From: Donghicola mangrovi
GTDB lineage: Bacteria > Pseudomonadota > Alphaproteobacteria > Rhodobacterales > Rhodobacteraceae
Length of the DNA stretch: 41,421 nt
Assembly: GCF_013377535.1 (NCBI RefSeq)
Contig: NZ_JABCJE010000018.1
Coordinates: 1 to 41,421 of the forward strand
Direction: 5' to 3'
Below the pieces are notes generated by a model. It saw only the letters and a program-made list of their open reading frames with translations. It made no database searches and had not been told where the DNA came from. Shown one piece after another: positions 1 through 41,421 of this stretch. Positions within the stretch are counted from its first letter, which is position 1, and the number at the start of each line of letters is the position of its first letter. Position numbers and translations under genes: made by a program.

Positions 1-394
1 ACGCACTGCACTTTCCAGATGACGTCACCAGCCCGTCATCGTGATCAAGGGACCGAAACTCCAGCTTCGGGTGGTCCAGATTCGGCAGGCACAGCATGGC
101 GCAGCTGTAGTTGAATTGCAATCGGTGCAGAATGCTGCATCGTTTGGGAGATGCTGTGCTGCTCTGGATAGATCTTCCTTTCCCCCACTCAATTGCGATG
201 GCACTCCGATACATCGTGTTTATATGGTCACCTACCCAAGCCCAACCCCCGCAATACGCGCAATGTTGTCTTGCAAAATCATATGAGCAAACAGTAAGCT
301 CATGAAACAAGTTACGGATGGTGAGTGTGTTAGTTAAAGCTCGATCCAAACGAGGCTGTCATCAGATTGGATGCGTGTTTCTTGGAGATGCGCG
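1..394. other. Left edge, no supported gene
   Basis: No convincing complete gene is seen. Short plus-strand ORFs here have low-complexity, Cys/Arg-rich translations with no recognisable family. A minus-strand frame is open from about position 180 through the left edge, with a possible ATG at 97-95 but no good ribosome binding site, so part of a gene running off the window is possible and cannot be judged. Confidence 0.4.
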
Positions 395-631
395 ATGGTG
401 AAGCTTAGCTTCATAGACAGAATTTTGCTATTCCGCTACAAAATTATAGAAATTTGTCATATTTCAGAGTATCTTAGCGTACTTCACACGTCCTCAAAAG
501 ATGTTCCAATTCTTGTGAAGTTCTCCCGTGGAACTACCGTTCTTTATTACAAGATTACACCTGAAGAGGCGGAAGGTTTGATTGAGGAGCTTAACAAAGT
601 GAGGATTCGAATGTGGTTCAATTCGAAATAG
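395..631 (+). CDS. Small hypothetical protein (78 aa)
   Basis: I do not recognise this protein. The ATG at 395 is preferred over one at 371 because a GGAG (384-387) lies 7 nt upstream. The product mixes hydrophobic and charged segments and ends with an acidic helix-like stretch (PEEAEGLIEELNKV). No signal peptide or membrane helix is obvious. Base composition is clearly more AT-rich than the catabolic DNA further right. A minus-strand ORF overlaps it (494-895), but its translation looks less protein-like. It stands alone, with no operon partner. Confidence 0.4.
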   Translation: MVKLSFIDRILLFRYKIIEICHISEYLSVLHTSSKDVPILVKFSRGTTVLYYKITPEEAEGLIEELNKVRIRMWFNSK

Positions 632-1027
632 AGAAAATGCATTGCCTTGGTTGCGTCGGGATTCAAGCGTGTTCAAGAAGAAAAAGTAGGAACTTAATGT
701 CTGGCTTCCATCAATGAGCATAGATTTCCAGTTTTTTATTTTCTTGCGTGCATTCAGAAACTGAAGGTGAAAAACAGTGGGCAGGAAAAAGGAAATTGTG
801 GCGTCTGGTTTAAAGTGAAGGTCGAGCCAGAAACAGTATGATGGATTTCTGGCGCGATAAAGGCCAATTTCCTTCAAATTGACCAAGCCCAACATAAAAT
901 GCGGGCCTCGTTAAAGACGAGATAGAAAGGGCAGGAATTAGACGTTCATCCCAGGGTCATTGAATGACCAATGAGCGGACAAAGCGTCAATTCGCTCCGA
1001 CTGTGCCGATGGCTGCTCTCGTTCGTT
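632..1027. other. Intergenic, nothing recognised
   Basis: AT-rich spacer. Only a low-quality minus-strand ORF crosses it. I see no RNA gene, clear terminator or repeat. Confidence 0.4.
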
Positions 1028-1390
1028 CTAAAGACATGCTCCACCGTACTTTGAGGTCAGGTTTTCAACAGAATCCCCTTCCGCCGTCCAATCAATCCTC
1101 CACATCAAGGTGCAGGGAAATTGGTTCTTTTCAAATATAGCATATTTGGCTTCTTCATTGACTGTGAACCCTTGTTCGCGCAGGCGAGAGATAAGTGCTT
1201 CCACCGTAAGAGGTGCTGGGAATGCTGCTAAAACTCGCCGGCCGAACTCTTCATCAGCCGCGGCAAAATTATTCGGAAGTCCCCGGCCAAGTTCAGGCGG
1301 CCTTGGAAGCGGCGGAAAGAGAAACAGGTAACCGCCTACTGCAATCAATGCCAATAGGACAAAGCCCCAACGAAGCACCTTTTTTAACAT
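1028..1390 (-). CDS. Small membrane-anchored hypothetical protein
   Basis: A 120-residue protein beginning MLKKVLRWGF, with one N-terminal hydrophobic segment (about residues 9-27) and then a proline-rich linker (FPPLPRPPELG), typical of an inner-membrane anchor with a small periplasmic domain. The frame is open further upstream to 1639, but the start at 1390 is preferred because AGAGGA lies just upstream of the ATG. The soluble part contains Cys (FPCTLMW) and ends in GGACL. No family is recognised. It has no co-directional neighbour within several hundred bases. Confidence 0.6.
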   Translation of the reverse strand: MLKKVLRWGFVLLALIAVGGYLFLFPPLPRPPELGRGLPNNFAAADEEFGRRVLAAFPAPLTVEALISRLREQGFTVNEEAKYAIFEKNQFPCTLMWRIDWTAEGDSVENLTSKYGGACL

Positions 1391-1965
1391 ACTAATTTCC
1401 TCTGTGGATGCATACACATTGATATCAGACATTTTCACATCGTGCAGCATCCGTGACTCCGGGCTCTTCGCGGCCGATCGCTGCGCTCTGCCTGAGAGGC
1501 CGCTTTCGAGAAATGGTTTCTGAAGAGCCAGATATGCTAACTGAGCATCGGGGACATTCATGATTGGCGCAGCGAAAGTCAGCTCTCCGCCCGACCTGCA
1601 GGCGAAGCCATTCGATGCAGTTGCAGAACGAATGCCCAAATTGGGCTGAGAGCAGACTTGCGGCGGCGCAGCGCAGCTTCACCAAACCGGACTTGCGAGG
1701 CATCTCGCAGCATTTTTGAGAGGCCAACGGCGGCAATGCGCAGATTGCAACCGAGCGACGACGGCCCTACGAAAACGAAACCCGAACATGAACGACGACA
1801 GGACGACCGCGGCCCAGAAAAAATATACATCCACGCAATTTCCAGTTCCAAGCCGCTTGAGACCTAAGCCGTTCTGATCTTGAAGCCCCTCCTTGCAAAA
1901 ACAAGATCGAGAGGCTGATATGAATAATTTAAATCGCAGCGACATTTGCGAGTATTGGAGTAAGA
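1391..1965. other. Intergenic with mosaic, non-coding-looking sequence
   Basis: Several overlapping short ORFs on both strands compete here and none looks genuine. About 1560-1790 is GC-rich and resembles, from memory, dispersed non-coding tracts seen in Rhodobacteraceae intergenic regions. That similarity was not checked. Confidence 0.35.
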
Positions 1966-2319
1966 GTGATAATTACAAAAACGCGCACGATATACCTTTT
2001 AGCTTCGCTTTTAACACTATCACTTTTCGCATTGATCTTATCTGCGCTAATTGGACGGACCGTGTCAGACGGCGCACTCGCCAGCTGCAGTTTCAAGGGG
2101 GAATCTGAGCTTTTGGAAATTGCTGAACGAGAATTTCGTATTTCGGCGCGTTCACAATACGACGAGCCTATTCTCATGTCATCCCGCGTGGATAAAATTG
2201 AATTCCACCCGAGCGGAGAGAAATACGGCTTTGTGAATATCGAAGTCCAATTCGATGACCCACATCAGTACGTCATGTTCATTGATGAGGACTGCACTTC
2301 GTATATAGAGGAAAAGTGA
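1966..2319 (+). CDS. Membrane-anchored/exported hypothetical protein (117 aa)
   Basis: The GTG at 1966 follows a GGAG (1957-1960) with 5-nt spacing and gives 117 residues. Residues about 8-30 form one strong hydrophobic segment after a basic start (MIITKTRTIY), so the protein is probably an uncleaved membrane anchor or exported. The rest is soluble and acidic, with two Cys residues (ASCSFKGE and EDCTSY) that could pair in the periplasm. No domain is recognised. Codon use is AT-rich like the other left-flank ORFs and unlike the IS6-borne cluster. It is the last intact gene before the insertion-sequence boundary. Confidence 0.6.
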   Translation: MIITKTRTIYLLASLLTLSLFALILSALIGRTVSDGALASCSFKGESELLEIAEREFRISARSQYDEPILMSSRVDKIEFHPSGEKYGFVNIEVQFDDPHQYVMFIDEDCTSYIEEK

Positions 2320-2440
2320 CTGCGAAAGCTACAGGGCGGTCTAACCGCCTTTGATTTCCCCATCTTCCACCTGCTTGGGCTCAGTCCTCAGTAAGATTTG
2401 ACGGACAAGGTGACGCACGGGTGTCGTCGAGACCTGCTCC

Positions 2441-2695
2441 ATGAGCGATCTGTTCCGGCTCACAGAGAAACAAGTTGCGCGTCTGCGTTCATTTCCCGAG
2501 GCGCCTTTGAGGCACAAGGGTGGGTGACTGGCGCATCGCACGGCCTCCAACTTGCGGGCCAAAGTTCGGAGGAGGGGGATCGTTTTAATGACGGACGGGC
2601 GGAGGGTCGCGGTGCGGTACGACAGAAACCCGGTCATCTTCCTCTCAGTCATCGCCTTGGCCGCTATCGTCATTCGCTGGCTACGAATGGAATAG
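2441..2695 (+). pseudogene. IS5-family transposase remnant (N- and C-terminal scraps)
   Basis: Two pieces of one transposase remain. The ATG at 2441 starts MSDLFRLTEKQVARL, the usual N-terminus of IS5-family transposases (MSDLFWLT..QMARL), and stops at 2527. From about 2588 another frame reads GRRVAVRYDRNP and then VIFLSVIALAAIVIRWL to a stop at 2695, matching the conserved C-terminus (WRRVATRYDR....FLSAIALAA.VI.WL). The catalytic middle is missing, so this is a deletion derivative. It lies 71 bp left of the IS6 copy, showing repeated IS turnover at this boundary. The family match is from memory of IS5 proteins. Confidence 0.7.
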
Positions 2696-2766
2696 GTCGT
2701 GGCCCTCATAAGGGCTAGGGGCCGAGGGCTGGCGGGGGACAGACCTCGAAACGTAGGAGCCGTAGC

Positions 2767-3575
2767 GGGATTGCCAACTTGTTTGCGGAGCGGTGCTTGG
2801 TTAGGCGTTGGGTATGAATACACCATCCTCCATGCCGCGCCTGAAAGGCTACCGTTTCCCTCGTGAAATCGTTGCATATGCCGTCTGGGTCTATCATCGC
2901 TTCGCGCTCAGCACGGCGGATGTCGAGGATCTTCTCGCCGATCGGGGTGTGATGGTCAGCCGGGATACGATCCGAAAATGGGTGAACCGCTTTGGACGTC
3001 ACTTTGCCGATTGCATCAGGCGCGACAGACCGGCCGCGGGCGACAAATGGCACTTGGATGAGGTCGTCATCCCAATCAACGGCAGAAAATACTGGCTTTG
3101 GCGGGCGGTCGACGCGAACGGCGACGTCCTTGATATTCTCGTTCAGCCACAGCGCAACGCCAATGCTGCAAGACGTTTTCTGGCAAGGCTGATCGACCGG
3201 TTCGGTGAACCCCGTGTCATCATCACGGACAAGTTGCGCAGTTATTTCAGGCCGATCCGAGACCTCGCACCGGGCGCAGATCACCGCGCACACAAGGGCT
3301 TGAACAACCGGATCGAAGGATCACACAGGCCAACACGGAAACGCGAGAAGTTGTTGGGGCGGTTTAAATCTCCCCGGCAGGCACAAAGATTTCTGGCTGC
3401 CCATGATCAGATCAACATCGTTTTCCGCCCACGACGCTATCAACTCTCCGCCGTCTCATACCGCCACGCAAGGTCCGATGCTTTCGACCTCTGGAGAGGC
3501 TATGCTGCCAAAATGACCGCCTGACAAGCAGATGTCTCGCCTCTCTCAAACAGGTGAAAACAAGTTGGCAATCCC
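2767..3575 (+). mobile_element. IS6-family insertion sequence, copy 1
   Basis: 809 bp bounded by a perfect 18-bp inverted repeat (GGGATTGCCAACTTGTTT at 2767-2784 and its complement at 3558-3575). It contains one transposase gene. By my reading it differs from copy 2 at nine positions over its full length (about 98.9 percent identical). The flanking octamers GCCGTAGC and GGGCTGGC are not duplicated, so rearrangement has occurred at its borders since insertion. Confidence 0.95.
2814..3524 (+). CDS. IS6-family DDE transposase, copy 1
   Basis: A 236-residue transposase, normal for IS6/IS26-type proteins. The N-terminal region (KGYRFPREIVAYAVWVYHRF) and a helix-turn-helix (SRDTIRKWVNRFG) precede the RNase H-like DDE domain. 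The likely catalytic residues lie in WHLDEVV, IITDKL and NRIEGSH. The ATG at 2814 is used here; a TTG six bases earlier and an ATG at 2832 are alternatives. It differs from copy 2 at four residues (Asp/Glu, Ile/Asn, Leu/Met, Lys/Glu). It looks complete and could be active. Confidence 0.95.
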   Translation: MNTPSSMPRLKGYRFPREIVAYAVWVYHRFALSTADVEDLLADRGVMVSRDTIRKWVNRFGRHFADCIRRDRPAAGDKWHLDEVVIPINGRKYWLWRAVDANGDVLDILVQPQRNANAARRFLARLIDRFGEPRVIITDKLRSYFRPIRDLAPGADHRAHKGLNNRIEGSHRPTRKREKLLGRFKSPRQAQRFLAAHDQINIVFRPRRYQLSAVSYRHARSDAFDLWRGYAAKMTA

Positions 3576-3615
3576 GGGCTGGCGCGTCATGGCGGATGAC
3601 GCAGGAGCATGGACG

Positions 3616-5097
3616 TCAGTCGAGCCCGCCGAAGCAGAGATTCTTGATTTCCAGATAATCGTCGATCCCGTATTTTGACCCTTCGCGGCCCATGCCCGAT
3701 TGCTTGACTCCGCCAAAGGGGGCGAGTTCGGTCGATATGGCCCCGGTGTTGATCCCCACCATGCCGACTTCGAGCTGTTCTCCGACGCGCCAGCTGCGCG
3801 CGATGTCACGGGTGTAAAAATACCCGGCCAACCCGAATTCGGTGGCATTGGCCCAGTCGATGGCCTGCTGTTCGTCCTCGAAACGGATCAGCGCGGCCAG
3901 CGGCCCAAATGTTTCGTCGGTGGCAACCTGCATATCCTGCGTGACGCCGGTCAGCAGCGTAGGTTCAAAGAATGTGCCTCCAAGGTCGGACCGCTTGCCG
4001 CCCTGATGCAGGTTAGCGCCCTTCGACAGGGCATCGGTGATATGCTCCTCAACCTTTGCCATGGCGCCTGCATTGATCAGCGGGCCCGTGGTCACGCCGG
4101 TTGCAAGACCATCGCCAAGGGTGAGCTGCGTCATCGCGGCGGCCAGTTTTTCGGCGAAGGCATCATAGACCCCGGACTGGACGTAGATCCGGTTGGCACA
4201 GACACAGGTCTGGCCGTTGTTGCGGAACTTGGCGAGCATCGCCCCTTCGACGGCGGCGTCGAGATCGGCATCGTCAAAGACGATGAAGGGCGCGTTGCCG
4301 CCCAGTTCAAGAGAGAGCTTCTTGATCGTCGCAGCCCCTTGTTCCATCAGGATCCTGCCCACACGGGTCGATCCTGTGAAGGTCAGCTTGGCCACCTTGT
4401 CGGAGGCGCAAAGCGCCTTGCCCACGGCAGAGGACTTGCTGGACGGGATCACGTTGAATACGCCCGCAGGCAGGCCCGCGCGCTCCGCCAGCACGGCCAG
4501 CGCCAGTGCCGACAAGGGCGTCAGTTCTGCTGGCCGCAGCAGCATCGTGCAGCCGACAGCCAGGGCCGGGGCCATCTTGCGCGCGATCATGGCATTGGGG
4601 AAATTCCACGGCGTGATCGCCCCCACGACGCCGACCGGTTGCCTGAGGATCACCATGCGCTTGTCGCGGGCCGGGCCGGGGATCATGTCGCCGTAGACAC
4701 GCTTGGCCTCCTCGGCGAACCATTCGACGTAGGCGGCGCCATAAAGGATCTCGCCGCGGGCCTCCGCCCAGGGTTTGCCCATTTCCGCGGTCAGGATGGT
4801 GGCAAGGTCGTCCGCGTTTTCGATCATCAGGTCGTACAGGCGGCGGAGGACCGCGCTGCGGTCCTTGCCCGATCGGGCTGCCCAAGCGCGTTTGGCCGCG
4901 TAGGCGGCATCGATCGCGCTGTCGATGTCGGCACCCATGTCTGTCACATGGGCAAGCAGCGCGCCGGTTGACGGGTTTGTCACGGGAAACGTGACCCCGG
5001 TGTCCAGCCATTGACCATTCACGTAGGCCCGTGTTTCCAGCAGGGCCGGGTCCTTGACAGACAGGGGGCCTTGCGTCTTGGAGATGGTTTCAAGCAT
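3616..5097 (-). CDS. gabD: Succinate-semialdehyde dehydrogenase (NAD(P)+), GabD type
   Basis: A 493-residue aldehyde dehydrogenase that would oxidise succinic semialdehyde to succinate, the end step after the HpaI-type aldolase encoded just upstream. It shows the ALDH features in order: TPWNFPNAM of the cofactor-binding domain, the FTGSTRVG motif, the catalytic base region LELGGNAPF and the catalytic Cys in NNGQTCVCANR, with the C-terminal PFGGVKQSG. The start at 5097 overlaps the aldolase stop by 8 nt and follows GGGAGC, indicating translational coupling; an in-frame upstream extension exists but lacks support. A role on another semialdehyde is possible because ALDH specificity is hard to read. 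Confidence 0.88.
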   Translation of the reverse strand: MLETISKTQGPLSVKDPALLETRAYVNGQWLDTGVTFPVTNPSTGALLAHVTDMGADIDSAIDAAYAAKRAWAARSGKDRSAVLRRLYDLMIENADDLATILTAEMGKPWAEARGEILYGAAYVEWFAEEAKRVYGDMIPGPARDKRMVILRQPVGVVGAITPWNFPNAMIARKMAPALAVGCTMLLRPAELTPLSALALAVLAERAGLPAGVFNVIPSSKSSAVGKALCASDKVAKLTFTGSTRVGRILMEQGAATIKKLSLELGGNAPFIVFDDADLDAAVEGAMLAKFRNNGQTCVCANRIYVQSGVYDAFAEKLAAAMTQLTLGDGLATGVTTGPLINAGAMAKVEEHITDALSKGANLHQGGKRSDLGGTFFEPTLLTGVTQDMQVATDETFGPLAALIRFEDEQQAIDWANATEFGLAGYFYTRDIARSWRVGEQLEVGMVGINTGAISTELAPFGGVKQSGMGREGSKYGIDDYLEIKNLCFGGLD

Positions 5098-5890
5098 AGG
5101 CTGCTCCCGTTTCCACTTCGGTGTTCTTCTTGAAATCGCGGGCCAGCGCGGCAGTGCTGACAGCGAGCAGGCCCACGTCGTTGCCGACGCCAACAAAGGT
5201 TGCCCCCAGCGCGAGGTAGCGCCGGGCCAAGGTCTGGTCCCCGGTCAGGATGCCCGCCGCCTTGCCATGGCTGAGGATGCGGCGGAGGGCGTCCTCGACC
5301 GCGGCTTGCACTTCAGGGGCACCAGGTTTGCCGAGGTAGCCCATGTCGGCTGCAAGGTCTGCGGGGCCGATGAAGATGCCGTCGATCCCTTCGACCGAGG
5401 CGATGTCGTCCAGTGCGGCAAGGCCGGCCATGCTTTCGATCTGCAGCAGCAGACAGGTCTGGTCATTGGCCGTGGCCAGATAATCGGGAATGCGGTTATA
5501 GGCCGAGGCCCGCGCCAGCGCTGCGCCGACGCCGCGTATCCCGTGCGGCGGGTACAGCTTGGCGCGCACCATGGCCTGTGCTTGGTCGCGGGTTTCGATC
5601 ATCGGGACCAGAACAGTCTGCGCGCCGATGTCCAGAACCTGCTTGATCATCCAGGCCTCGCCCACGGGAATGCGGACGATTGCGTGGGCGGGGCTGGCGG
5701 CCAGTGCACGCAGTTGCGACTGGATCAGCGGCAGGTCATTCGGCGCGTGTTCGCCGTCGATAAGCAACCAGTCAAAGCCGGCGCTGCCGCAGATCTCTGC
5801 CGTTGTGTCATTGGCTAGGGCCAGCCAGAGGCCAATCTGGGGACGCTTGTCCAGAAGCGCTTGTTTGAAAGGATTCACGGGTGCGGGCAT
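5090..5890 (-). CDS. hpaI: HpaI/HpcH-type 2-oxo-acid aldolase
   Basis: A 266-residue class II aldolase of the 4-hydroxy-2-oxoheptane-1,7-dioate aldolase family. In the homoprotocatechuate pathway this enzyme splits its substrate into pyruvate and succinic semialdehyde. Family residues are visible: the catalytic His in DGEHAPND, Arg in IVRIPVG, and the metal ligands Glu in LLLQIES and Asp in GPADLAADMG. Length is normal. The start at 5890 follows GAGGACAGCACG. It lies 10 nt after the hydratase gene and overlaps the dehydrogenase gene, so the three act as one terminal module. Related aldolases accept shorter hydroxy-oxo acids. Confidence 0.9.
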   Translation of the reverse strand: MPAPVNPFKQALLDKRPQIGLWLALANDTTAEICGSAGFDWLLIDGEHAPNDLPLIQSQLRALAASPAHAIVRIPVGEAWMIKQVLDIGAQTVLVPMIETRDQAQAMVRAKLYPPHGIRGVGAALARASAYNRIPDYLATANDQTCLLLQIESMAGLAALDDIASVEGIDGIFIGPADLAADMGYLGKPGAPEVQAAVEDALRRILSHGKAAGILTGDQTLARRYLALGATFVGVGNDVGLLAVSTAALARDFKKNTEVETGAAYA

Positions 5891-5900
5891 CGTGCTGTCC

Positions 5901-6704
5901 TCATTCGAAATACAGGGACACGGTGCCGAAGGGCCCGTAATCGGCGGTGATCGTCGTGCCATGCGGGCATTCGACGGGGCGGATGAAAGACCCGGCCAGA
6001 ACCGTCTGGCCTGCCTCGATCCGGTCGCCATATTGCGCCAGCCGGTTGGCAAGCCAGGCGATGCCGCGCACGGGATCGTTCAGGACACCGGCCCCCAGAC
6101 CGGTTTCCTCGACCACGCCATTGCGCGACACGATCGCGCCCATCCAGCGCATGTCGACCTCGGACGGGCGCATGGCACGTCCGCCGGTGACGATGCCTGC
6201 GTTGGCGGCATTGTCGGATATCGTATCAAGGACATTGCGGGTCTTTTTGGTCGCTGGATCGACCCGCAGGATGCGGGTGTCGAGGATTTCCAGCGCCGGC
6301 GTGATGTAGTCGGTGCAATCCAGCACGTCAAAGACGGTCACATCCGGACCGGCAAGGTCGTGTTTCATGACAAAGGCGATTTCAGCTTCGATCCGGGGCT
6401 GGATGAAACGGTCGGCCGGGATGGTTGCGCCGTCTTCGAACACCATGTCGTCCAGCAGCACACCGCTGTCGGGGATGTCGATGTTCAGCGCGCTTTGCAT
6501 CGCCCGCGACGTCAGGCCGATCTTCCAGCCGATCTGGCGGCGCCCCTGCGCCAGCTTTTCCTTCATCCAGGCGGACTGGATGGCATAGGCATCATCCATG
6601 GTCATGTCGGGATTGGACAGTGACAAAAGAGCCGTCTGGACGCGGGTCCGTTCGGCATGATCCAGCGCGGCGGCGGCGGCGGTAATTGTATCGGAAGACA
6701 GCAT
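5901..6704 (-). CDS. hpaH: HpaH-type 2-oxo-hepta-3-ene-1,7-dioate hydratase
   Basis: A 267-residue member of the HpaH/MhpD hydratase branch of the fumarylacetoacetase superfamily, adding water to the 2-oxo-enoic acid before aldol cleavage. Supporting features are GWKIGLTSRAMQ, the metal-binding segment RIEAEIAFVMKHDL, and the C-terminal segment AGSFIRPVECPHG. Length equals the usual 267 for HpaH. The start at 6704 is chosen because the upstream FAH-family gene stops one base before it. It sits immediately before the aldolase gene, the normal biochemical order. A 2-oxopent-4-enoate hydratase role cannot be excluded. Confidence 0.9.
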   Translation of the reverse strand: MLSSDTITAAAAALDHAERTRVQTALLSLSNPDMTMDDAYAIQSAWMKEKLAQGRRQIGWKIGLTSRAMQSALNIDIPDSGVLLDDMVFEDGATIPADRFIQPRIEAEIAFVMKHDLAGPDVTVFDVLDCTDYITPALEILDTRILRVDPATKKTRNVLDTISDNAANAGIVTGGRAMRPSEVDMRWMGAIVSRNGVVEETGLGAGVLNDPVRGIAWLANRLAQYGDRIEAGQTVLAGSFIRPVECPHGTTITADYGPFGTVSLYFE

Positions 6705-6705
6705 C

Positions 6706-7581
6706 TCAGGCCTCGTCGGCGACGGTGTTGCGCAGGGTGCCAAGCCCATCTGCCTCGACTTCGATCACGTCGCCGGGTCTGAGCCATTTCGGCGGATCGA
6801 ACCGGGCGCCTGCGCCGGTTGGCGTGCCGGTGACGATGATGTCGCCGGGCAACAGCGTGGTGAAGGTCGAGATGTAATTCAGGATCTTCGGGAAGGAGAA
6901 GATCATCCGACCCGTGCGGTCCTGCTGGCGGATCTCTCCATTGACGCGGGTGGTCAGGGTGATGTCGCTGATCTGGGCGGGGTCAGTCAGTGGCACCAGC
7001 CAGGGGCCCATAGACCCGGATTTGTCCCAGTTCTTGCCCTGAGTGACGTTGAATTTTGCATGGCGCACCCAGTCGCGCAGCGTGCCTTCGTTGCATAGGG
7101 TCACAGCGGCGATGTGGTCATAGGCGTCAGCTTCAGGAATGCGGCGGCCTTGCTTGCCGATGACAATGGCGATCTCGCCTTCGTAATCCAGCTGGTCGCT
7201 TTCGGCGGGTCGGATCAGGGGCTGGCCGTGGCCGGTGAAGGATCCGGGAAAACGAATGAACAGCGACGGGTTCGGCGGCGCATCCTTGCCATCCTCGTAT
7301 TCGGCATTGCGGTCGGGAAAGTTGACGCCGACACAGATGATCTTTTGTGGGCGGGCGAGGGGGCTTTCGATCGACACATCTTCAAGGGCATGTGTCACGG
7401 GCAGGTCTGCTGCCTCGGCGGCGGCCAAAAGGGCGCTGAGTTCGCCGCCTTGCAGGACCTCGTCCAGTTCGCGCCAACGGGCGGGGTCGAGCCCGGAAAG
7501 GTCGGTGATGCCCGCGTCACGCACGAGGCCGAAAGAGGTTTTATCCTGCGTGCTGAAACGCACCAGTTTCGTGGTCTGCAT
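6706..7581 (-). CDS. Fumarylacetoacetate hydrolase-family enzyme (HpaG-like)
   Basis: A 291-residue FAH-fold protein, likely an isomerase, decarboxylase or hydrolase acting on the ring-opened product. It has the short N-terminal subdomain and then the catalytic domain with IICVGVNFPDRNAEY, the metal-ligand segment LDYEGEIAIVIGKQG, CNEGTLRDW and the C-terminal GDIIVTGTPTGAG. In homoprotocatechuate degradation an FAH-family protein (HpaG) decarboxylates and isomerises the diacid; its place right before HpaH supports that role. Because no separate HpaE or HpaF is present, its exact substrate is open. A second FAH protein is encoded at 17555-18439. Confidence 0.85.
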   Translation of the reverse strand: MQTTKLVRFSTQDKTSFGLVRDAGITDLSGLDPARWRELDEVLQGGELSALLAAAEAADLPVTHALEDVSIESPLARPQKIICVGVNFPDRNAEYEDGKDAPPNPSLFIRFPGSFTGHGQPLIRPAESDQLDYEGEIAIVIGKQGRRIPEADAYDHIAAVTLCNEGTLRDWVRHAKFNVTQGKNWDKSGSMGPWLVPLTDPAQISDITLTTRVNGEIRQQDRTGRMIFSFPKILNYISTFTTLLPGDIIVTGTPTGAGARFDPPKWLRPGDVIEVEADGLGTLRNTVADEA

Positions 7582-7702
7582 GGTTTGTCCTGTTTATCCC
7601 TGTCTCTGCGCGTTACCGCGCAGCGCCCCGCGTGCGGCGTGTTCTGTTTTTATCCCGGAGACGCGATGTCCACGGTGTGGCGATCTCGCGCTCCGGGAAG
7701 GC

Positions 7703-8731
7703 TCATTGATCGGCCATCAGCACGGACACATTGTCCGCGATCCGGAATTGCATGAGGTCCTCGGCCACGATCATCGGACCGTCGTAGGTCTCCCGCACCC
7801 GCGTCACGATATCGGACATGCGCACCCGGTCGAATTTGGGGTTTTCGAGCCGGACAACATGCGACAGCACGCCGATTTTCGGGGCGGCCTCGGAGAAGAC
7901 GCGCCCGACGTCCTGAGGGGAGCTGTGATGGTTCAGGATGCGACGTACGAACGGCAGGTCCAGCATCTGGTCCGGGGCCGTTCCGACCGAATGCACCAGC
8001 AGGTCAGTTCCTCGGCCAGCCTCAATGACAGCCGGATCAAATTTCGTGTCACTGGAAAATGTTACGGACTTGCCTGCATAATCGACGCGATACCCTACAG
8101 AAGGATCGATCAGCTCACCATGGTTGACCGGGAACATGGTCACCTTCACCCCGTCCGCGTCAAAGACGACGCCTGGGGCGGCTTCATGGACGTCAAAGTG
8201 CGTGGCGGCTTCGTCAACGCCCTCATCGGCCATGCGCGTGGTGATATCGCCCTGATGTGCGGTCCGGATGCCCTCGGCAAGCGCAGCAACCCCCGGCGGG
8301 CCATAAAGGCCCAGTGGGCCTTTGCGGCCGCCGATCGGACCTGTCAGGTAGCCCGACATCAGAATGTCGTCCAGACCGTTCACGTGATCAGAATGGAAAT
8401 GCGTGATGAAGACGGCGTCCACCGCGCCGATGGCAAGGTCCATCTGCTGGAGGCGCGTGACGACATTACGCCCGGCATCGAACAGCAGTGTCGTTCCTCC
8501 GGCCTGCACGAGATTGGCAAAACCGGCGCGGCGTAGGTCGGCCGAGGGCGTGCCCGTGCCCAGCAGTGTGACCACCAGTTCGGGGGATGTCGCGGCCGTG
8601 TCCTGTGCTTGGGAAACCGTCGCGGCGACAGGCAATGCGGCGCAGATGGCCACCAGGACCGACACGCGCAAGGATTGCCGCAGACGGCCAAGGATTTGGG
8701 GGGATCGCCCCTGTGTTTGACGTTTATACAT
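7703..8731 (-). CDS. Exported metallo-beta-lactamase-fold hydrolase
   Basis: A 342-residue protein with a cleavable-looking N-terminal signal (SLRVSVLVAICAALPVAATV then SQAQ), so probably periplasmic. The mature part is a metallo-beta-lactamase fold near the RNase Z/arylsulfatase-like branch: GTGTPSADLRRAG, FDAGRNVVTRL, the zinc motif THFHSDHVNGL, a later metal Asp in FSSDTKFDP and His in LNHHSSPQ and LSHVV. The start is supported by GGAGG upstream. It lies inside an operon of cytoplasmic ring-degradation enzymes, which is odd; it could open a lactone or ester outside the cytoplasm. Substrate not predictable. Confidence 0.82.
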   Translation of the reverse strand: MYKRQTQGRSPQILGRLRQSLRVSVLVAICAALPVAATVSQAQDTAATSPELVVTLLGTGTPSADLRRAGFANLVQAGGTTLLFDAGRNVVTRLQQMDLAIGAVDAVFITHFHSDHVNGLDDILMSGYLTGPIGGRKGPLGLYGPPGVAALAEGIRTAHQGDITTRMADEGVDEAATHFDVHEAAPGVVFDADGVKVTMFPVNHGELIDPSVGYRVDYAGKSVTFSSDTKFDPAVIEAGRGTDLLVHSVGTAPDQMLDLPFVRRILNHHSSPQDVGRVFSEAAPKIGVLSHVVRLENPKFDRVRMSDIVTRVRETYDGPMIVAEDLMQFRIADNVSVLMADQ

Positions 8732-8928
8732 TTTTTTCCTCCCATGAAATCAGTGTGCTGCTCGAGGTGCCTCGGGCTGCCTGCAAGATCAGCCGCATCG
8801 GCAAGGCCCTCCAACCTGTGCCGACACGTCCGCTGTCTTGTCTTTTGGAATTGCCGCCCTCGCGGATGCAGACATCTGGCAAAGGGCAGGGAGGGCAGGG
8901 GCACCGGTGCGCCCCCGCCGGTCAGCGG

Positions 8929-9999
8929 TTACTTCGGGTCGAGACCAAAGAACTTCTCGGCGTTCTTATGGAACACCTTGGCCTTGACCTCGTCCGACAC
9001 GTCGAGACCTTCGATCGTCGGCACACCGTCAAAGAACCAGTCCTTTCGGATCGGGTAGGAGGCGCCGTAGAGGATGTTGTCCTCGCCCAGCACTTCGAGT
9101 GCGCATTCCAGCTGTTTCTTGCCCCACTGCGGCGGGCCGGAAATGTCGAAGAACAGGTTGTTGGTCAACTTTTCACGCAGGTTGGAATTGCCGGTGTCGA
9201 ACCGGTCGACCGCATCGCCGTAGGAATGGCGCGGTTTCGGAACCAGCATGTCGGCAAAGGCAAAGAACCCGCCACCCAGCATGGAATGGGACAGTTTCAG
9301 GTTCGGGAAGCGGTCGAAGAGACCCGAGAACAGTTCGCGGCCCACGGCGGTGCCCTGCGCGATGCAGCGGCCGTACTGGCGGCGCTGGTTGTTGAAATCC
9401 AGGATCGACCCGTGATCCACCGGCAGCGGCGTGTGGTGGACAACAACCGGCAGCTTGCGGTCGTTGATGAACTCGAAATACGGGTAGAAGGCCTCGTCAT
9501 CAAGGTAGATGTCGCCGTACTTGCAGGCCATCTGCACGCCTTTGAAGCCCAGTTGATCCACGCAGCGTTCGACTTCCTTGATCATGGCATCGGTGCCCCA
9601 GGGCGGGCAGACCGCCAGCGCGGTAAAGCGGCCACCGGATTTGGCCACATATTCGGCCAGGCCGTCGTTGATCTTCTTCGAGCATTCCAGATCCAGCCAT
9701 TCCTGCCAGACGGGAATGCGGAATACGGCGTGGTCGATCCCGGCCTTGTCCATGTCGGCCAGCTGGCTGTCGATATTGTACTGGCCTTCGGCGTAGTTGA
9801 TGTTCACCACGCCCTTGGGTTCCTCGATGATGATCTGGCGGATGTCCTTGTCCTTCACGGGTTCCATGCGGACGTGGACGTTGTGCTGGCGCGGGATGCA
9901 CAGCATCATCTTTTCACGCAGGTCGTCGTCGGTGAACAGCGTGTCGGGCAGCCAGTGCATGTTGGCATCGATCACGCGGTGTTTGGTCATCTCGGTCAT
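8929..9999 (-). CDS. ACMSD-like amidohydrolase (Amidohydro_2), altered metal site
   Basis: A 356-residue TIM-barrel protein related to non-oxidative decarboxylases such as aminocarboxymuconate-semialdehyde decarboxylase, gamma-resorcylate decarboxylase and 5-carboxyvanillate decarboxylase. Family landmarks are VIDANMHW near the N-terminus, ADMDKAGIDHAVF, VVVHHTPLP (His188/189), LKLSHSMLGGG (His238) and ILYGASYP near the C-terminus. Two usual metal or catalytic positions are changed: the N-terminal DxHxH reads D-A-N-M-H, and the GSDYP-type motif reads GASYP, with Ser314 where Asp is normal. It may therefore use a different metal arrangement or reaction. It follows the monooxygenase gene by 29 nt in operon A. 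Confidence 0.8.
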   Translation of the reverse strand: MTEMTKHRVIDANMHWLPDTLFTDDDLREKMMLCIPRQHNVHVRMEPVKDKDIRQIIIEEPKGVVNINYAEGQYNIDSQLADMDKAGIDHAVFRIPVWQEWLDLECSKKINDGLAEYVAKSGGRFTALAVCPPWGTDAMIKEVERCVDQLGFKGVQMACKYGDIYLDDEAFYPYFEFINDRKLPVVVHHTPLPVDHGSILDFNNQRRQYGRCIAQGTAVGRELFSGLFDRFPNLKLSHSMLGGGFFAFADMLVPKPRHSYGDAVDRFDTGNSNLREKLTNNLFFDISGPPQWGKKQLECALEVLGEDNILYGASYPIRKDWFFDGVPTIEGLDVSDEVKAKVFHKNAEKFFGLDPK

Positions 10000-10028
10000 A
10001 ACGTCTTCTTTCGGATACGGATTACGGG

Positions 10029-11324
10029 TTATCGGATGTCTTCTGCGGCAGCGACGCGGCGCGAGGTGGCTTCGGTGAACACCTCCTTGGCGCGCTGGCC
10101 GTCACGCACGTCATCGGGGCGCTTCATGCCCGCCTTGACGTGGTATTCCATGAACAGATCCTCGACCTCCTGGCGGGAGATCACGTCGTCGATGTTGTCG
10201 AAGGGCTTGCCGCCGGAGGCCTCTTCGACGAGGCGGCGGATCACTTCGGGGCCTTCGCCCCGGTTGGCGATGACGAGGCGGTTCACGAAGTCGCGGCGTT
10301 CGGCTTCATAGGCCTGGAAAGCCTCGACCGGGTCGTCCATCGTGGCGAGCTTTTCGGCCACGACACGCGCATCAACCAGCGCCTGGCAGACGCCGTTGCC
10401 GCCGCGCGGGTACATCGCGTGCGCCGCGTCGCCCAGCAGCGTCACCCGGTCAAAGGACCAGCGATCCAACGGGTCGCTGTCGATCAGCGGGTAGACGTAG
10501 ATTTCACGCGCATTGCGGATCATCTCGTTCACGTCGAGAAAATCCAGTTTCACGTCGGTGAACACGTCCTGGATATCCTCGGGGCCGACCTGCACGGACC
10601 AGTCTTCAGCGCCTTTGGGTTTGCCGGACTGTTCGCAGACCCAGTTGATCAACTGGTTGCCGTTGCCGTCTTCGTTGTTGGCGATCGGGTAGACGATCAG
10701 CGATCCCTGCCGGATCGGGTCGCCGATGTGCAGGATGGTTCCGCCATTGGCATAGGGCGGCATGACGGTCACGCCGCGGTACATGGCAATGCCGGAATAA
10801 TGGGTGCGCGAGGCGTCCGGGTGCAGCTGGCGTTTGACACGCGAATGGATGCCATCGACGCCGATCATCACGTCATGGCGTACGGTGCTGCCATCGGCGA
10901 AGGTGATGGTGACGCCGTCTGCATCCTGCTCGAACCGTTCGAACTTGCGGCCAAGTTGAACCGCGTCCGCGCCAAGGCGGGCCTTGACCGCGTCCAGCAG
11001 CATGAACTGGAAGGTCCCGCGATGCACGAAACGCTGCTCGTGCTCATAGCCGATATGCTTGCCGCAGCGTTCGGTAAAGATCTGCTGGCCATGGCCGGTA
11101 AAGAAGGTGCTGTCCTTCGCCTCGACGGAAATGGCGCGGAATTCCTCCAGCAAGCCCATCTCGGTGACTTCTTTGACGCCGTAGACCTTGATGTCGATGC
11201 CGACACCCAGCGGTTTCAGTTCCGGCGCCGCTTCGTAGATCGTGGGTCTGAAGCCTTTTTGTTCCAGGCGAAGCGCAGTGGCCAATCCGCCCGGTCCTGC
11301 GCCGATAATCGCAATATCCAACAT
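10029..11324 (-). CDS. FAD-dependent aromatic-ring monooxygenase
   Basis: A 431-residue class A flavoprotein monooxygenase in the salicylate/6-hydroxynicotinate hydroxylase group. It shows the Rossmann motif IIGAGPGGLATALRLEQKG at the N-terminus, the DG motif MIGVDGIHSRVKRQL, and the GD motif VTLLGDAAHAMYPRGGNG. ATG at 11324 is preferred because AGGAGG lies 6 nt upstream. It would hydroxylate (possibly with decarboxylation) the pathway substrate using NAD(P)H and oxygen to give the catechol-type compound opened by the dioxygenase encoded 44 nt upstream. Substrate is not deducible from sequence. Confidence 0.88.
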   Translation of the reverse strand: MLDIAIIGAGPGGLATALRLEQKGFRPTIYEAAPELKPLGVGIDIKVYGVKEVTEMGLLEEFRAISVEAKDSTFFTGHGQQIFTERCGKHIGYEHEQRFVHRGTFQFMLLDAVKARLGADAVQLGRKFERFEQDADGVTITFADGSTVRHDVMIGVDGIHSRVKRQLHPDASRTHYSGIAMYRGVTVMPPYANGGTILHIGDPIRQGSLIVYPIANNEDGNGNQLINWVCEQSGKPKGAEDWSVQVGPEDIQDVFTDVKLDFLDVNEMIRNAREIYVYPLIDSDPLDRWSFDRVTLLGDAAHAMYPRGGNGVCQALVDARVVAEKLATMDDPVEAFQAYEAERRDFVNRLVIANRGEGPEVIRRLVEEASGGKPFDNIDDVISRQEVEDLFMEYHVKAGMKRPDDVRDGQRAKEVFTEATSRRVAAAEDIR

Positions 11325-11368
11325 GGTTTTCCTCCTCATGGGGGCTTCGGTCCCCCTTCTGCTGCCGG

Positions 11369-12388
11369 TCAGGCAGGCTGTTTCTGTTTGTCCAGGAATT
11401 TCTCCAGCGTCGGCAGCGGCGCGTTCAGGATCGGGGCATCGGGGGCGGCGCCTTCGAATTCAGTGGCTTCGGTGAACCACTTTTCCTGAGCGGGCATGCC
11501 CCACTGGTCTGCGCGTTTTGGATCCGACAGGCTCCAGGCCAGAGGCGGCTCCAGGTCGATGTGCTGGTAGTGGGTATTGAACAGTTCGATCCGGTGCCCG
11601 TCGGGGTCGCGGAAGTAGATGAACATGGCGCCCGAAATGCCGTGACGGCCCGGTCCGCGTTCCAGATCATGGTTGAAGCCAAGCGCCCCTGCAACGTCGC
11701 AGGCATGGACCGTGTCGGCCGCATCGCGCAGCAGGTAGGCGAAATGGTGCAGGCGCGGGCCGGGGCCATTGGTAAAGACGATGTCATGGGGGTTGCCCTT
11801 GCGCTGCATCCAGCCGCCCCAAAGATCCTGCCCGCCGGCGTCATTGTCGGAATATGTGTATTCCGAGGTGCGGAAGCCGAGGGTGTGGTAAAAGGCCATC
11901 GACTTTGCGACATCGCTACTTTGGGTCTGCCAGTGGTCGGCCCGCTGGGCAGAGGCGCCCTTGTACTGGTCGTAGCCGTACATCTGGCGCGGCATGGCAT
12001 CCATGTCGGCCACGAATTCCAGAGGCAGGCCCATGGCGTCACGCACATGCAGGGTCAGGCCCTGGAACGGCACATCGACAAAGGTCGCTGCAAAGCCGTT
12101 TTCGTTGAACCAGTCGTAGGCCGCCTTGATGTCATCGTCCGTCAGCATCCGCATGCCGAGACGGTGGCAGACGCGCGGGCCTGTCGATTTTTTCAGGACC
12201 AGGGAATGGTGGCCCCGCTCTTCGCGGCCGCGCAGGTACAGCGTGTTCTCGTCTTCGTCACTGACAACCAGTCCCACGAGTTCGGTGTAGAAATGTTTGC
12301 TCGCTTCCAGATCCCGGGCCGACAGGATGGTGTGGCTGGCGCGTGTAATGTTGAACGGCGGAAAAAGCACCGGCTTGTCAAAGTTCAT
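11369..12388 (-). CDS. hpaD: Type I extradiol ring-cleavage dioxygenase, homoprotocatechuate 2,3-dioxygenase type
   Basis: A 339-residue two-domain vicinal-oxygen-chelate dioxygenase. The numbering fits homoprotocatechuate 2,3-dioxygenase: candidate metal ligands His152, His214 or 215 (PRLHHFAY) and Glu268 (GHRIELF), with the acid-base His201 (GNPHD) and Tyr258 (MFIYFRDPDG). The known enzyme uses His155, His214, Glu267, His200 and Tyr257. ATG at 12388 follows GGAGGG. It is the first gene of operon A, so ring cleavage opens the pathway. Homoprotocatechuate is the obvious candidate substrate, but no CHMS dehydrogenase or CHM isomerase is found nearby, so a substituted analogue is possible. Confidence 0.88.
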   Translation of the reverse strand: MNFDKPVLFPPFNITRASHTILSARDLEASKHFYTELVGLVVSDEDENTLYLRGREERGHHSLVLKKSTGPRVCHRLGMRMLTDDDIKAAYDWFNENGFAATFVDVPFQGLTLHVRDAMGLPLEFVADMDAMPRQMYGYDQYKGASAQRADHWQTQSSDVAKSMAFYHTLGFRTSEYTYSDNDAGGQDLWGGWMQRKGNPHDIVFTNGPGPRLHHFAYLLRDAADTVHACDVAGALGFNHDLERGPGRHGISGAMFIYFRDPDGHRIELFNTHYQHIDLEPPLAWSLSDPKRADQWGMPAQEKWFTEATEFEGAAPDAPILNAPLPTLEKFLDKQKQPA

Positions 12389-12463
12389 CTCGATCCCTCC
12401 CTGAACTCTTGTCCCGAGATTGGCCAAGGGGCGGGATTCCGACAACAAAACCATGGCGAATTG

Positions 12464-12476
12464 TTCATATTGCGAA
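12464..12476 (-). promoter_or_regulatory. Candidate IclR operator upstream of operon A
   Basis: TTCATATTGCGAA, an imperfect dyad, sits 76 bp upstream of the dioxygenase start. Nearly the same sequence (TTCACATGGCGAA) precedes operon B at 20465. Both are followed by AA and preceded by TG. The TTC-N7-GAA form resembles operators of IclR-family regulators, and an iclR-type gene lies in the same cargo. Binding is inferred. Confidence 0.5.
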
Positions 12477-12505
12477 AAGCAAGTTTCAGGGGGGATCGGG
12501 CACGC

Positions 12506-12539
12506 AGGAACGCCCGCCGCTGCTGCGACAGGCGTTCCT
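12506..12539. terminator. Hairpin between TRAP operon and operon A
   Basis: A perfect 9-bp stem (AGGAACGCC at 12506-12514, GGCGTTCCT at 12531-12539) encloses a 16-nt loop. On the plus strand it is followed by T-rich sequence; on the minus strand, where the genes lie, it has no good U-tract. It may act as an insulating or 3'-end-stabilising hairpin after dctM rather than as a strong intrinsic terminator. Confidence 0.45.
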
Positions 12540-12574
12540 TTAAGATTTTGTTTTCAGGTTTATTTTCCGACACG

Positions 12575-13873
12575 TCAGGTGATCAGCGAGGGCAGGAGCA
12601 AGGTGACGGCGGGAAAGGCCAGGATCAGGAGCAGACGGGCCACGTCGGACACCAGATAGGGCATGATCCCCTTGAAGATCTTCACGATCGGCAACTCTGG
12701 CAAAAGCGCCTTGAGGATGAAGACGTTCAGTCCGACAGGGGGCGTGATCAGGCTGATTTCGACCACGAGAACCGTCACGATCCCCCACCAGACCAGGTCA
12801 TATCCCAGCCCGGACACGATAGGCGCGACAATGGGAACCGTCAGGAAGATCATGGCGTAGCCATCCATCAGGCAACCGAGCAACGTGTAGAACACGATCA
12901 GGCAGAGGATCACCATCGGCGGGCTGAGATGCATGCTTTCGATGAAACGGACCACATCGCCGGGCACCCCTGAGAGGTTGATGAACTGGTTGAGCACCAG
13001 CGCCCCCGAAGCCACGATGAAGATCATCGTCGAAATCCGCGCCGTATCGAGCAAGCTGCGGGCAAAGACCTTGAAGGTCAGCTTGCGGCGCGCCAGCACG
13101 AAGAGGAACGCGCCCCCTGCGCCGATCCCGCCGGCCTCGGTTGCGGTGAACCAACCGCACACCAGCCCGATCATGACCAGACCAAAGAGGAAGAGTACGC
13201 CCCAGATCTTCCAGAGTGCGGCAAAGCGATCCTTCATCGTGTAGACCGTTCCCCTGGGGGCCCAGGAAGGCAGGAAACGGGCGACGATGGCCATGACAAT
13301 GATATAAAAGCCGATCTGCATGAGGCCCGGAATGATGCCCGCGACGAAGAGCTCCGATACGCTCTCCTGCGTCAGAAGCGCGTAGATGATCAGGGCCGAT
13401 GACGGAGGAATGAGGATGCCCATCGTGCCGCCTGCCGCGATGGAGCCAGCGGCAAAGCCGTCATCGTATTTTGCGCTTTTCATCTCGGGGACGGCGATAT
13501 GCGCCATGGTGGCCGAGGCCGCCGAGGACGAAGCCGACATGGCCGAAAACCCGCCACAGGCCAGGATTGTCGCCATGCCAAGCCCACCGGGGTAATGTCC
13601 GACCCATCGGCGGGCTGCCTCGAACAGCTCGTTGGCCAGACCGGCCTGCACGACGAAGACGCCCATCAGGATGAACAACGGCAGGACCGAGAACTGGTAG
13701 TTCATGGCAAGGTTCATGATCTGCTGTTCCGAGATGGCCATCGCCGCGGACAGACCACGCGGGTGCAGCGCGGCAATGCCCGCAGCTCCGCAGAACATCA
13801 TGACAAACCCAAGGGGCAGACGGGTAAAGGCAATGATGCCAACCACGGACCCAAGAACGAGAAATTCCAACAT
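12575..13873 (-). CDS. dctM: TRAP transporter large permease (DctM)
   Basis: A 432-residue polytopic membrane protein of the TRAP-T large subunit family. It shows many hydrophobic helices and the conserved segments FSVLPLFILMGVFV, GGFSAMSASSSAASATMA and GGTMGILIPPSSALIIYALL. The ATG at 13873 overlaps the dctQ stop by one base (TGATG) and has AAGGAGG upstream. It forms the sodium-coupled translocation channel that takes up a carboxylate delivered by the periplasmic binding protein. Its position between aromatic catabolic operons suggests the cargo is the aromatic acid growth substrate. Confidence 0.93.
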   Translation of the reverse strand: MLEFLVLGSVVGIIAFTRLPLGFVMMFCGAAGIAALHPRGLSAAMAISEQQIMNLAMNYQFSVLPLFILMGVFVVQAGLANELFEAARRWVGHYPGGLGMATILACGGFSAMSASSSAASATMAHIAVPEMKSAKYDDGFAAGSIAAGGTMGILIPPSSALIIYALLTQESVSELFVAGIIPGLMQIGFYIIVMAIVARFLPSWAPRGTVYTMKDRFAALWKIWGVLFLFGLVMIGLVCGWFTATEAGGIGAGGAFLFVLARRKLTFKVFARSLLDTARISTMIFIVASGALVLNQFINLSGVPGDVVRFIESMHLSPPMVILCLIVFYTLLGCLMDGYAMIFLTVPIVAPIVSGLGYDLVWWGIVTVLVVEISLITPPVGLNVFILKALLPELPIVKIFKGIMPYLVSDVARLLLILAFPAVTLLLPSLIT

Positions 13874-14490
13874 CACCCAGCCTCCTTGACAGCGCCTTGC
13901 GGACGCATGTTTGGCGTTTCGTCTTCGGGATAGTCGCCCGTATCGCGCAGGATCTTGCGGATGCCTTCCTGGTGACCGGGCTCATCTTCGCTGTCGTCGG
14001 GAATGGCATGGGGCCTCAGCGTGGCATCGGAATGCATCAGCCAGACATTGTGCGAGGCAAACCAGATGGCGATCAGGCAAAACAGCGAAGCCATGTAGAC
14101 CAGCGGAGCCATCGGCAGTTCGAAGTACACCGACAAGGTGCCGAACCGTTCCAGCCGGTTGGCCTGGTCAAAGATCATGTAGGTAAAGGCGCACAGGGCC
14201 AGCACCTCCAGCGTTCCGGTAAACAAGGCTTCGATCCGGGACAGGCGGGCCTTGTACAGGTCGGCAAACAGGCCGACGCGGATATGTGAATTGTCCCGCA
14301 CGACAAGCGGCAGGGCGGAGAAGAAGAAGGTCAGCAAGGCAAAGATGACGTATTCCGAGCCGCCGTAGAGCGGCATGTCGAACTTGCGCCCGATGCTGTC
14401 CACGAAGGCCACCAGGGCCATGGCGCTGATGGACAGGCCGGCGACGGCAAGACAGAACCGCCCCAGCCAGAGGTCGATGGTTTTGATCAT
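13873..14490 (-). CDS. dctQ: TRAP transporter small permease (DctQ)
   Basis: A 205-residue protein with four predicted membrane helices: an N-terminal one near LAVAGLSISAMALVAFV, the next around YVIFALLTFFFSALPLVV, then LEVLALCAFTYMIF, and APLVYMASLFCLIAIWF. This is the usual TRAP small-subunit layout, including the post-helix RDNSHIRVGLF motif. The C-terminal 40 residues are acidic and probably cytoplasmic. It lies between dctP (63 nt upstream) and dctM (1-nt stop/start overlap). GGAG lies upstream of the start. Confidence 0.92.
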   Translation of the reverse strand: MIKTIDLWLGRFCLAVAGLSISAMALVAFVDSIGRKFDMPLYGGSEYVIFALLTFFFSALPLVVRDNSHIRVGLFADLYKARLSRIEALFTGTLEVLALCAFTYMIFDQANRLERFGTLSVYFELPMAPLVYMASLFCLIAIWFASHNVWLMHSDATLRPHAIPDDSEDEPGHQEGIRKILRDTGDYPEDETPNMRPQGAVKEAG

Positions 14491-14553
14491 GTTACACGCT
14501 CCACGAAGGGCGTGCTCCCGTCAGACGGAAGCACGCAGCCGAGTCTCAGCAAA

Positions 14554-15576
14554 TCAGTTGGCCGCGAGGGCGTGATCCAGGCGGGCGCGGTAGAAGTCAT
14601 AGACCTCATCCGGGTTTTCCAGGCCCTTGGCGGCAGCCTTTTCCTTCCACAGATCGATCTGGGCGTTCAGTACATCCTCAAAGGACGCCAGCGCCGCACC
14701 CGAGACTTCGGTCGTGGGAATCTGGGCGACGATCTCGGACAGTTCGGCCTCGGCCGCATCGGCGGCGGCCCCGGTCCGGCCCGGCAGGCCGTCGGCTGCG
14801 CGCAGGATCGCGCCCTGCTGATCTGCGGTCAGGCCCTCCCAGCTTTCCTGCGAGATGAACACTGCGAAAGACAGCGACCCCAGACCGCCGGGGATCTTGG
14901 TGTAGCTCTTGACGTTCTCCAGGATACGCGCGCCGTCGGCGGAGCCCGGTGTCAGGATGACGCCGTCGACCGTGCCCTTGGTCACGTATTCCTGCAGGTC
15001 CGTGAATTCGGAGTTGACCGGAACCGCCCCCAGCGCTTCGGCGGTCTTGGTCAGCGTACCCGGAGGCGACCAGAGCTTGAAGCCCGACAGAGAGGGCACA
15101 TCGGTGATTTCCCTGTCGCTGGTCGACAGCATCTGGCGTCCTGGCAGGACATGGGTCGACAGCACTTTCACGCCTTTGAACTCGTTCATCGGCTCAAAGT
15201 ACTTTTCGTAGGTTTCCCACAGGGCCACGGCGCCGGCTTCGGCCGTGGGGGCACTGAAGGGCAGGTCGGCGATGCGGTTCAGCGTCACCAGCTGGGGGAC
15301 TGCGCCAGAGGACACGATGGCCATGTCCGCGATCCCGTCCCGCACCATTTCATACTGGCGATCGGAGGGGGCAAGGCTGCTGTCCGGGATCTGGATGTGG
15401 ATGTCGCCCTGGCTCTCTGCTTCGATCCGGGCGGCGAAATCCTTGACCGCGACCTGATACATTTCGTCGTATGGTGGCAAAAAGCTGTTATAAATCAGCG
15501 TGGTTTCTGCATTCGCCAGCAGGGGTGCCCCCACGGACAGCAAAGCGGCTGCGCCAAGCGCATTGAGATGTTTCAT
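14554..15576 (-). CDS. dctP: TRAP transporter substrate-binding protein (DctP family)
   Basis: A 340-residue periplasmic protein with a clear signal peptide (MKHLNALGAAALLSVGAPLL, cleavage near ANA-ET). The mature part has the DctP pattern: the N-terminal strand TTLIYNSFLPPYDEMYQ, the RDGIADMAIVSSG region, and LPGRQML with an Arg at the position that normally binds the ligand carboxylate. Start at 15576 follows GGGAGGA; the longer upstream frame has no support. It is the first gene of the dctPQM operon and would capture the pathway's carboxylate substrate. Specificity cannot be read. Confidence 0.92.
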   Translation of the reverse strand: MKHLNALGAAALLSVGAPLLANAETTLIYNSFLPPYDEMYQVAVKDFAARIEAESQGDIHIQIPDSSLAPSDRQYEMVRDGIADMAIVSSGAVPQLVTLNRIADLPFSAPTAEAGAVALWETYEKYFEPMNEFKGVKVLSTHVLPGRQMLSTSDREITDVPSLSGFKLWSPPGTLTKTAEALGAVPVNSEFTDLQEYVTKGTVDGVILTPGSADGARILENVKSYTKIPGGLGSLSFAVFISQESWEGLTADQQGAILRAADGLPGRTGAAADAAEAELSEIVAQIPTTEVSGAALASFEDVLNAQIDLWKEKAAAKGLENPDEVYDFYRARLDHALAAN

Positions 15577-15952
15577 GGTTTTCCTCCCTTGGGTCCGGCT
15601 TTTCTCCCCACGCGCCGGCGTCGTGTGTCCCTGACTGTGCTTGGACTCTCCCCAGCCCATCAACACGAGAACATGCGAGTTTTCACATTACGGACACGGT
15701 TGGGCAATGATCATTGGAAACGCATCGGGTACCATAAATTTCAGCTATTGAGATTGACGCTGTCAGAGCGGCTTCGGGGGATCCCGAAGATTTCCACTAT
15801 CTGGAAATCGCGGTCATTGGCGCGGCCTGCACGGGGTCAAATGGCATGGGAAACTGCTAGGATCCCCAGGCCCGGAACATGTCCCTGGGAGGGGGACCGG
15901 GCGTTCAGATGCACTCCGAAATCGGAGACGAACTTACCTAAAGGGAGGAACC
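15577..15952. promoter_or_regulatory. Divergent control region between dctP and barrel-protein genes
   Basis: This 376-bp spacer serves both dctPQM (leftward) and the outer-membrane gene (rightward). It holds three dyads: a weak copy of the IclR-type motif (TTCACATTACGGA, 15682-15694), a perfect 12-bp palindrome CAATGATCATTG (15705-15716) and a long inverted repeat at 15789-15809. The rightward gene has AAAGGGAGGA as ribosome binding site at about 15940. Regulator assignment is inference. Confidence 0.55.
15789..15809. promoter_or_regulatory. Inverted repeat, candidate operator
   Basis: GATTTCC and GGAAATC form perfect 7-bp arms separated by 7 nt, about 144 bp before the barrel-protein start. 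The spacing places the half-sites roughly one and a half helical turns apart, usual for a dimeric regulator. IclR or GntR encoded in the same cargo are candidates; no binding evidence. Confidence 0.45.
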
Positions 15953-17041
15953 ATGGACCTTGGATCCATGTTGAAAGCGGCTGCGCTCACGGGCGTGGTC
16001 ACACTCGGTGCGTCCCCTGTGCTGGCACAGGAGGGGGGAATGCCCTTCATGGCAAAGATGGCGCGCAGCTTTGGCCCGACCGGGCTGATCGCAGAATTCG
16101 GCCAGAACGAAAGCTACGGATCGTTCCAGACGCGGCAGGCCTGGGCGCGGTCGGAAATTGCGGCCGCGGCTGCCGATAACGTCTGGACGGGATATGCAGA
16201 CAGTGCACGCAAGCTGAACATGCCCGTCACCCTCAGCTTTTCGTTGCCCGGCAACACGATGGGGGTCCGTTTCAAGGGAACCTATTCGAACACGCAGGCC
16301 GATGAGAACATGACCTACGCGAATTCGAGCGGTCCTTCCGGGCTGGTCGAACTCATGGCAATGCCGTCGTCGGACCTGATGCTGGGGTTCGGCGTGATGA
16401 CAGGCAAGACCGACGTGGATATCCAGCACAATGACGGCAGCATCACGGCATCGAACTGGGGGGTGCAGTTCGACCTGCTGAAGACCCTCAGCGAACACTG
16501 GGGGCTCGCCGGCCGCGCGATCTATCGCCACAATGAAAGCGATACCGTCATTCCGCTGGGCTTTGCCGATCTGGAAACAGAGCAGGGGTCGGATGTGTTC
16601 TACACGGAATGGACCATGGTCGGCAATTACGAGCAGGACTCGCTGTCTTGGGTGCCTGAAGGCTGGCTGTTCCGGCCGCGTGTCCGTGCGGTTTACGCCA
16701 AGACCCGGTTTGAAAGCGTCACCAACAGCCTTGGCCGGACGAACGAGGGGACCGTCGGCGAAAGCGATGAATACGCAACAGTGCAGGCCAAGGTCCGCCT
16801 TTTGCAGCCGGTCTTCCGCCCTGGCCAGACGGGATTCTACGTCGAAGGGGGCTATGAGCGTGAAGTCATCAATGACCTGGATCTGGTGGTCGATGATCCG
16901 AACATCCTGCATGCCAAGGCCGGTGTCTCGAGCATGATGAAAAACGGCCTGTTCATTGATGCCGGGCTGGGGATCGAGCATGGCACCAAAGGCAAGAAGG
17001 ACCTCAAGGTACTGACCGTGGCCTTGTCCAAGACGTTCTGA
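15953..17041 (+). CDS. Outer-membrane beta-barrel protein, probable substrate porin
   Basis: A 362-residue protein with a signal peptide (hydrophobic core AAALTGVVTLGASPVLA, cleavage AQ-EG). The mature sequence is made of alternating amphipathic strands separated by turns with Asp/Asn, and ends in LSKTF with a terminal Phe, the outer-membrane sorting signal of barrel proteins. It is not a match I can name to a family. The start follows AAAGGGAGGA. It is divergent from the TRAP operon and ends in a strong terminator, so it probably supplies outer-membrane passage for the same substrate. Confidence 0.75.
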   Translation: MDLGSMLKAAALTGVVTLGASPVLAQEGGMPFMAKMARSFGPTGLIAEFGQNESYGSFQTRQAWARSEIAAAAADNVWTGYADSARKLNMPVTLSFSLPGNTMGVRFKGTYSNTQADENMTYANSSGPSGLVELMAMPSSDLMLGFGVMTGKTDVDIQHNDGSITASNWGVQFDLLKTLSEHWGLAGRAIYRHNESDTVIPLGFADLETEQGSDVFYTEWTMVGNYEQDSLSWVPEGWLFRPRVRAVYAKTRFESVTNSLGRTNEGTVGESDEYATVQAKVRLLQPVFRPGQTGFYVEGGYEREVINDLDLVVDDPNILHAKAGVSSMMKNGLFIDAGLGIEHGTKGKKDLKVLTVALSKTF

Positions 17042-17054
17042 TCTTTCTTGGACC

Positions 17055-17095
17055 AGAAAAAACCCGCTCCGAGCCATCGGGGCGGGTGTTTTTTT
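17055..17095. terminator. Bidirectional intrinsic terminator
   Basis: The stem ACCCGC (17062-17067) with GCGGGT (17082-17087) is flanked by AAAAAA on the left and a run of T on the right, so it can end the barrel-protein gene on the plus strand and operon B (ending at 17122) on the minus strand. Confidence 0.85.
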
Positions 17096-17121
17096 GTCCT
17101 CTGGTCAGAACCGGATGCTGA

Positions 17122-17535
17122 TCAGGCCTCGGGCCTGAGGATGGCTATGAAGTCGCACTGGATCAGCATGCCGCTGCCCAGTTCAGAGGTTTGCAGGGCG
17201 TGGCGCGTCGGGCGGCTCTGCGGGTCGGGAAACAACGCTTCCCAGTAGGGATTGATCAGGGCACGTGTCTCATGCGAGCGGTCATGCATCCAGAGGGTCA
17301 TCTTGATGATGTCATCCGGGGTGCCGCCCGCCGCGATGATCGTATCGTGGACATGACGAAACATCAGTTCGCACTGACGGGGAAACCCGTCCGCCGTCCG
17401 GCCCAGATCCGGGTCATAGCCATGAATCCCGCCGGAATAGACCATCTGGCCGATGCGGCTGGCCACGGGCACCGGGTTCTTGTGGCGCATTCCGTCGATG
17501 TAGATGCTTTGCCGGATGTCGTCTGACTTGCGCAT
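17122..17535 (-). CDS. RidA (YjgF/UK114) family protein
   Basis: A 137-residue protein with the RidA-family fold signature: GQMVYSGGIHGYDPDLGRT, then CELMFRHVHDTIIAAGGTPDDIIKMTLW, and a C-terminal LIQCDFIAI. Canonical RidA has an Arg (often in a CVxAR motif) near the position that here reads LGSGMLIQCDFIA, so imine deaminase activity is uncertain. Some RidA-fold proteins are 2-aminomuconate deaminases in aminophenol pathways, which would fit a ring-cleavage cluster with an ACMSD-like enzyme. It is the last gene of operon B, 19 nt after the FAH gene. Start at 17535 has only a weak AAAGGTGA ribosome site. Confidence 0.8.
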   Translation of the reverse strand: MRKSDDIRQSIYIDGMRHKNPVPVASRIGQMVYSGGIHGYDPDLGRTADGFPRQCELMFRHVHDTIIAAGGTPDDIIKMTLWMHDRSHETRALINPYWEALFPDPQSRPTRHALQTSELGSGMLIQCDFIAILRPEA

Positions 17536-17554
17536 CGGGATCACCTTTGCACAC

Positions 17555-18439
17555 TCAGGCAGGGACAGTCGCGTCACAAGACGAGGGCGCCTCCGCACCG
17601 GCATCGGCAATCACGCGGTTCTCGATCTGGCCCAGCCCGGTGATTTCCATCCGCATCACGTCACCGGATTTGAGGAACTTGCCCTGTGCAGCCCCGATCC
17701 CCGACGGCGTGCCGGTCGCAATGATGTCGCCTGGCATCAGGGTCATCACGCGGGTCAGGTGCACGATCTGATCATAGATGTCATAGATCATGTCCCCGGT
17801 CATCGACCGCTGGCGTTCTTCGCCGTTGACCGTGCCGACCATTTCCAGCGCCAACGGATCGGCCACCTCGTCTGCCGTGGTCAGCCAGGGGCCGGTCGGG
17901 CCGGAGGTATCAAAGGATTTGCCGATGGTGAAGGAGGGTTTCTGCCAGTCCCGAACGGACACGTCATTGACGATCATGTAGCCGGCAATGACCGAGGGAG
18001 CCTCTTCGCGGGTCACGTTCCGGCAGGCGCGGCCGATGACCATGCCCAGCTCGATTTCGTAGTCCATCTGGTTGCTGAACGAGGGTTTGACCACGTCGCC
18101 GGTCGGGCCGTTGACACAGGACACCTGCTTGGTGAACCAGAACTGGCTGTCCGGAACGGGAATGCCCGCCTGGCGTGCCTCTTCGGCGTGTTTGCGGTAA
18201 TTCATGCCGATGGCCAGGAATTTCTGCGGATCGTTGACCGGCGCTTGCAGCACGACCTCGGCCAGTGCGTAGGACGGCGCTGTCGCCGCTTCGAGCGCGG
18301 GGCGCAGCGTTTCCAGGTCGCGGATCAGGGCGCGCATCGACGTGCCCACGCCCGGCAAACCGGACAGATCGACGACACGATCCCCTTCAACTTTGCCGAT
18401 GCGTGTGTTTCCACCTTGTGTAAACCGAGCCAGTTTCAT
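17555..18439 (-). CDS. Fumarylacetoacetate hydrolase-family protein, second copy
   Basis: A 294-residue FAH-fold enzyme with the N-terminal cap (MKLARFTQGG) and catalytic domain: FLAIGMNYRKHAEE, FTKQVSCVNGPTGDVV, the metal-ligand segment MDYEIELGMVIGR, MIVNDVSVRDWQ, and the C-terminal GDIIATGTPSGIG. All usual acidic ligands are present. It is a probable 2-hydroxyhepta-2,4-diene-1,7-dioate isomerase, acylpyruvate hydrolase or related hydrolase. The start follows GGGAGGAAAA. It differs clearly from the operon A paralogue, so the two probably act on different ring-fission intermediates or on consecutive steps. Confidence 0.85.
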   Translation of the reverse strand: MKLARFTQGGNTRIGKVEGDRVVDLSGLPGVGTSMRALIRDLETLRPALEAATAPSYALAEVVLQAPVNDPQKFLAIGMNYRKHAEEARQAGIPVPDSQFWFTKQVSCVNGPTGDVVKPSFSNQMDYEIELGMVIGRACRNVTREEAPSVIAGYMIVNDVSVRDWQKPSFTIGKSFDTSGPTGPWLTTADEVADPLALEMVGTVNGEERQRSMTGDMIYDIYDQIVHLTRVMTLMPGDIIATGTPSGIGAAQGKFLKSGDVMRMEITGLGQIENRVIADAGAEAPSSCDATVPA

Positions 18440-18483
18440 GATTTTCCTCCCGATTGTTCTTTGGATTCAGTAATGTGTGCAGG

Positions 18484-18876
18484 TCAAGCGTGGCTGCGTT
18501 CCGGGGTGAGCTGCGATAGCAGCACCCGCCACACGCCCTGTTCCTGCCGAAAGATCGTGGTCTGGAACCCTTTGAGCGCCAGCGGTTCGCCGGTTTCGCG
18601 CGATCGCACCGTGTTGACCGTGGGACCCGTGACGATGGCCAGCTCACCGATGAGAGCCACGTCGACGGCATCACGCACGATCGAGATGAACCCGCCCATC
18701 TTGCCCACGTGATCGATCAGGGCCTGTTTCGTGTCGACGCGCGCTGTCGAATGCACGTGGACCAGGTTTTCCGACAGGATGGCGTCCAACGCCGCCGGGT
18801 CTGCGGAGACCAGAGCGGCCTTGCGGGTTTCTTCGGCCCTGCGGATCGCGGCAAGCCCGTCAGATGAGACCGTCAT
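18484..18876 (-). CDS. SnoaL/NTF2-like small protein
   Basis: A 130-residue protein with the cone-shaped NTF2-like fold pattern: an N-terminal helix (IRRAEETRKAALVSADPAAL), LSENLVHVHSTARVDTKQAL, then antiparallel strands ending in FRQEQGVWRVLLSQLTP. This matches DUF4440/SnoaL-like proteins, which include isomerases, dehydratases and many of unknown role. GGAGG six nt before ATG at 18876 fixes the start, inside the 3' end of the SDR gene (17-nt overlap), so the two are translationally coupled. Its role on a pathway intermediate is unknown. Confidence 0.75.
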   Translation of the reverse strand: MTVSSDGLAAIRRAEETRKAALVSADPAALDAILSENLVHVHSTARVDTKQALIDHVGKMGGFISIVRDAVDVALIGELAIVTGPTVNTVRSRETGEPLALKGFQTTIFRQEQGVWRVLLSQLTPERSHA

Positions 18877-19642
18877 AGGAGCCTCCATCCAGCTGGATGT
18901 TCTGCCCCGACAGAAAGCCGGACTGCGCGGCACAGAGGAACGCACAGGCGTCGCCGAATTCCTCGGGGCGGCCCAGTCGCTTGGCGGCGATGGTTTCGGC
19001 GGTGCGTTTGCGCGCCGCGTCATAATCGATGCCCTCGGCTTTCATCCGGCGCTGGATCATGAACTCCTGACGCGGCGTGTCGATGCGCTCGGGCAGCAGG
19101 TTGTTGATCGTCACGTTGTCGGCCACCACCTCGCGGCTGATGGCCTTGCACATGGCCGTCAGCGCCGCACGGGCCGAGGTCGACAGGCCCATCATGTAGT
19201 GCGGAGATTTCACCATCGCCGAAGTGATGTTGACGATCCTCCCGAACCTGCGCGCGCGCATCCCGGGAACATAGGCCCGGATCAGCAGCGCGGCGGGGAT
19301 GAAGTTTGCCCCCATGGCTGACAGCAGCGCGGCTTCGTCCCAGTCTTCCAAGGCTCCCGGAGGCGGGCCCGCATTGTTCGTCACCAGGACATCCGTTTCG
19401 GGAAATGCCTTGAGGATGGCGGCGCGGCCAGCTTCGGTGGTCAGGTCGGCGGCCACATAGTCCACGCCGGCGTCCGGCAGTTCGGAGCGCAGTCTTGCAG
19501 CCACGGTCTCGAGTTTCCCGGCGTCGCGGCCATTCAGGACCACGCTGGCCCCTTCACGCGCAAGGGCCGTGGCACAGGCAAGCCCCAGTCCCTGTGACGA
19601 CCCGCAGACAAGGGCCGTTTTCCCCGTCAATCCCAGATCCAT
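18860..19642 (-). CDS. SDR-family protein with altered catalytic Tyr/Lys
   Basis: A 260-residue short-chain dehydrogenase/reductase-fold protein. The cofactor motif (CGSSQGLGLACATAL), NNAGPPPG and the C-terminal LSGQNIQLDGGSYDG are typical. At the active site, the usual YxxxK (YSASKAAL) reads STSARAALTAM, so the catalytic Tyr appears as Ser and the Lys as Arg, while the Ser in NITSAM is kept. Such variants form a known minor SDR branch of unclear activity. It is the second gene of operon B, 12 nt after the hydrolase gene, with GGGAGAGAG upstream. It may be a non-classical dehydrogenase or a binding protein. Confidence 0.82.
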   Translation of the reverse strand: MDLGLTGKTALVCGSSQGLGLACATALAREGASVVLNGRDAGKLETVAARLRSELPDAGVDYVAADLTTEAGRAAILKAFPETDVLVTNNAGPPPGALEDWDEAALLSAMGANFIPAALLIRAYVPGMRARRFGRIVNITSAMVKSPHYMMGLSTSARAALTAMCKAISREVVADNVTINNLLPERIDTPRQEFMIQRRMKAEGIDYDAARKRTAETIAAKRLGRPEEFGDACAFLCAAQSGFLSGQNIQLDGGSYDGLI

Positions 19643-19654
19643 CTGCTCTCTCCC

Positions 19655-20380
19655 TCAGTCTTTCAAAGATTCGTTGAACACGGCCAGCATGGCGGCGCGG
19701 GACCTGCGGTCGGCGCGGGCGTCATAGGCGGCGAAAGGCGGGCGGCCGGGGCCATCGGGTTCGGTGAAGGCGTGTTTCACGTCACCATAAACATGGGTGT
19801 CCCAGCGGATGCCTGCCGCAGACAGGCCCGCCTGCACCCGGGCGAGATCGCCGGGTTTGGCCATCGGGTCGGCGCTGCCGGTGGCAATGAAGACATCCGG
19901 AGAGGCGGTCGCGCCCGACCAGTCATCCGCCACCATGTCGAGCCCGCCATGCAGGCTGACGACGGCATTCAGGGGCGCGCCCATCCGCAGGAATTCCAGG
20001 GCCGAGGCTCCGCCAAAACAATAGCCGACCATGCCCATCCTGCCCGCAACCACCCCGTCCTGCGCGCTCAGCGCCGTGCAGGCCGCCTGCATCCGTGCCT
20101 GCCAGATCGCGCGGTTGGACAGCATCTGTCCCAGCATCGGTCCGATCTCGTCAGGGTGTCCCGGCTGCTTGCGCCCGCCCCAGAGATCTGCGGCCAGCAC
20201 GGCGAACCCGGCCTCGGCCAGCTGGTTGGCGCAGCCCATGATGAAATCGTTCAGCCCATGCGCGCCATGCAGCATGACGATGCCGGGCAGGGGGGCGGGG
20301 CTGTCGGGGCGGCAGAAATAGCCGATCATCCCGGCCTCGCCATCGGAATAGGGAATGTCTCTGGAGACGAGCGTGCTCAT
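19655..20380 (-). CDS. Dienelactone hydrolase-family protein
   Basis: A 241-residue alpha/beta hydrolase of the dienelactone hydrolase family. The Cys-Asp-His triad is visible: Cys in MVGYCFGGASAL, Asp in ATGSADPMAKP and His in GDVKHAFTEP. The start at 20380 is preferred over a longer frame because that frame runs through the presumed operator region; an AAGGA lies about 10 nt upstream. It is the first gene of operon B, behind a candidate IclR operator. It could open a lactone or hydrolyse a carboxylic ester formed in ring degradation. The substrate is not known. Confidence 0.85.
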   Translation of the reverse strand: MSTLVSRDIPYSDGEAGMIGYFCRPDSPAPLPGIVMLHGAHGLNDFIMGCANQLAEAGFAVLAADLWGGRKQPGHPDEIGPMLGQMLSNRAIWQARMQAACTALSAQDGVVAGRMGMVGYCFGGASALEFLRMGAPLNAVVSLHGGLDMVADDWSGATASPDVFIATGSADPMAKPGDLARVQAGLSAAGIRWDTHVYGDVKHAFTEPDGPGRPPFAAYDARADRRSRAAMLAVFNESLKD

Positions 20381-20464
20381 GTCCGGGGGGTCCTTCACAG
20401 GGCTTGGATTTCCTCCGATTTCCCCTGTGTCGATGGTTTTGGACAAGGCGAGAGCGCGGGTTTG

Positions 20465-20477
20465 TTCACATGGCGAA
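20465..20477 (-). promoter_or_regulatory. Candidate IclR operator upstream of operon B
   Basis: TTCACATGGCGAA lies 85 bp before the dienelactone-hydrolase start and matches the operon A motif at 11 of 13 positions, with shared flanks (TG before, AA after). It is next to the iclR gene itself. Function is inferred from conservation and position. Confidence 0.5.
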
Positions 20478-20525
20478 AACTTGGGTTTTTCGTCGCAGAC
20501 GGTTTCTTGGTCCTGGTGACACGCC

Positions 20526-20557
20526 AAAAATCCGCCCCCCGCAAGAAGGGGACGGAT
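20526..20557 (-). terminator. Intrinsic terminator of the iclR gene
   Basis: On the minus strand, ATCCG-T-CCCC pairs with GGGG-GG-CGGAT around a short loop and is followed by TTTTT. It lies about 30 bp after the iclR stop, before operon B's control region. Confidence 0.75.
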
Positions 20558-20584
20558 CAGGGGACTGACCGCGAAATGCGCAGA

Positions 20585-21415
20585 TCAGCAGGCGATCTGC
20601 TTGCGTCCGTTCTGGATGAGGCTGTCGCCGATTTCCCGCACGGCGGCCTTCAGTTGCGGCACGACCCGGTCGATGCGTTCGGCAGGCAGTCGGTGCACGG
20701 AGGCGATGATGCTGACCGCAGCGACGGGCGATCCGACAATGTCGAGAACGGGCGCAGACAGTACCCGGCGCTCCCGGTTCACCAGGCTGCCTGACAGGAG
20801 GTAGCCGCGCTCCCTTGCCAGGCCGAGATCTTCGGCGACCTTATCACGGCTCAGTTTGAACTTGCTGTAGGCCCCTTCGTTCTCGTCGAGGATGGCGTCG
20901 ACCTTTGCCTTGGACAGAAACCCCATCATCGCACGCCCGGCGACGGAAACCCCCAAAGGGCGCCGCGCGCCCAGGCTGAGCCGTGTCGCCTGGATCGGAT
21001 AGCTGCCGATGCGGCGGTCGACATAAACGCTGTCGTTGCGGGAGCGCACGGCCAGAAAGATGCTATCGCCGACCGTCTCGCACAGCCGGTCGAGCGCAGG
21101 GCCGGCAATGGAAGCAATGGGAAACCGCTGCGCGGCGGGCAACCCCAGCCAGATGGCTTCGGACCCGATGGTGTAGCGACGCGATCCGCGGACACGGTCG
21201 ACGACGCCCTCTTCCTCCAAGGCCTTGAGAATGCGGTGGGCGGTCGGGTGTGACAGATCCAACGCGTTGGCAATGTCCGTCAGCTTGACGCCTTCGGGCG
21301 GGCTGCCCGCCAACAGGCGCAGGACCCCCAAGGATCTGTGAATGCATTGTGTGCCGCTTTTGCGCGCGGATGATGCCAGTGCCCCGGCATCGCCGTCTTC
21401 TCCTTGGTGGTCCAT
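20585..21415 (-). CDS. IclR-family transcriptional regulator
   Basis: A 276-residue regulator with an N-terminal winged helix-turn-helix (LTDIANALDLSHPTAHRILK, then LEEEGVVDR) and a C-terminal IclR effector domain (GDSIFLAVRSRNDSVYVDR, and the closing VVPQLKAAVREIGDSL). ATG at 21415 is chosen because GGGAGGAAACC precedes it; an ATG 18 nt upstream lacks this. It probably senses a pathway aromatic or intermediate and controls operons A and B and perhaps dctPQM through the TTCAYATKGCGAA sites. The sign of regulation is unknown. Confidence 0.9.
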   Translation of the reverse strand: MDHQGEDGDAGALASSARKSGTQCIHRSLGVLRLLAGSPPEGVKLTDIANALDLSHPTAHRILKALEEEGVVDRVRGSRRYTIGSEAIWLGLPAAQRFPIASIAGPALDRLCETVGDSIFLAVRSRNDSVYVDRRIGSYPIQATRLSLGARRPLGVSVAGRAMMGFLSKAKVDAILDENEGAYSKFKLSRDKVAEDLGLARERGYLLSGSLVNRERRVLSAPVLDIVGSPVAAVSIIASVHRLPAERIDRVVPQLKAAVREIGDSLIQNGRKQIAC

Positions 21416-21435
21416 GGTTTCCTCCCGACCCATGT

Positions 21436-22125
21436 TTAACTCCGGACGTCGGCTTTGGCCTCTTCCTCCGAAAGGCCCGGCACATGGGCCGCCAGCAGAA
21501 TGTCCGTCGTGAACTGAAGATGTTTCGCCAGGGCGTCACAGGCGCCTTGGGTGTCCCGGCCCAGGGCCAGATTCAGGATCTGCCCGTGCTCGGCGTTGAT
21601 GTCGCGCTTGACCTGCACATGCGGAAAGATCATGCGGCGATAGCGTTCTGCCTGCATGTACATTTGGTCGCGCAGATGCATCCACCAGGGGCTGTCGCAG
21701 CAGGCAATCAGGCCATCGTGAAAGTCGGCATGAAGCGCCGACCATTTGCGATGCTGGTGCGGATCGTCCCTGCCCGATGCTGTATTCGACAGTTTATGCC
21801 AGATCGCCAGCATCTGTCCTTCCCATTCCAGCGTGCCGCGTTCGATGGAATTGGCCAGACACCGGGTTTCAATGTCGATCCGCACCTGGGTCAGGTCGAT
21901 CAGATCCGCCCGCGACACAGGTGTCACGACGAAGCCCCGTTGCGGTTGTGCAATGACCAGTCGATCCGATGTGAGCCGCGCCAGCGCCTCGCGCACCGCG
22001 CCCGCACTGGCCCCGAACCGTTGGGCAATCTGATCAATGCCCAGCTTTTTGCCTGCGGGGTGCTTGCTGTCGAGAAGCTCTTCTTTCAGCGCTTCGTAGA
22101 TGGCTGCAGTTCGGCTGACGGCCAT
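21436..22125 (-). CDS. GntR-family regulator, FadR/FCD type
   Basis: A 229-residue protein with an N-terminal winged helix (IYEALKEELLDSKHPAGKKL, then FGASAGAVREALARL, RGFVV) and a C-terminal all-helical FCD ligand domain with the metal-binding His pattern (HADFHDGLIAC and later EHGQIL). ATG at 22125 follows ACGAGGT; an upstream ATG at 22146 is possible. It lies 20 nt before iclR in the same direction, so both may be one transcript, and it is divergent from the DUF3500 gene. The dyad at 22160-22172 is a candidate autoregulatory site. Confidence 0.9.
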   Translation of the reverse strand: MAVSRTAAIYEALKEELLDSKHPAGKKLGIDQIAQRFGASAGAVREALARLTSDRLVIAQPQRGFVVTPVSRADLIDLTQVRIDIETRCLANSIERGTLEWEGQMLAIWHKLSNTASGRDDPHQHRKWSALHADFHDGLIACCDSPWWMHLRDQMYMQAERYRRMIFPHVQVKRDINAEHGQILNLALGRDTQGACDALAKHLQFTTDILLAAHVPGLSEEEAKADVRS

Positions 22126-22159
22126 GGAGACCTCGTAGTTTCTCACGATCTGGATAAAA

Positions 22160-22172
22160 ATGGTAATTCCAT
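22160..22172. promoter_or_regulatory. Candidate GntR/FadR-type operator
   Basis: ATGGTAATTCCAT has ATGG/CCAT arms around TAATT, in the 158-bp AT-rich spacer between the divergent gntR and DUF3500 genes, 35 bp upstream of gntR. FadR-type proteins usually bind TGGT/ACCA dyads of this size. Inference only. Confidence 0.4.
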
Positions 22173-22283
22173 ATAAAAATATTTACAAGAAAAAATATAT
22201 TTTTTAGCCTAGAGAAGATTTTTCAGAGCGGTGGGAGGACACCGTTCACGGCCGCGCGCCACCCCCTTGGAGGAGACAGACCA

Positions 22284-23528
22284 ATGAGCAGCAAGGATTT
22301 TCATGCATTCCTGAAACCGCAGGACCATCCCCGCATCCTGATGGGGCGGGGGCATTCGGTTGAGTCCTACGGGGCGCAAATGCTGGCCACGGAAAAGGCC
22401 GTGGGCCTGAAGGCCGAATGGGCCAGACTGCAGTCCGAACAGTTCAAGGGCATCACGGCGGATGGCACTGTGCAGGAGGGGCTGTTCTCGCTGGTCGATG
22501 AAGGGTTCGACCCGCTCCCCGCAGTCCAGGCTGCCGAGAGCCTGCTGTCGCTTCTGACGCCGGAACAGCGCGCAGCCATAGCCTATCCGGTCGACTCAAA
22601 CGCATGGCGTGGTTGGTACAATCCCGAAATTCCCTTCAATGATGAGGGGGTCCGGCTGGAGCATTTCAGCGATGAGGCGCGGGAGGCTTTCCTGACGCTG
22701 CTTGCCTCCTGCACCAGCGCGCGCGGGTACGAAAAGGTTTTGCAGCTTCTGGATGCCAATCGCTATCTGGGCGAGATCTACGACCTTCTGAACATCATGA
22801 ACGAATGGAGCTACCATTTCCTGATGTTCGGAACGCCTTCGGGGACAGAGCCCTGGGGGTGGAACATCTACGGCCACCATGCCTGCTTCAACGTCTTTAT
22901 TTTGGGGCGCCAGATGGTGATTTCACCTACGTTCGGCGGTGTGGAACCCAACGTGATCGACCGTGGGGACGGGGCGGCCTATGCCCTGTTCACGGATGAA
23001 GAAGCGCTCGGGCTCCGGCTGATGCAGTCGCTGTCGGCCGATCAGCAGGCTCGGGCAACGATCTATGCCGACATGGAAGATCCGAGCATGCCGCCGGACC
23101 GTTTCAACTTTGCTGACCAGCGGCATTACGGTGGGGCCTTTCAGGACAACCGCGTCGTACCGCTGGAGGGCGTCAATGTCTCCGAGTTCTCGACCGAGCA
23201 GCAAGCCTTGCTGCTGCGGACCATCGAAAGCTTTCTGGAGCATCTGCCCGACGGTCCCCGTGCCGCCCGGATGGCGCTGATCGAAGCGCACCTGGAGCAG
23301 ACCTGGTGGAACTGGATCGGTGGGCACGGGGATGATGACCCGTTCTACTACCGGATCCAGAGCCCGGTCCTGCTGATCGAATTCGACCACCACTCGGGAA
23401 TGTGGCTGACGAACGCGCACCCCGAGAAGTTCCATATCCACACGATCACCCGCATTCCCAACGGCAATGATTACGGTCGGGCGCTGATGGCCCTGCACCA
23501 ACAGGCCGAAAGCCAGTCTGCGGCCTGA
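22284..23528 (+). CDS. DUF3500-domain protein
   Basis: A 414-residue protein recognised as a DUF3500 member by its C-terminal block, including LIEFDHHSGMWLTNAHP, then FHIHTITRIPNGNDYG. Other features are a Trp-rich segment (PWGWNIYGHHACFNVFILG) and LEQTWWNWIGGHGDDDPFYY. The many His, Asp and Glu residues in these blocks suggest a metal site or an esterase/hydrolase-type active centre, but no function is assigned to the family as far as I know. No signal peptide is seen. GGAGGAGA precedes the start. It is transcribed alone, divergent from gntR, and ends in a strong terminator, so GntR may control it specifically. Confidence 0.85.
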   Translation: MSSKDFHAFLKPQDHPRILMGRGHSVESYGAQMLATEKAVGLKAEWARLQSEQFKGITADGTVQEGLFSLVDEGFDPLPAVQAAESLLSLLTPEQRAAIAYPVDSNAWRGWYNPEIPFNDEGVRLEHFSDEAREAFLTLLASCTSARGYEKVLQLLDANRYLGEIYDLLNIMNEWSYHFLMFGTPSGTEPWGWNIYGHHACFNVFILGRQMVISPTFGGVEPNVIDRGDGAAYALFTDEEALGLRLMQSLSADQQARATIYADMEDPSMPPDRFNFADQRHYGGAFQDNRVVPLEGVNVSEFSTEQQALLLRTIESFLEHLPDGPRAARMALIEAHLEQTWWNWIGGHGDDDPFYYRIQSPVLLIEFDHHSGMWLTNAHPEKFHIHTITRIPNGNDYGRALMALHQQAESQSAA

Positions 23529-23549
23529 CGCCTATACCGGGCACATAAA

Positions 23550-23576
23550 AAAGCGCGGGCCGGTGGTCCGCGCTTT
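23550..23576. terminator. Intrinsic terminator after DUF3500 gene
   Basis: A 9-bp perfect stem (AAAGCGCGG at 23550-23558 and CCGCGCTTT at 23568-23576) with flanking A-run on the left and T-rich right side; it can serve the DUF3500 gene and the convergent siderophore-protein remnant. Confidence 0.85.
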
Positions 23577-23597
23577 GTCTTGCAAGGGGAGCGATGA

Positions 23598-24681
23598 TCA
23601 GGACAGGGATTTGTCGCTGGTCGCGGCAGACCCTTTGACCCAGTAGCCAGAGGCCTTGGTCCAGACCTTGGGGTGTCCACGTTCCTCGAAGTGATCGCGC
23701 AGCGCGCGGGCGACCCCGGCTTCGGCGGCGATCCAGATGAAGCCCTTACCCTCGGGCAAGGTGATCCCCTGCGCCGCGGCGAGCAGGGAGGCGGGATCGG
23801 CGGCCTGTGTGACCGGGCGATGCACCCAATGGTGCGTGCCTGCAGCCTTGGTGTCGAAGGTCTGCTCATCGGCCGCGTCGGGCACTGCAACCAGCGTGAT
23901 GACCTGAACGCCTTGGCCCAGCTCCTCGGCCTTGCGTCCGATGGCGGGCAGGGCGGTCTCATCACCGATCAGCAGGTACCAGTCGAATACCGGCGCGATC
24001 ACGCTGGATCCCCGCGGTCCGCCGATGTTCAGCGTATCGCCAACCTTGGCCTGGGTCGCCCAGGCGGTTGCCGGACCGGCCTCGTGCACGGCAAAGTCCA
24101 GCGTCAGCTTGCAGGCGTCCGTGTCATAGGCGCGGGGCGTATAGTCCCGCATCTGGGGCTTTTCTCCGTCGCCGGGGAAAAACAGCTTGATATGGTCATC
24201 AGCGCCCAGGCTGGTGAAATCGGACAGCTCCGGGCTGTGCAGAACCGCCCGGATCATGTGAGGCGTCAGATAGTCGACCGACTGCACCGTCAGCGCGCGG
24301 CGACGGGTTTCGAACTTGTGGCGGGTGATCACCGGAGCGCTGTCGAATGGGGCGGGTGACGAGCTCTGGGCAGGGGACGAGGCCGGGATGTCTCCCAGAA
24401 TCTGGTCGGCCACCATGGCAATATCCCTTGCGATGCTGTCGATTCCGGAGGCATCCAGGGTACTGGTGCTCAGCCGCGTCTTCAGGGCGCTCTTGAGCTT
24501 GTCCATCGCGGCGATGATTTGCGAGGGGGCGTTCTCGCGCCCGCTCGGCGGTGTCCGGATCATCAGGTCCTGGGCTGCCCTCTGATTGGCCGTCAGAAAG
24601 GCCTGACCTTCGGCCGTGATGCTGGACCGCTTGCGTCCCGAACCATCTGGTTCGACGGTGATATAGCCCATGTCTTCCAGC
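23598..24681 (-). pseudogene. PadR-siderophore-interacting protein fusion, 5' end removed by IS6
   Basis: The surviving about 360 residues start inside a PadR-type winged helix (LEDMGYITVEPDGSGRKRSS, then ITAEGQAFL), pass a linker, and continue into a siderophore-interacting flavin reductase: MRDYTPRAYD, VHEAGPATAWA, LNIGGPRGSS, WYLLIGDETALPAIGR, WIAAEAGVARALRDH and ASGYWVKGS. Such proteins reduce ferric siderophores with NADPH. The right IS6 copy joins at 24681, so the start and DNA-recognition part of the PadR domain are lost; the open frame continuing through the IS (to 25208) is read-through only. This is the broken edge of the captured segment. Confidence 0.85.
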
Positions 24682-25490
24682 GGGATTGCCAACTTGTTTG
24701 CGGAGCGGTGCTTGGTTAGGCGTTGGGTATGAATACACCATCCTCCATGCCGCGCCTGAAAGGCTACCGTTTCCCTCGTGAAATCGTTGCATATGCCGTC
24801 TGGGTCTATCATCGCTTCGCGCTCAGCACGGCGGATGTCGAGGATCTTCTCGCCGATCGGGGTGTGATGGTCAGCCGGGAAACGATCCGAAAATGGGTGA
24901 ACCGCTTTGGCCGTCACTTTGCCGATTGCATCAGGCGCGACAGACCGGCCGCGGGCGACAAATGGCACTTGGATGAGGTCGTCATCCCAAACAACGGCAG
25001 AAAATACTGGCTTTGGCGGGCGGTCGACGCGAACGGCGACGTCCTTGATATTCTCGTTCAGCCACAGCGCAACGCCAATGCTGCAAGACGTTTTCTGGCA
25101 AGGCTGATCGACCGGTTCGGTGAACCCCGTGTCATCATCACGGACAAGTTGCGCAGTTATTTCAGGCCGATCCGAGACCTCGCACCGGGCGCAGATCATC
25201 GCGCGCACAAGGGCTTGAACAACCGGATCGAAGGATCACACAGGCCAACACGGAAACGCGAGAAGTTGATGGGGCGGTTTAAATCTCCCCGGCAGGCACA
25301 AAGATTTCTGGCTGCCCATGATCAGATCAACATCGTTTTTCGCCCACGACGCTATCAACTCTCCGCCGTCTCATACCGCCACGCAAGGTCCGATGCTTTC
25401 GACCTCTGGAGAGGCTATGCTGCCGAAATGACCGCCTGACAGGCAGATGTCTCGCCTCTCTCAAACAGGTGAAAACAAGTTGGCAATCCC
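24682..25490 (+). mobile_element. IS6-family insertion sequence, copy 2
   Basis: 809 bp with the same perfect 18-bp terminal inverted repeats as copy 1 (24682-24699 and 25473-25490), same orientation. Left flank octamer CTTCCAGC and right TGAACCGA do not match. It replaces the 5' part of the siderophore-protein gene on the left and abuts a truncated IS6-type transposase on the right. Confidence 0.95.
24729..25439 (+). CDS. IS6-family DDE transposase, copy 2
   Basis: A 236-residue transposase, intact, with the same DDE signature as copy 1 (WHLDEVV, IITDKL, NRIEGSH). It carries Glu in SRETIRKW, Asn in VIPNNGRK, Met in REKLMGRF and Glu in GYAAEMTA where copy 1 has Asp, Ile, Leu and Lys. These differences show the two copies were not produced by one very recent duplication. 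Confidence 0.95.
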   Translation: MNTPSSMPRLKGYRFPREIVAYAVWVYHRFALSTADVEDLLADRGVMVSRETIRKWVNRFGRHFADCIRRDRPAAGDKWHLDEVVIPNNGRKYWLWRAVDANGDVLDILVQPQRNANAARRFLARLIDRFGEPRVIITDKLRSYFRPIRDLAPGADHRAHKGLNNRIEGSHRPTRKREKLMGRFKSPRQAQRFLAAHDQINIVFRPRRYQLSAVSYRHARSDAFDLWRGYAAEMTA

Positions 25491-25628
25491 TGAACCGATG
25501 ATAGGCCCAGACGGCGTAGCCGATCACGGAGCGCGGAAATCGGAAGCCCTTGATACGGGACAGGTCGGATAAATTCAGCATAGCCCTTCGCTATCCGGCG
25601 ATCGGGCGGTCTGCAACCTGACAAAGCC
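25491..25628 (-). pseudogene. 5' fragment of a second, different IS6-type element
   Basis: On the minus strand an ATG at 25581 begins an IS6-type transposase N-terminus (LSRIKGFRFPRSVIGYAVWA) that is cut by the end of copy 2 after about 30 residues. It resembles but is not identical to the intact copies (KGYRFPREIVAYAVWV). A probable element end beginning GGCTTTGT on the minus strand lies at 25628. Copy 2 therefore inserted into, or recombined with, an older IS6-family element. Confidence 0.8.
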
Positions 25629-25641
25629 GTCAATTCAGTCA

Positions 25642-25665
25642 AAGGGTGCCATGATCGGCACCCTT
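25642..25665. terminator. Strong hairpin at end of hydroxyquinol operon
   Basis: AAGGGTGCC (25642-25650) pairs perfectly with GGCACCCTT (25657-25665) around a 6-nt loop, 8 nt after the last operon gene. The downstream T content on the minus strand is modest (TTTG), so it may be a terminator or mRNA end-protecting hairpin. Confidence 0.7.
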
Positions 25666-25672
25666 CTTTCGT

Positions 25673-26005
25673 TCAGCGTTTCGCCATGTATTTTGCAGGA
25701 TCCATGGTCGTGATCCGAACACTAGCGTGGTCGGCTGCAGCCTCACTGAGCATGGTTTGTAGCGTCGTGGCGACGTCTTGAAGGACCTCTGGTCCGCGGG
25801 ACTCTTTGCCAAGAACTCGCAGATCACCATTTACTTTTGTCTGATCAGTGAGTCCGAACACTGGTGTAAGGGTTAGAGAGGCGAATTCCTGTCCGACATC
25901 AAGCTTATTGCAGAGCATCTCGCGGATCTTGGGCAATGCGGACGTCATATCGTCTTTGCGGTTTTGCCATACGGTCTCATCCACGGTGATAGAAAGTAGC
26001 GGCAT
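25673..26005 (-). CDS. Tautomerase-like small protein (N-terminal Met-Pro)
   Basis: A 110-residue protein beginning MPLLSITVDETVW; after Met removal the terminal Pro would be the catalytic base of tautomerase-superfamily enzymes, though the rest is longer than 4-oxalocrotonate tautomerase (about 62 aa) and only loosely similar to the CHMI or macrophage-inhibitory-factor groups. It is the last gene of the hydroxyquinol operon, 9 nt after the dioxygenase gene. It might speed the enol-keto change of maleylacetate or 3-hydroxymuconate formed by ring cleavage. That role is inference. Confidence 0.65.
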   Translation of the reverse strand: MPLLSITVDETVWQNRKDDMTSALPKIREMLCNKLDVGQEFASLTLTPVFGLTDQTKVNGDLRVLGKESRGPEVLQDVATTLQTMLSEAAADHASVRITTMDPAKYMAKR

Positions 26006-26014
26006 ATCAGTCCC

Positions 26015-26851
26015 TTATTCAGCAACCATGACGAAATCGAACGGCGACCGCCATTCCGTGTCACCTTTGATGTGCTCGAACGGAGCGACCAACGTTTCCT
26101 TCACCCCGAACACAGTGTCATCGGTAATATAGGGATCATCGCCCACAAAGGTGTGGGTCACGATGGTTTTGAAACCGGGCGCGGTGACCATGAAATGCAT
26201 ATGCGCGGGACGGTAAGGGTGACGCCCCAGCGATCCCAGCATCTTGCCCACAGGCCCATCGTCGGGGATCGGGTAAGATACCGGCTTGATCCCGACAAAC
26301 TCGTAGGCGCCATCGGACTTGGTCATGAAGCGGCCACGGTTGTTCCACTTGGGCTGAACGTCGGGCTGTTGCACGTCATAGAAACCGTCCGAATTATCGG
26401 ACCAAACATCAACACAAGCGCCCTCGATCGGTTCGCCATGCACGTCAATGACACGTCCCACAAAGCGGCAGCTTTCTCCTTTGCCATCCAGCGAGATACA
26501 CTCCCCCATCTGGCGGATCGGCGCGTCGGCCACGTGGAATGGGCCGAAGACCGTATTCTCGGTGGCGCCAGCGGGGCGGCGGTTATTGATCGCGTCGACC
26601 AACATTGAAAACCCCAACACGTCCGACAGCAGGATAAATTCCTGACGCTCGCCACTGCAAATCTGGCCGGTCTTGGTCAGGAAATCGATCCCGAATTCCC
26701 ACTCTTCCTGCGTCAGTTCGGTCTCTTTGGCGAAGGCGTGCAGGTGCTTGATCAGCGCGGCCATGACGGTGGCCAGACGCGGGTTGATCTCGGGGCCCAT
26801 GCGGGCGTTGACGGCCTGAACCGAGCCCTCTTCGGAGAAGTATTTGGTCAT
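26015..26851 (-). CDS. Hydroxyquinol 1,2-dioxygenase (RolD-like)
   Basis: A 278-residue intradiol dioxygenase converting hydroxyquinol (1,2,4-trihydroxybenzene) to maleylacetate. It has the N-terminal helical dimer domain and a catalytic domain with ENTVFGPFHV, CVDVWSDNSDGFYDVQ, and PVSYPIPDDGPVG followed by RHPYRPAHMHF. The four iron ligands are the Tyr of GFYDVQ, the Tyr of SYPIP and the two His of AHMHF. GFYDVQ is typical of the hydroxyquinol rather than catechol branch. ATG at 26851 is chosen for the AAAGGA upstream. The maleylacetate reductase gene of the same operon supports the assignment. Confidence 0.92.
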   Translation of the reverse strand: MTKYFSEEGSVQAVNARMGPEINPRLATVMAALIKHLHAFAKETELTQEEWEFGIDFLTKTGQICSGERQEFILLSDVLGFSMLVDAINNRRPAGATENTVFGPFHVADAPIRQMGECISLDGKGESCRFVGRVIDVHGEPIEGACVDVWSDNSDGFYDVQQPDVQPKWNNRGRFMTKSDGAYEFVGIKPVSYPIPDDGPVGKMLGSLGRHPYRPAHMHFMVTAPGFKTIVTHTFVGDDPYITDDTVFGVKETLVAPFEHIKGDTEWRSPFDFVMVAE

Positions 26852-26886
26852 TGGATATCCTTTCAATTCAGACGGATAGAATGGAG

Positions 26887-27909
26887 TCAGGGGCGACGGG
26901 GTGCGGGATGGCGTAGAGACAAGAGTTCAATTCCTGTGCGGCCGCTGAACACGCCCCACAGCCCCTTTCGGGCGAACAGCATGACGCTGATACCGATAAG
27001 CCCCAGAACGATCAGGTAGACGGTGCCGTAATCAGCCAGCGCCCGCTGCAGCACGTAGAATACGATCACCCCAATGATGGGACCGGGCAGCGTGCCGATG
27101 CCGCCAATCACGGTGATAAAGATCACAAAGGCGGTCCAATCCACCACCGAGAAGGCCGCATCCGGCGTCACCCGCGTGATCTGGATGAACAGCAGCGCGC
27201 CACAAATGCCAGTACCAAAAGCGCAAAGGACAAAGACCAGCGCCTTCAGGCGGGTGGGGTCTACGCCCACGGACTTTGCAGCCTCGGCATTGTCGCGAAT
27301 TGCTTGTAGGCCAAGACCCATGCGCGAGCGCAGGAACATGTAGCCCGCCAGCAGGGTTGCTGCCGCCAGCGCCAGTGCCAGCCAGTATGTCAGCGCATCT
27401 GCCGCCGCGCTGGATGAGCCACCGATCAGGTCTTTGACCACATCGACGCCGAACATCTCTTTGGTGGTGCCTTTTGGTAGGGATGTGCCGGTGCCACCGC
27501 CAAGGGCCTTCCACTGGGCCACCAGCAGGCGCACGGTCTCGGACGCGACCCACGTGCCGATGGCGAAATAGGCACCGTTCAGGCGAAAGGCAAAGAAGGC
27601 CACGGGGATCGACAGGGCCACAGCCACAACGCCGCCCACCACGATCCCGATCAGCGGGTCCAGCCCCCAGAGGATCACGGCGGCGAACATGCCGTAGGCG
27701 CCGATGCCCACAAAGGCCTGCTGGCCGACGGACACAAGGCCCGCAAAGCCAGCCAGCATGTTCCAGTTCAGTGCCAGTACCAGCATGGTCAGCACCATGA
27801 ACAGGTCTTGCACCATCGCACGGCTGCCGATCACCGGCACAAGCGCCAGCCCGATCAGTGCGATCAGAGCCACGATCTTGGTGGCCGAGGATTTCATCGA
27901 AGGTGTCAT
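26887..27909 (-). CDS. livM: Branched-chain amino acid-type ABC transporter permease LivM
   Basis: A 340-residue permease with about ten membrane helices and the family segments LNWNMLAGFAGLVSVGQQAFVG after the first helices, and later AAKSVGVDPTRLKALVF, the loop that couples to the ATPases. The start follows GAGGAACACTG. It is the last of the transporter genes, 35 nt before the hydroxyquinol dioxygenase gene, so transport and catabolism are one transcript. The transported compound is probably a phenolic such as resorcinol or a resorcylate rather than an amino acid; this is from context. Confidence 0.9.
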   Translation of the reverse strand: MTPSMKSSATKIVALIALIGLALVPVIGSRAMVQDLFMVLTMLVLALNWNMLAGFAGLVSVGQQAFVGIGAYGMFAAVILWGLDPLIGIVVGGVVAVALSIPVAFFAFRLNGAYFAIGTWVASETVRLLVAQWKALGGGTGTSLPKGTTKEMFGVDVVKDLIGGSSSAAADALTYWLALALAAATLLAGYMFLRSRMGLGLQAIRDNAEAAKSVGVDPTRLKALVFVLCAFGTGICGALLFIQITRVTPDAAFSVVDWTAFVIFITVIGGIGTLPGPIIGVIVFYVLQRALADYGTVYLIVLGLIGISVMLFARKGLWGVFSGRTGIELLSLRHPAPRRP

Positions 27910-27918
27910 CAGTGTTCC

Positions 27919-28782
27919 TCAGTCATTAGCGCGGGGGAAAAGGCCGCGCGGACGCACCAGCAGCACAAGGATAAAGGCGATATGGCCGGACAGGATCTGC
28001 CATTCGGGGTTCACCGCCGCGCCCAAGGCCTGCGCCACCCCGATCACGATGCCGCCCGCAAGCGTGCCCCAAAGGGACCCGAGGCCGCCGATAATCACTG
28101 CCTCGAACGCGTAGATCAGGCGGGCGGGGCCAATGGTGGGGTCAAAGTTGGCCCGCATCCCCAAATAAAGCGCGGCAATGGTGGCCACGACCATGGCGAT
28201 ACCAGTGGCGATCGCAAAGACGTTGCGCGGGCGGATGCCCATCAGCCCTGCGGTCACCGCATCATCCGAGGTGGCGCGAAAGGCGCGGCCCAGTCGGGTG
28301 CGATAGAACAACTGGTTCAGGGCGAAGATCACCAGAACAGCAGAGATCAGCGTCAGCAGCGGCATCACTCCCACGGTCACGGGACCTAGGGGCAAGGATG
28401 CGGCCTCGATCGGTCCGGCGGATAGCTTCTGACTGTCGGCAGAGAACCCTTCCAGCAGACCGTTTTGGATCACGACCGACAGGCCAAAGGTCACCAGCAG
28501 CGGCGGCAAGATATCGTCACCAAGGACGCGGTTCAGCACATAGGTTTGCAGCAACCACCCTGCTCCGAACATCACCGGCATTGCCAGCAACGCGCCGACA
28601 AAGGGGTTCAGCCCCAAGGCCGAGACAACCGTCAGGATCAGGAACGCCGCCAGCACGATCAGATCGCCGTGGGCCAGATTGACCAGCCGCATGATCCCGA
28701 AGACCAACGACAGACCGGCCGCAAACAGGGCATAGAGCCCCCCCAGCAGGATGCCTTGTACAATAGTATCCAGCCAGATCAT
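27919..28782 (-). CDS. livH: Branched-chain amino acid-type ABC transporter permease LivH
   Basis: A 287-residue inner-membrane permease with about eight helices. It begins with the typical WLDTIVQGILLGGLYALFAA and carries LSLVFGIMRLVNLAHGDLIV, RAFRATSDDAVTAGLMGI (ATPase-coupling loop) and FEAVIIGGLGSLWGTLAGG. It overlaps livF by 4 nt and precedes livM by 9 nt, completing a standard permease pair. Confidence 0.92.
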   Translation of the reverse strand: MIWLDTIVQGILLGGLYALFAAGLSLVFGIMRLVNLAHGDLIVLAAFLILTVVSALGLNPFVGALLAMPVMFGAGWLLQTYVLNRVLGDDILPPLLVTFGLSVVIQNGLLEGFSADSQKLSAGPIEAASLPLGPVTVGVMPLLTLISAVLVIFALNQLFYRTRLGRAFRATSDDAVTAGLMGIRPRNVFAIATGIAMVVATIAALYLGMRANFDPTIGPARLIYAFEAVIIGGLGSLWGTLAGGIVIGVAQALGAAVNPEWQILSGHIAFILVLLVRPRGLFPRAND

Positions 28783-29492
28783 GCGCTTACTCCGAAATAG
28801 GCGTCGTGGATGGCGTCTCGGGACAATTCGTGCGGTGCGCCCGACAGGGTCACGCGGCCTTCCATCATGCAGCAGACGTGGTCGGCGATTTTCAGGGCCT
28901 GCCCGATGTCCTGTTCCACCACGATAACAGACGCCCCGCTTTCTCGAATTTTTGGGAAAGAGGCATAGATATCGCGGATCACAACCGGAGCGAGGCCCAG
29001 TGAAATCTCATCACACAGCAGCACATCGGGGTTCGACATCAGCGCGCGGCCAATGGCCACCATCTGCTGTTGCCCCCCCGAAAGGGCTGTGCCGGGGTTG
29101 TAGCGACGCTCGGCCAATATGGGGAACAGATCGTAAATGCCGTCCAGCGTCCAATATTTGCTGCCGGTCCGCACATGAGCGCCGATCAACAGGTTTTCCT
29201 CGACCGAGAGGGATGGGAACAGTTTGCGTCCCTCGGGGACCATCGAGATTCCGGCCTCTAGCACCTCTGGCGCAGACAGATGCCCGATGGGCTGGCCGTT
29301 CAGGCGGATCGCATCCCGCGGACTGGGAAGGATGCCGGTAATCGCTCGCATCAGGGTGGATTTACCGGCCCCGTTCGCGCCAATGATCGCCAGCGCCTGC
29401 CCCTTTTGTAGGGCCAGATCAACGCCGAACAACGCCTGGAAATCACCATAGTAGGCGGTCAGGTTTTCAACAGATAAGACGGGTCCGGTCAT
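28779..29492 (-). CDS. livF: ABC transporter ATP-binding protein LivF
   Basis: A 237-residue ATPase with Walker A (GANGAGKST), the signature LSGGQQQMVAIGRAL and Walker B followed by the catalytic Glu (VLLCDEISLGLAP), where Cys replaces the usual Leu before DE. The His switch region is replaced by VVEQDIGQAL, as is normal in LivF proteins (VEQ). It overlaps livG and livH by 4 nt each. Confidence 0.93.
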   Translation of the reverse strand: MTGPVLSVENLTAYYGDFQALFGVDLALQKGQALAIIGANGAGKSTLMRAITGILPSPRDAIRLNGQPIGHLSAPEVLEAGISMVPEGRKLFPSLSVEENLLIGAHVRTGSKYWTLDGIYDLFPILAERRYNPGTALSGGQQQMVAIGRALMSNPDVLLCDEISLGLAPVVIRDIYASFPKIRESGASVIVVEQDIGQALKIADHVCCMMEGRVTLSGAPHELSRDAIHDAYFGVSA

Positions 29493-30208
29493 ACTTCGAT
29501 CCCCAGATAGATTTCTTTGACCTGCGGCGAGTCCATCACCTCGGCCGGATCACCGATCATCAGCATTTTGCCAAAATTCAGCACCATCAGCCGCTCCACC
29601 ACCGAGGTGAGCGCGTGCAGCACATGCTCGATCCAGATGATCGAAGTGCCGCTGGCGTGGATGGATTTGATCGTCTGGATCAGTGACACGCATTCGCCTT
29701 CGGTCAGCCCGCCCGCGATTTCGTCGAGTAGAATGACCTTGGGCGAGGTCGCCATGGCGCGGGCCAGCTCCAAACGTTTCCGCTGTAGCAGCGACAAACT
29801 GCCCGAGGTGGCATCGGCCACGCCCGCAAGGCCGGTTTGCTCCAGAATATCCATGCAGAATTCATCCGCCGCATGGCCGTGATGTCCACCGCCGAAATTT
29901 GCCGCAACTAGAAGGTTCTCGAAAACCGACAGATGGGTAAAGGGCTGCGGGATCTGGAAGGACCGGCCCACTCCGGCCTGAACGCGGCTCATGGCGGGTT
30001 TGCGCGTCATGTCCACGCCATCCAGATAAACCGCGCCTTCGTCGGGGGCGATGTTACCGGTGATCAGGTTGAACAGGGTCGATTTACCGGCGCCGTTCGG
30101 CCCGATGATGCCAAGCGCCTCGCCCTTGGCGACCTCAAAGGACACGCTGTCGGTAACTTTGAGCATACCAAAGGACTTCGACACGTTGTCGAGTTTCAAA
30201 AGGGACAT
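29489..30208 (-). CDS. livG: ABC transporter ATP-binding protein LivG
   Basis: A 239-residue ATPase with Walker A (GPNGAGKSTLFNLITG), Walker B (VILLDEIAGGL) and the His switch (IWIEHVLHAL). The signature motif is unusual: GSLSLLQRKRLELARAM, where the family normally has LSYGQQ or LSGGQ. The key Gly of the signature is therefore changed, although the rest of the region is intact. The start at 30208 follows GAGGCAACAG. It sits after the binding-protein gene in the operon. Confidence 0.9.
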   Translation of the reverse strand: MSLLKLDNVSKSFGMLKVTDSVSFEVAKGEALGIIGPNGAGKSTLFNLITGNIAPDEGAVYLDGVDMTRKPAMSRVQAGVGRSFQIPQPFTHLSVFENLLVAANFGGGHHGHAADEFCMDILEQTGLAGVADATSGSLSLLQRKRLELARAMATSPKVILLDEIAGGLTEGECVSLIQTIKSIHASGTSIIWIEHVLHALTSVVERLMVLNFGKMLMIGDPAEVMDSPQVKEIYLGIEV

Positions 30209-30266
30209 CTGTTGCCTCTTAATCAAGGTGTGCCAGCGGGATGGAGGGCCCGCTGGCACGTGGGCC

Positions 30267-31532
30267 TCAGGACAGGGTTTGGAGTTCGCCTGTCAGAGGG
30301 ATTTCAGGCGCAAGACCGTTTTCGACGATCACCAGATCGAACTTACCGTCGTCCTGGATGCGCCATTGGCCGCCCACCAGCGGTGTTTTCGAGATGTTTT
30401 TCTGGGCAACGGGCGGAACGTTGTCGCGGTTCCATTCGATCCTACCCACCGCGGTATCAAGGCTGGTGGCTCCGATCAGTTCGGCCATTTCATCACCGTC
30501 AGTGGGGTCTTCGGCGCGCTTAATTGCATGCAGCGCTACCTCGAACAGGGCATGGACAAAGCCCAAGGGCATGGTCCACTGGCGTTTCGCATAATCCTCA
30601 AACTCGCCTGCCAAATCGGCACAGCTTTGGCCCGTCAGACTGGAGTTGAAGGGATGGTTCGGGGACCACCAGACTTCGCAGGTCATGTTGTGACCGAGTT
30701 CGCCCAACGCAGCGACGCTTTCAGGGAAGAGCAGCGCCTTAGCGACCGACACCATCTTGGGGTTGAACCCCTGCTGCTTGGCCTGCGTCCAGAAGGTGGT
30801 GAAATCCGGCGGGATAGGGATGCCGACCATGATATCGGCCTCCGCCTGTTTAAAGGCGTTGATCTGCGCGCTGAAATCGTCGGTCAGGTTCTGATAGCGG
30901 CCCGGATCGGTCAGCTTGTAGCCCGCTGCGGCCAGCGCAGAGGGCATTCCCACTTCAGACGCCCACGCGTTGCCATCCCCGTCATTGGGCCACAGGGCCC
31001 CGACGGACTTGTTGCTGTCAAACTTGTCCCACATGTTCATGAAGACCTGAACGTTGTCCTCAAGCCCCCAGAAGAAGTGATGCACGTAGTCGAACGCCTG
31101 CCACGAGGCCGGATCGGCGGGGTTGCCCTGCTGGCCGATGAACCACGGCTGCCACGGCGCGACAGAAGAGATCACGGGGATTTCTTCAGCCTCGGCGATG
31201 GTGCAGACGGGGTTGGTCGTTTCGGGGGTCGAGGCCACGCAAATCATGTGCACCTCATCACGCACGATCAATTCGCGCGCCACTTCGGCGGCACGGTTGG
31301 GGTTCGACTGGCTGTCCTTGGCGATCACCTCTACCGAGATACCCTCGGCAGCCGCGGCCTTGATGAAGCTTTCGATCACATAGGCGTCGGCCTGCGCAAA
31401 GGCCGATAGTGGACCAGATTGCGGGCTGACATAGCCGATCTTGATCGTTGTGCCTTTTGCGAATGCGGGCAGTGCGATGGCGCTTGCGGTCACCGCCGCG
31501 CCGGTTTTCAGGAATGAACGTCGTGAAAGCAT
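30267..31532 (-). CDS. ABC transporter substrate-binding protein (LivK type), probable Tat substrate
   Basis: A 421-residue type I periplasmic-binding-fold protein. Its N-terminus MLSRRSFLKTGAAVTASAIA has the twin-arginine export motif SRRSFLK and a signal-cleavage site near AFA-KG. The mature part begins TIKIGYVSPQSGPLSAFAQAD, the usual Liv-family start. Its large size and aromatic-rich binding-region segments (APWQPWFIGQQ, FFWGLEDN) fit binding of an aromatic or other organic acid better than an amino acid. It precedes livGFHM in the same operon. Confidence 0.88.
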   Translation of the reverse strand: MLSRRSFLKTGAAVTASAIALPAFAKGTTIKIGYVSPQSGPLSAFAQADAYVIESFIKAAAAEGISVEVIAKDSQSNPNRAAEVARELIVRDEVHMICVASTPETTNPVCTIAEAEEIPVISSVAPWQPWFIGQQGNPADPASWQAFDYVHHFFWGLEDNVQVFMNMWDKFDSNKSVGALWPNDGDGNAWASEVGMPSALAAAGYKLTDPGRYQNLTDDFSAQINAFKQAEADIMVGIPIPPDFTTFWTQAKQQGFNPKMVSVAKALLFPESVAALGELGHNMTCEVWWSPNHPFNSSLTGQSCADLAGEFEDYAKRQWTMPLGFVHALFEVALHAIKRAEDPTDGDEMAELIGATSLDTAVGRIEWNRDNVPPVAQKNISKTPLVGGQWRIQDDGKFDLVIVENGLAPEIPLTGELQTLS

Positions 31533-31573
31533 CTTTCTCCTCCCTAAGATGACTTTTCGTTATGTTGGGTGGC

Positions 31574-32638
31574 CTATTCTGGCGCAGCCCCCTCCCATGC
31601 GCGGCCCAGAAGGGCGCGGATGGCATCCCGCTCTACAGGTCGCGGGTTCCAGTAGGGATTTTTGACGGCTAGATCGGCTGCCTTATCCAAGTCTGTCTCC
31701 TTCAGACCCAGATCCTTCAGCGCCATCGGCGCACCAAGGCCCTTGGCGAACTCCCACAGACCCTTTCCAATATCGCCACCGAATAGATCGGCCAAAGGCT
31801 GCATCGCTTCGGCCGCCGCGCTTGCGTTGAATGCTGCAGTGTGGGGCAACATGATCGAGTGTGTTTCGGCATGGGGCAGATCGAACGAGCCCCCCAGCGT
31901 GTGGCAAAGTTTGTGATGCAGCGCCATGCCGACCGATCCCAAAACGGTTCCGCACAGCCAGGCACCATAGAGCGCCTCTGACCTAGCGGCGGCGTCTTTC
32001 GGGTCGGCTACGATCTGCGGCAAGGCATCGCGCAGTGCACGCACCCCATCCACGGCCATCATGGTTGCAACAGGGTTCCGATCCTGCGCATAGACGCCCT
32101 CGACCGCGTGAGCCATGGCGTTCAAGCCAGAAGTCACCGACATTCCTACGGGCAATCCCAGCGTCAGCTCGGGATCATAGATCACTGTTTCCGGCAGGAT
32201 CGAGGCGGCCCGCACGGTGGTTTTCACTCCGTTTTCGGTCTGCCCTAGGATAGGCGTCACCTCTGATCCCGCATATGTCGTGGCGATCACCAGCTGCGGG
32301 CAGTCGTTGCGATAAGCGATCGCCTTGCCCAAACCGATGGTCGATCCACCACCCAAGGCGATGACGCCATCCGCTCCCAAATCATTATAGATCGTCATTG
32401 CAGTTTCAGTGACATGAACAGGCGTGTGCATGGCTGCATCAGGAAATACGCCGACTGCTTTCTCTCCGAGTTCGGCAGCCAACGCCTCGGCGTCCTGCTT
32501 CTGAAATTGGGTAGAAAGGACCAGCGCACGGCTGACTCCTAGTGCCTCAAGTTCTTCGGCGATGGTTGCTCGTTTGCCCACGCCGAAAACAATGCGCGCT
32601 GGGTTGAATGTACAAATAAAATTCGATGCGTCGGCCAT
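31574..32638 (-). CDS. Maleylacetate reductase (RolM-like)
   Basis: A 354-residue iron-containing-alcohol-dehydrogenase-fold enzyme reducing maleylacetate to 3-oxoadipate with NAD(P)H. It has the cofactor motif GADGVIALGGGSTIGLGKA, ATTYAGSEVTPILGQTE (a hallmark of this family), and the metal-site region NAMAHAVEGVYA with HHKLCHTLGGSFDLPHAETH. Length matches known maleylacetate reductases. The start at 32638 follows GGGAGGG. It is downstream of the hydroxylase gene and upstream of the transporter genes. Confidence 0.93.
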   Translation of the reverse strand: MADASNFICTFNPARIVFGVGKRATIAEELEALGVSRALVLSTQFQKQDAEALAAELGEKAVGVFPDAAMHTPVHVTETAMTIYNDLGADGVIALGGGSTIGLGKAIAYRNDCPQLVIATTYAGSEVTPILGQTENGVKTTVRAASILPETVIYDPELTLGLPVGMSVTSGLNAMAHAVEGVYAQDRNPVATMMAVDGVRALRDALPQIVADPKDAAARSEALYGAWLCGTVLGSVGMALHHKLCHTLGGSFDLPHAETHSIMLPHTAAFNASAAAEAMQPLADLFGGDIGKGLWEFAKGLGAPMALKDLGLKETDLDKAADLAVKNPYWNPRPVERDAIRALLGRAWEGAAPE

Positions 32639-32811
32639 ATGCCCTCCCGCTTGCCTGCGCGGACACACGCGTCAGGCTCTCTCCTCGAAATCGACGTTAT
32701 CTCCCGAATATCGGGGCATGGATCGCAAGCGGCGCGAATAACATAACATTAGGTTATCTTGCGCCGCTTGCAGGCTACGCGCTGGATAGGGGACAGCGCG
32801 GAGTCCGGGTC

Positions 32812-34452
32812 TTATTCCGCTGCGACAGGAGCAGTGATGTGCAAACGATCCATGATCGCGGCAAACTTGGTTCGGAGTGCCTCTGGTGAGTTTGCGGTCA
32901 GCGCCACGTAAAAGTCAGGGCGGATCAGGACGTATTTCGCATCGATCTCTGACAGCCAAGCGGCGAATGTGCCCTCGGTATCAACCACATCTCCGGTCGT
33001 GCCAGCAGGGCTGATACGGACGGTGATCCCCTCGAGCGAAGTCAATTGAGCGCGTTGATCGTCTGCCAGAGCTTCAGTGGGATCAGTGTCGTATCCTAGT
33101 AGGACCCAGCCTTGACCTACGATCTGGTCAAACCGGTCAGTGTGCCCATTTGCCTCGACCACGCCCTGAACCGAAAGCTCTCCGGCATGGGGGCTGGCAT
33201 CATCCCAAATTCCATGGCCTAAACGACAAATGTCTGTTGGCACAGGCGCGTTGTCGCGTTCAGCGAGGGCGCCAATCATAGCGGCGTCCCGCTCGGCCGC
33301 GGCATCTTCGTCCGAGATGCAGATGATCTGACCCAATTCCTGACTGAAGTTGATGTAGTGCTTCGCGTGTTCAATTCGCTCAGAGGTGTATGTGTCCAGA
33401 ACATCCATCTCCAGCTTGCCCTCGAGGATACCGTTCAGGCGCCAGGCCATCGCGACGGCATCACGGACACCCGCGCACATGCCTTCACCAGCAAAAGGGG
33501 GCATGAGGTGGGCTGCGTCGCCGCCGATAAGGCAGCGGCCTTTGTTCCATGTTTTCGCCCAACGGGCCTGAAAACGGTAGACGGCGGCACGCTCAAGCTC
33601 TGCATTGTCAGGGGTGATGCCCCACGGCTCTAGCAATTTCCAAGCGTTTTCGGGTTTCTGCATCTCTGCAGCGTCTTCGGTTGGAAGGACCATAAACTCC
33701 CACCGACGCCGATCAGGACCACCCGAGACAGGGCCCGGTCCACCCGGTACGATGGTTGTGGGGCGCTTGGGGTCGCATAGTTGCCACTGCGCGGGTTGGT
33801 CGGGACGCGAAGCGACATAGTCGAAGTTGGGGATCATATCGAGAATCAGCCAGTCAAAGAAGTAACCCTTATCCTCGTTTTCGATCCCCAAAGTTTCGCG
33901 CACAAAGCTATTGGCGCCATCAGTTCCAGCTACGAATTTGGCACGCAGAGTCTTTCGATCACCATCGGGGCCAAATTCTTCGGGGTTCTGCTTGATGGAG
34001 AGTGTGACACCTTCTGCGTCCTGCTCCATAGCGTTCCCCTCGTAACCTCGGAGAATAGTTACCGTCGGTAGCTCGGCTGCGATCTCAAGGAAGCGACGTT
34101 CAAGATAAGGCTGGTTAAACCAGTAACGGACGCGCCAGCCAGATGCAGACTGGCTCTGCCAATCCACGATCTGCAGGTTTTTCCCGTCGCGGTTGCGCCA
34201 GTAGTACAGCTCGTCGTGGTAATTAATGGCTTCGTCTTCCTCAGCGTTGATGCCAAGGGTCGCGAGAATGCGCGCGATCTCGTGGTCGAAGGTCACAGCA
34301 CGAGGCAGCGGATAGTGCTTGGACCACCGTTCGATCAGGGTCACTTTCTTGCCCCGCTGGCCTAACAAAATGGCAAGCAATGTGCCTACGGGCCCTGCGC
34401 CAACGATGGCGACGTCGGTGTCGAAACCGACCGAATGGGTCGATGCAGTCAT
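32812..34452 (-). CDS. FAD-dependent phenolic hydroxylase, probable resorcinol 4-hydroxylase (RolH/MhpA-like)
   Basis: A 546-residue class A flavoprotein monooxygenase. Motifs in order: GAGPVGTLLAILLGQRGKKV (FAD Rossmann), the DG motif VAGTDGANSFVRETLG and the GD motif CLIGGDAAHLMPPFAGEGM, followed by a thioredoxin-like C-terminal domain as in MhpA and phenol hydroxylases. The neighbouring dioxygenase and maleylacetate reductase indicate it makes hydroxyquinol, so resorcinol is the probable substrate; MhpA-type 3-hydroxyphenylpropionate activity is the main alternative. It is the first gene of the operon, divergent from a TetR gene as in rolRHMD of Corynebacterium glutamicum. Confidence 0.85.
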   Translation of the reverse strand: MTASTHSVGFDTDVAIVGAGPVGTLLAILLGQRGKKVTLIERWSKHYPLPRAVTFDHEIARILATLGINAEEDEAINYHDELYYWRNRDGKNLQIVDWQSQSASGWRVRYWFNQPYLERRFLEIAAELPTVTILRGYEGNAMEQDAEGVTLSIKQNPEEFGPDGDRKTLRAKFVAGTDGANSFVRETLGIENEDKGYFFDWLILDMIPNFDYVASRPDQPAQWQLCDPKRPTTIVPGGPGPVSGGPDRRRWEFMVLPTEDAAEMQKPENAWKLLEPWGITPDNAELERAAVYRFQARWAKTWNKGRCLIGGDAAHLMPPFAGEGMCAGVRDAVAMAWRLNGILEGKLEMDVLDTYTSERIEHAKHYINFSQELGQIICISDEDAAAERDAAMIGALAERDNAPVPTDICRLGHGIWDDASPHAGELSVQGVVEANGHTDRFDQIVGQGWVLLGYDTDPTEALADDQRAQLTSLEGITVRISPAGTTGDVVDTEGTFAAWLSEIDAKYVLIRPDFYVALTANSPEALRTKFAAIMDRLHITAPVAAE

Positions 34453-34544
34453 AGTATTTTCCTCCCTAGCGTCAGCCCCCGCGATAATTGCGGCCAGCTT
34501 CTCCTCCTCCGGAAATCCGGTGCTGATCTAAGGCTGAGCTAAAA

Positions 34545-34559
34545 ATGAACGTTCGTCAA
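34545..34559. promoter_or_regulatory. Candidate TetR (RolR-like) operator and operon promoter
   Basis: The palindrome GAACGTTC (34547-34554) lies within ATGAACGTTCGTCAA; on the minus strand this reads TTGACGAACGTTCAT, so a -35-like TTGACG overlaps the dyad. It is in the 281-bp spacer between divergent hydroxylase and tetR genes, about 95 bp before the hydroxylase start, where a repressor would block the operon. Inference from position. Confidence 0.5.
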
Positions 34560-34733
34560 CTTTGAAAATCCGTCATTAATTTTGCGCTTGCAAAGACACC
34601 TATCCCTCTGATCCGTTGAAGTTTTTCCGATGCGCACAATCTCCGGCGCGCAAAAGCGCTGCGCAGCGCCCTGAATTGAATCACCTTCGGAAAGTGAATA
34701 AGACTCAGCTTCGAATCCGTTCAGAGAGCATCC

Positions 34734-35378
34734 ATGACAGAGCCCAAACCCGAAGGCCGCGTCGCCCGCAGGCAGCGCCGGAACCGAGCAGCCCTGATCC
34801 GCGCAGCCCGTGACGTGATGGCGGACAAGGGCGTCGACGCTGCGACAATGTTAGAGATCGCGGAGCGCGCAGATGTGGGCGCAGGCACGGTCTACAACTA
34901 TTTCGGGTCCAAGGATGAACTGGCGGTTGCCGTGCTGGAAACACTGATGCACGAGTTGGCAGTTCGCATTGAAAAGGTCACCGATACATTCGAAGATCCC
35001 GCGCATGTCTACGCGTTCGGAATCCGGAAGGTGCTGGATACTGCCACCACTGACCCCCGCTGGGAGCAGATGTTGCACCGATCCGAGGTGATTGCTGACG
35101 CGATCTTCCGCACCATGGGGCCGTTCGCGATCCGCGATCTGCGTATGGCGTCAACGGCGAACAGATTTCGGGTTTCAAATCCCGAACTGGTCTGGCGCAT
35201 GACGACCCACACGATCATCGGCGCCAGTCTGGCTATCACCGAGGGTGAGGTTCCGCGGGCCGCTAAAAATCAGATTATCGCGCGTCTTTTGTGTATGACG
35301 GGATTGGACCTGGATGCAGCGTCTGAGTTGGCGGCGCGTCCCTTGCCTGACCTTCCCCCCTATATTGAGGGTGAGTGA
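34734..35378 (+). CDS. TetR-family regulator (RolR-like)
   Basis: A 214-residue TetR protein with the N-terminal helix-turn-helix (RAARDVMADKGVDAATMLEI, then AERADVGAGTVYNYFGSKDEL) and a variable helical ligand domain. It is divergent from the resorcinol-type hydroxylase gene, the same arrangement as RolR, which in C. glutamicum represses rolHMD and is released by resorcinol or hydroxyquinol. It probably plays this role here. Its stop codon directly abuts the stop of the convergent lysR gene (TGA at 35376-35378, then TCA). Confidence 0.88.
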   Translation: MTEPKPEGRVARRQRRNRAALIRAARDVMADKGVDAATMLEIAERADVGAGTVYNYFGSKDELAVAVLETLMHELAVRIEKVTDTFEDPAHVYAFGIRKVLDTATTDPRWEQMLHRSEVIADAIFRTMGPFAIRDLRMASTANRFRVSNPELVWRMTTHTIIGASLAITEGEVPRAAKNQIIARLLCMTGLDLDAASELAARPLPDLPPYIEGE

Positions 35379-36329
35379 TCAGGGGCGCCCTTGGGCGATG
35401 CGTGTTTCCCTAGCCATGCGACATTCGAGATTTTCGCACTGCTCTTCAAGGAAAGAGATGAAAGTCTTCAGCATCGGCGTCAGATCCTCGCCCTTGCGCG
35501 TCAGTATGCCGAGTTTTCGGTCCGGATGAGAGACTTTAATTGGTAAGGACACAATCTGCCCTGCGCTTTTCATAAGGTACACCACAGAATAGGGCAGCAC
35601 AGTCAGGCAGTCGGTTCGGACAAGAAATGACTGGATCGACGCCAAAGTCCCGCCCGAGAACGTGAACTTGAAATTTTCGGACCCTATCGAGGTAATAGCT
35701 CCCTTTAGATCACGAAATAAAGGACTGTTGGCAGGAGGCGCGACCCAAGAATATGCGTCAATTTCTTTTAGCGTGATCGGCCCTTTTCGGGCCAGCGGAT
35801 GGCCTGAGCGACAAGCGATGACGTTCCGTCCGGGAATCAGGGGACGGAAATCGCAATCCATCGGGGTCTGGTCATCGCGCAAGGGTAGGATCGCCATATC
35901 TAGCGTCTTATTCCTTAAATTTCCAAGCAAGCTGTCTAGATAACCGTAGCTCTGGTCGAATTGAACACCGTCAGCCCGCTCCTGAAAATCGGCCAGCATG
36001 TGGGAAATTACCCCGTCCATGAAGATTGGCGTGCCCCCGATGCGGATATGTCCCGCGTACCCCTTGCTGAAGTGGTACGCCAACCTCTGTGCTTCTTTGT
36101 TCAGATTGTGAATACGCAACCCAATCTCAGCCAAAGCCCGTCCAAAATGTGTCGGCTGCAGGGGACGGCGGCCAAGTTCGAACAAAGGCATGCCTAACCT
36201 TTTTTCCAAATTGGAAATGGTGCGAGATACCGACGGCTGCGATTTACCCAAGGCCTCTGCGCCTTCGGTTAATCCTCCCCGTTCGACGATCATCGCCAGT
36301 ATCTCAAGGTGTTCGCTATCCAACTTCAT
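35379..36329 (-). CDS. LysR-family regulator
   Basis: A 316-residue LysR protein: the N-terminal winged helix (IVERGGLTEGAEALGKSQPS, then VSRTISNLEKRLGMPLFEL) and the C-terminal periplasmic-binding-like co-inducer domain (HIRIGGTPIFMDG, MAILPLRDD, ARKGPITLKEID). It is divergent from the TfdB-like hydroxylase gene across a 163-bp spacer, so it is the likely activator of that gene, responding to a phenol or ring-cleavage product. I see no unambiguous T-N11-A box in the spacer. Confidence 0.9.
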   Translation of the reverse strand: MKLDSEHLEILAMIVERGGLTEGAEALGKSQPSVSRTISNLEKRLGMPLFELGRRPLQPTHFGRALAEIGLRIHNLNKEAQRLAYHFSKGYAGHIRIGGTPIFMDGVISHMLADFQERADGVQFDQSYGYLDSLLGNLRNKTLDMAILPLRDDQTPMDCDFRPLIPGRNVIACRSGHPLARKGPITLKEIDAYSWVAPPANSPLFRDLKGAITSIGSENFKFTFSGGTLASIQSFLVRTDCLTVLPYSVVYLMKSAGQIVSLPIKVSHPDRKLGILTRKGEDLTPMLKTFISFLEEQCENLECRMARETRIAQGRP

Positions 36330-36492
36330 AACAAAAAGCGATGTTAGGGAATGTTCTTTGGAAAACCACCTTTTTCTTCAGCACTAAACTCGAATGTATT
36401 GGGCTATGGATGCGTGTTTCACCGGTTGGGAGGCCGGATCGCAGCAATATCCCAAGGGTTTTATATCCGAAAGGTATTCTAGGGAGGACTTC

Positions 36493-38247
36493 ATGGCAGA
36501 TATTTCAACCGATGTACTAATCATCGGAACCGGACCGGCTGGCTCGGCCACGGCAGCGCTGTTGTCCAGCTATGGCATCGAGAACATGGTGGTGAATCGT
36601 TATCGTTGGCTCGCCAACACACCGCGCGCCCATATCACCAACCAGCGCACGATGGAGGTGCTGCGCGATCTGGGGACTGAAGTCGAGACAGAAGCCTATA
36701 TGCATGCAACTCATCAGGATTTGATGGGCGAGAACGTCTTCTGCGAAAGCTTGGCCGGCGAAGAAATCGGGCGCATGAAGGCGTGGGGAAATCACCCTTT
36801 GTCCAAGGCTGAGCACGAAATGTCCTCGCCCTGTCGAATGAACGACTTGCCGCAAACCTATATGGAACCGCTACTGTTCAAAACCGCCTGTTCGCGTGGC
36901 ACGCAGGCGCGGATGTCCACGGAATATCTGCGTCATGAACAGGATGCAGAGGGTGTGACGACCATCTGCCTTGATCGCCTGACCGGCAAGGAATTGAGTA
37001 TCCGCTCAAAATATCTTGTCGGCGCCGACGGTGGTAAGTCGCTGGTTGCGGAACACGCGGGCCTACCGTTCGAGGGGCAAATGGCCGTGGGCGGATCCAT
37101 GAATATCCTCTTCCGCGCGGATTTGTCGAAATACGTCGCGCATCGTCCATCAGTTCTTTACTGGGTAATGCAACCCGGCGCGGATGTAGGCGGGATTGGT
37201 ATGGGGCTGGTACGCATGGTCCGCCCGTGGAACGAATGGCTGATCGTCTGGGGCTACGACATCAACGGGCCAGAGCCGGAAGTCACCGAAGAGTTCGCCA
37301 CTGGCGTCGCCCGCCAGCTGATCGGTGATCCGGAGCTAGAGATCGAGTTAGTTAGCGCCAACACTTGGACCGTTAACAATTACTACGCCACTCGAATTTT
37401 TGAACGACGTGTCTTCTGCATGGGGGATGCGATCCACCGTCATCCTCCTTCGAACGGTCTCGGTTCGAATACATCCATTCAGGATGCATTCAATTTGGCA
37501 TGGAAATTGGCAATGGTTTTAAAGGGCCAAGCAGGGGAAAGGCTGCTGGAAAGCTATGATAAAGAGCGAACTCCAATTGCTAAACAGATCGTCACCCGCG
37601 CAAACCAATCGATCACAGAAACCGGACCGATTTTTGAGGCCTTGGGCATGGGCGAAGGGGTCGATCCCGTTCAGATGCAGAAAAACCTCGAAGCCCGATG
37701 CGACGGTAGCTCTGCCGCAGAAACGCAGCGCGATGCGATCCGGCGCGCAATTGCGTTTAAGAAATACGAGTTCGACGCCCACGGCGTTGAGATGAACCAG
37801 CGTTATCGGTCTGACGCGATTGTGGCCGATGGCCAGATAGAACCGGCTATGGAGCTTGACGCCGATCTACACTATCAGCCAACAACTTGGCCGGGTGCTC
37901 GCGTGCCCCATGCGTGGGTCTTTGACACCAATGGAATGCGGGTGTCGTCTCTTGATCTATGTGGGAAGGGGCACTTTACGCTGATTACTGGATTGGGCGG
38001 TGAACCATGGGCCAGAGCGGCCGAAGTCGTTGGCGAGTCACTCGGAATAACGGTGCAAACTCATGTTATTGGTCCTCGACAGTCCTATCTGGACCACAGT
38101 GGCGATTGGGCGCGCGCAAGCGAAATTTCTGACAGTGGTTGCCTCGTCGTGCGACCCGATCAGCATGTCGCTTGGCGGTGCATGGCGCTGCCGACCAAGC
38201 CAGAGGAAGAACTTATTCGGATATTAAAGCAAATCCTTGATCGATGA
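36493..38247 (+). CDS. tfdB: TfdB-like phenol/2,4-dichlorophenol 6-monooxygenase
   Basis: A 584-residue flavoprotein hydroxylase. Long stretches match TfdB from memory: DVLIIGTGPAGSATAALLSS at the N-terminus, TPRAHITNQRTMEVLRDLGT, DLMGENVFCESLAGEEIGR, YVAHRPSVLYWVMQPG, VRPWNEWLIVWGYDINGPEP and GDAIHRHPPSNGLGSNTSI. TfdB adds an ortho hydroxyl to chlorinated phenols with NADPH and oxygen. Start at 36493 follows AGGGAGGA; a longer frame from 36394 is unsupported. No chlorocatechol dioxygenase is present, so the product may pass to the hydroxyquinol route or to genes elsewhere. Confidence 0.88.
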   Translation: MADISTDVLIIGTGPAGSATAALLSSYGIENMVVNRYRWLANTPRAHITNQRTMEVLRDLGTEVETEAYMHATHQDLMGENVFCESLAGEEIGRMKAWGNHPLSKAEHEMSSPCRMNDLPQTYMEPLLFKTACSRGTQARMSTEYLRHEQDAEGVTTICLDRLTGKELSIRSKYLVGADGGKSLVAEHAGLPFEGQMAVGGSMNILFRADLSKYVAHRPSVLYWVMQPGADVGGIGMGLVRMVRPWNEWLIVWGYDINGPEPEVTEEFATGVARQLIGDPELEIELVSANTWTVNNYYATRIFERRVFCMGDAIHRHPPSNGLGSNTSIQDAFNLAWKLAMVLKGQAGERLLESYDKERTPIAKQIVTRANQSITETGPIFEALGMGEGVDPVQMQKNLEARCDGSSAAETQRDAIRRAIAFKKYEFDAHGVEMNQRYRSDAIVADGQIEPAMELDADLHYQPTTWPGARVPHAWVFDTNGMRVSSLDLCGKGHFTLITGLGGEPWARAAEVVGESLGITVQTHVIGPRQSYLDHSGDWARASEISDSGCLVVRPDQHVAWRCMALPTKPEEELIRILKQILDR

Positions 38248-38300
38248 TTGTGAGATAGCTTCGGAAGCACATTTGTTGGCAAAGCCATCGCCTAATGCTT

Positions 38301-39023
38301 TTAATGCTTTCGCGCCGTAATCACGTAGCGATGCTCGGACCTCCTGAGCAGGGATTTGCGCCACCCCAGTGCGCGCGCTTGCGCTCGATGTACTCCGTGC
38401 AAATTATAGTCGACGCTGATCTCTCTGAACCCTGCGGTCGACAGCAGAGCCGTCACTGCGTCGGCCCGCGCGCCTTTGGAAAAGTAAACGCGGTTCAGGA
38501 TTTCCTGATGGCGAGATGCGCGCTGGCTGGTTGCAGATTTCGGTGCCAAAAGCCGTGCAAACCAGTTGCGGTGGACAAAGTCGCCGTCGACCACCAGCAG
38601 CACGCCGTTTGGGGCCAGCAACCGATGCCATTCGGCAAACGCGGCTCCAGGGTCAACAAGCGTCCAGACCAGATGCCGCGTGACAATCACGTCAAAGCTG
38701 GCCGCTGGCAGCATCGTGCATTCGGCATCGGCTTGGATAAAGGTGACATCGGGCAATTTCGCCCGCGCGCGCTCCAGCATCGGCTCTGCCCAATCCAGAC
38801 CCGTGAAATTGAAACCGAGATTCCGACACAGCCGCGCGATCTCGCCGGTGCCCGACGCCAGATCCAAGAGACGCCTTCCTCGCGCGGCCCCCAAATGCCG
38901 CGTGAACAAATTGCGCCACGCCAGCATCTCGACCCCGTCAGCGATGCAGCGGCTCGGTTCTTGATCGAACGTCGCGGCACGATCGGACCAATACCCTCTT
39001 CGTCTCGCAGCGTTCGGTTGCAA
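38301..39023 (-). CDS. Class I SAM-dependent methyltransferase
   Basis: A 240-residue methyltransferase of the UbiE/Methyltransf_11 type. The SAM-binding motif I (RRLLDLASGTGEIARLC), the acidic loop GLDWAEPMLERA, post-I DVTFIQADAEC and motif II region DVIVTRHLVWTLVDP are present. Initiation is doubtful: the frame begins with TTG at 39023 just after an in-frame stop, with no strong ribosome site, so the true start may be slightly internal. Substrate unknown; O-methylation of a phenolic intermediate is one idea given the neighbouring hydroxylase gene, which is convergent with it. Confidence 0.8.
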   Translation of the reverse strand: MQPNAARRRGYWSDRAATFDQEPSRCIADGVEMLAWRNLFTRHLGAARGRRLLDLASGTGEIARLCRNLGFNFTGLDWAEPMLERARAKLPDVTFIQADAECTMLPAASFDVIVTRHLVWTLVDPGAAFAEWHRLLAPNGVLLVVDGDFVHRNWFARLLAPKSATSQRASRHQEILNRVYFSKGARADAVTALLSTAGFREISVDYNLHGVHRAQARALGWRKSLLRRSEHRYVITARKH

Positions 39024-39300
39024 AGTGTCATCAGTTCAGGCCCTTGAAGCAGTCTCACCCAGCATCCGCGTAGAGGGAACCGTTCCTCACAGCAAAGTTT
39101 TTCAGCAGCCTGTTAATGATTGCCTTCGAGCGAATACGGAGCGCTTATCTCATTGCTACACCTATGGTTTTCCTGTATTAGCAGTCGCTCTGTGATAGGT
39201 TGCTAAGCATTCTTAGATGGTGGTTGCTCGCTCGGGTTGAGTGGCAAGCCATTGATGTTCCCTGTTTCCCCAAAGAATTTGATAATCAAGGAGGTCTGCT

Positions 39301-39518
39301 GTGGACCCATTTGTGATCGCCATGGTTGTATGGCTTTTGCTTCCTTTCCTACTGATGGTGCTTTGGCTGCGTGCCCGGAAGAAGGTGAAGATCGCGCAAG
39401 AAAAGGTGGATACTGTTGAGGCCGCGTTGAAAGGGAAGGTTTCGGAGAAAGAGGGCGAAATTAGAGGTGCTCGGGGCGAAGCATCTTCGCTTAAGTCGTC
39501 TATCGAAGCGTTCAACAC
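39301..39518 (+). pseudogene. N-terminal fragment of membrane-anchored coiled-coil protein, cut by IS3
   Basis: The GTG at 39301 after AAGGAGG starts a frame with one transmembrane segment (FVIAMVVWLLLPFLLMVLWL) followed by basic residues and a heptad-like charged helix (KVKIAQEKVDTVEAALKGKV and further). At 39519 the IS3-family element begins and the frame ends inside it at 39543. The complete protein was therefore longer. I cannot name the family; anchors of this kind occur in DUF4041-type and other phage- or defence-associated proteins. Confidence 0.65.
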
Positions 39519-39581
39519 TGAGGTGCCCCTAAATTTTTTGTAGACGCTTTGCGCCCTTAACTATGAGGCAAGGAGGCCGAT

Positions 39582-40232
39582 ATGGGGACAAGCAATTACA
39601 GCGACGAGTTCAAGCGGGATGCAGTGCATCAGATTGCGGTGCGGGGCTATCCGGTTCGGGAGGTTTCCCTGCGATTGGGGGTCAGTACGCATTCCCTTTA
39701 CAAGTGGATGAAGCTCTTCGGGGATCCCGCTCCAAAGAAGCCCGGCGTCGAGCATGAAGCCGAGAACCGTCGCCTGAAGCGAGAGTTGGCGAGGGTGACC
39801 GAGGAGCGCGATATTCTACGAAAGGGCGAGTTGATTGTCCGCCATTGGTCCGAGGACCATGGACGAGCGCGTACTTCGCGCGCGAGTCCCAATGAAGTAC
39901 GCCTTTATTCGGGCGCATCGCGAAGAGTTTGGCATCCGCGCCATGTGTCGGGTTCTGCGGGTACATTTCTCCGGATTCTACGCATGGCTCAAGAACCCGT
40001 TGAGCAGCCGTGCGCAGGAAGACATCCGTCAAACCGAGATGATCCTGCAAGCGTGGGCCGACAGCGGCAAGGTTTATGGCTATCGCAAGCTGACGGACGA
40101 TCTCCGCGATCAGGGCGAGCGCATCTCAGAGAACCGGGTGGCGCGCCTGGCATCACTGGCCGGGATCGCTGCCCAGGTCGGCTACAAGCGGCGCCCCGGC
40201 CGATATGGCGGCAAGCCTGCAATCGTGGCTGA
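39582..40232 (+). pseudogene. IS3-family orfA, frame altered after codon 81
   Basis: The first about 81 residues are a normal OrfA: helix-turn-helix (DEFKRDAVHQIAVRGYPVRE, then VSLRLGVSTHSLYKWMK) and a leucine-zipper region (AENRRLKRELARVTEERDIL). The expected C-terminus (AYFARES-type, then stop) is present in another frame at about 39869-39895, after an extra stretch at 39825-39868. OrfA therefore reads on in a shadow frame to 216 residues and is probably defective. The expected ending is from memory of related elements. Confidence 0.8.
39825..39868. repeat. Short palindromic insertion in orfA
   Basis: Relative to the expected IS3 OrfA, about 38 extra nucleotides are present. The core at 39842-39862 is a near-perfect hairpin, CCATTGGTCC against GGACCATGG with one bulged T. 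It resembles the second insertion at 40357-40399. Confidence 0.5.
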
Positions 40233-40807
40233 GAACAAGCTGGAACAGCAATTCCACACCTCGCAACCTGACCAGGTCTGGGTGACCGATATCACTTATA
40301 TCAAAACCCATGAGGGCTGGCTGTATCTCTGCATTGTCATTGATCTGTTCTCACGCGTTCGCCATTGTGCTCAAACCAATGGCGCATCAATGGCTCACCG
40401 TCGGCTGGTCCGCCCAATCCCGTATGACGACGGACCTTGCGCTCCAAGCCCTGTTGATGGCCGTCTGGCGGCGCAAGCCAGCGGGGCGGGTAACAGTTCA
40501 TTCCGATCAGGGCTCCCAGTTCACCAGCCGGGAATGGCAGTTGTTTCTTCGCCAGCACGATCTGGAAGCCAGTATGAGCAGGCGCGGCAACTGCCATGAC
40601 AATGCTGTCGCGGAAAGCTTCTTCCAGCTTCTAAAGCGAGAACGGATCCGCCGCCGCACCTACTTAACCCGCGAAGCCGCACGGCAGGACGTGTTCGAGT
40701 ACATCGAGATGTTTTACAACCCGAAACGCAAGCACACGAACAACGGAATGCTGTCACCCGTTGACTTCGAAATTAGACAGCAGAAACTGAACGAGGCAGG
40801 CGTCTAG
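39892..40807 (+). pseudogene. IS3-family orfB transposase, frameshifted
   Basis: OrfB begins at ATG 39892 (MKYAFIRAHREEFGIRAMCR) and runs through the IS3 signature YGYRKLTDDL and the first catalytic Asp (VWVTDITYIKT) to LYLCIVIDLFSR. Around 40357-40399 there are about 37 extra nucleotides, after which the protein resumes in another frame: WSAQSRMTTDL, VHSDQGSQFTSREW (second Asp) and GNCHDNAVAESFFQLLK (Glu). The DDE enzyme cannot be made as one chain from this copy without frameshifting. Confidence 0.85.
40357..40399. repeat. Short palindromic insertion in orfB
   Basis: About 37 extra nucleotides interrupt the SRR-VVGW-type junction of OrfB. The core has perfect 8-bp arms, CGCCATTG (40360-40367) and CAATGGCG (40377-40384), with a 9-nt loop. 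It shares CGCCATTG and general layout with the orfA insertion. Confidence 0.55.
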
Positions 40808-41349
40808 GAAACTTGGGGCACCTCAATCAGAGCGAAACCGTTTGGCTTGTTCATCTCTGCGCCAATCTTGGCAAGTAGCTCTGTAGAGGCCATGCCAATA
40901 GAGCATGTCAGCGCGGGACTGAAGGCTTCCGCCAATGCGGCTTTGATCCGGTCGGCTAGCGCCTTTCCCAGCAGCGCCTCAGAGGTCGTCAGGGTGCAAA
41001 CCACCTCGTCGATCGATCGCACATGAGCGACCGGCAGGATTTCTTCGATCACCACAAGGATGCGCTTGTGAAGCCGAACGTAGGCATCATGGCGTGCAAT
41101 CACGAAGACCATATCCGGGAGGAGCTTGCGCGCCTCTCGGATCGAGGTTCCAAATTTGACCCCTCGTGCCTTTGCTTCTCGGCTAACGGCAATACAACTT
41201 GTGTGCGGGGAATCCAGCGGGACAACACCAACGGGTCGCCCTCGAAGATCAGCGTTGAAATGTTGCTCCGCAGAAGCAAAGAAACTGTCGAAGTCGAGAT
41301 AGAGGCGCTCGACTTTAGGCAGATCGTTGGTGCCCGTGGGGTATTCCAT
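40804..41349 (-). pseudogene. Y-family DNA polymerase, 3' end removed by IS3
   Basis: The surviving about 175 residues are the palm/fingers part of a translesion polymerase of the DinB/UmuC family: LYLDFDSFFASAEQHF with the first metal Asp, CIAVSREAKARGVKFGTSI, the catalytic SIDEV motif, and SIGMASTELLAKIGAEMNKP. The last six codons before the stop come from the IS. The thumb and little-finger domains are missing, so it should be inactive. ATG at 41349 follows GGAGAAACG. Such genes are frequent on plasmids as impB/mucB/samB-type ORFs. Confidence 0.85.
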
Positions 41350-41421
41350 CGTTTCTCCGGTCTCTTGGTGCCTTCCTGTCTGACATAAGCGCTAGGGGCA
41401 GGATTCATAACCAGTAGATGA

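Follow-up and report, generated by a model that had tools for sequence, protein, structure and literature searches.

The analysed window comprises 41,421 nt of Donghicola mangrovi (contig NZ_JABCJE010000018.1, GCF_013377535.1), within which a catabolic cluster spans approximately 24.7 kb with two IS6-type elements at its two ends. The left copy of this IS6/IS240-type insertion sequence (2764..3575, +; transposase ORF 2808-3524, +; DDE_Tnp_IS240 E 8.3e-33) carries the terminal inverted repeat GGGATTGCCAACTTGTTT and is 98.9% identical across 812 bp to the right copy (24679..25490, +; transposase ORF 24723-25439, +; DDE_Tnp_IS240 E 2.3e-32). All genes that a first-pass annotation had named in this region were found on the minus strand at the same or close coordinates, the start codons of the RidA, SnoaL/DUF4440, SDR and DLH genes being picked from translations. 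The gene set is real, but its extent had been drawn too short. The cluster reaches beyond 20380 with GntR and IclR regulators and a DUF3500 gene that had been overlooked, and a TRAP transporter lies internally.

The transporter consists of the large permease DctM (12575..13876, -; PF06808 E 8.7e-83), the small permease DctQ (13873..14490, -; PF04290 E 2.3e-13) and the solute-binding protein DctP (14554..15666, -; PF03480 E 5.8e-32). An outer-membrane beta-barrel candidate (15953..17041, +; PF03797 E 2.8e-6, 27.7 bits, cut-off 26) has 24-55% relatives in L009, L069, L070, L071 and L079. Relatives of both the IclR regulator (20585..21433, -; PF01614 E 3.1e-20) and the GntR/FCD regulator (21436..22146, -; PF07729 E 2.5e-18) adjoin sister clusters. 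The stretch 23598..24678 (-) encodes a SIP-type ferric/flavin reductase and the end of a PadR-like part (SIP E 3.2e-31); its 5' part is interrupted by the right IS copy, and in L013 a PadR-SIP fusion is present as a single frame. A metallo-beta-lactamase-fold (MBL) protein (7703..8731, -) is probably a passenger. It was dropped as a pathway step since a counterpart reaches 100 bits in none of 41 distinct sister loci, with weak 30-32% matches only, in L037 and L046.

The lower pathway is encoded at the left end of the cluster. Succinate-semialdehyde dehydrogenase (SSADH; 3616..5097, -; TIGR01780 695.5 bits, cut-off 646.35), the 4-hydroxy-2-oxoheptanedioate aldolase HpaI (5090..5890, -; TIGR02311 387.5 bits, cut-off 368.8) and the 2-oxo-hept-4-ene-1,7-dioate hydratase HpaH (5901..6704, -; TIGR02312 440.8 bits, cut-off 351.5; PDB match 2eb4, E 3.7e-94) all exceed the curated cut-offs, which confirms their earlier assignment to known lower steps. 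SSADH falls below the cut-offs of the HpaE model (407 vs 638 bits) and of the 2-hydroxymuconic semialdehyde dehydrogenase model (365 bits, cut-off 693). FAH1 (6706..7581, -; FAA_hydrolase) is a candidate decarboxylase of the HpaG type; its top model is the HpaG C-terminal subunit (169 bits vs a cut-off of 276), and it shares 66-69% identity with the FAH gene in the canonical alphaproteobacterial hpa clusters L080 and L081. Taken together, FAH1, HpaH, HpaI and SSADH match genes of these two clusters at 58-79% identity, and their order is that of L081 and, minus SSADH, of L080. The cluster has HpaH, HpaI, SSADH and the FAH decarboxylase candidate in common with the homoprotocatechuate (hpa/hpc) pathway. 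It differs in lacking HpaE, in having RidA for HpaF and in a dioxygenase of another clade, and it additionally encodes a monooxygenase, an amidohydrolase, DUF3500, FAH2, SnoaL, SDR and DLH proteins.

Homologous gene sets are found among Alphaproteobacteria, enterobacteria and Actinobacteria. Of the 41 distinct loci that were compared, 33 have the flavin monooxygenase and the amidohydrolase within one locus. A search of other genomes for the same gene set, as had been proposed, shows that it recurs together in distant phyla, beyond chance. The presence/absence tests used related genomes, and their P values (0.0007, 0.012 and 0.008) ignore this kinship. In Actinobacteria, FAH1 falls short of its threshold in all 15 loci, the SDR is missing from 14, and in nine no HpaH lies within the compared stretch. 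Because each sister locus was cut at 10 kb flanks or at a contig end, some genes counted as absent may simply lie out of view. One survey of carriers comprised 390 genomes evenly sampled from a larger group, with four first-look candidates scored per listed genome, and can miss carriers because just some candidates were scored; another covers 195 genomes.

The absence of CHMS dehydrogenase (HpaE) and CHM isomerase (HpaF), previously noted for the locus, holds for the whole genome. In the TIGR02299 search for HpaE, 23 ALDHs of the genome matched but all stayed below cut-off, and the PF02962 search for HpaF gave no match there, the same search being positive in 11 of 23 genomes or records. Copies of the two genes elsewhere in the genome had been named beforehand as an observation that would speak against a new pathway; no HpaF and no HpaE over cut-off was found. 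The top genome ALDH (contig C13, 516.8 bits) was rejected as HpaE, being under the cut-off. It probably belongs to a different meta cluster, because nearby genes encode an HpaD-like protein (26%) and a hydratase (34-38%). With so many ALDHs in the genome, a different one could still oxidise CHMS unnoticed.

The same pattern extends to the relatives. Of 19 proteobacterial carriers tested, 14 have no HpaE over cut-off, and in the remaining five it lies away from the cluster, adjoining HpaF. Altogether seven of 23 genomes or records have such an HpaE, namely five enterics (HpaF adjoining) and two actinobacteria, and none of nine alphaproteobacterial genomes or records does (one of these being a plasmid record only). 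Nine enterics have a readable gene block: HpaE and HpaF are both missing from the five that have a local HpaH and both present in the four that do not. This count excludes L026, which ends five bases past the amidohydrolase frame, and includes L027, since the PadR-like gene that comes after HpaI in related loci already stands next there; the genome-wide HpaH search covered six of the enterics, counted or left out (L020-L025). At the edge of the enterobacterial locus L021 lies a 37% ALDH match.

HpaF is absent here, but this is not general to such clusters, as eight sister clusters encode it. A divergent RidA (17122..17535, -) meets the Pfam family PF01042 (E 1.4e-10) and stays below the curated RidA subfamily cut-off (TIGR00004 32.7 vs 106.25 bits). 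Across the 41 distinct loci HpaF is present in eight, RidA in 22 (in one case as a fragment where the locus ends) and both in none. Of 22 genomes searched completely for both, 12 have RidA only, six HpaF only, four both and none neither; in the four with both, HpaF adjoins HpaE, away from the cluster. In genome G211 the RidA clade and a cluster HpaF are both missing, and the sole HpaF adjoins HpaE; its RidA region may lie past a contig end. Like the gene identities, their conservation and the absence of HpaE, this alternation is read directly from the sequence. It favours an isomerase role over 2-aminomuconate deamination, and we infer that RidA takes the place of HpaF as CHM isomerase.

The HpaD-type extradiol dioxygenase (11369..12454, -; PDB 1f1x E 2.9e-61) bears on the simplest alternative, an ordinary homoprotocatechuate pathway in which an unrelated ALDH (SSADH or other) stands in for HpaE and the other genes are peripheral. 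The enzyme scores 312.2 bits with the HpaD model TIGR02295, merely 9 under the cut-off of 321.4, and in alignment with HPCD it retains the metal-ligand and several second-shell residues; this, together with the 23 ALDH-type matches in the genome, is what such a pathway would lead one to expect. However, the dioxygenase is only 43-44% identical to that of the two canonical alphaproteobacterial hpa clusters and falls in a clade separate from six HpaDs of hpaE loci (tree split 100/99). Moreover, five enterics that have HpaE and HpaF elsewhere still retain the cluster dioxygenase, and five enterobacterial clusters with a local HpaH have no ALDH at the SSADH threshold, in genomes without HpaE over cut-off. 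We regard the ordinary pathway as unlikely. Gln replaces HPCD Asn157, as it does in two dioxygenases outside clusters of this type. Ala replaces HPCD Arg293; this was dropped as proof of a new substrate, because canonical alphaproteobacterial HpaDs in hpaE loci have Gln there. The dioxygenase is not universal, since no HpaD-type enzyme was found at E 1e-40 in four of the 15 actinobacterial carriers. Three of these four are two Actinoplanes and one Mangrovihabitans, members of the same family.

The amidohydrolase (8929..9999, -; Amidohydro_2; LigW2 E 1.7e-22) shares fold and sequence relatives with the ACMSD/5-carboxyvanillate decarboxylase family, its top Foldseek match being ACMSD (7pwy, E 6e-20). 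Its metal site is altered. In ACMSD-type enzymes the metal ligands on strand 1 form a His-x-His or Glu-x-His motif, and an Asp late in the barrel, towards its C-terminal end, has a metal/catalytic role. Here Asn13-x-His15 stands in place of the former, in a stretch outside the PDB alignments, and Ser314 aligns with the Asp of 5-carboxyvanillate decarboxylase 4inf; both are invariant in 29 of 29 sequences, the window's included. The first-pass annotation had compared the ACMSD-like/ALDH/RidA set with aminophenol or 3-hydroxyanthranilate meta-cleavage. Such a route would use an ACMSD-type decarboxylase, an aminomuconic semialdehyde dehydrogenase and a RidA-type deaminase. The fold and the presence of one RidA and one ALDH gene agree with this, but it loses support because the amidohydrolase lacks the ACMSD-type aspartate. 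Furthermore, the ALDH passes the SSADH cut-off (no aminomuconate-specific model appeared among those listed), RidA alternates with HpaF, and HpaH and HpaI suit C7 diacids. Amino-aromatic meta-cleavage is accordingly very improbable. Identity of the amidohydrolase with phloroglucinol cyclohydrolase was rejected, that enzyme being placed in the 'cyclase' family.

A second module comprises a group A flavin monooxygenase (10029..11339, -; top PDB 3c96/2rgj, structures of PhzS, E 4e-71), the acylpyruvate-hydrolase-like FAH2 (17555..18439, -; PDB 8gsr, 2,4-diketo-3-deoxyrhamnonate hydrolase, E 6e-50), a SnoaL/NTF2-fold protein (DUF4440; 18484..18876, -; PF14534 E 7.7e-16), an SDR oxidoreductase (18860..19642, -; PF13561 E 3.8e-32), a dienelactone hydrolase (DLH) family protein (19655..20380, -; PF01738 E 5.6e-34) and, as a core gene, DUF3500 (22284..23528, +; PF12006 E 2.8e-106). 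Among the 33 distinct loci with a full monooxygenase, DUF3500 is found in 30 and FAH2 in 29. The fungal cluster of Martins (2024) reportedly encodes a flavin monooxygenase, a FAH-like protein and DUF3500 together. By its gene content the second module (monooxygenase, DUF3500, FAH2, SnoaL, often DLH and SDR) thus resembles the fungal 1,2,3,5-tetrahydroxybenzene pathway, from which the cluster differs in being bacterial and in its DLH and hpa-type lower pathway. The fungal pathway was described in 2026 as limited to fungi, and the review PMC12388069 cites fungal work giving DUF3500 a ring-opening role.

The predicted DUF3500 model (pLDDT 85) matches 9x86. This sole solved relative bears the title of a dehydratase, which counts against ring opening and raises the alternative of a one-ring route. 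There the SDR and SnoaL/DUF3500 would act as reductase and dehydratase removing one OH from a phloroglucinol-type ring, and the monooxygenase and HpaD would take the product to CHM. In melanin chemistry a reductase and a dehydratase remove a ring OH in this manner. The SDR and SnoaL genes adjoin in the window, an amidohydrolase relative in L050 lies near a pyrogallol hydroxytransferase, and phloroglucinol reductase is an SDR according to PMC10470551. On the other hand, just one actinobacterial locus of the 15 has an SDR at threshold, the fungal work speaks for ring opening, and in the four actinobacteria without the HpaD-type dioxygenase a second DUF3500 protein, searched for in the compared loci only, goes along with the missing enzyme. 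We consider the one-ring route quite unlikely. LigC/LigI-like oxidation to a pyrone by the SDR and the amidohydrolase is possible and was set aside, given the distribution of the SDR in Actinobacteria.

Other known systems are more distant. In fde/ifc flavonoid catabolism of Herbaspirillum and Variovorax, a flavin monooxygenase hydroxylates A-ring C8 and a glyoxalase-family enzyme follows, as described in PMC11069340. Identity with isoflavone ifc or naringenin fde was set aside, as only this monooxygenase and glyoxalase-family logic, compared by description, is common and the lower pathway differs; no cupin gene of the IfcD type was among the genes scanned here. For the Bradyrhizobium locus L010 (SDR and a 47% dioxygenase) there was no close onward link among the 40 matches listed. 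Riboflavin (lumichrome) catabolism by LumE-LumW-LumY-LumX proceeds, according to PMC12746152, from extradiol cleavage to a pyrone and then through hydrolase, hydratase and aldolase. By that description it differs in substrate and upper pathway, and LumY is annotated as a cupin; as the genes differ, it serves as precedent only.

We favour, with a probability of about 0.42, the reading that the island serves catabolism of a polyphenol-type aromatic acid by two modules, without CHMS dehydrogenase and with RidA for HpaF. From these genes we infer the substrates, the dioxygenase product, the RidA step and the amidohydrolase and DUF3500 reactions as follows. The HpaD-type enzyme would cut a ring, e.g. 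a 2,3,4-trihydroxyphenylacetate unit, such that the broken bond ends at a carbon already bearing oxygen; the product would therefore be 5-carboxymethyl-2-hydroxymuconate (CHM) or its pyrone/ester, and no aldehyde. RidA would isomerise CHM, FAH1 decarboxylate and HpaH hydrate, whereupon HpaI would split the intermediate into pyruvate and succinic semialdehyde and SSADH convert the latter to succinate. Module 2 would act on a second polyhydroxylated ring or part of a ring, hydroxylating and opening it much as the fungal route does, and the amidohydrolase would act on a lactone/pyrone or C-C bond by hydrolysis. A more specific version is rather doubtful: DUF3500 would serve a bacterial polyphenol pathway as a ring-opener able to replace the classical extradiol dioxygenase, combined with a RidA-fold CHM isomerase and a dehydrogenase-free homoprotocatechuate-type lower route. 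The earlier suggestion of an undescribed pathway is supported, because the literature searched shows no characterised cluster of the same make-up and HpaE and HpaF were not found elsewhere in the genome.

If true, the favoured reading would reveal an unmapped aromatic catabolic route common to soil, plant-associated and enteric bacteria, and an example of a meta-cleavage pathway losing its semialdehyde dehydrogenase. A RidA-fold isomerase would become testable, and DUF3500, a domain with a proposed role as fungal ring-opener, would gain a tractable bacterial setting. Should the roles suggested for DUF3500 and RidA hold, the tetrahydroxybenzene central pathway of fungi would here have its first counterpart in bacteria.

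Genes for GntR and IclR regulators, a DLH, an SDR, a SnoaL protein, an acylpyruvate-hydrolase-like FAH protein (FAH2, 17555-18439), RidA, a TRAP transporter, the HpaD-type dioxygenase, a flavin monooxygenase, an amidohydrolase, an MBL protein, a further FAH protein (FAH1, 6706-7581, candidate HpaG-type decarboxylase), HpaH, HpaI and SSADH follow one another on the minus strand between 22.1 kb and 3.6 kb, and a DUF3500 gene (22284-23528) is divergent from this block. The first-pass annotation named its genes correctly but drew the cluster too narrowly, since it also takes in DUF3500, both regulators and the TRAP transporter. HpaH, HpaI and SSADH score over the curated cut-offs, the dioxygenase is 9 bits short of the curated HpaD cut-off, and the ALDH is not HpaE (CHMS dehydrogenase) by the curated HpaE model. 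A beta-barrel (autotransporter-domain) ORF lies within the cluster on the plus strand (15953-17041); its relatives present in sister loci suggest that it may be an outer-membrane channel.

The cluster is a conserved gene set of sporadic distribution. With the amidohydrolase as query, a species-level genome collection yielded 39 loci, which together with a Thioclava plasmid and a genome of the same family (L068) make 41 distinct loci (L-numbers denote loci, G-numbers genomes); the wider stretches L069, L070, L071 and L079 duplicate L013, L015, L016 and L014 and are not counted. At fixed thresholds, 33/41 hold a full-length flavin monooxygenase. Among the eight others, L042 is cut, L046 is frame-split at the monooxygenase gene, and L029, L030, L031, L033, L034 and L050 have the amidohydrolase and no other cluster gene at threshold. 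DUF3500 accompanies the full monooxygenase in 30 of the 33 loci (L014 scored through L079) and FAH2 in 29 (L015 scored through L070), the misses being L018, L026, L027, L032 and L051, where the expected place lies at or beyond the locus or contig end. Carriers are Rhodobacterales and other Alphaproteobacteria, Actinobacteria and Enterobacterales (Raoultella, Pantoea, Cedecea, Mixta, Enterobacter, Chimaeribacter); they include the soil strains Rhizobium sp. CF080 and Devosia sp. Root635. The amidohydrolase was found in 2/195 relatives, the D. mangrovi genome itself being one, and the monooxygenase in 1/390 genomes of the order, again that of D. mangrovi (even sample, limited scoring).

The cluster is flanked by two direct IS6/IS240-type copies (2764-3575 and 24679-25490, 98.9% over 812 bp); in the draft genome, a 621-base query detected no further strong copy. 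The pair is arranged as in an IS26-like pseudo-compound transposon; by eye, its outer ends share no target duplication. The right copy interrupts a PadR-SIP gene (23598-24678, siderophore-interacting reductase), the relative of which in L013 is one uninterrupted frame. SIP or PadR-part relatives reach 60 bits in 13/41 distinct sister loci, a hint that chelating or supplying iron may matter. Near the contig end, transposase and integrase-core ORFs (HTH_Tnp_1, rve; 39582-40807) are followed by an ImpB/MucB/SamB-family gene (40804-41349).

HpaE scored over the cut-off in 7/23 genomes or records, namely five enterobacteria and two actinobacteria, and in none of nine alphaproteobacterial genomes or records, one of which is a plasmid record only. 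In the five enterobacteria, HpaE and the CHM (5-carboxymethyl-2-hydroxymuconate) isomerase HpaF share a contig and lie no more than about 3 kb apart; in three of these stretches (L065-L067), homologues of FAH, ALDH, HpaF, HpaH and HpaI follow one another. These five enterobacteria retain the cluster dioxygenase alongside the separate HpaE/HpaF pair. All five enterobacteria with HpaH in the cluster (L020, L021, L023, L028, L049) are without HpaE over the cut-off and without HpaF, whereas all four without cluster HpaH (L022, L024, L025, L027) have both (n = 9 with a readable gene block; Fisher 0.008, relatedness ignored). Genome-wide searches of six enterobacteria gave no further HpaH match in three with a local HpaH, and one elsewhere (53-55%) in each of three without. 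This pattern implies that the upper part would feed in an intermediate of the hpa pathway from the HpaG/HpaH step or earlier and that HpaE lies outside the shared route. Judged by gene content, the dehydrogenase is presumably dispensable.

HpaF itself is present in 8/41 loci (L009 from Thioclava, L013, L014, L016, L019, L032, L068, and L015 via L070) and a divergent RidA in 22/41, among them L041 with an edge fragment; the two occur together in 0/41 distinct loci. Neither is found in 11/41 (L026 and L027, which are cut, L040, L042, L051 and the six amidohydrolase-only loci). A whole-genome search (n = 22) gave RidA only in 12, HpaF only in six, both in four and neither in none, with G212 counted as RidA-positive on a partial match. 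In the four genomes with both, HpaF adjoins HpaE away from the cluster, and in G211, one of the six HpaF-only genomes, it is found solely beside HpaE. Nine alphaproteobacterial genomes divide into six with HpaF and three with RidA (Fisher 0.012, relatedness ignored; the HpaF call of G037 comes from a separate comparison). With 32.7 of 106 bits, the window RidA is remote from the curated RidA subfamily. The simplest reading is that RidA would be a non-orthologous replacement of HpaF.

Compared with two ordinary alphaproteobacterial hpa clusters, the window FAH1, HpaH, HpaI and SSADH are 58-79% identical to their counterparts, but the dioxygenase only 43-44%. In a tree, six HpaDs from hpaE loci form a group that does not include it (support 100/99; the method warns of long branches). 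In homoprotocatechuate 2,3-dioxygenase (HPCD) numbering and with L010 excluded as not being a cluster of this kind, the cluster dioxygenases have Gln at Asn157 in 24/24 and Ala at Arg293 in 25/25 readable rows. Only position 157 discriminates, because the six canonical HpaDs keep Asn157 but have Arg or Gln at 293; Gln157 also occurs in two non-cluster dioxygenases (L010, L082).

The amidohydrolase is of the ACMSD/LigW kind in fold and sequence. Across 29 sequences, Ser invariably replaces the family Asp and strand 1 invariably carries Asn-x-His, which leaves the set of canonical ligands incomplete. Relatives lie near a pyrogallol hydroxytransferase match (E 2.8e-261) in a Clostridiales bin (L050, 9998-18018) and near a hydroxytransferase-like protein and a beta-propeller lactonase in a Dehalococcoidia bin (L030). 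The altered residues and these neighbours point to putative polyhydroxybenzene or lactone chemistry rather than to decarboxylation of an amino-muconate. The hydroxytransferase neighbours in L050 and L030 are pyrogallol hydroxytransferase-like molybdenum enzymes. On an Enterococcus raffinosus plasmid (L052), a 40% relative precedes two ceramidase-like proteins and a beta-glucoside PTS.

For the monooxygenase the closest solved structures are 3c96/2rgj, which we take to be PhzS, a decarboxylating hydroxylase, and FAH2 is closest to 2,4-diketo-3-deoxyrhamnonate hydrolase. Among 15 actinobacterial carriers, an HpaD-type enzyme lies within the examined locus in six and elsewhere in the genome in five (50-52% identity), and four genomes have none at E 1e-40. 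The loci of these four (L038, L039, L043, L044) all encode a second DUF3500 protein (PF12006, E 1e-58 to 1e-65), which is found in 0/11 other actinobacterial loci (Fisher 0.0007, relatedness ignored). The correlation fits DUF3500 being a ring-opening family that may replace the dioxygenase. Dehydration is a live alternative, since the one solved structure that matches the predicted one (pLDDT 85) at E below 0.001 is 9x86 (Foldseek E 1.5e-18; profile E 7.1e-34), a protein titled dehydratase ApmL. The composition of a fungal DUF3500 cluster was reportedly described by Martins in 2024. In three other DUF3500 loci (L072, L074, L075), DUF3500 is combined with an FAH gene, and the stretch also holds homologues of hydroxyquinol-type dioxygenase and maleylacetate reductase, as is the case in the window on its right side; L073 and L076 have no such gene pair. 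Adjacent to the cluster, 26015-38247 encodes an intradiol (hydroxyquinol-type) dioxygenase, a branched-chain-type ABC transporter, two large flavin monooxygenases and an iron-containing dehydrogenase, a maleylacetate reductase candidate.

If the ring position adjoining the cleaved diol were already oxygenated, the extradiol product would be a carboxylate, ester or pyrone and not an aldehyde, so that HpaE would not be needed. The dioxygenase product would then be CHM, passing through RidA (or HpaF), FAH1, HpaH, HpaI and SSADH. In riboflavin catabolism a pyrone is formed, hydrolysed, hydrated and split by retro-aldol cleavage, which provides a worked precedent (PMC12746152). Because two ring-opening-linked enzyme types are conserved together, the gene set suggests that the pathway may attack two rings, or two ring systems one after the other.
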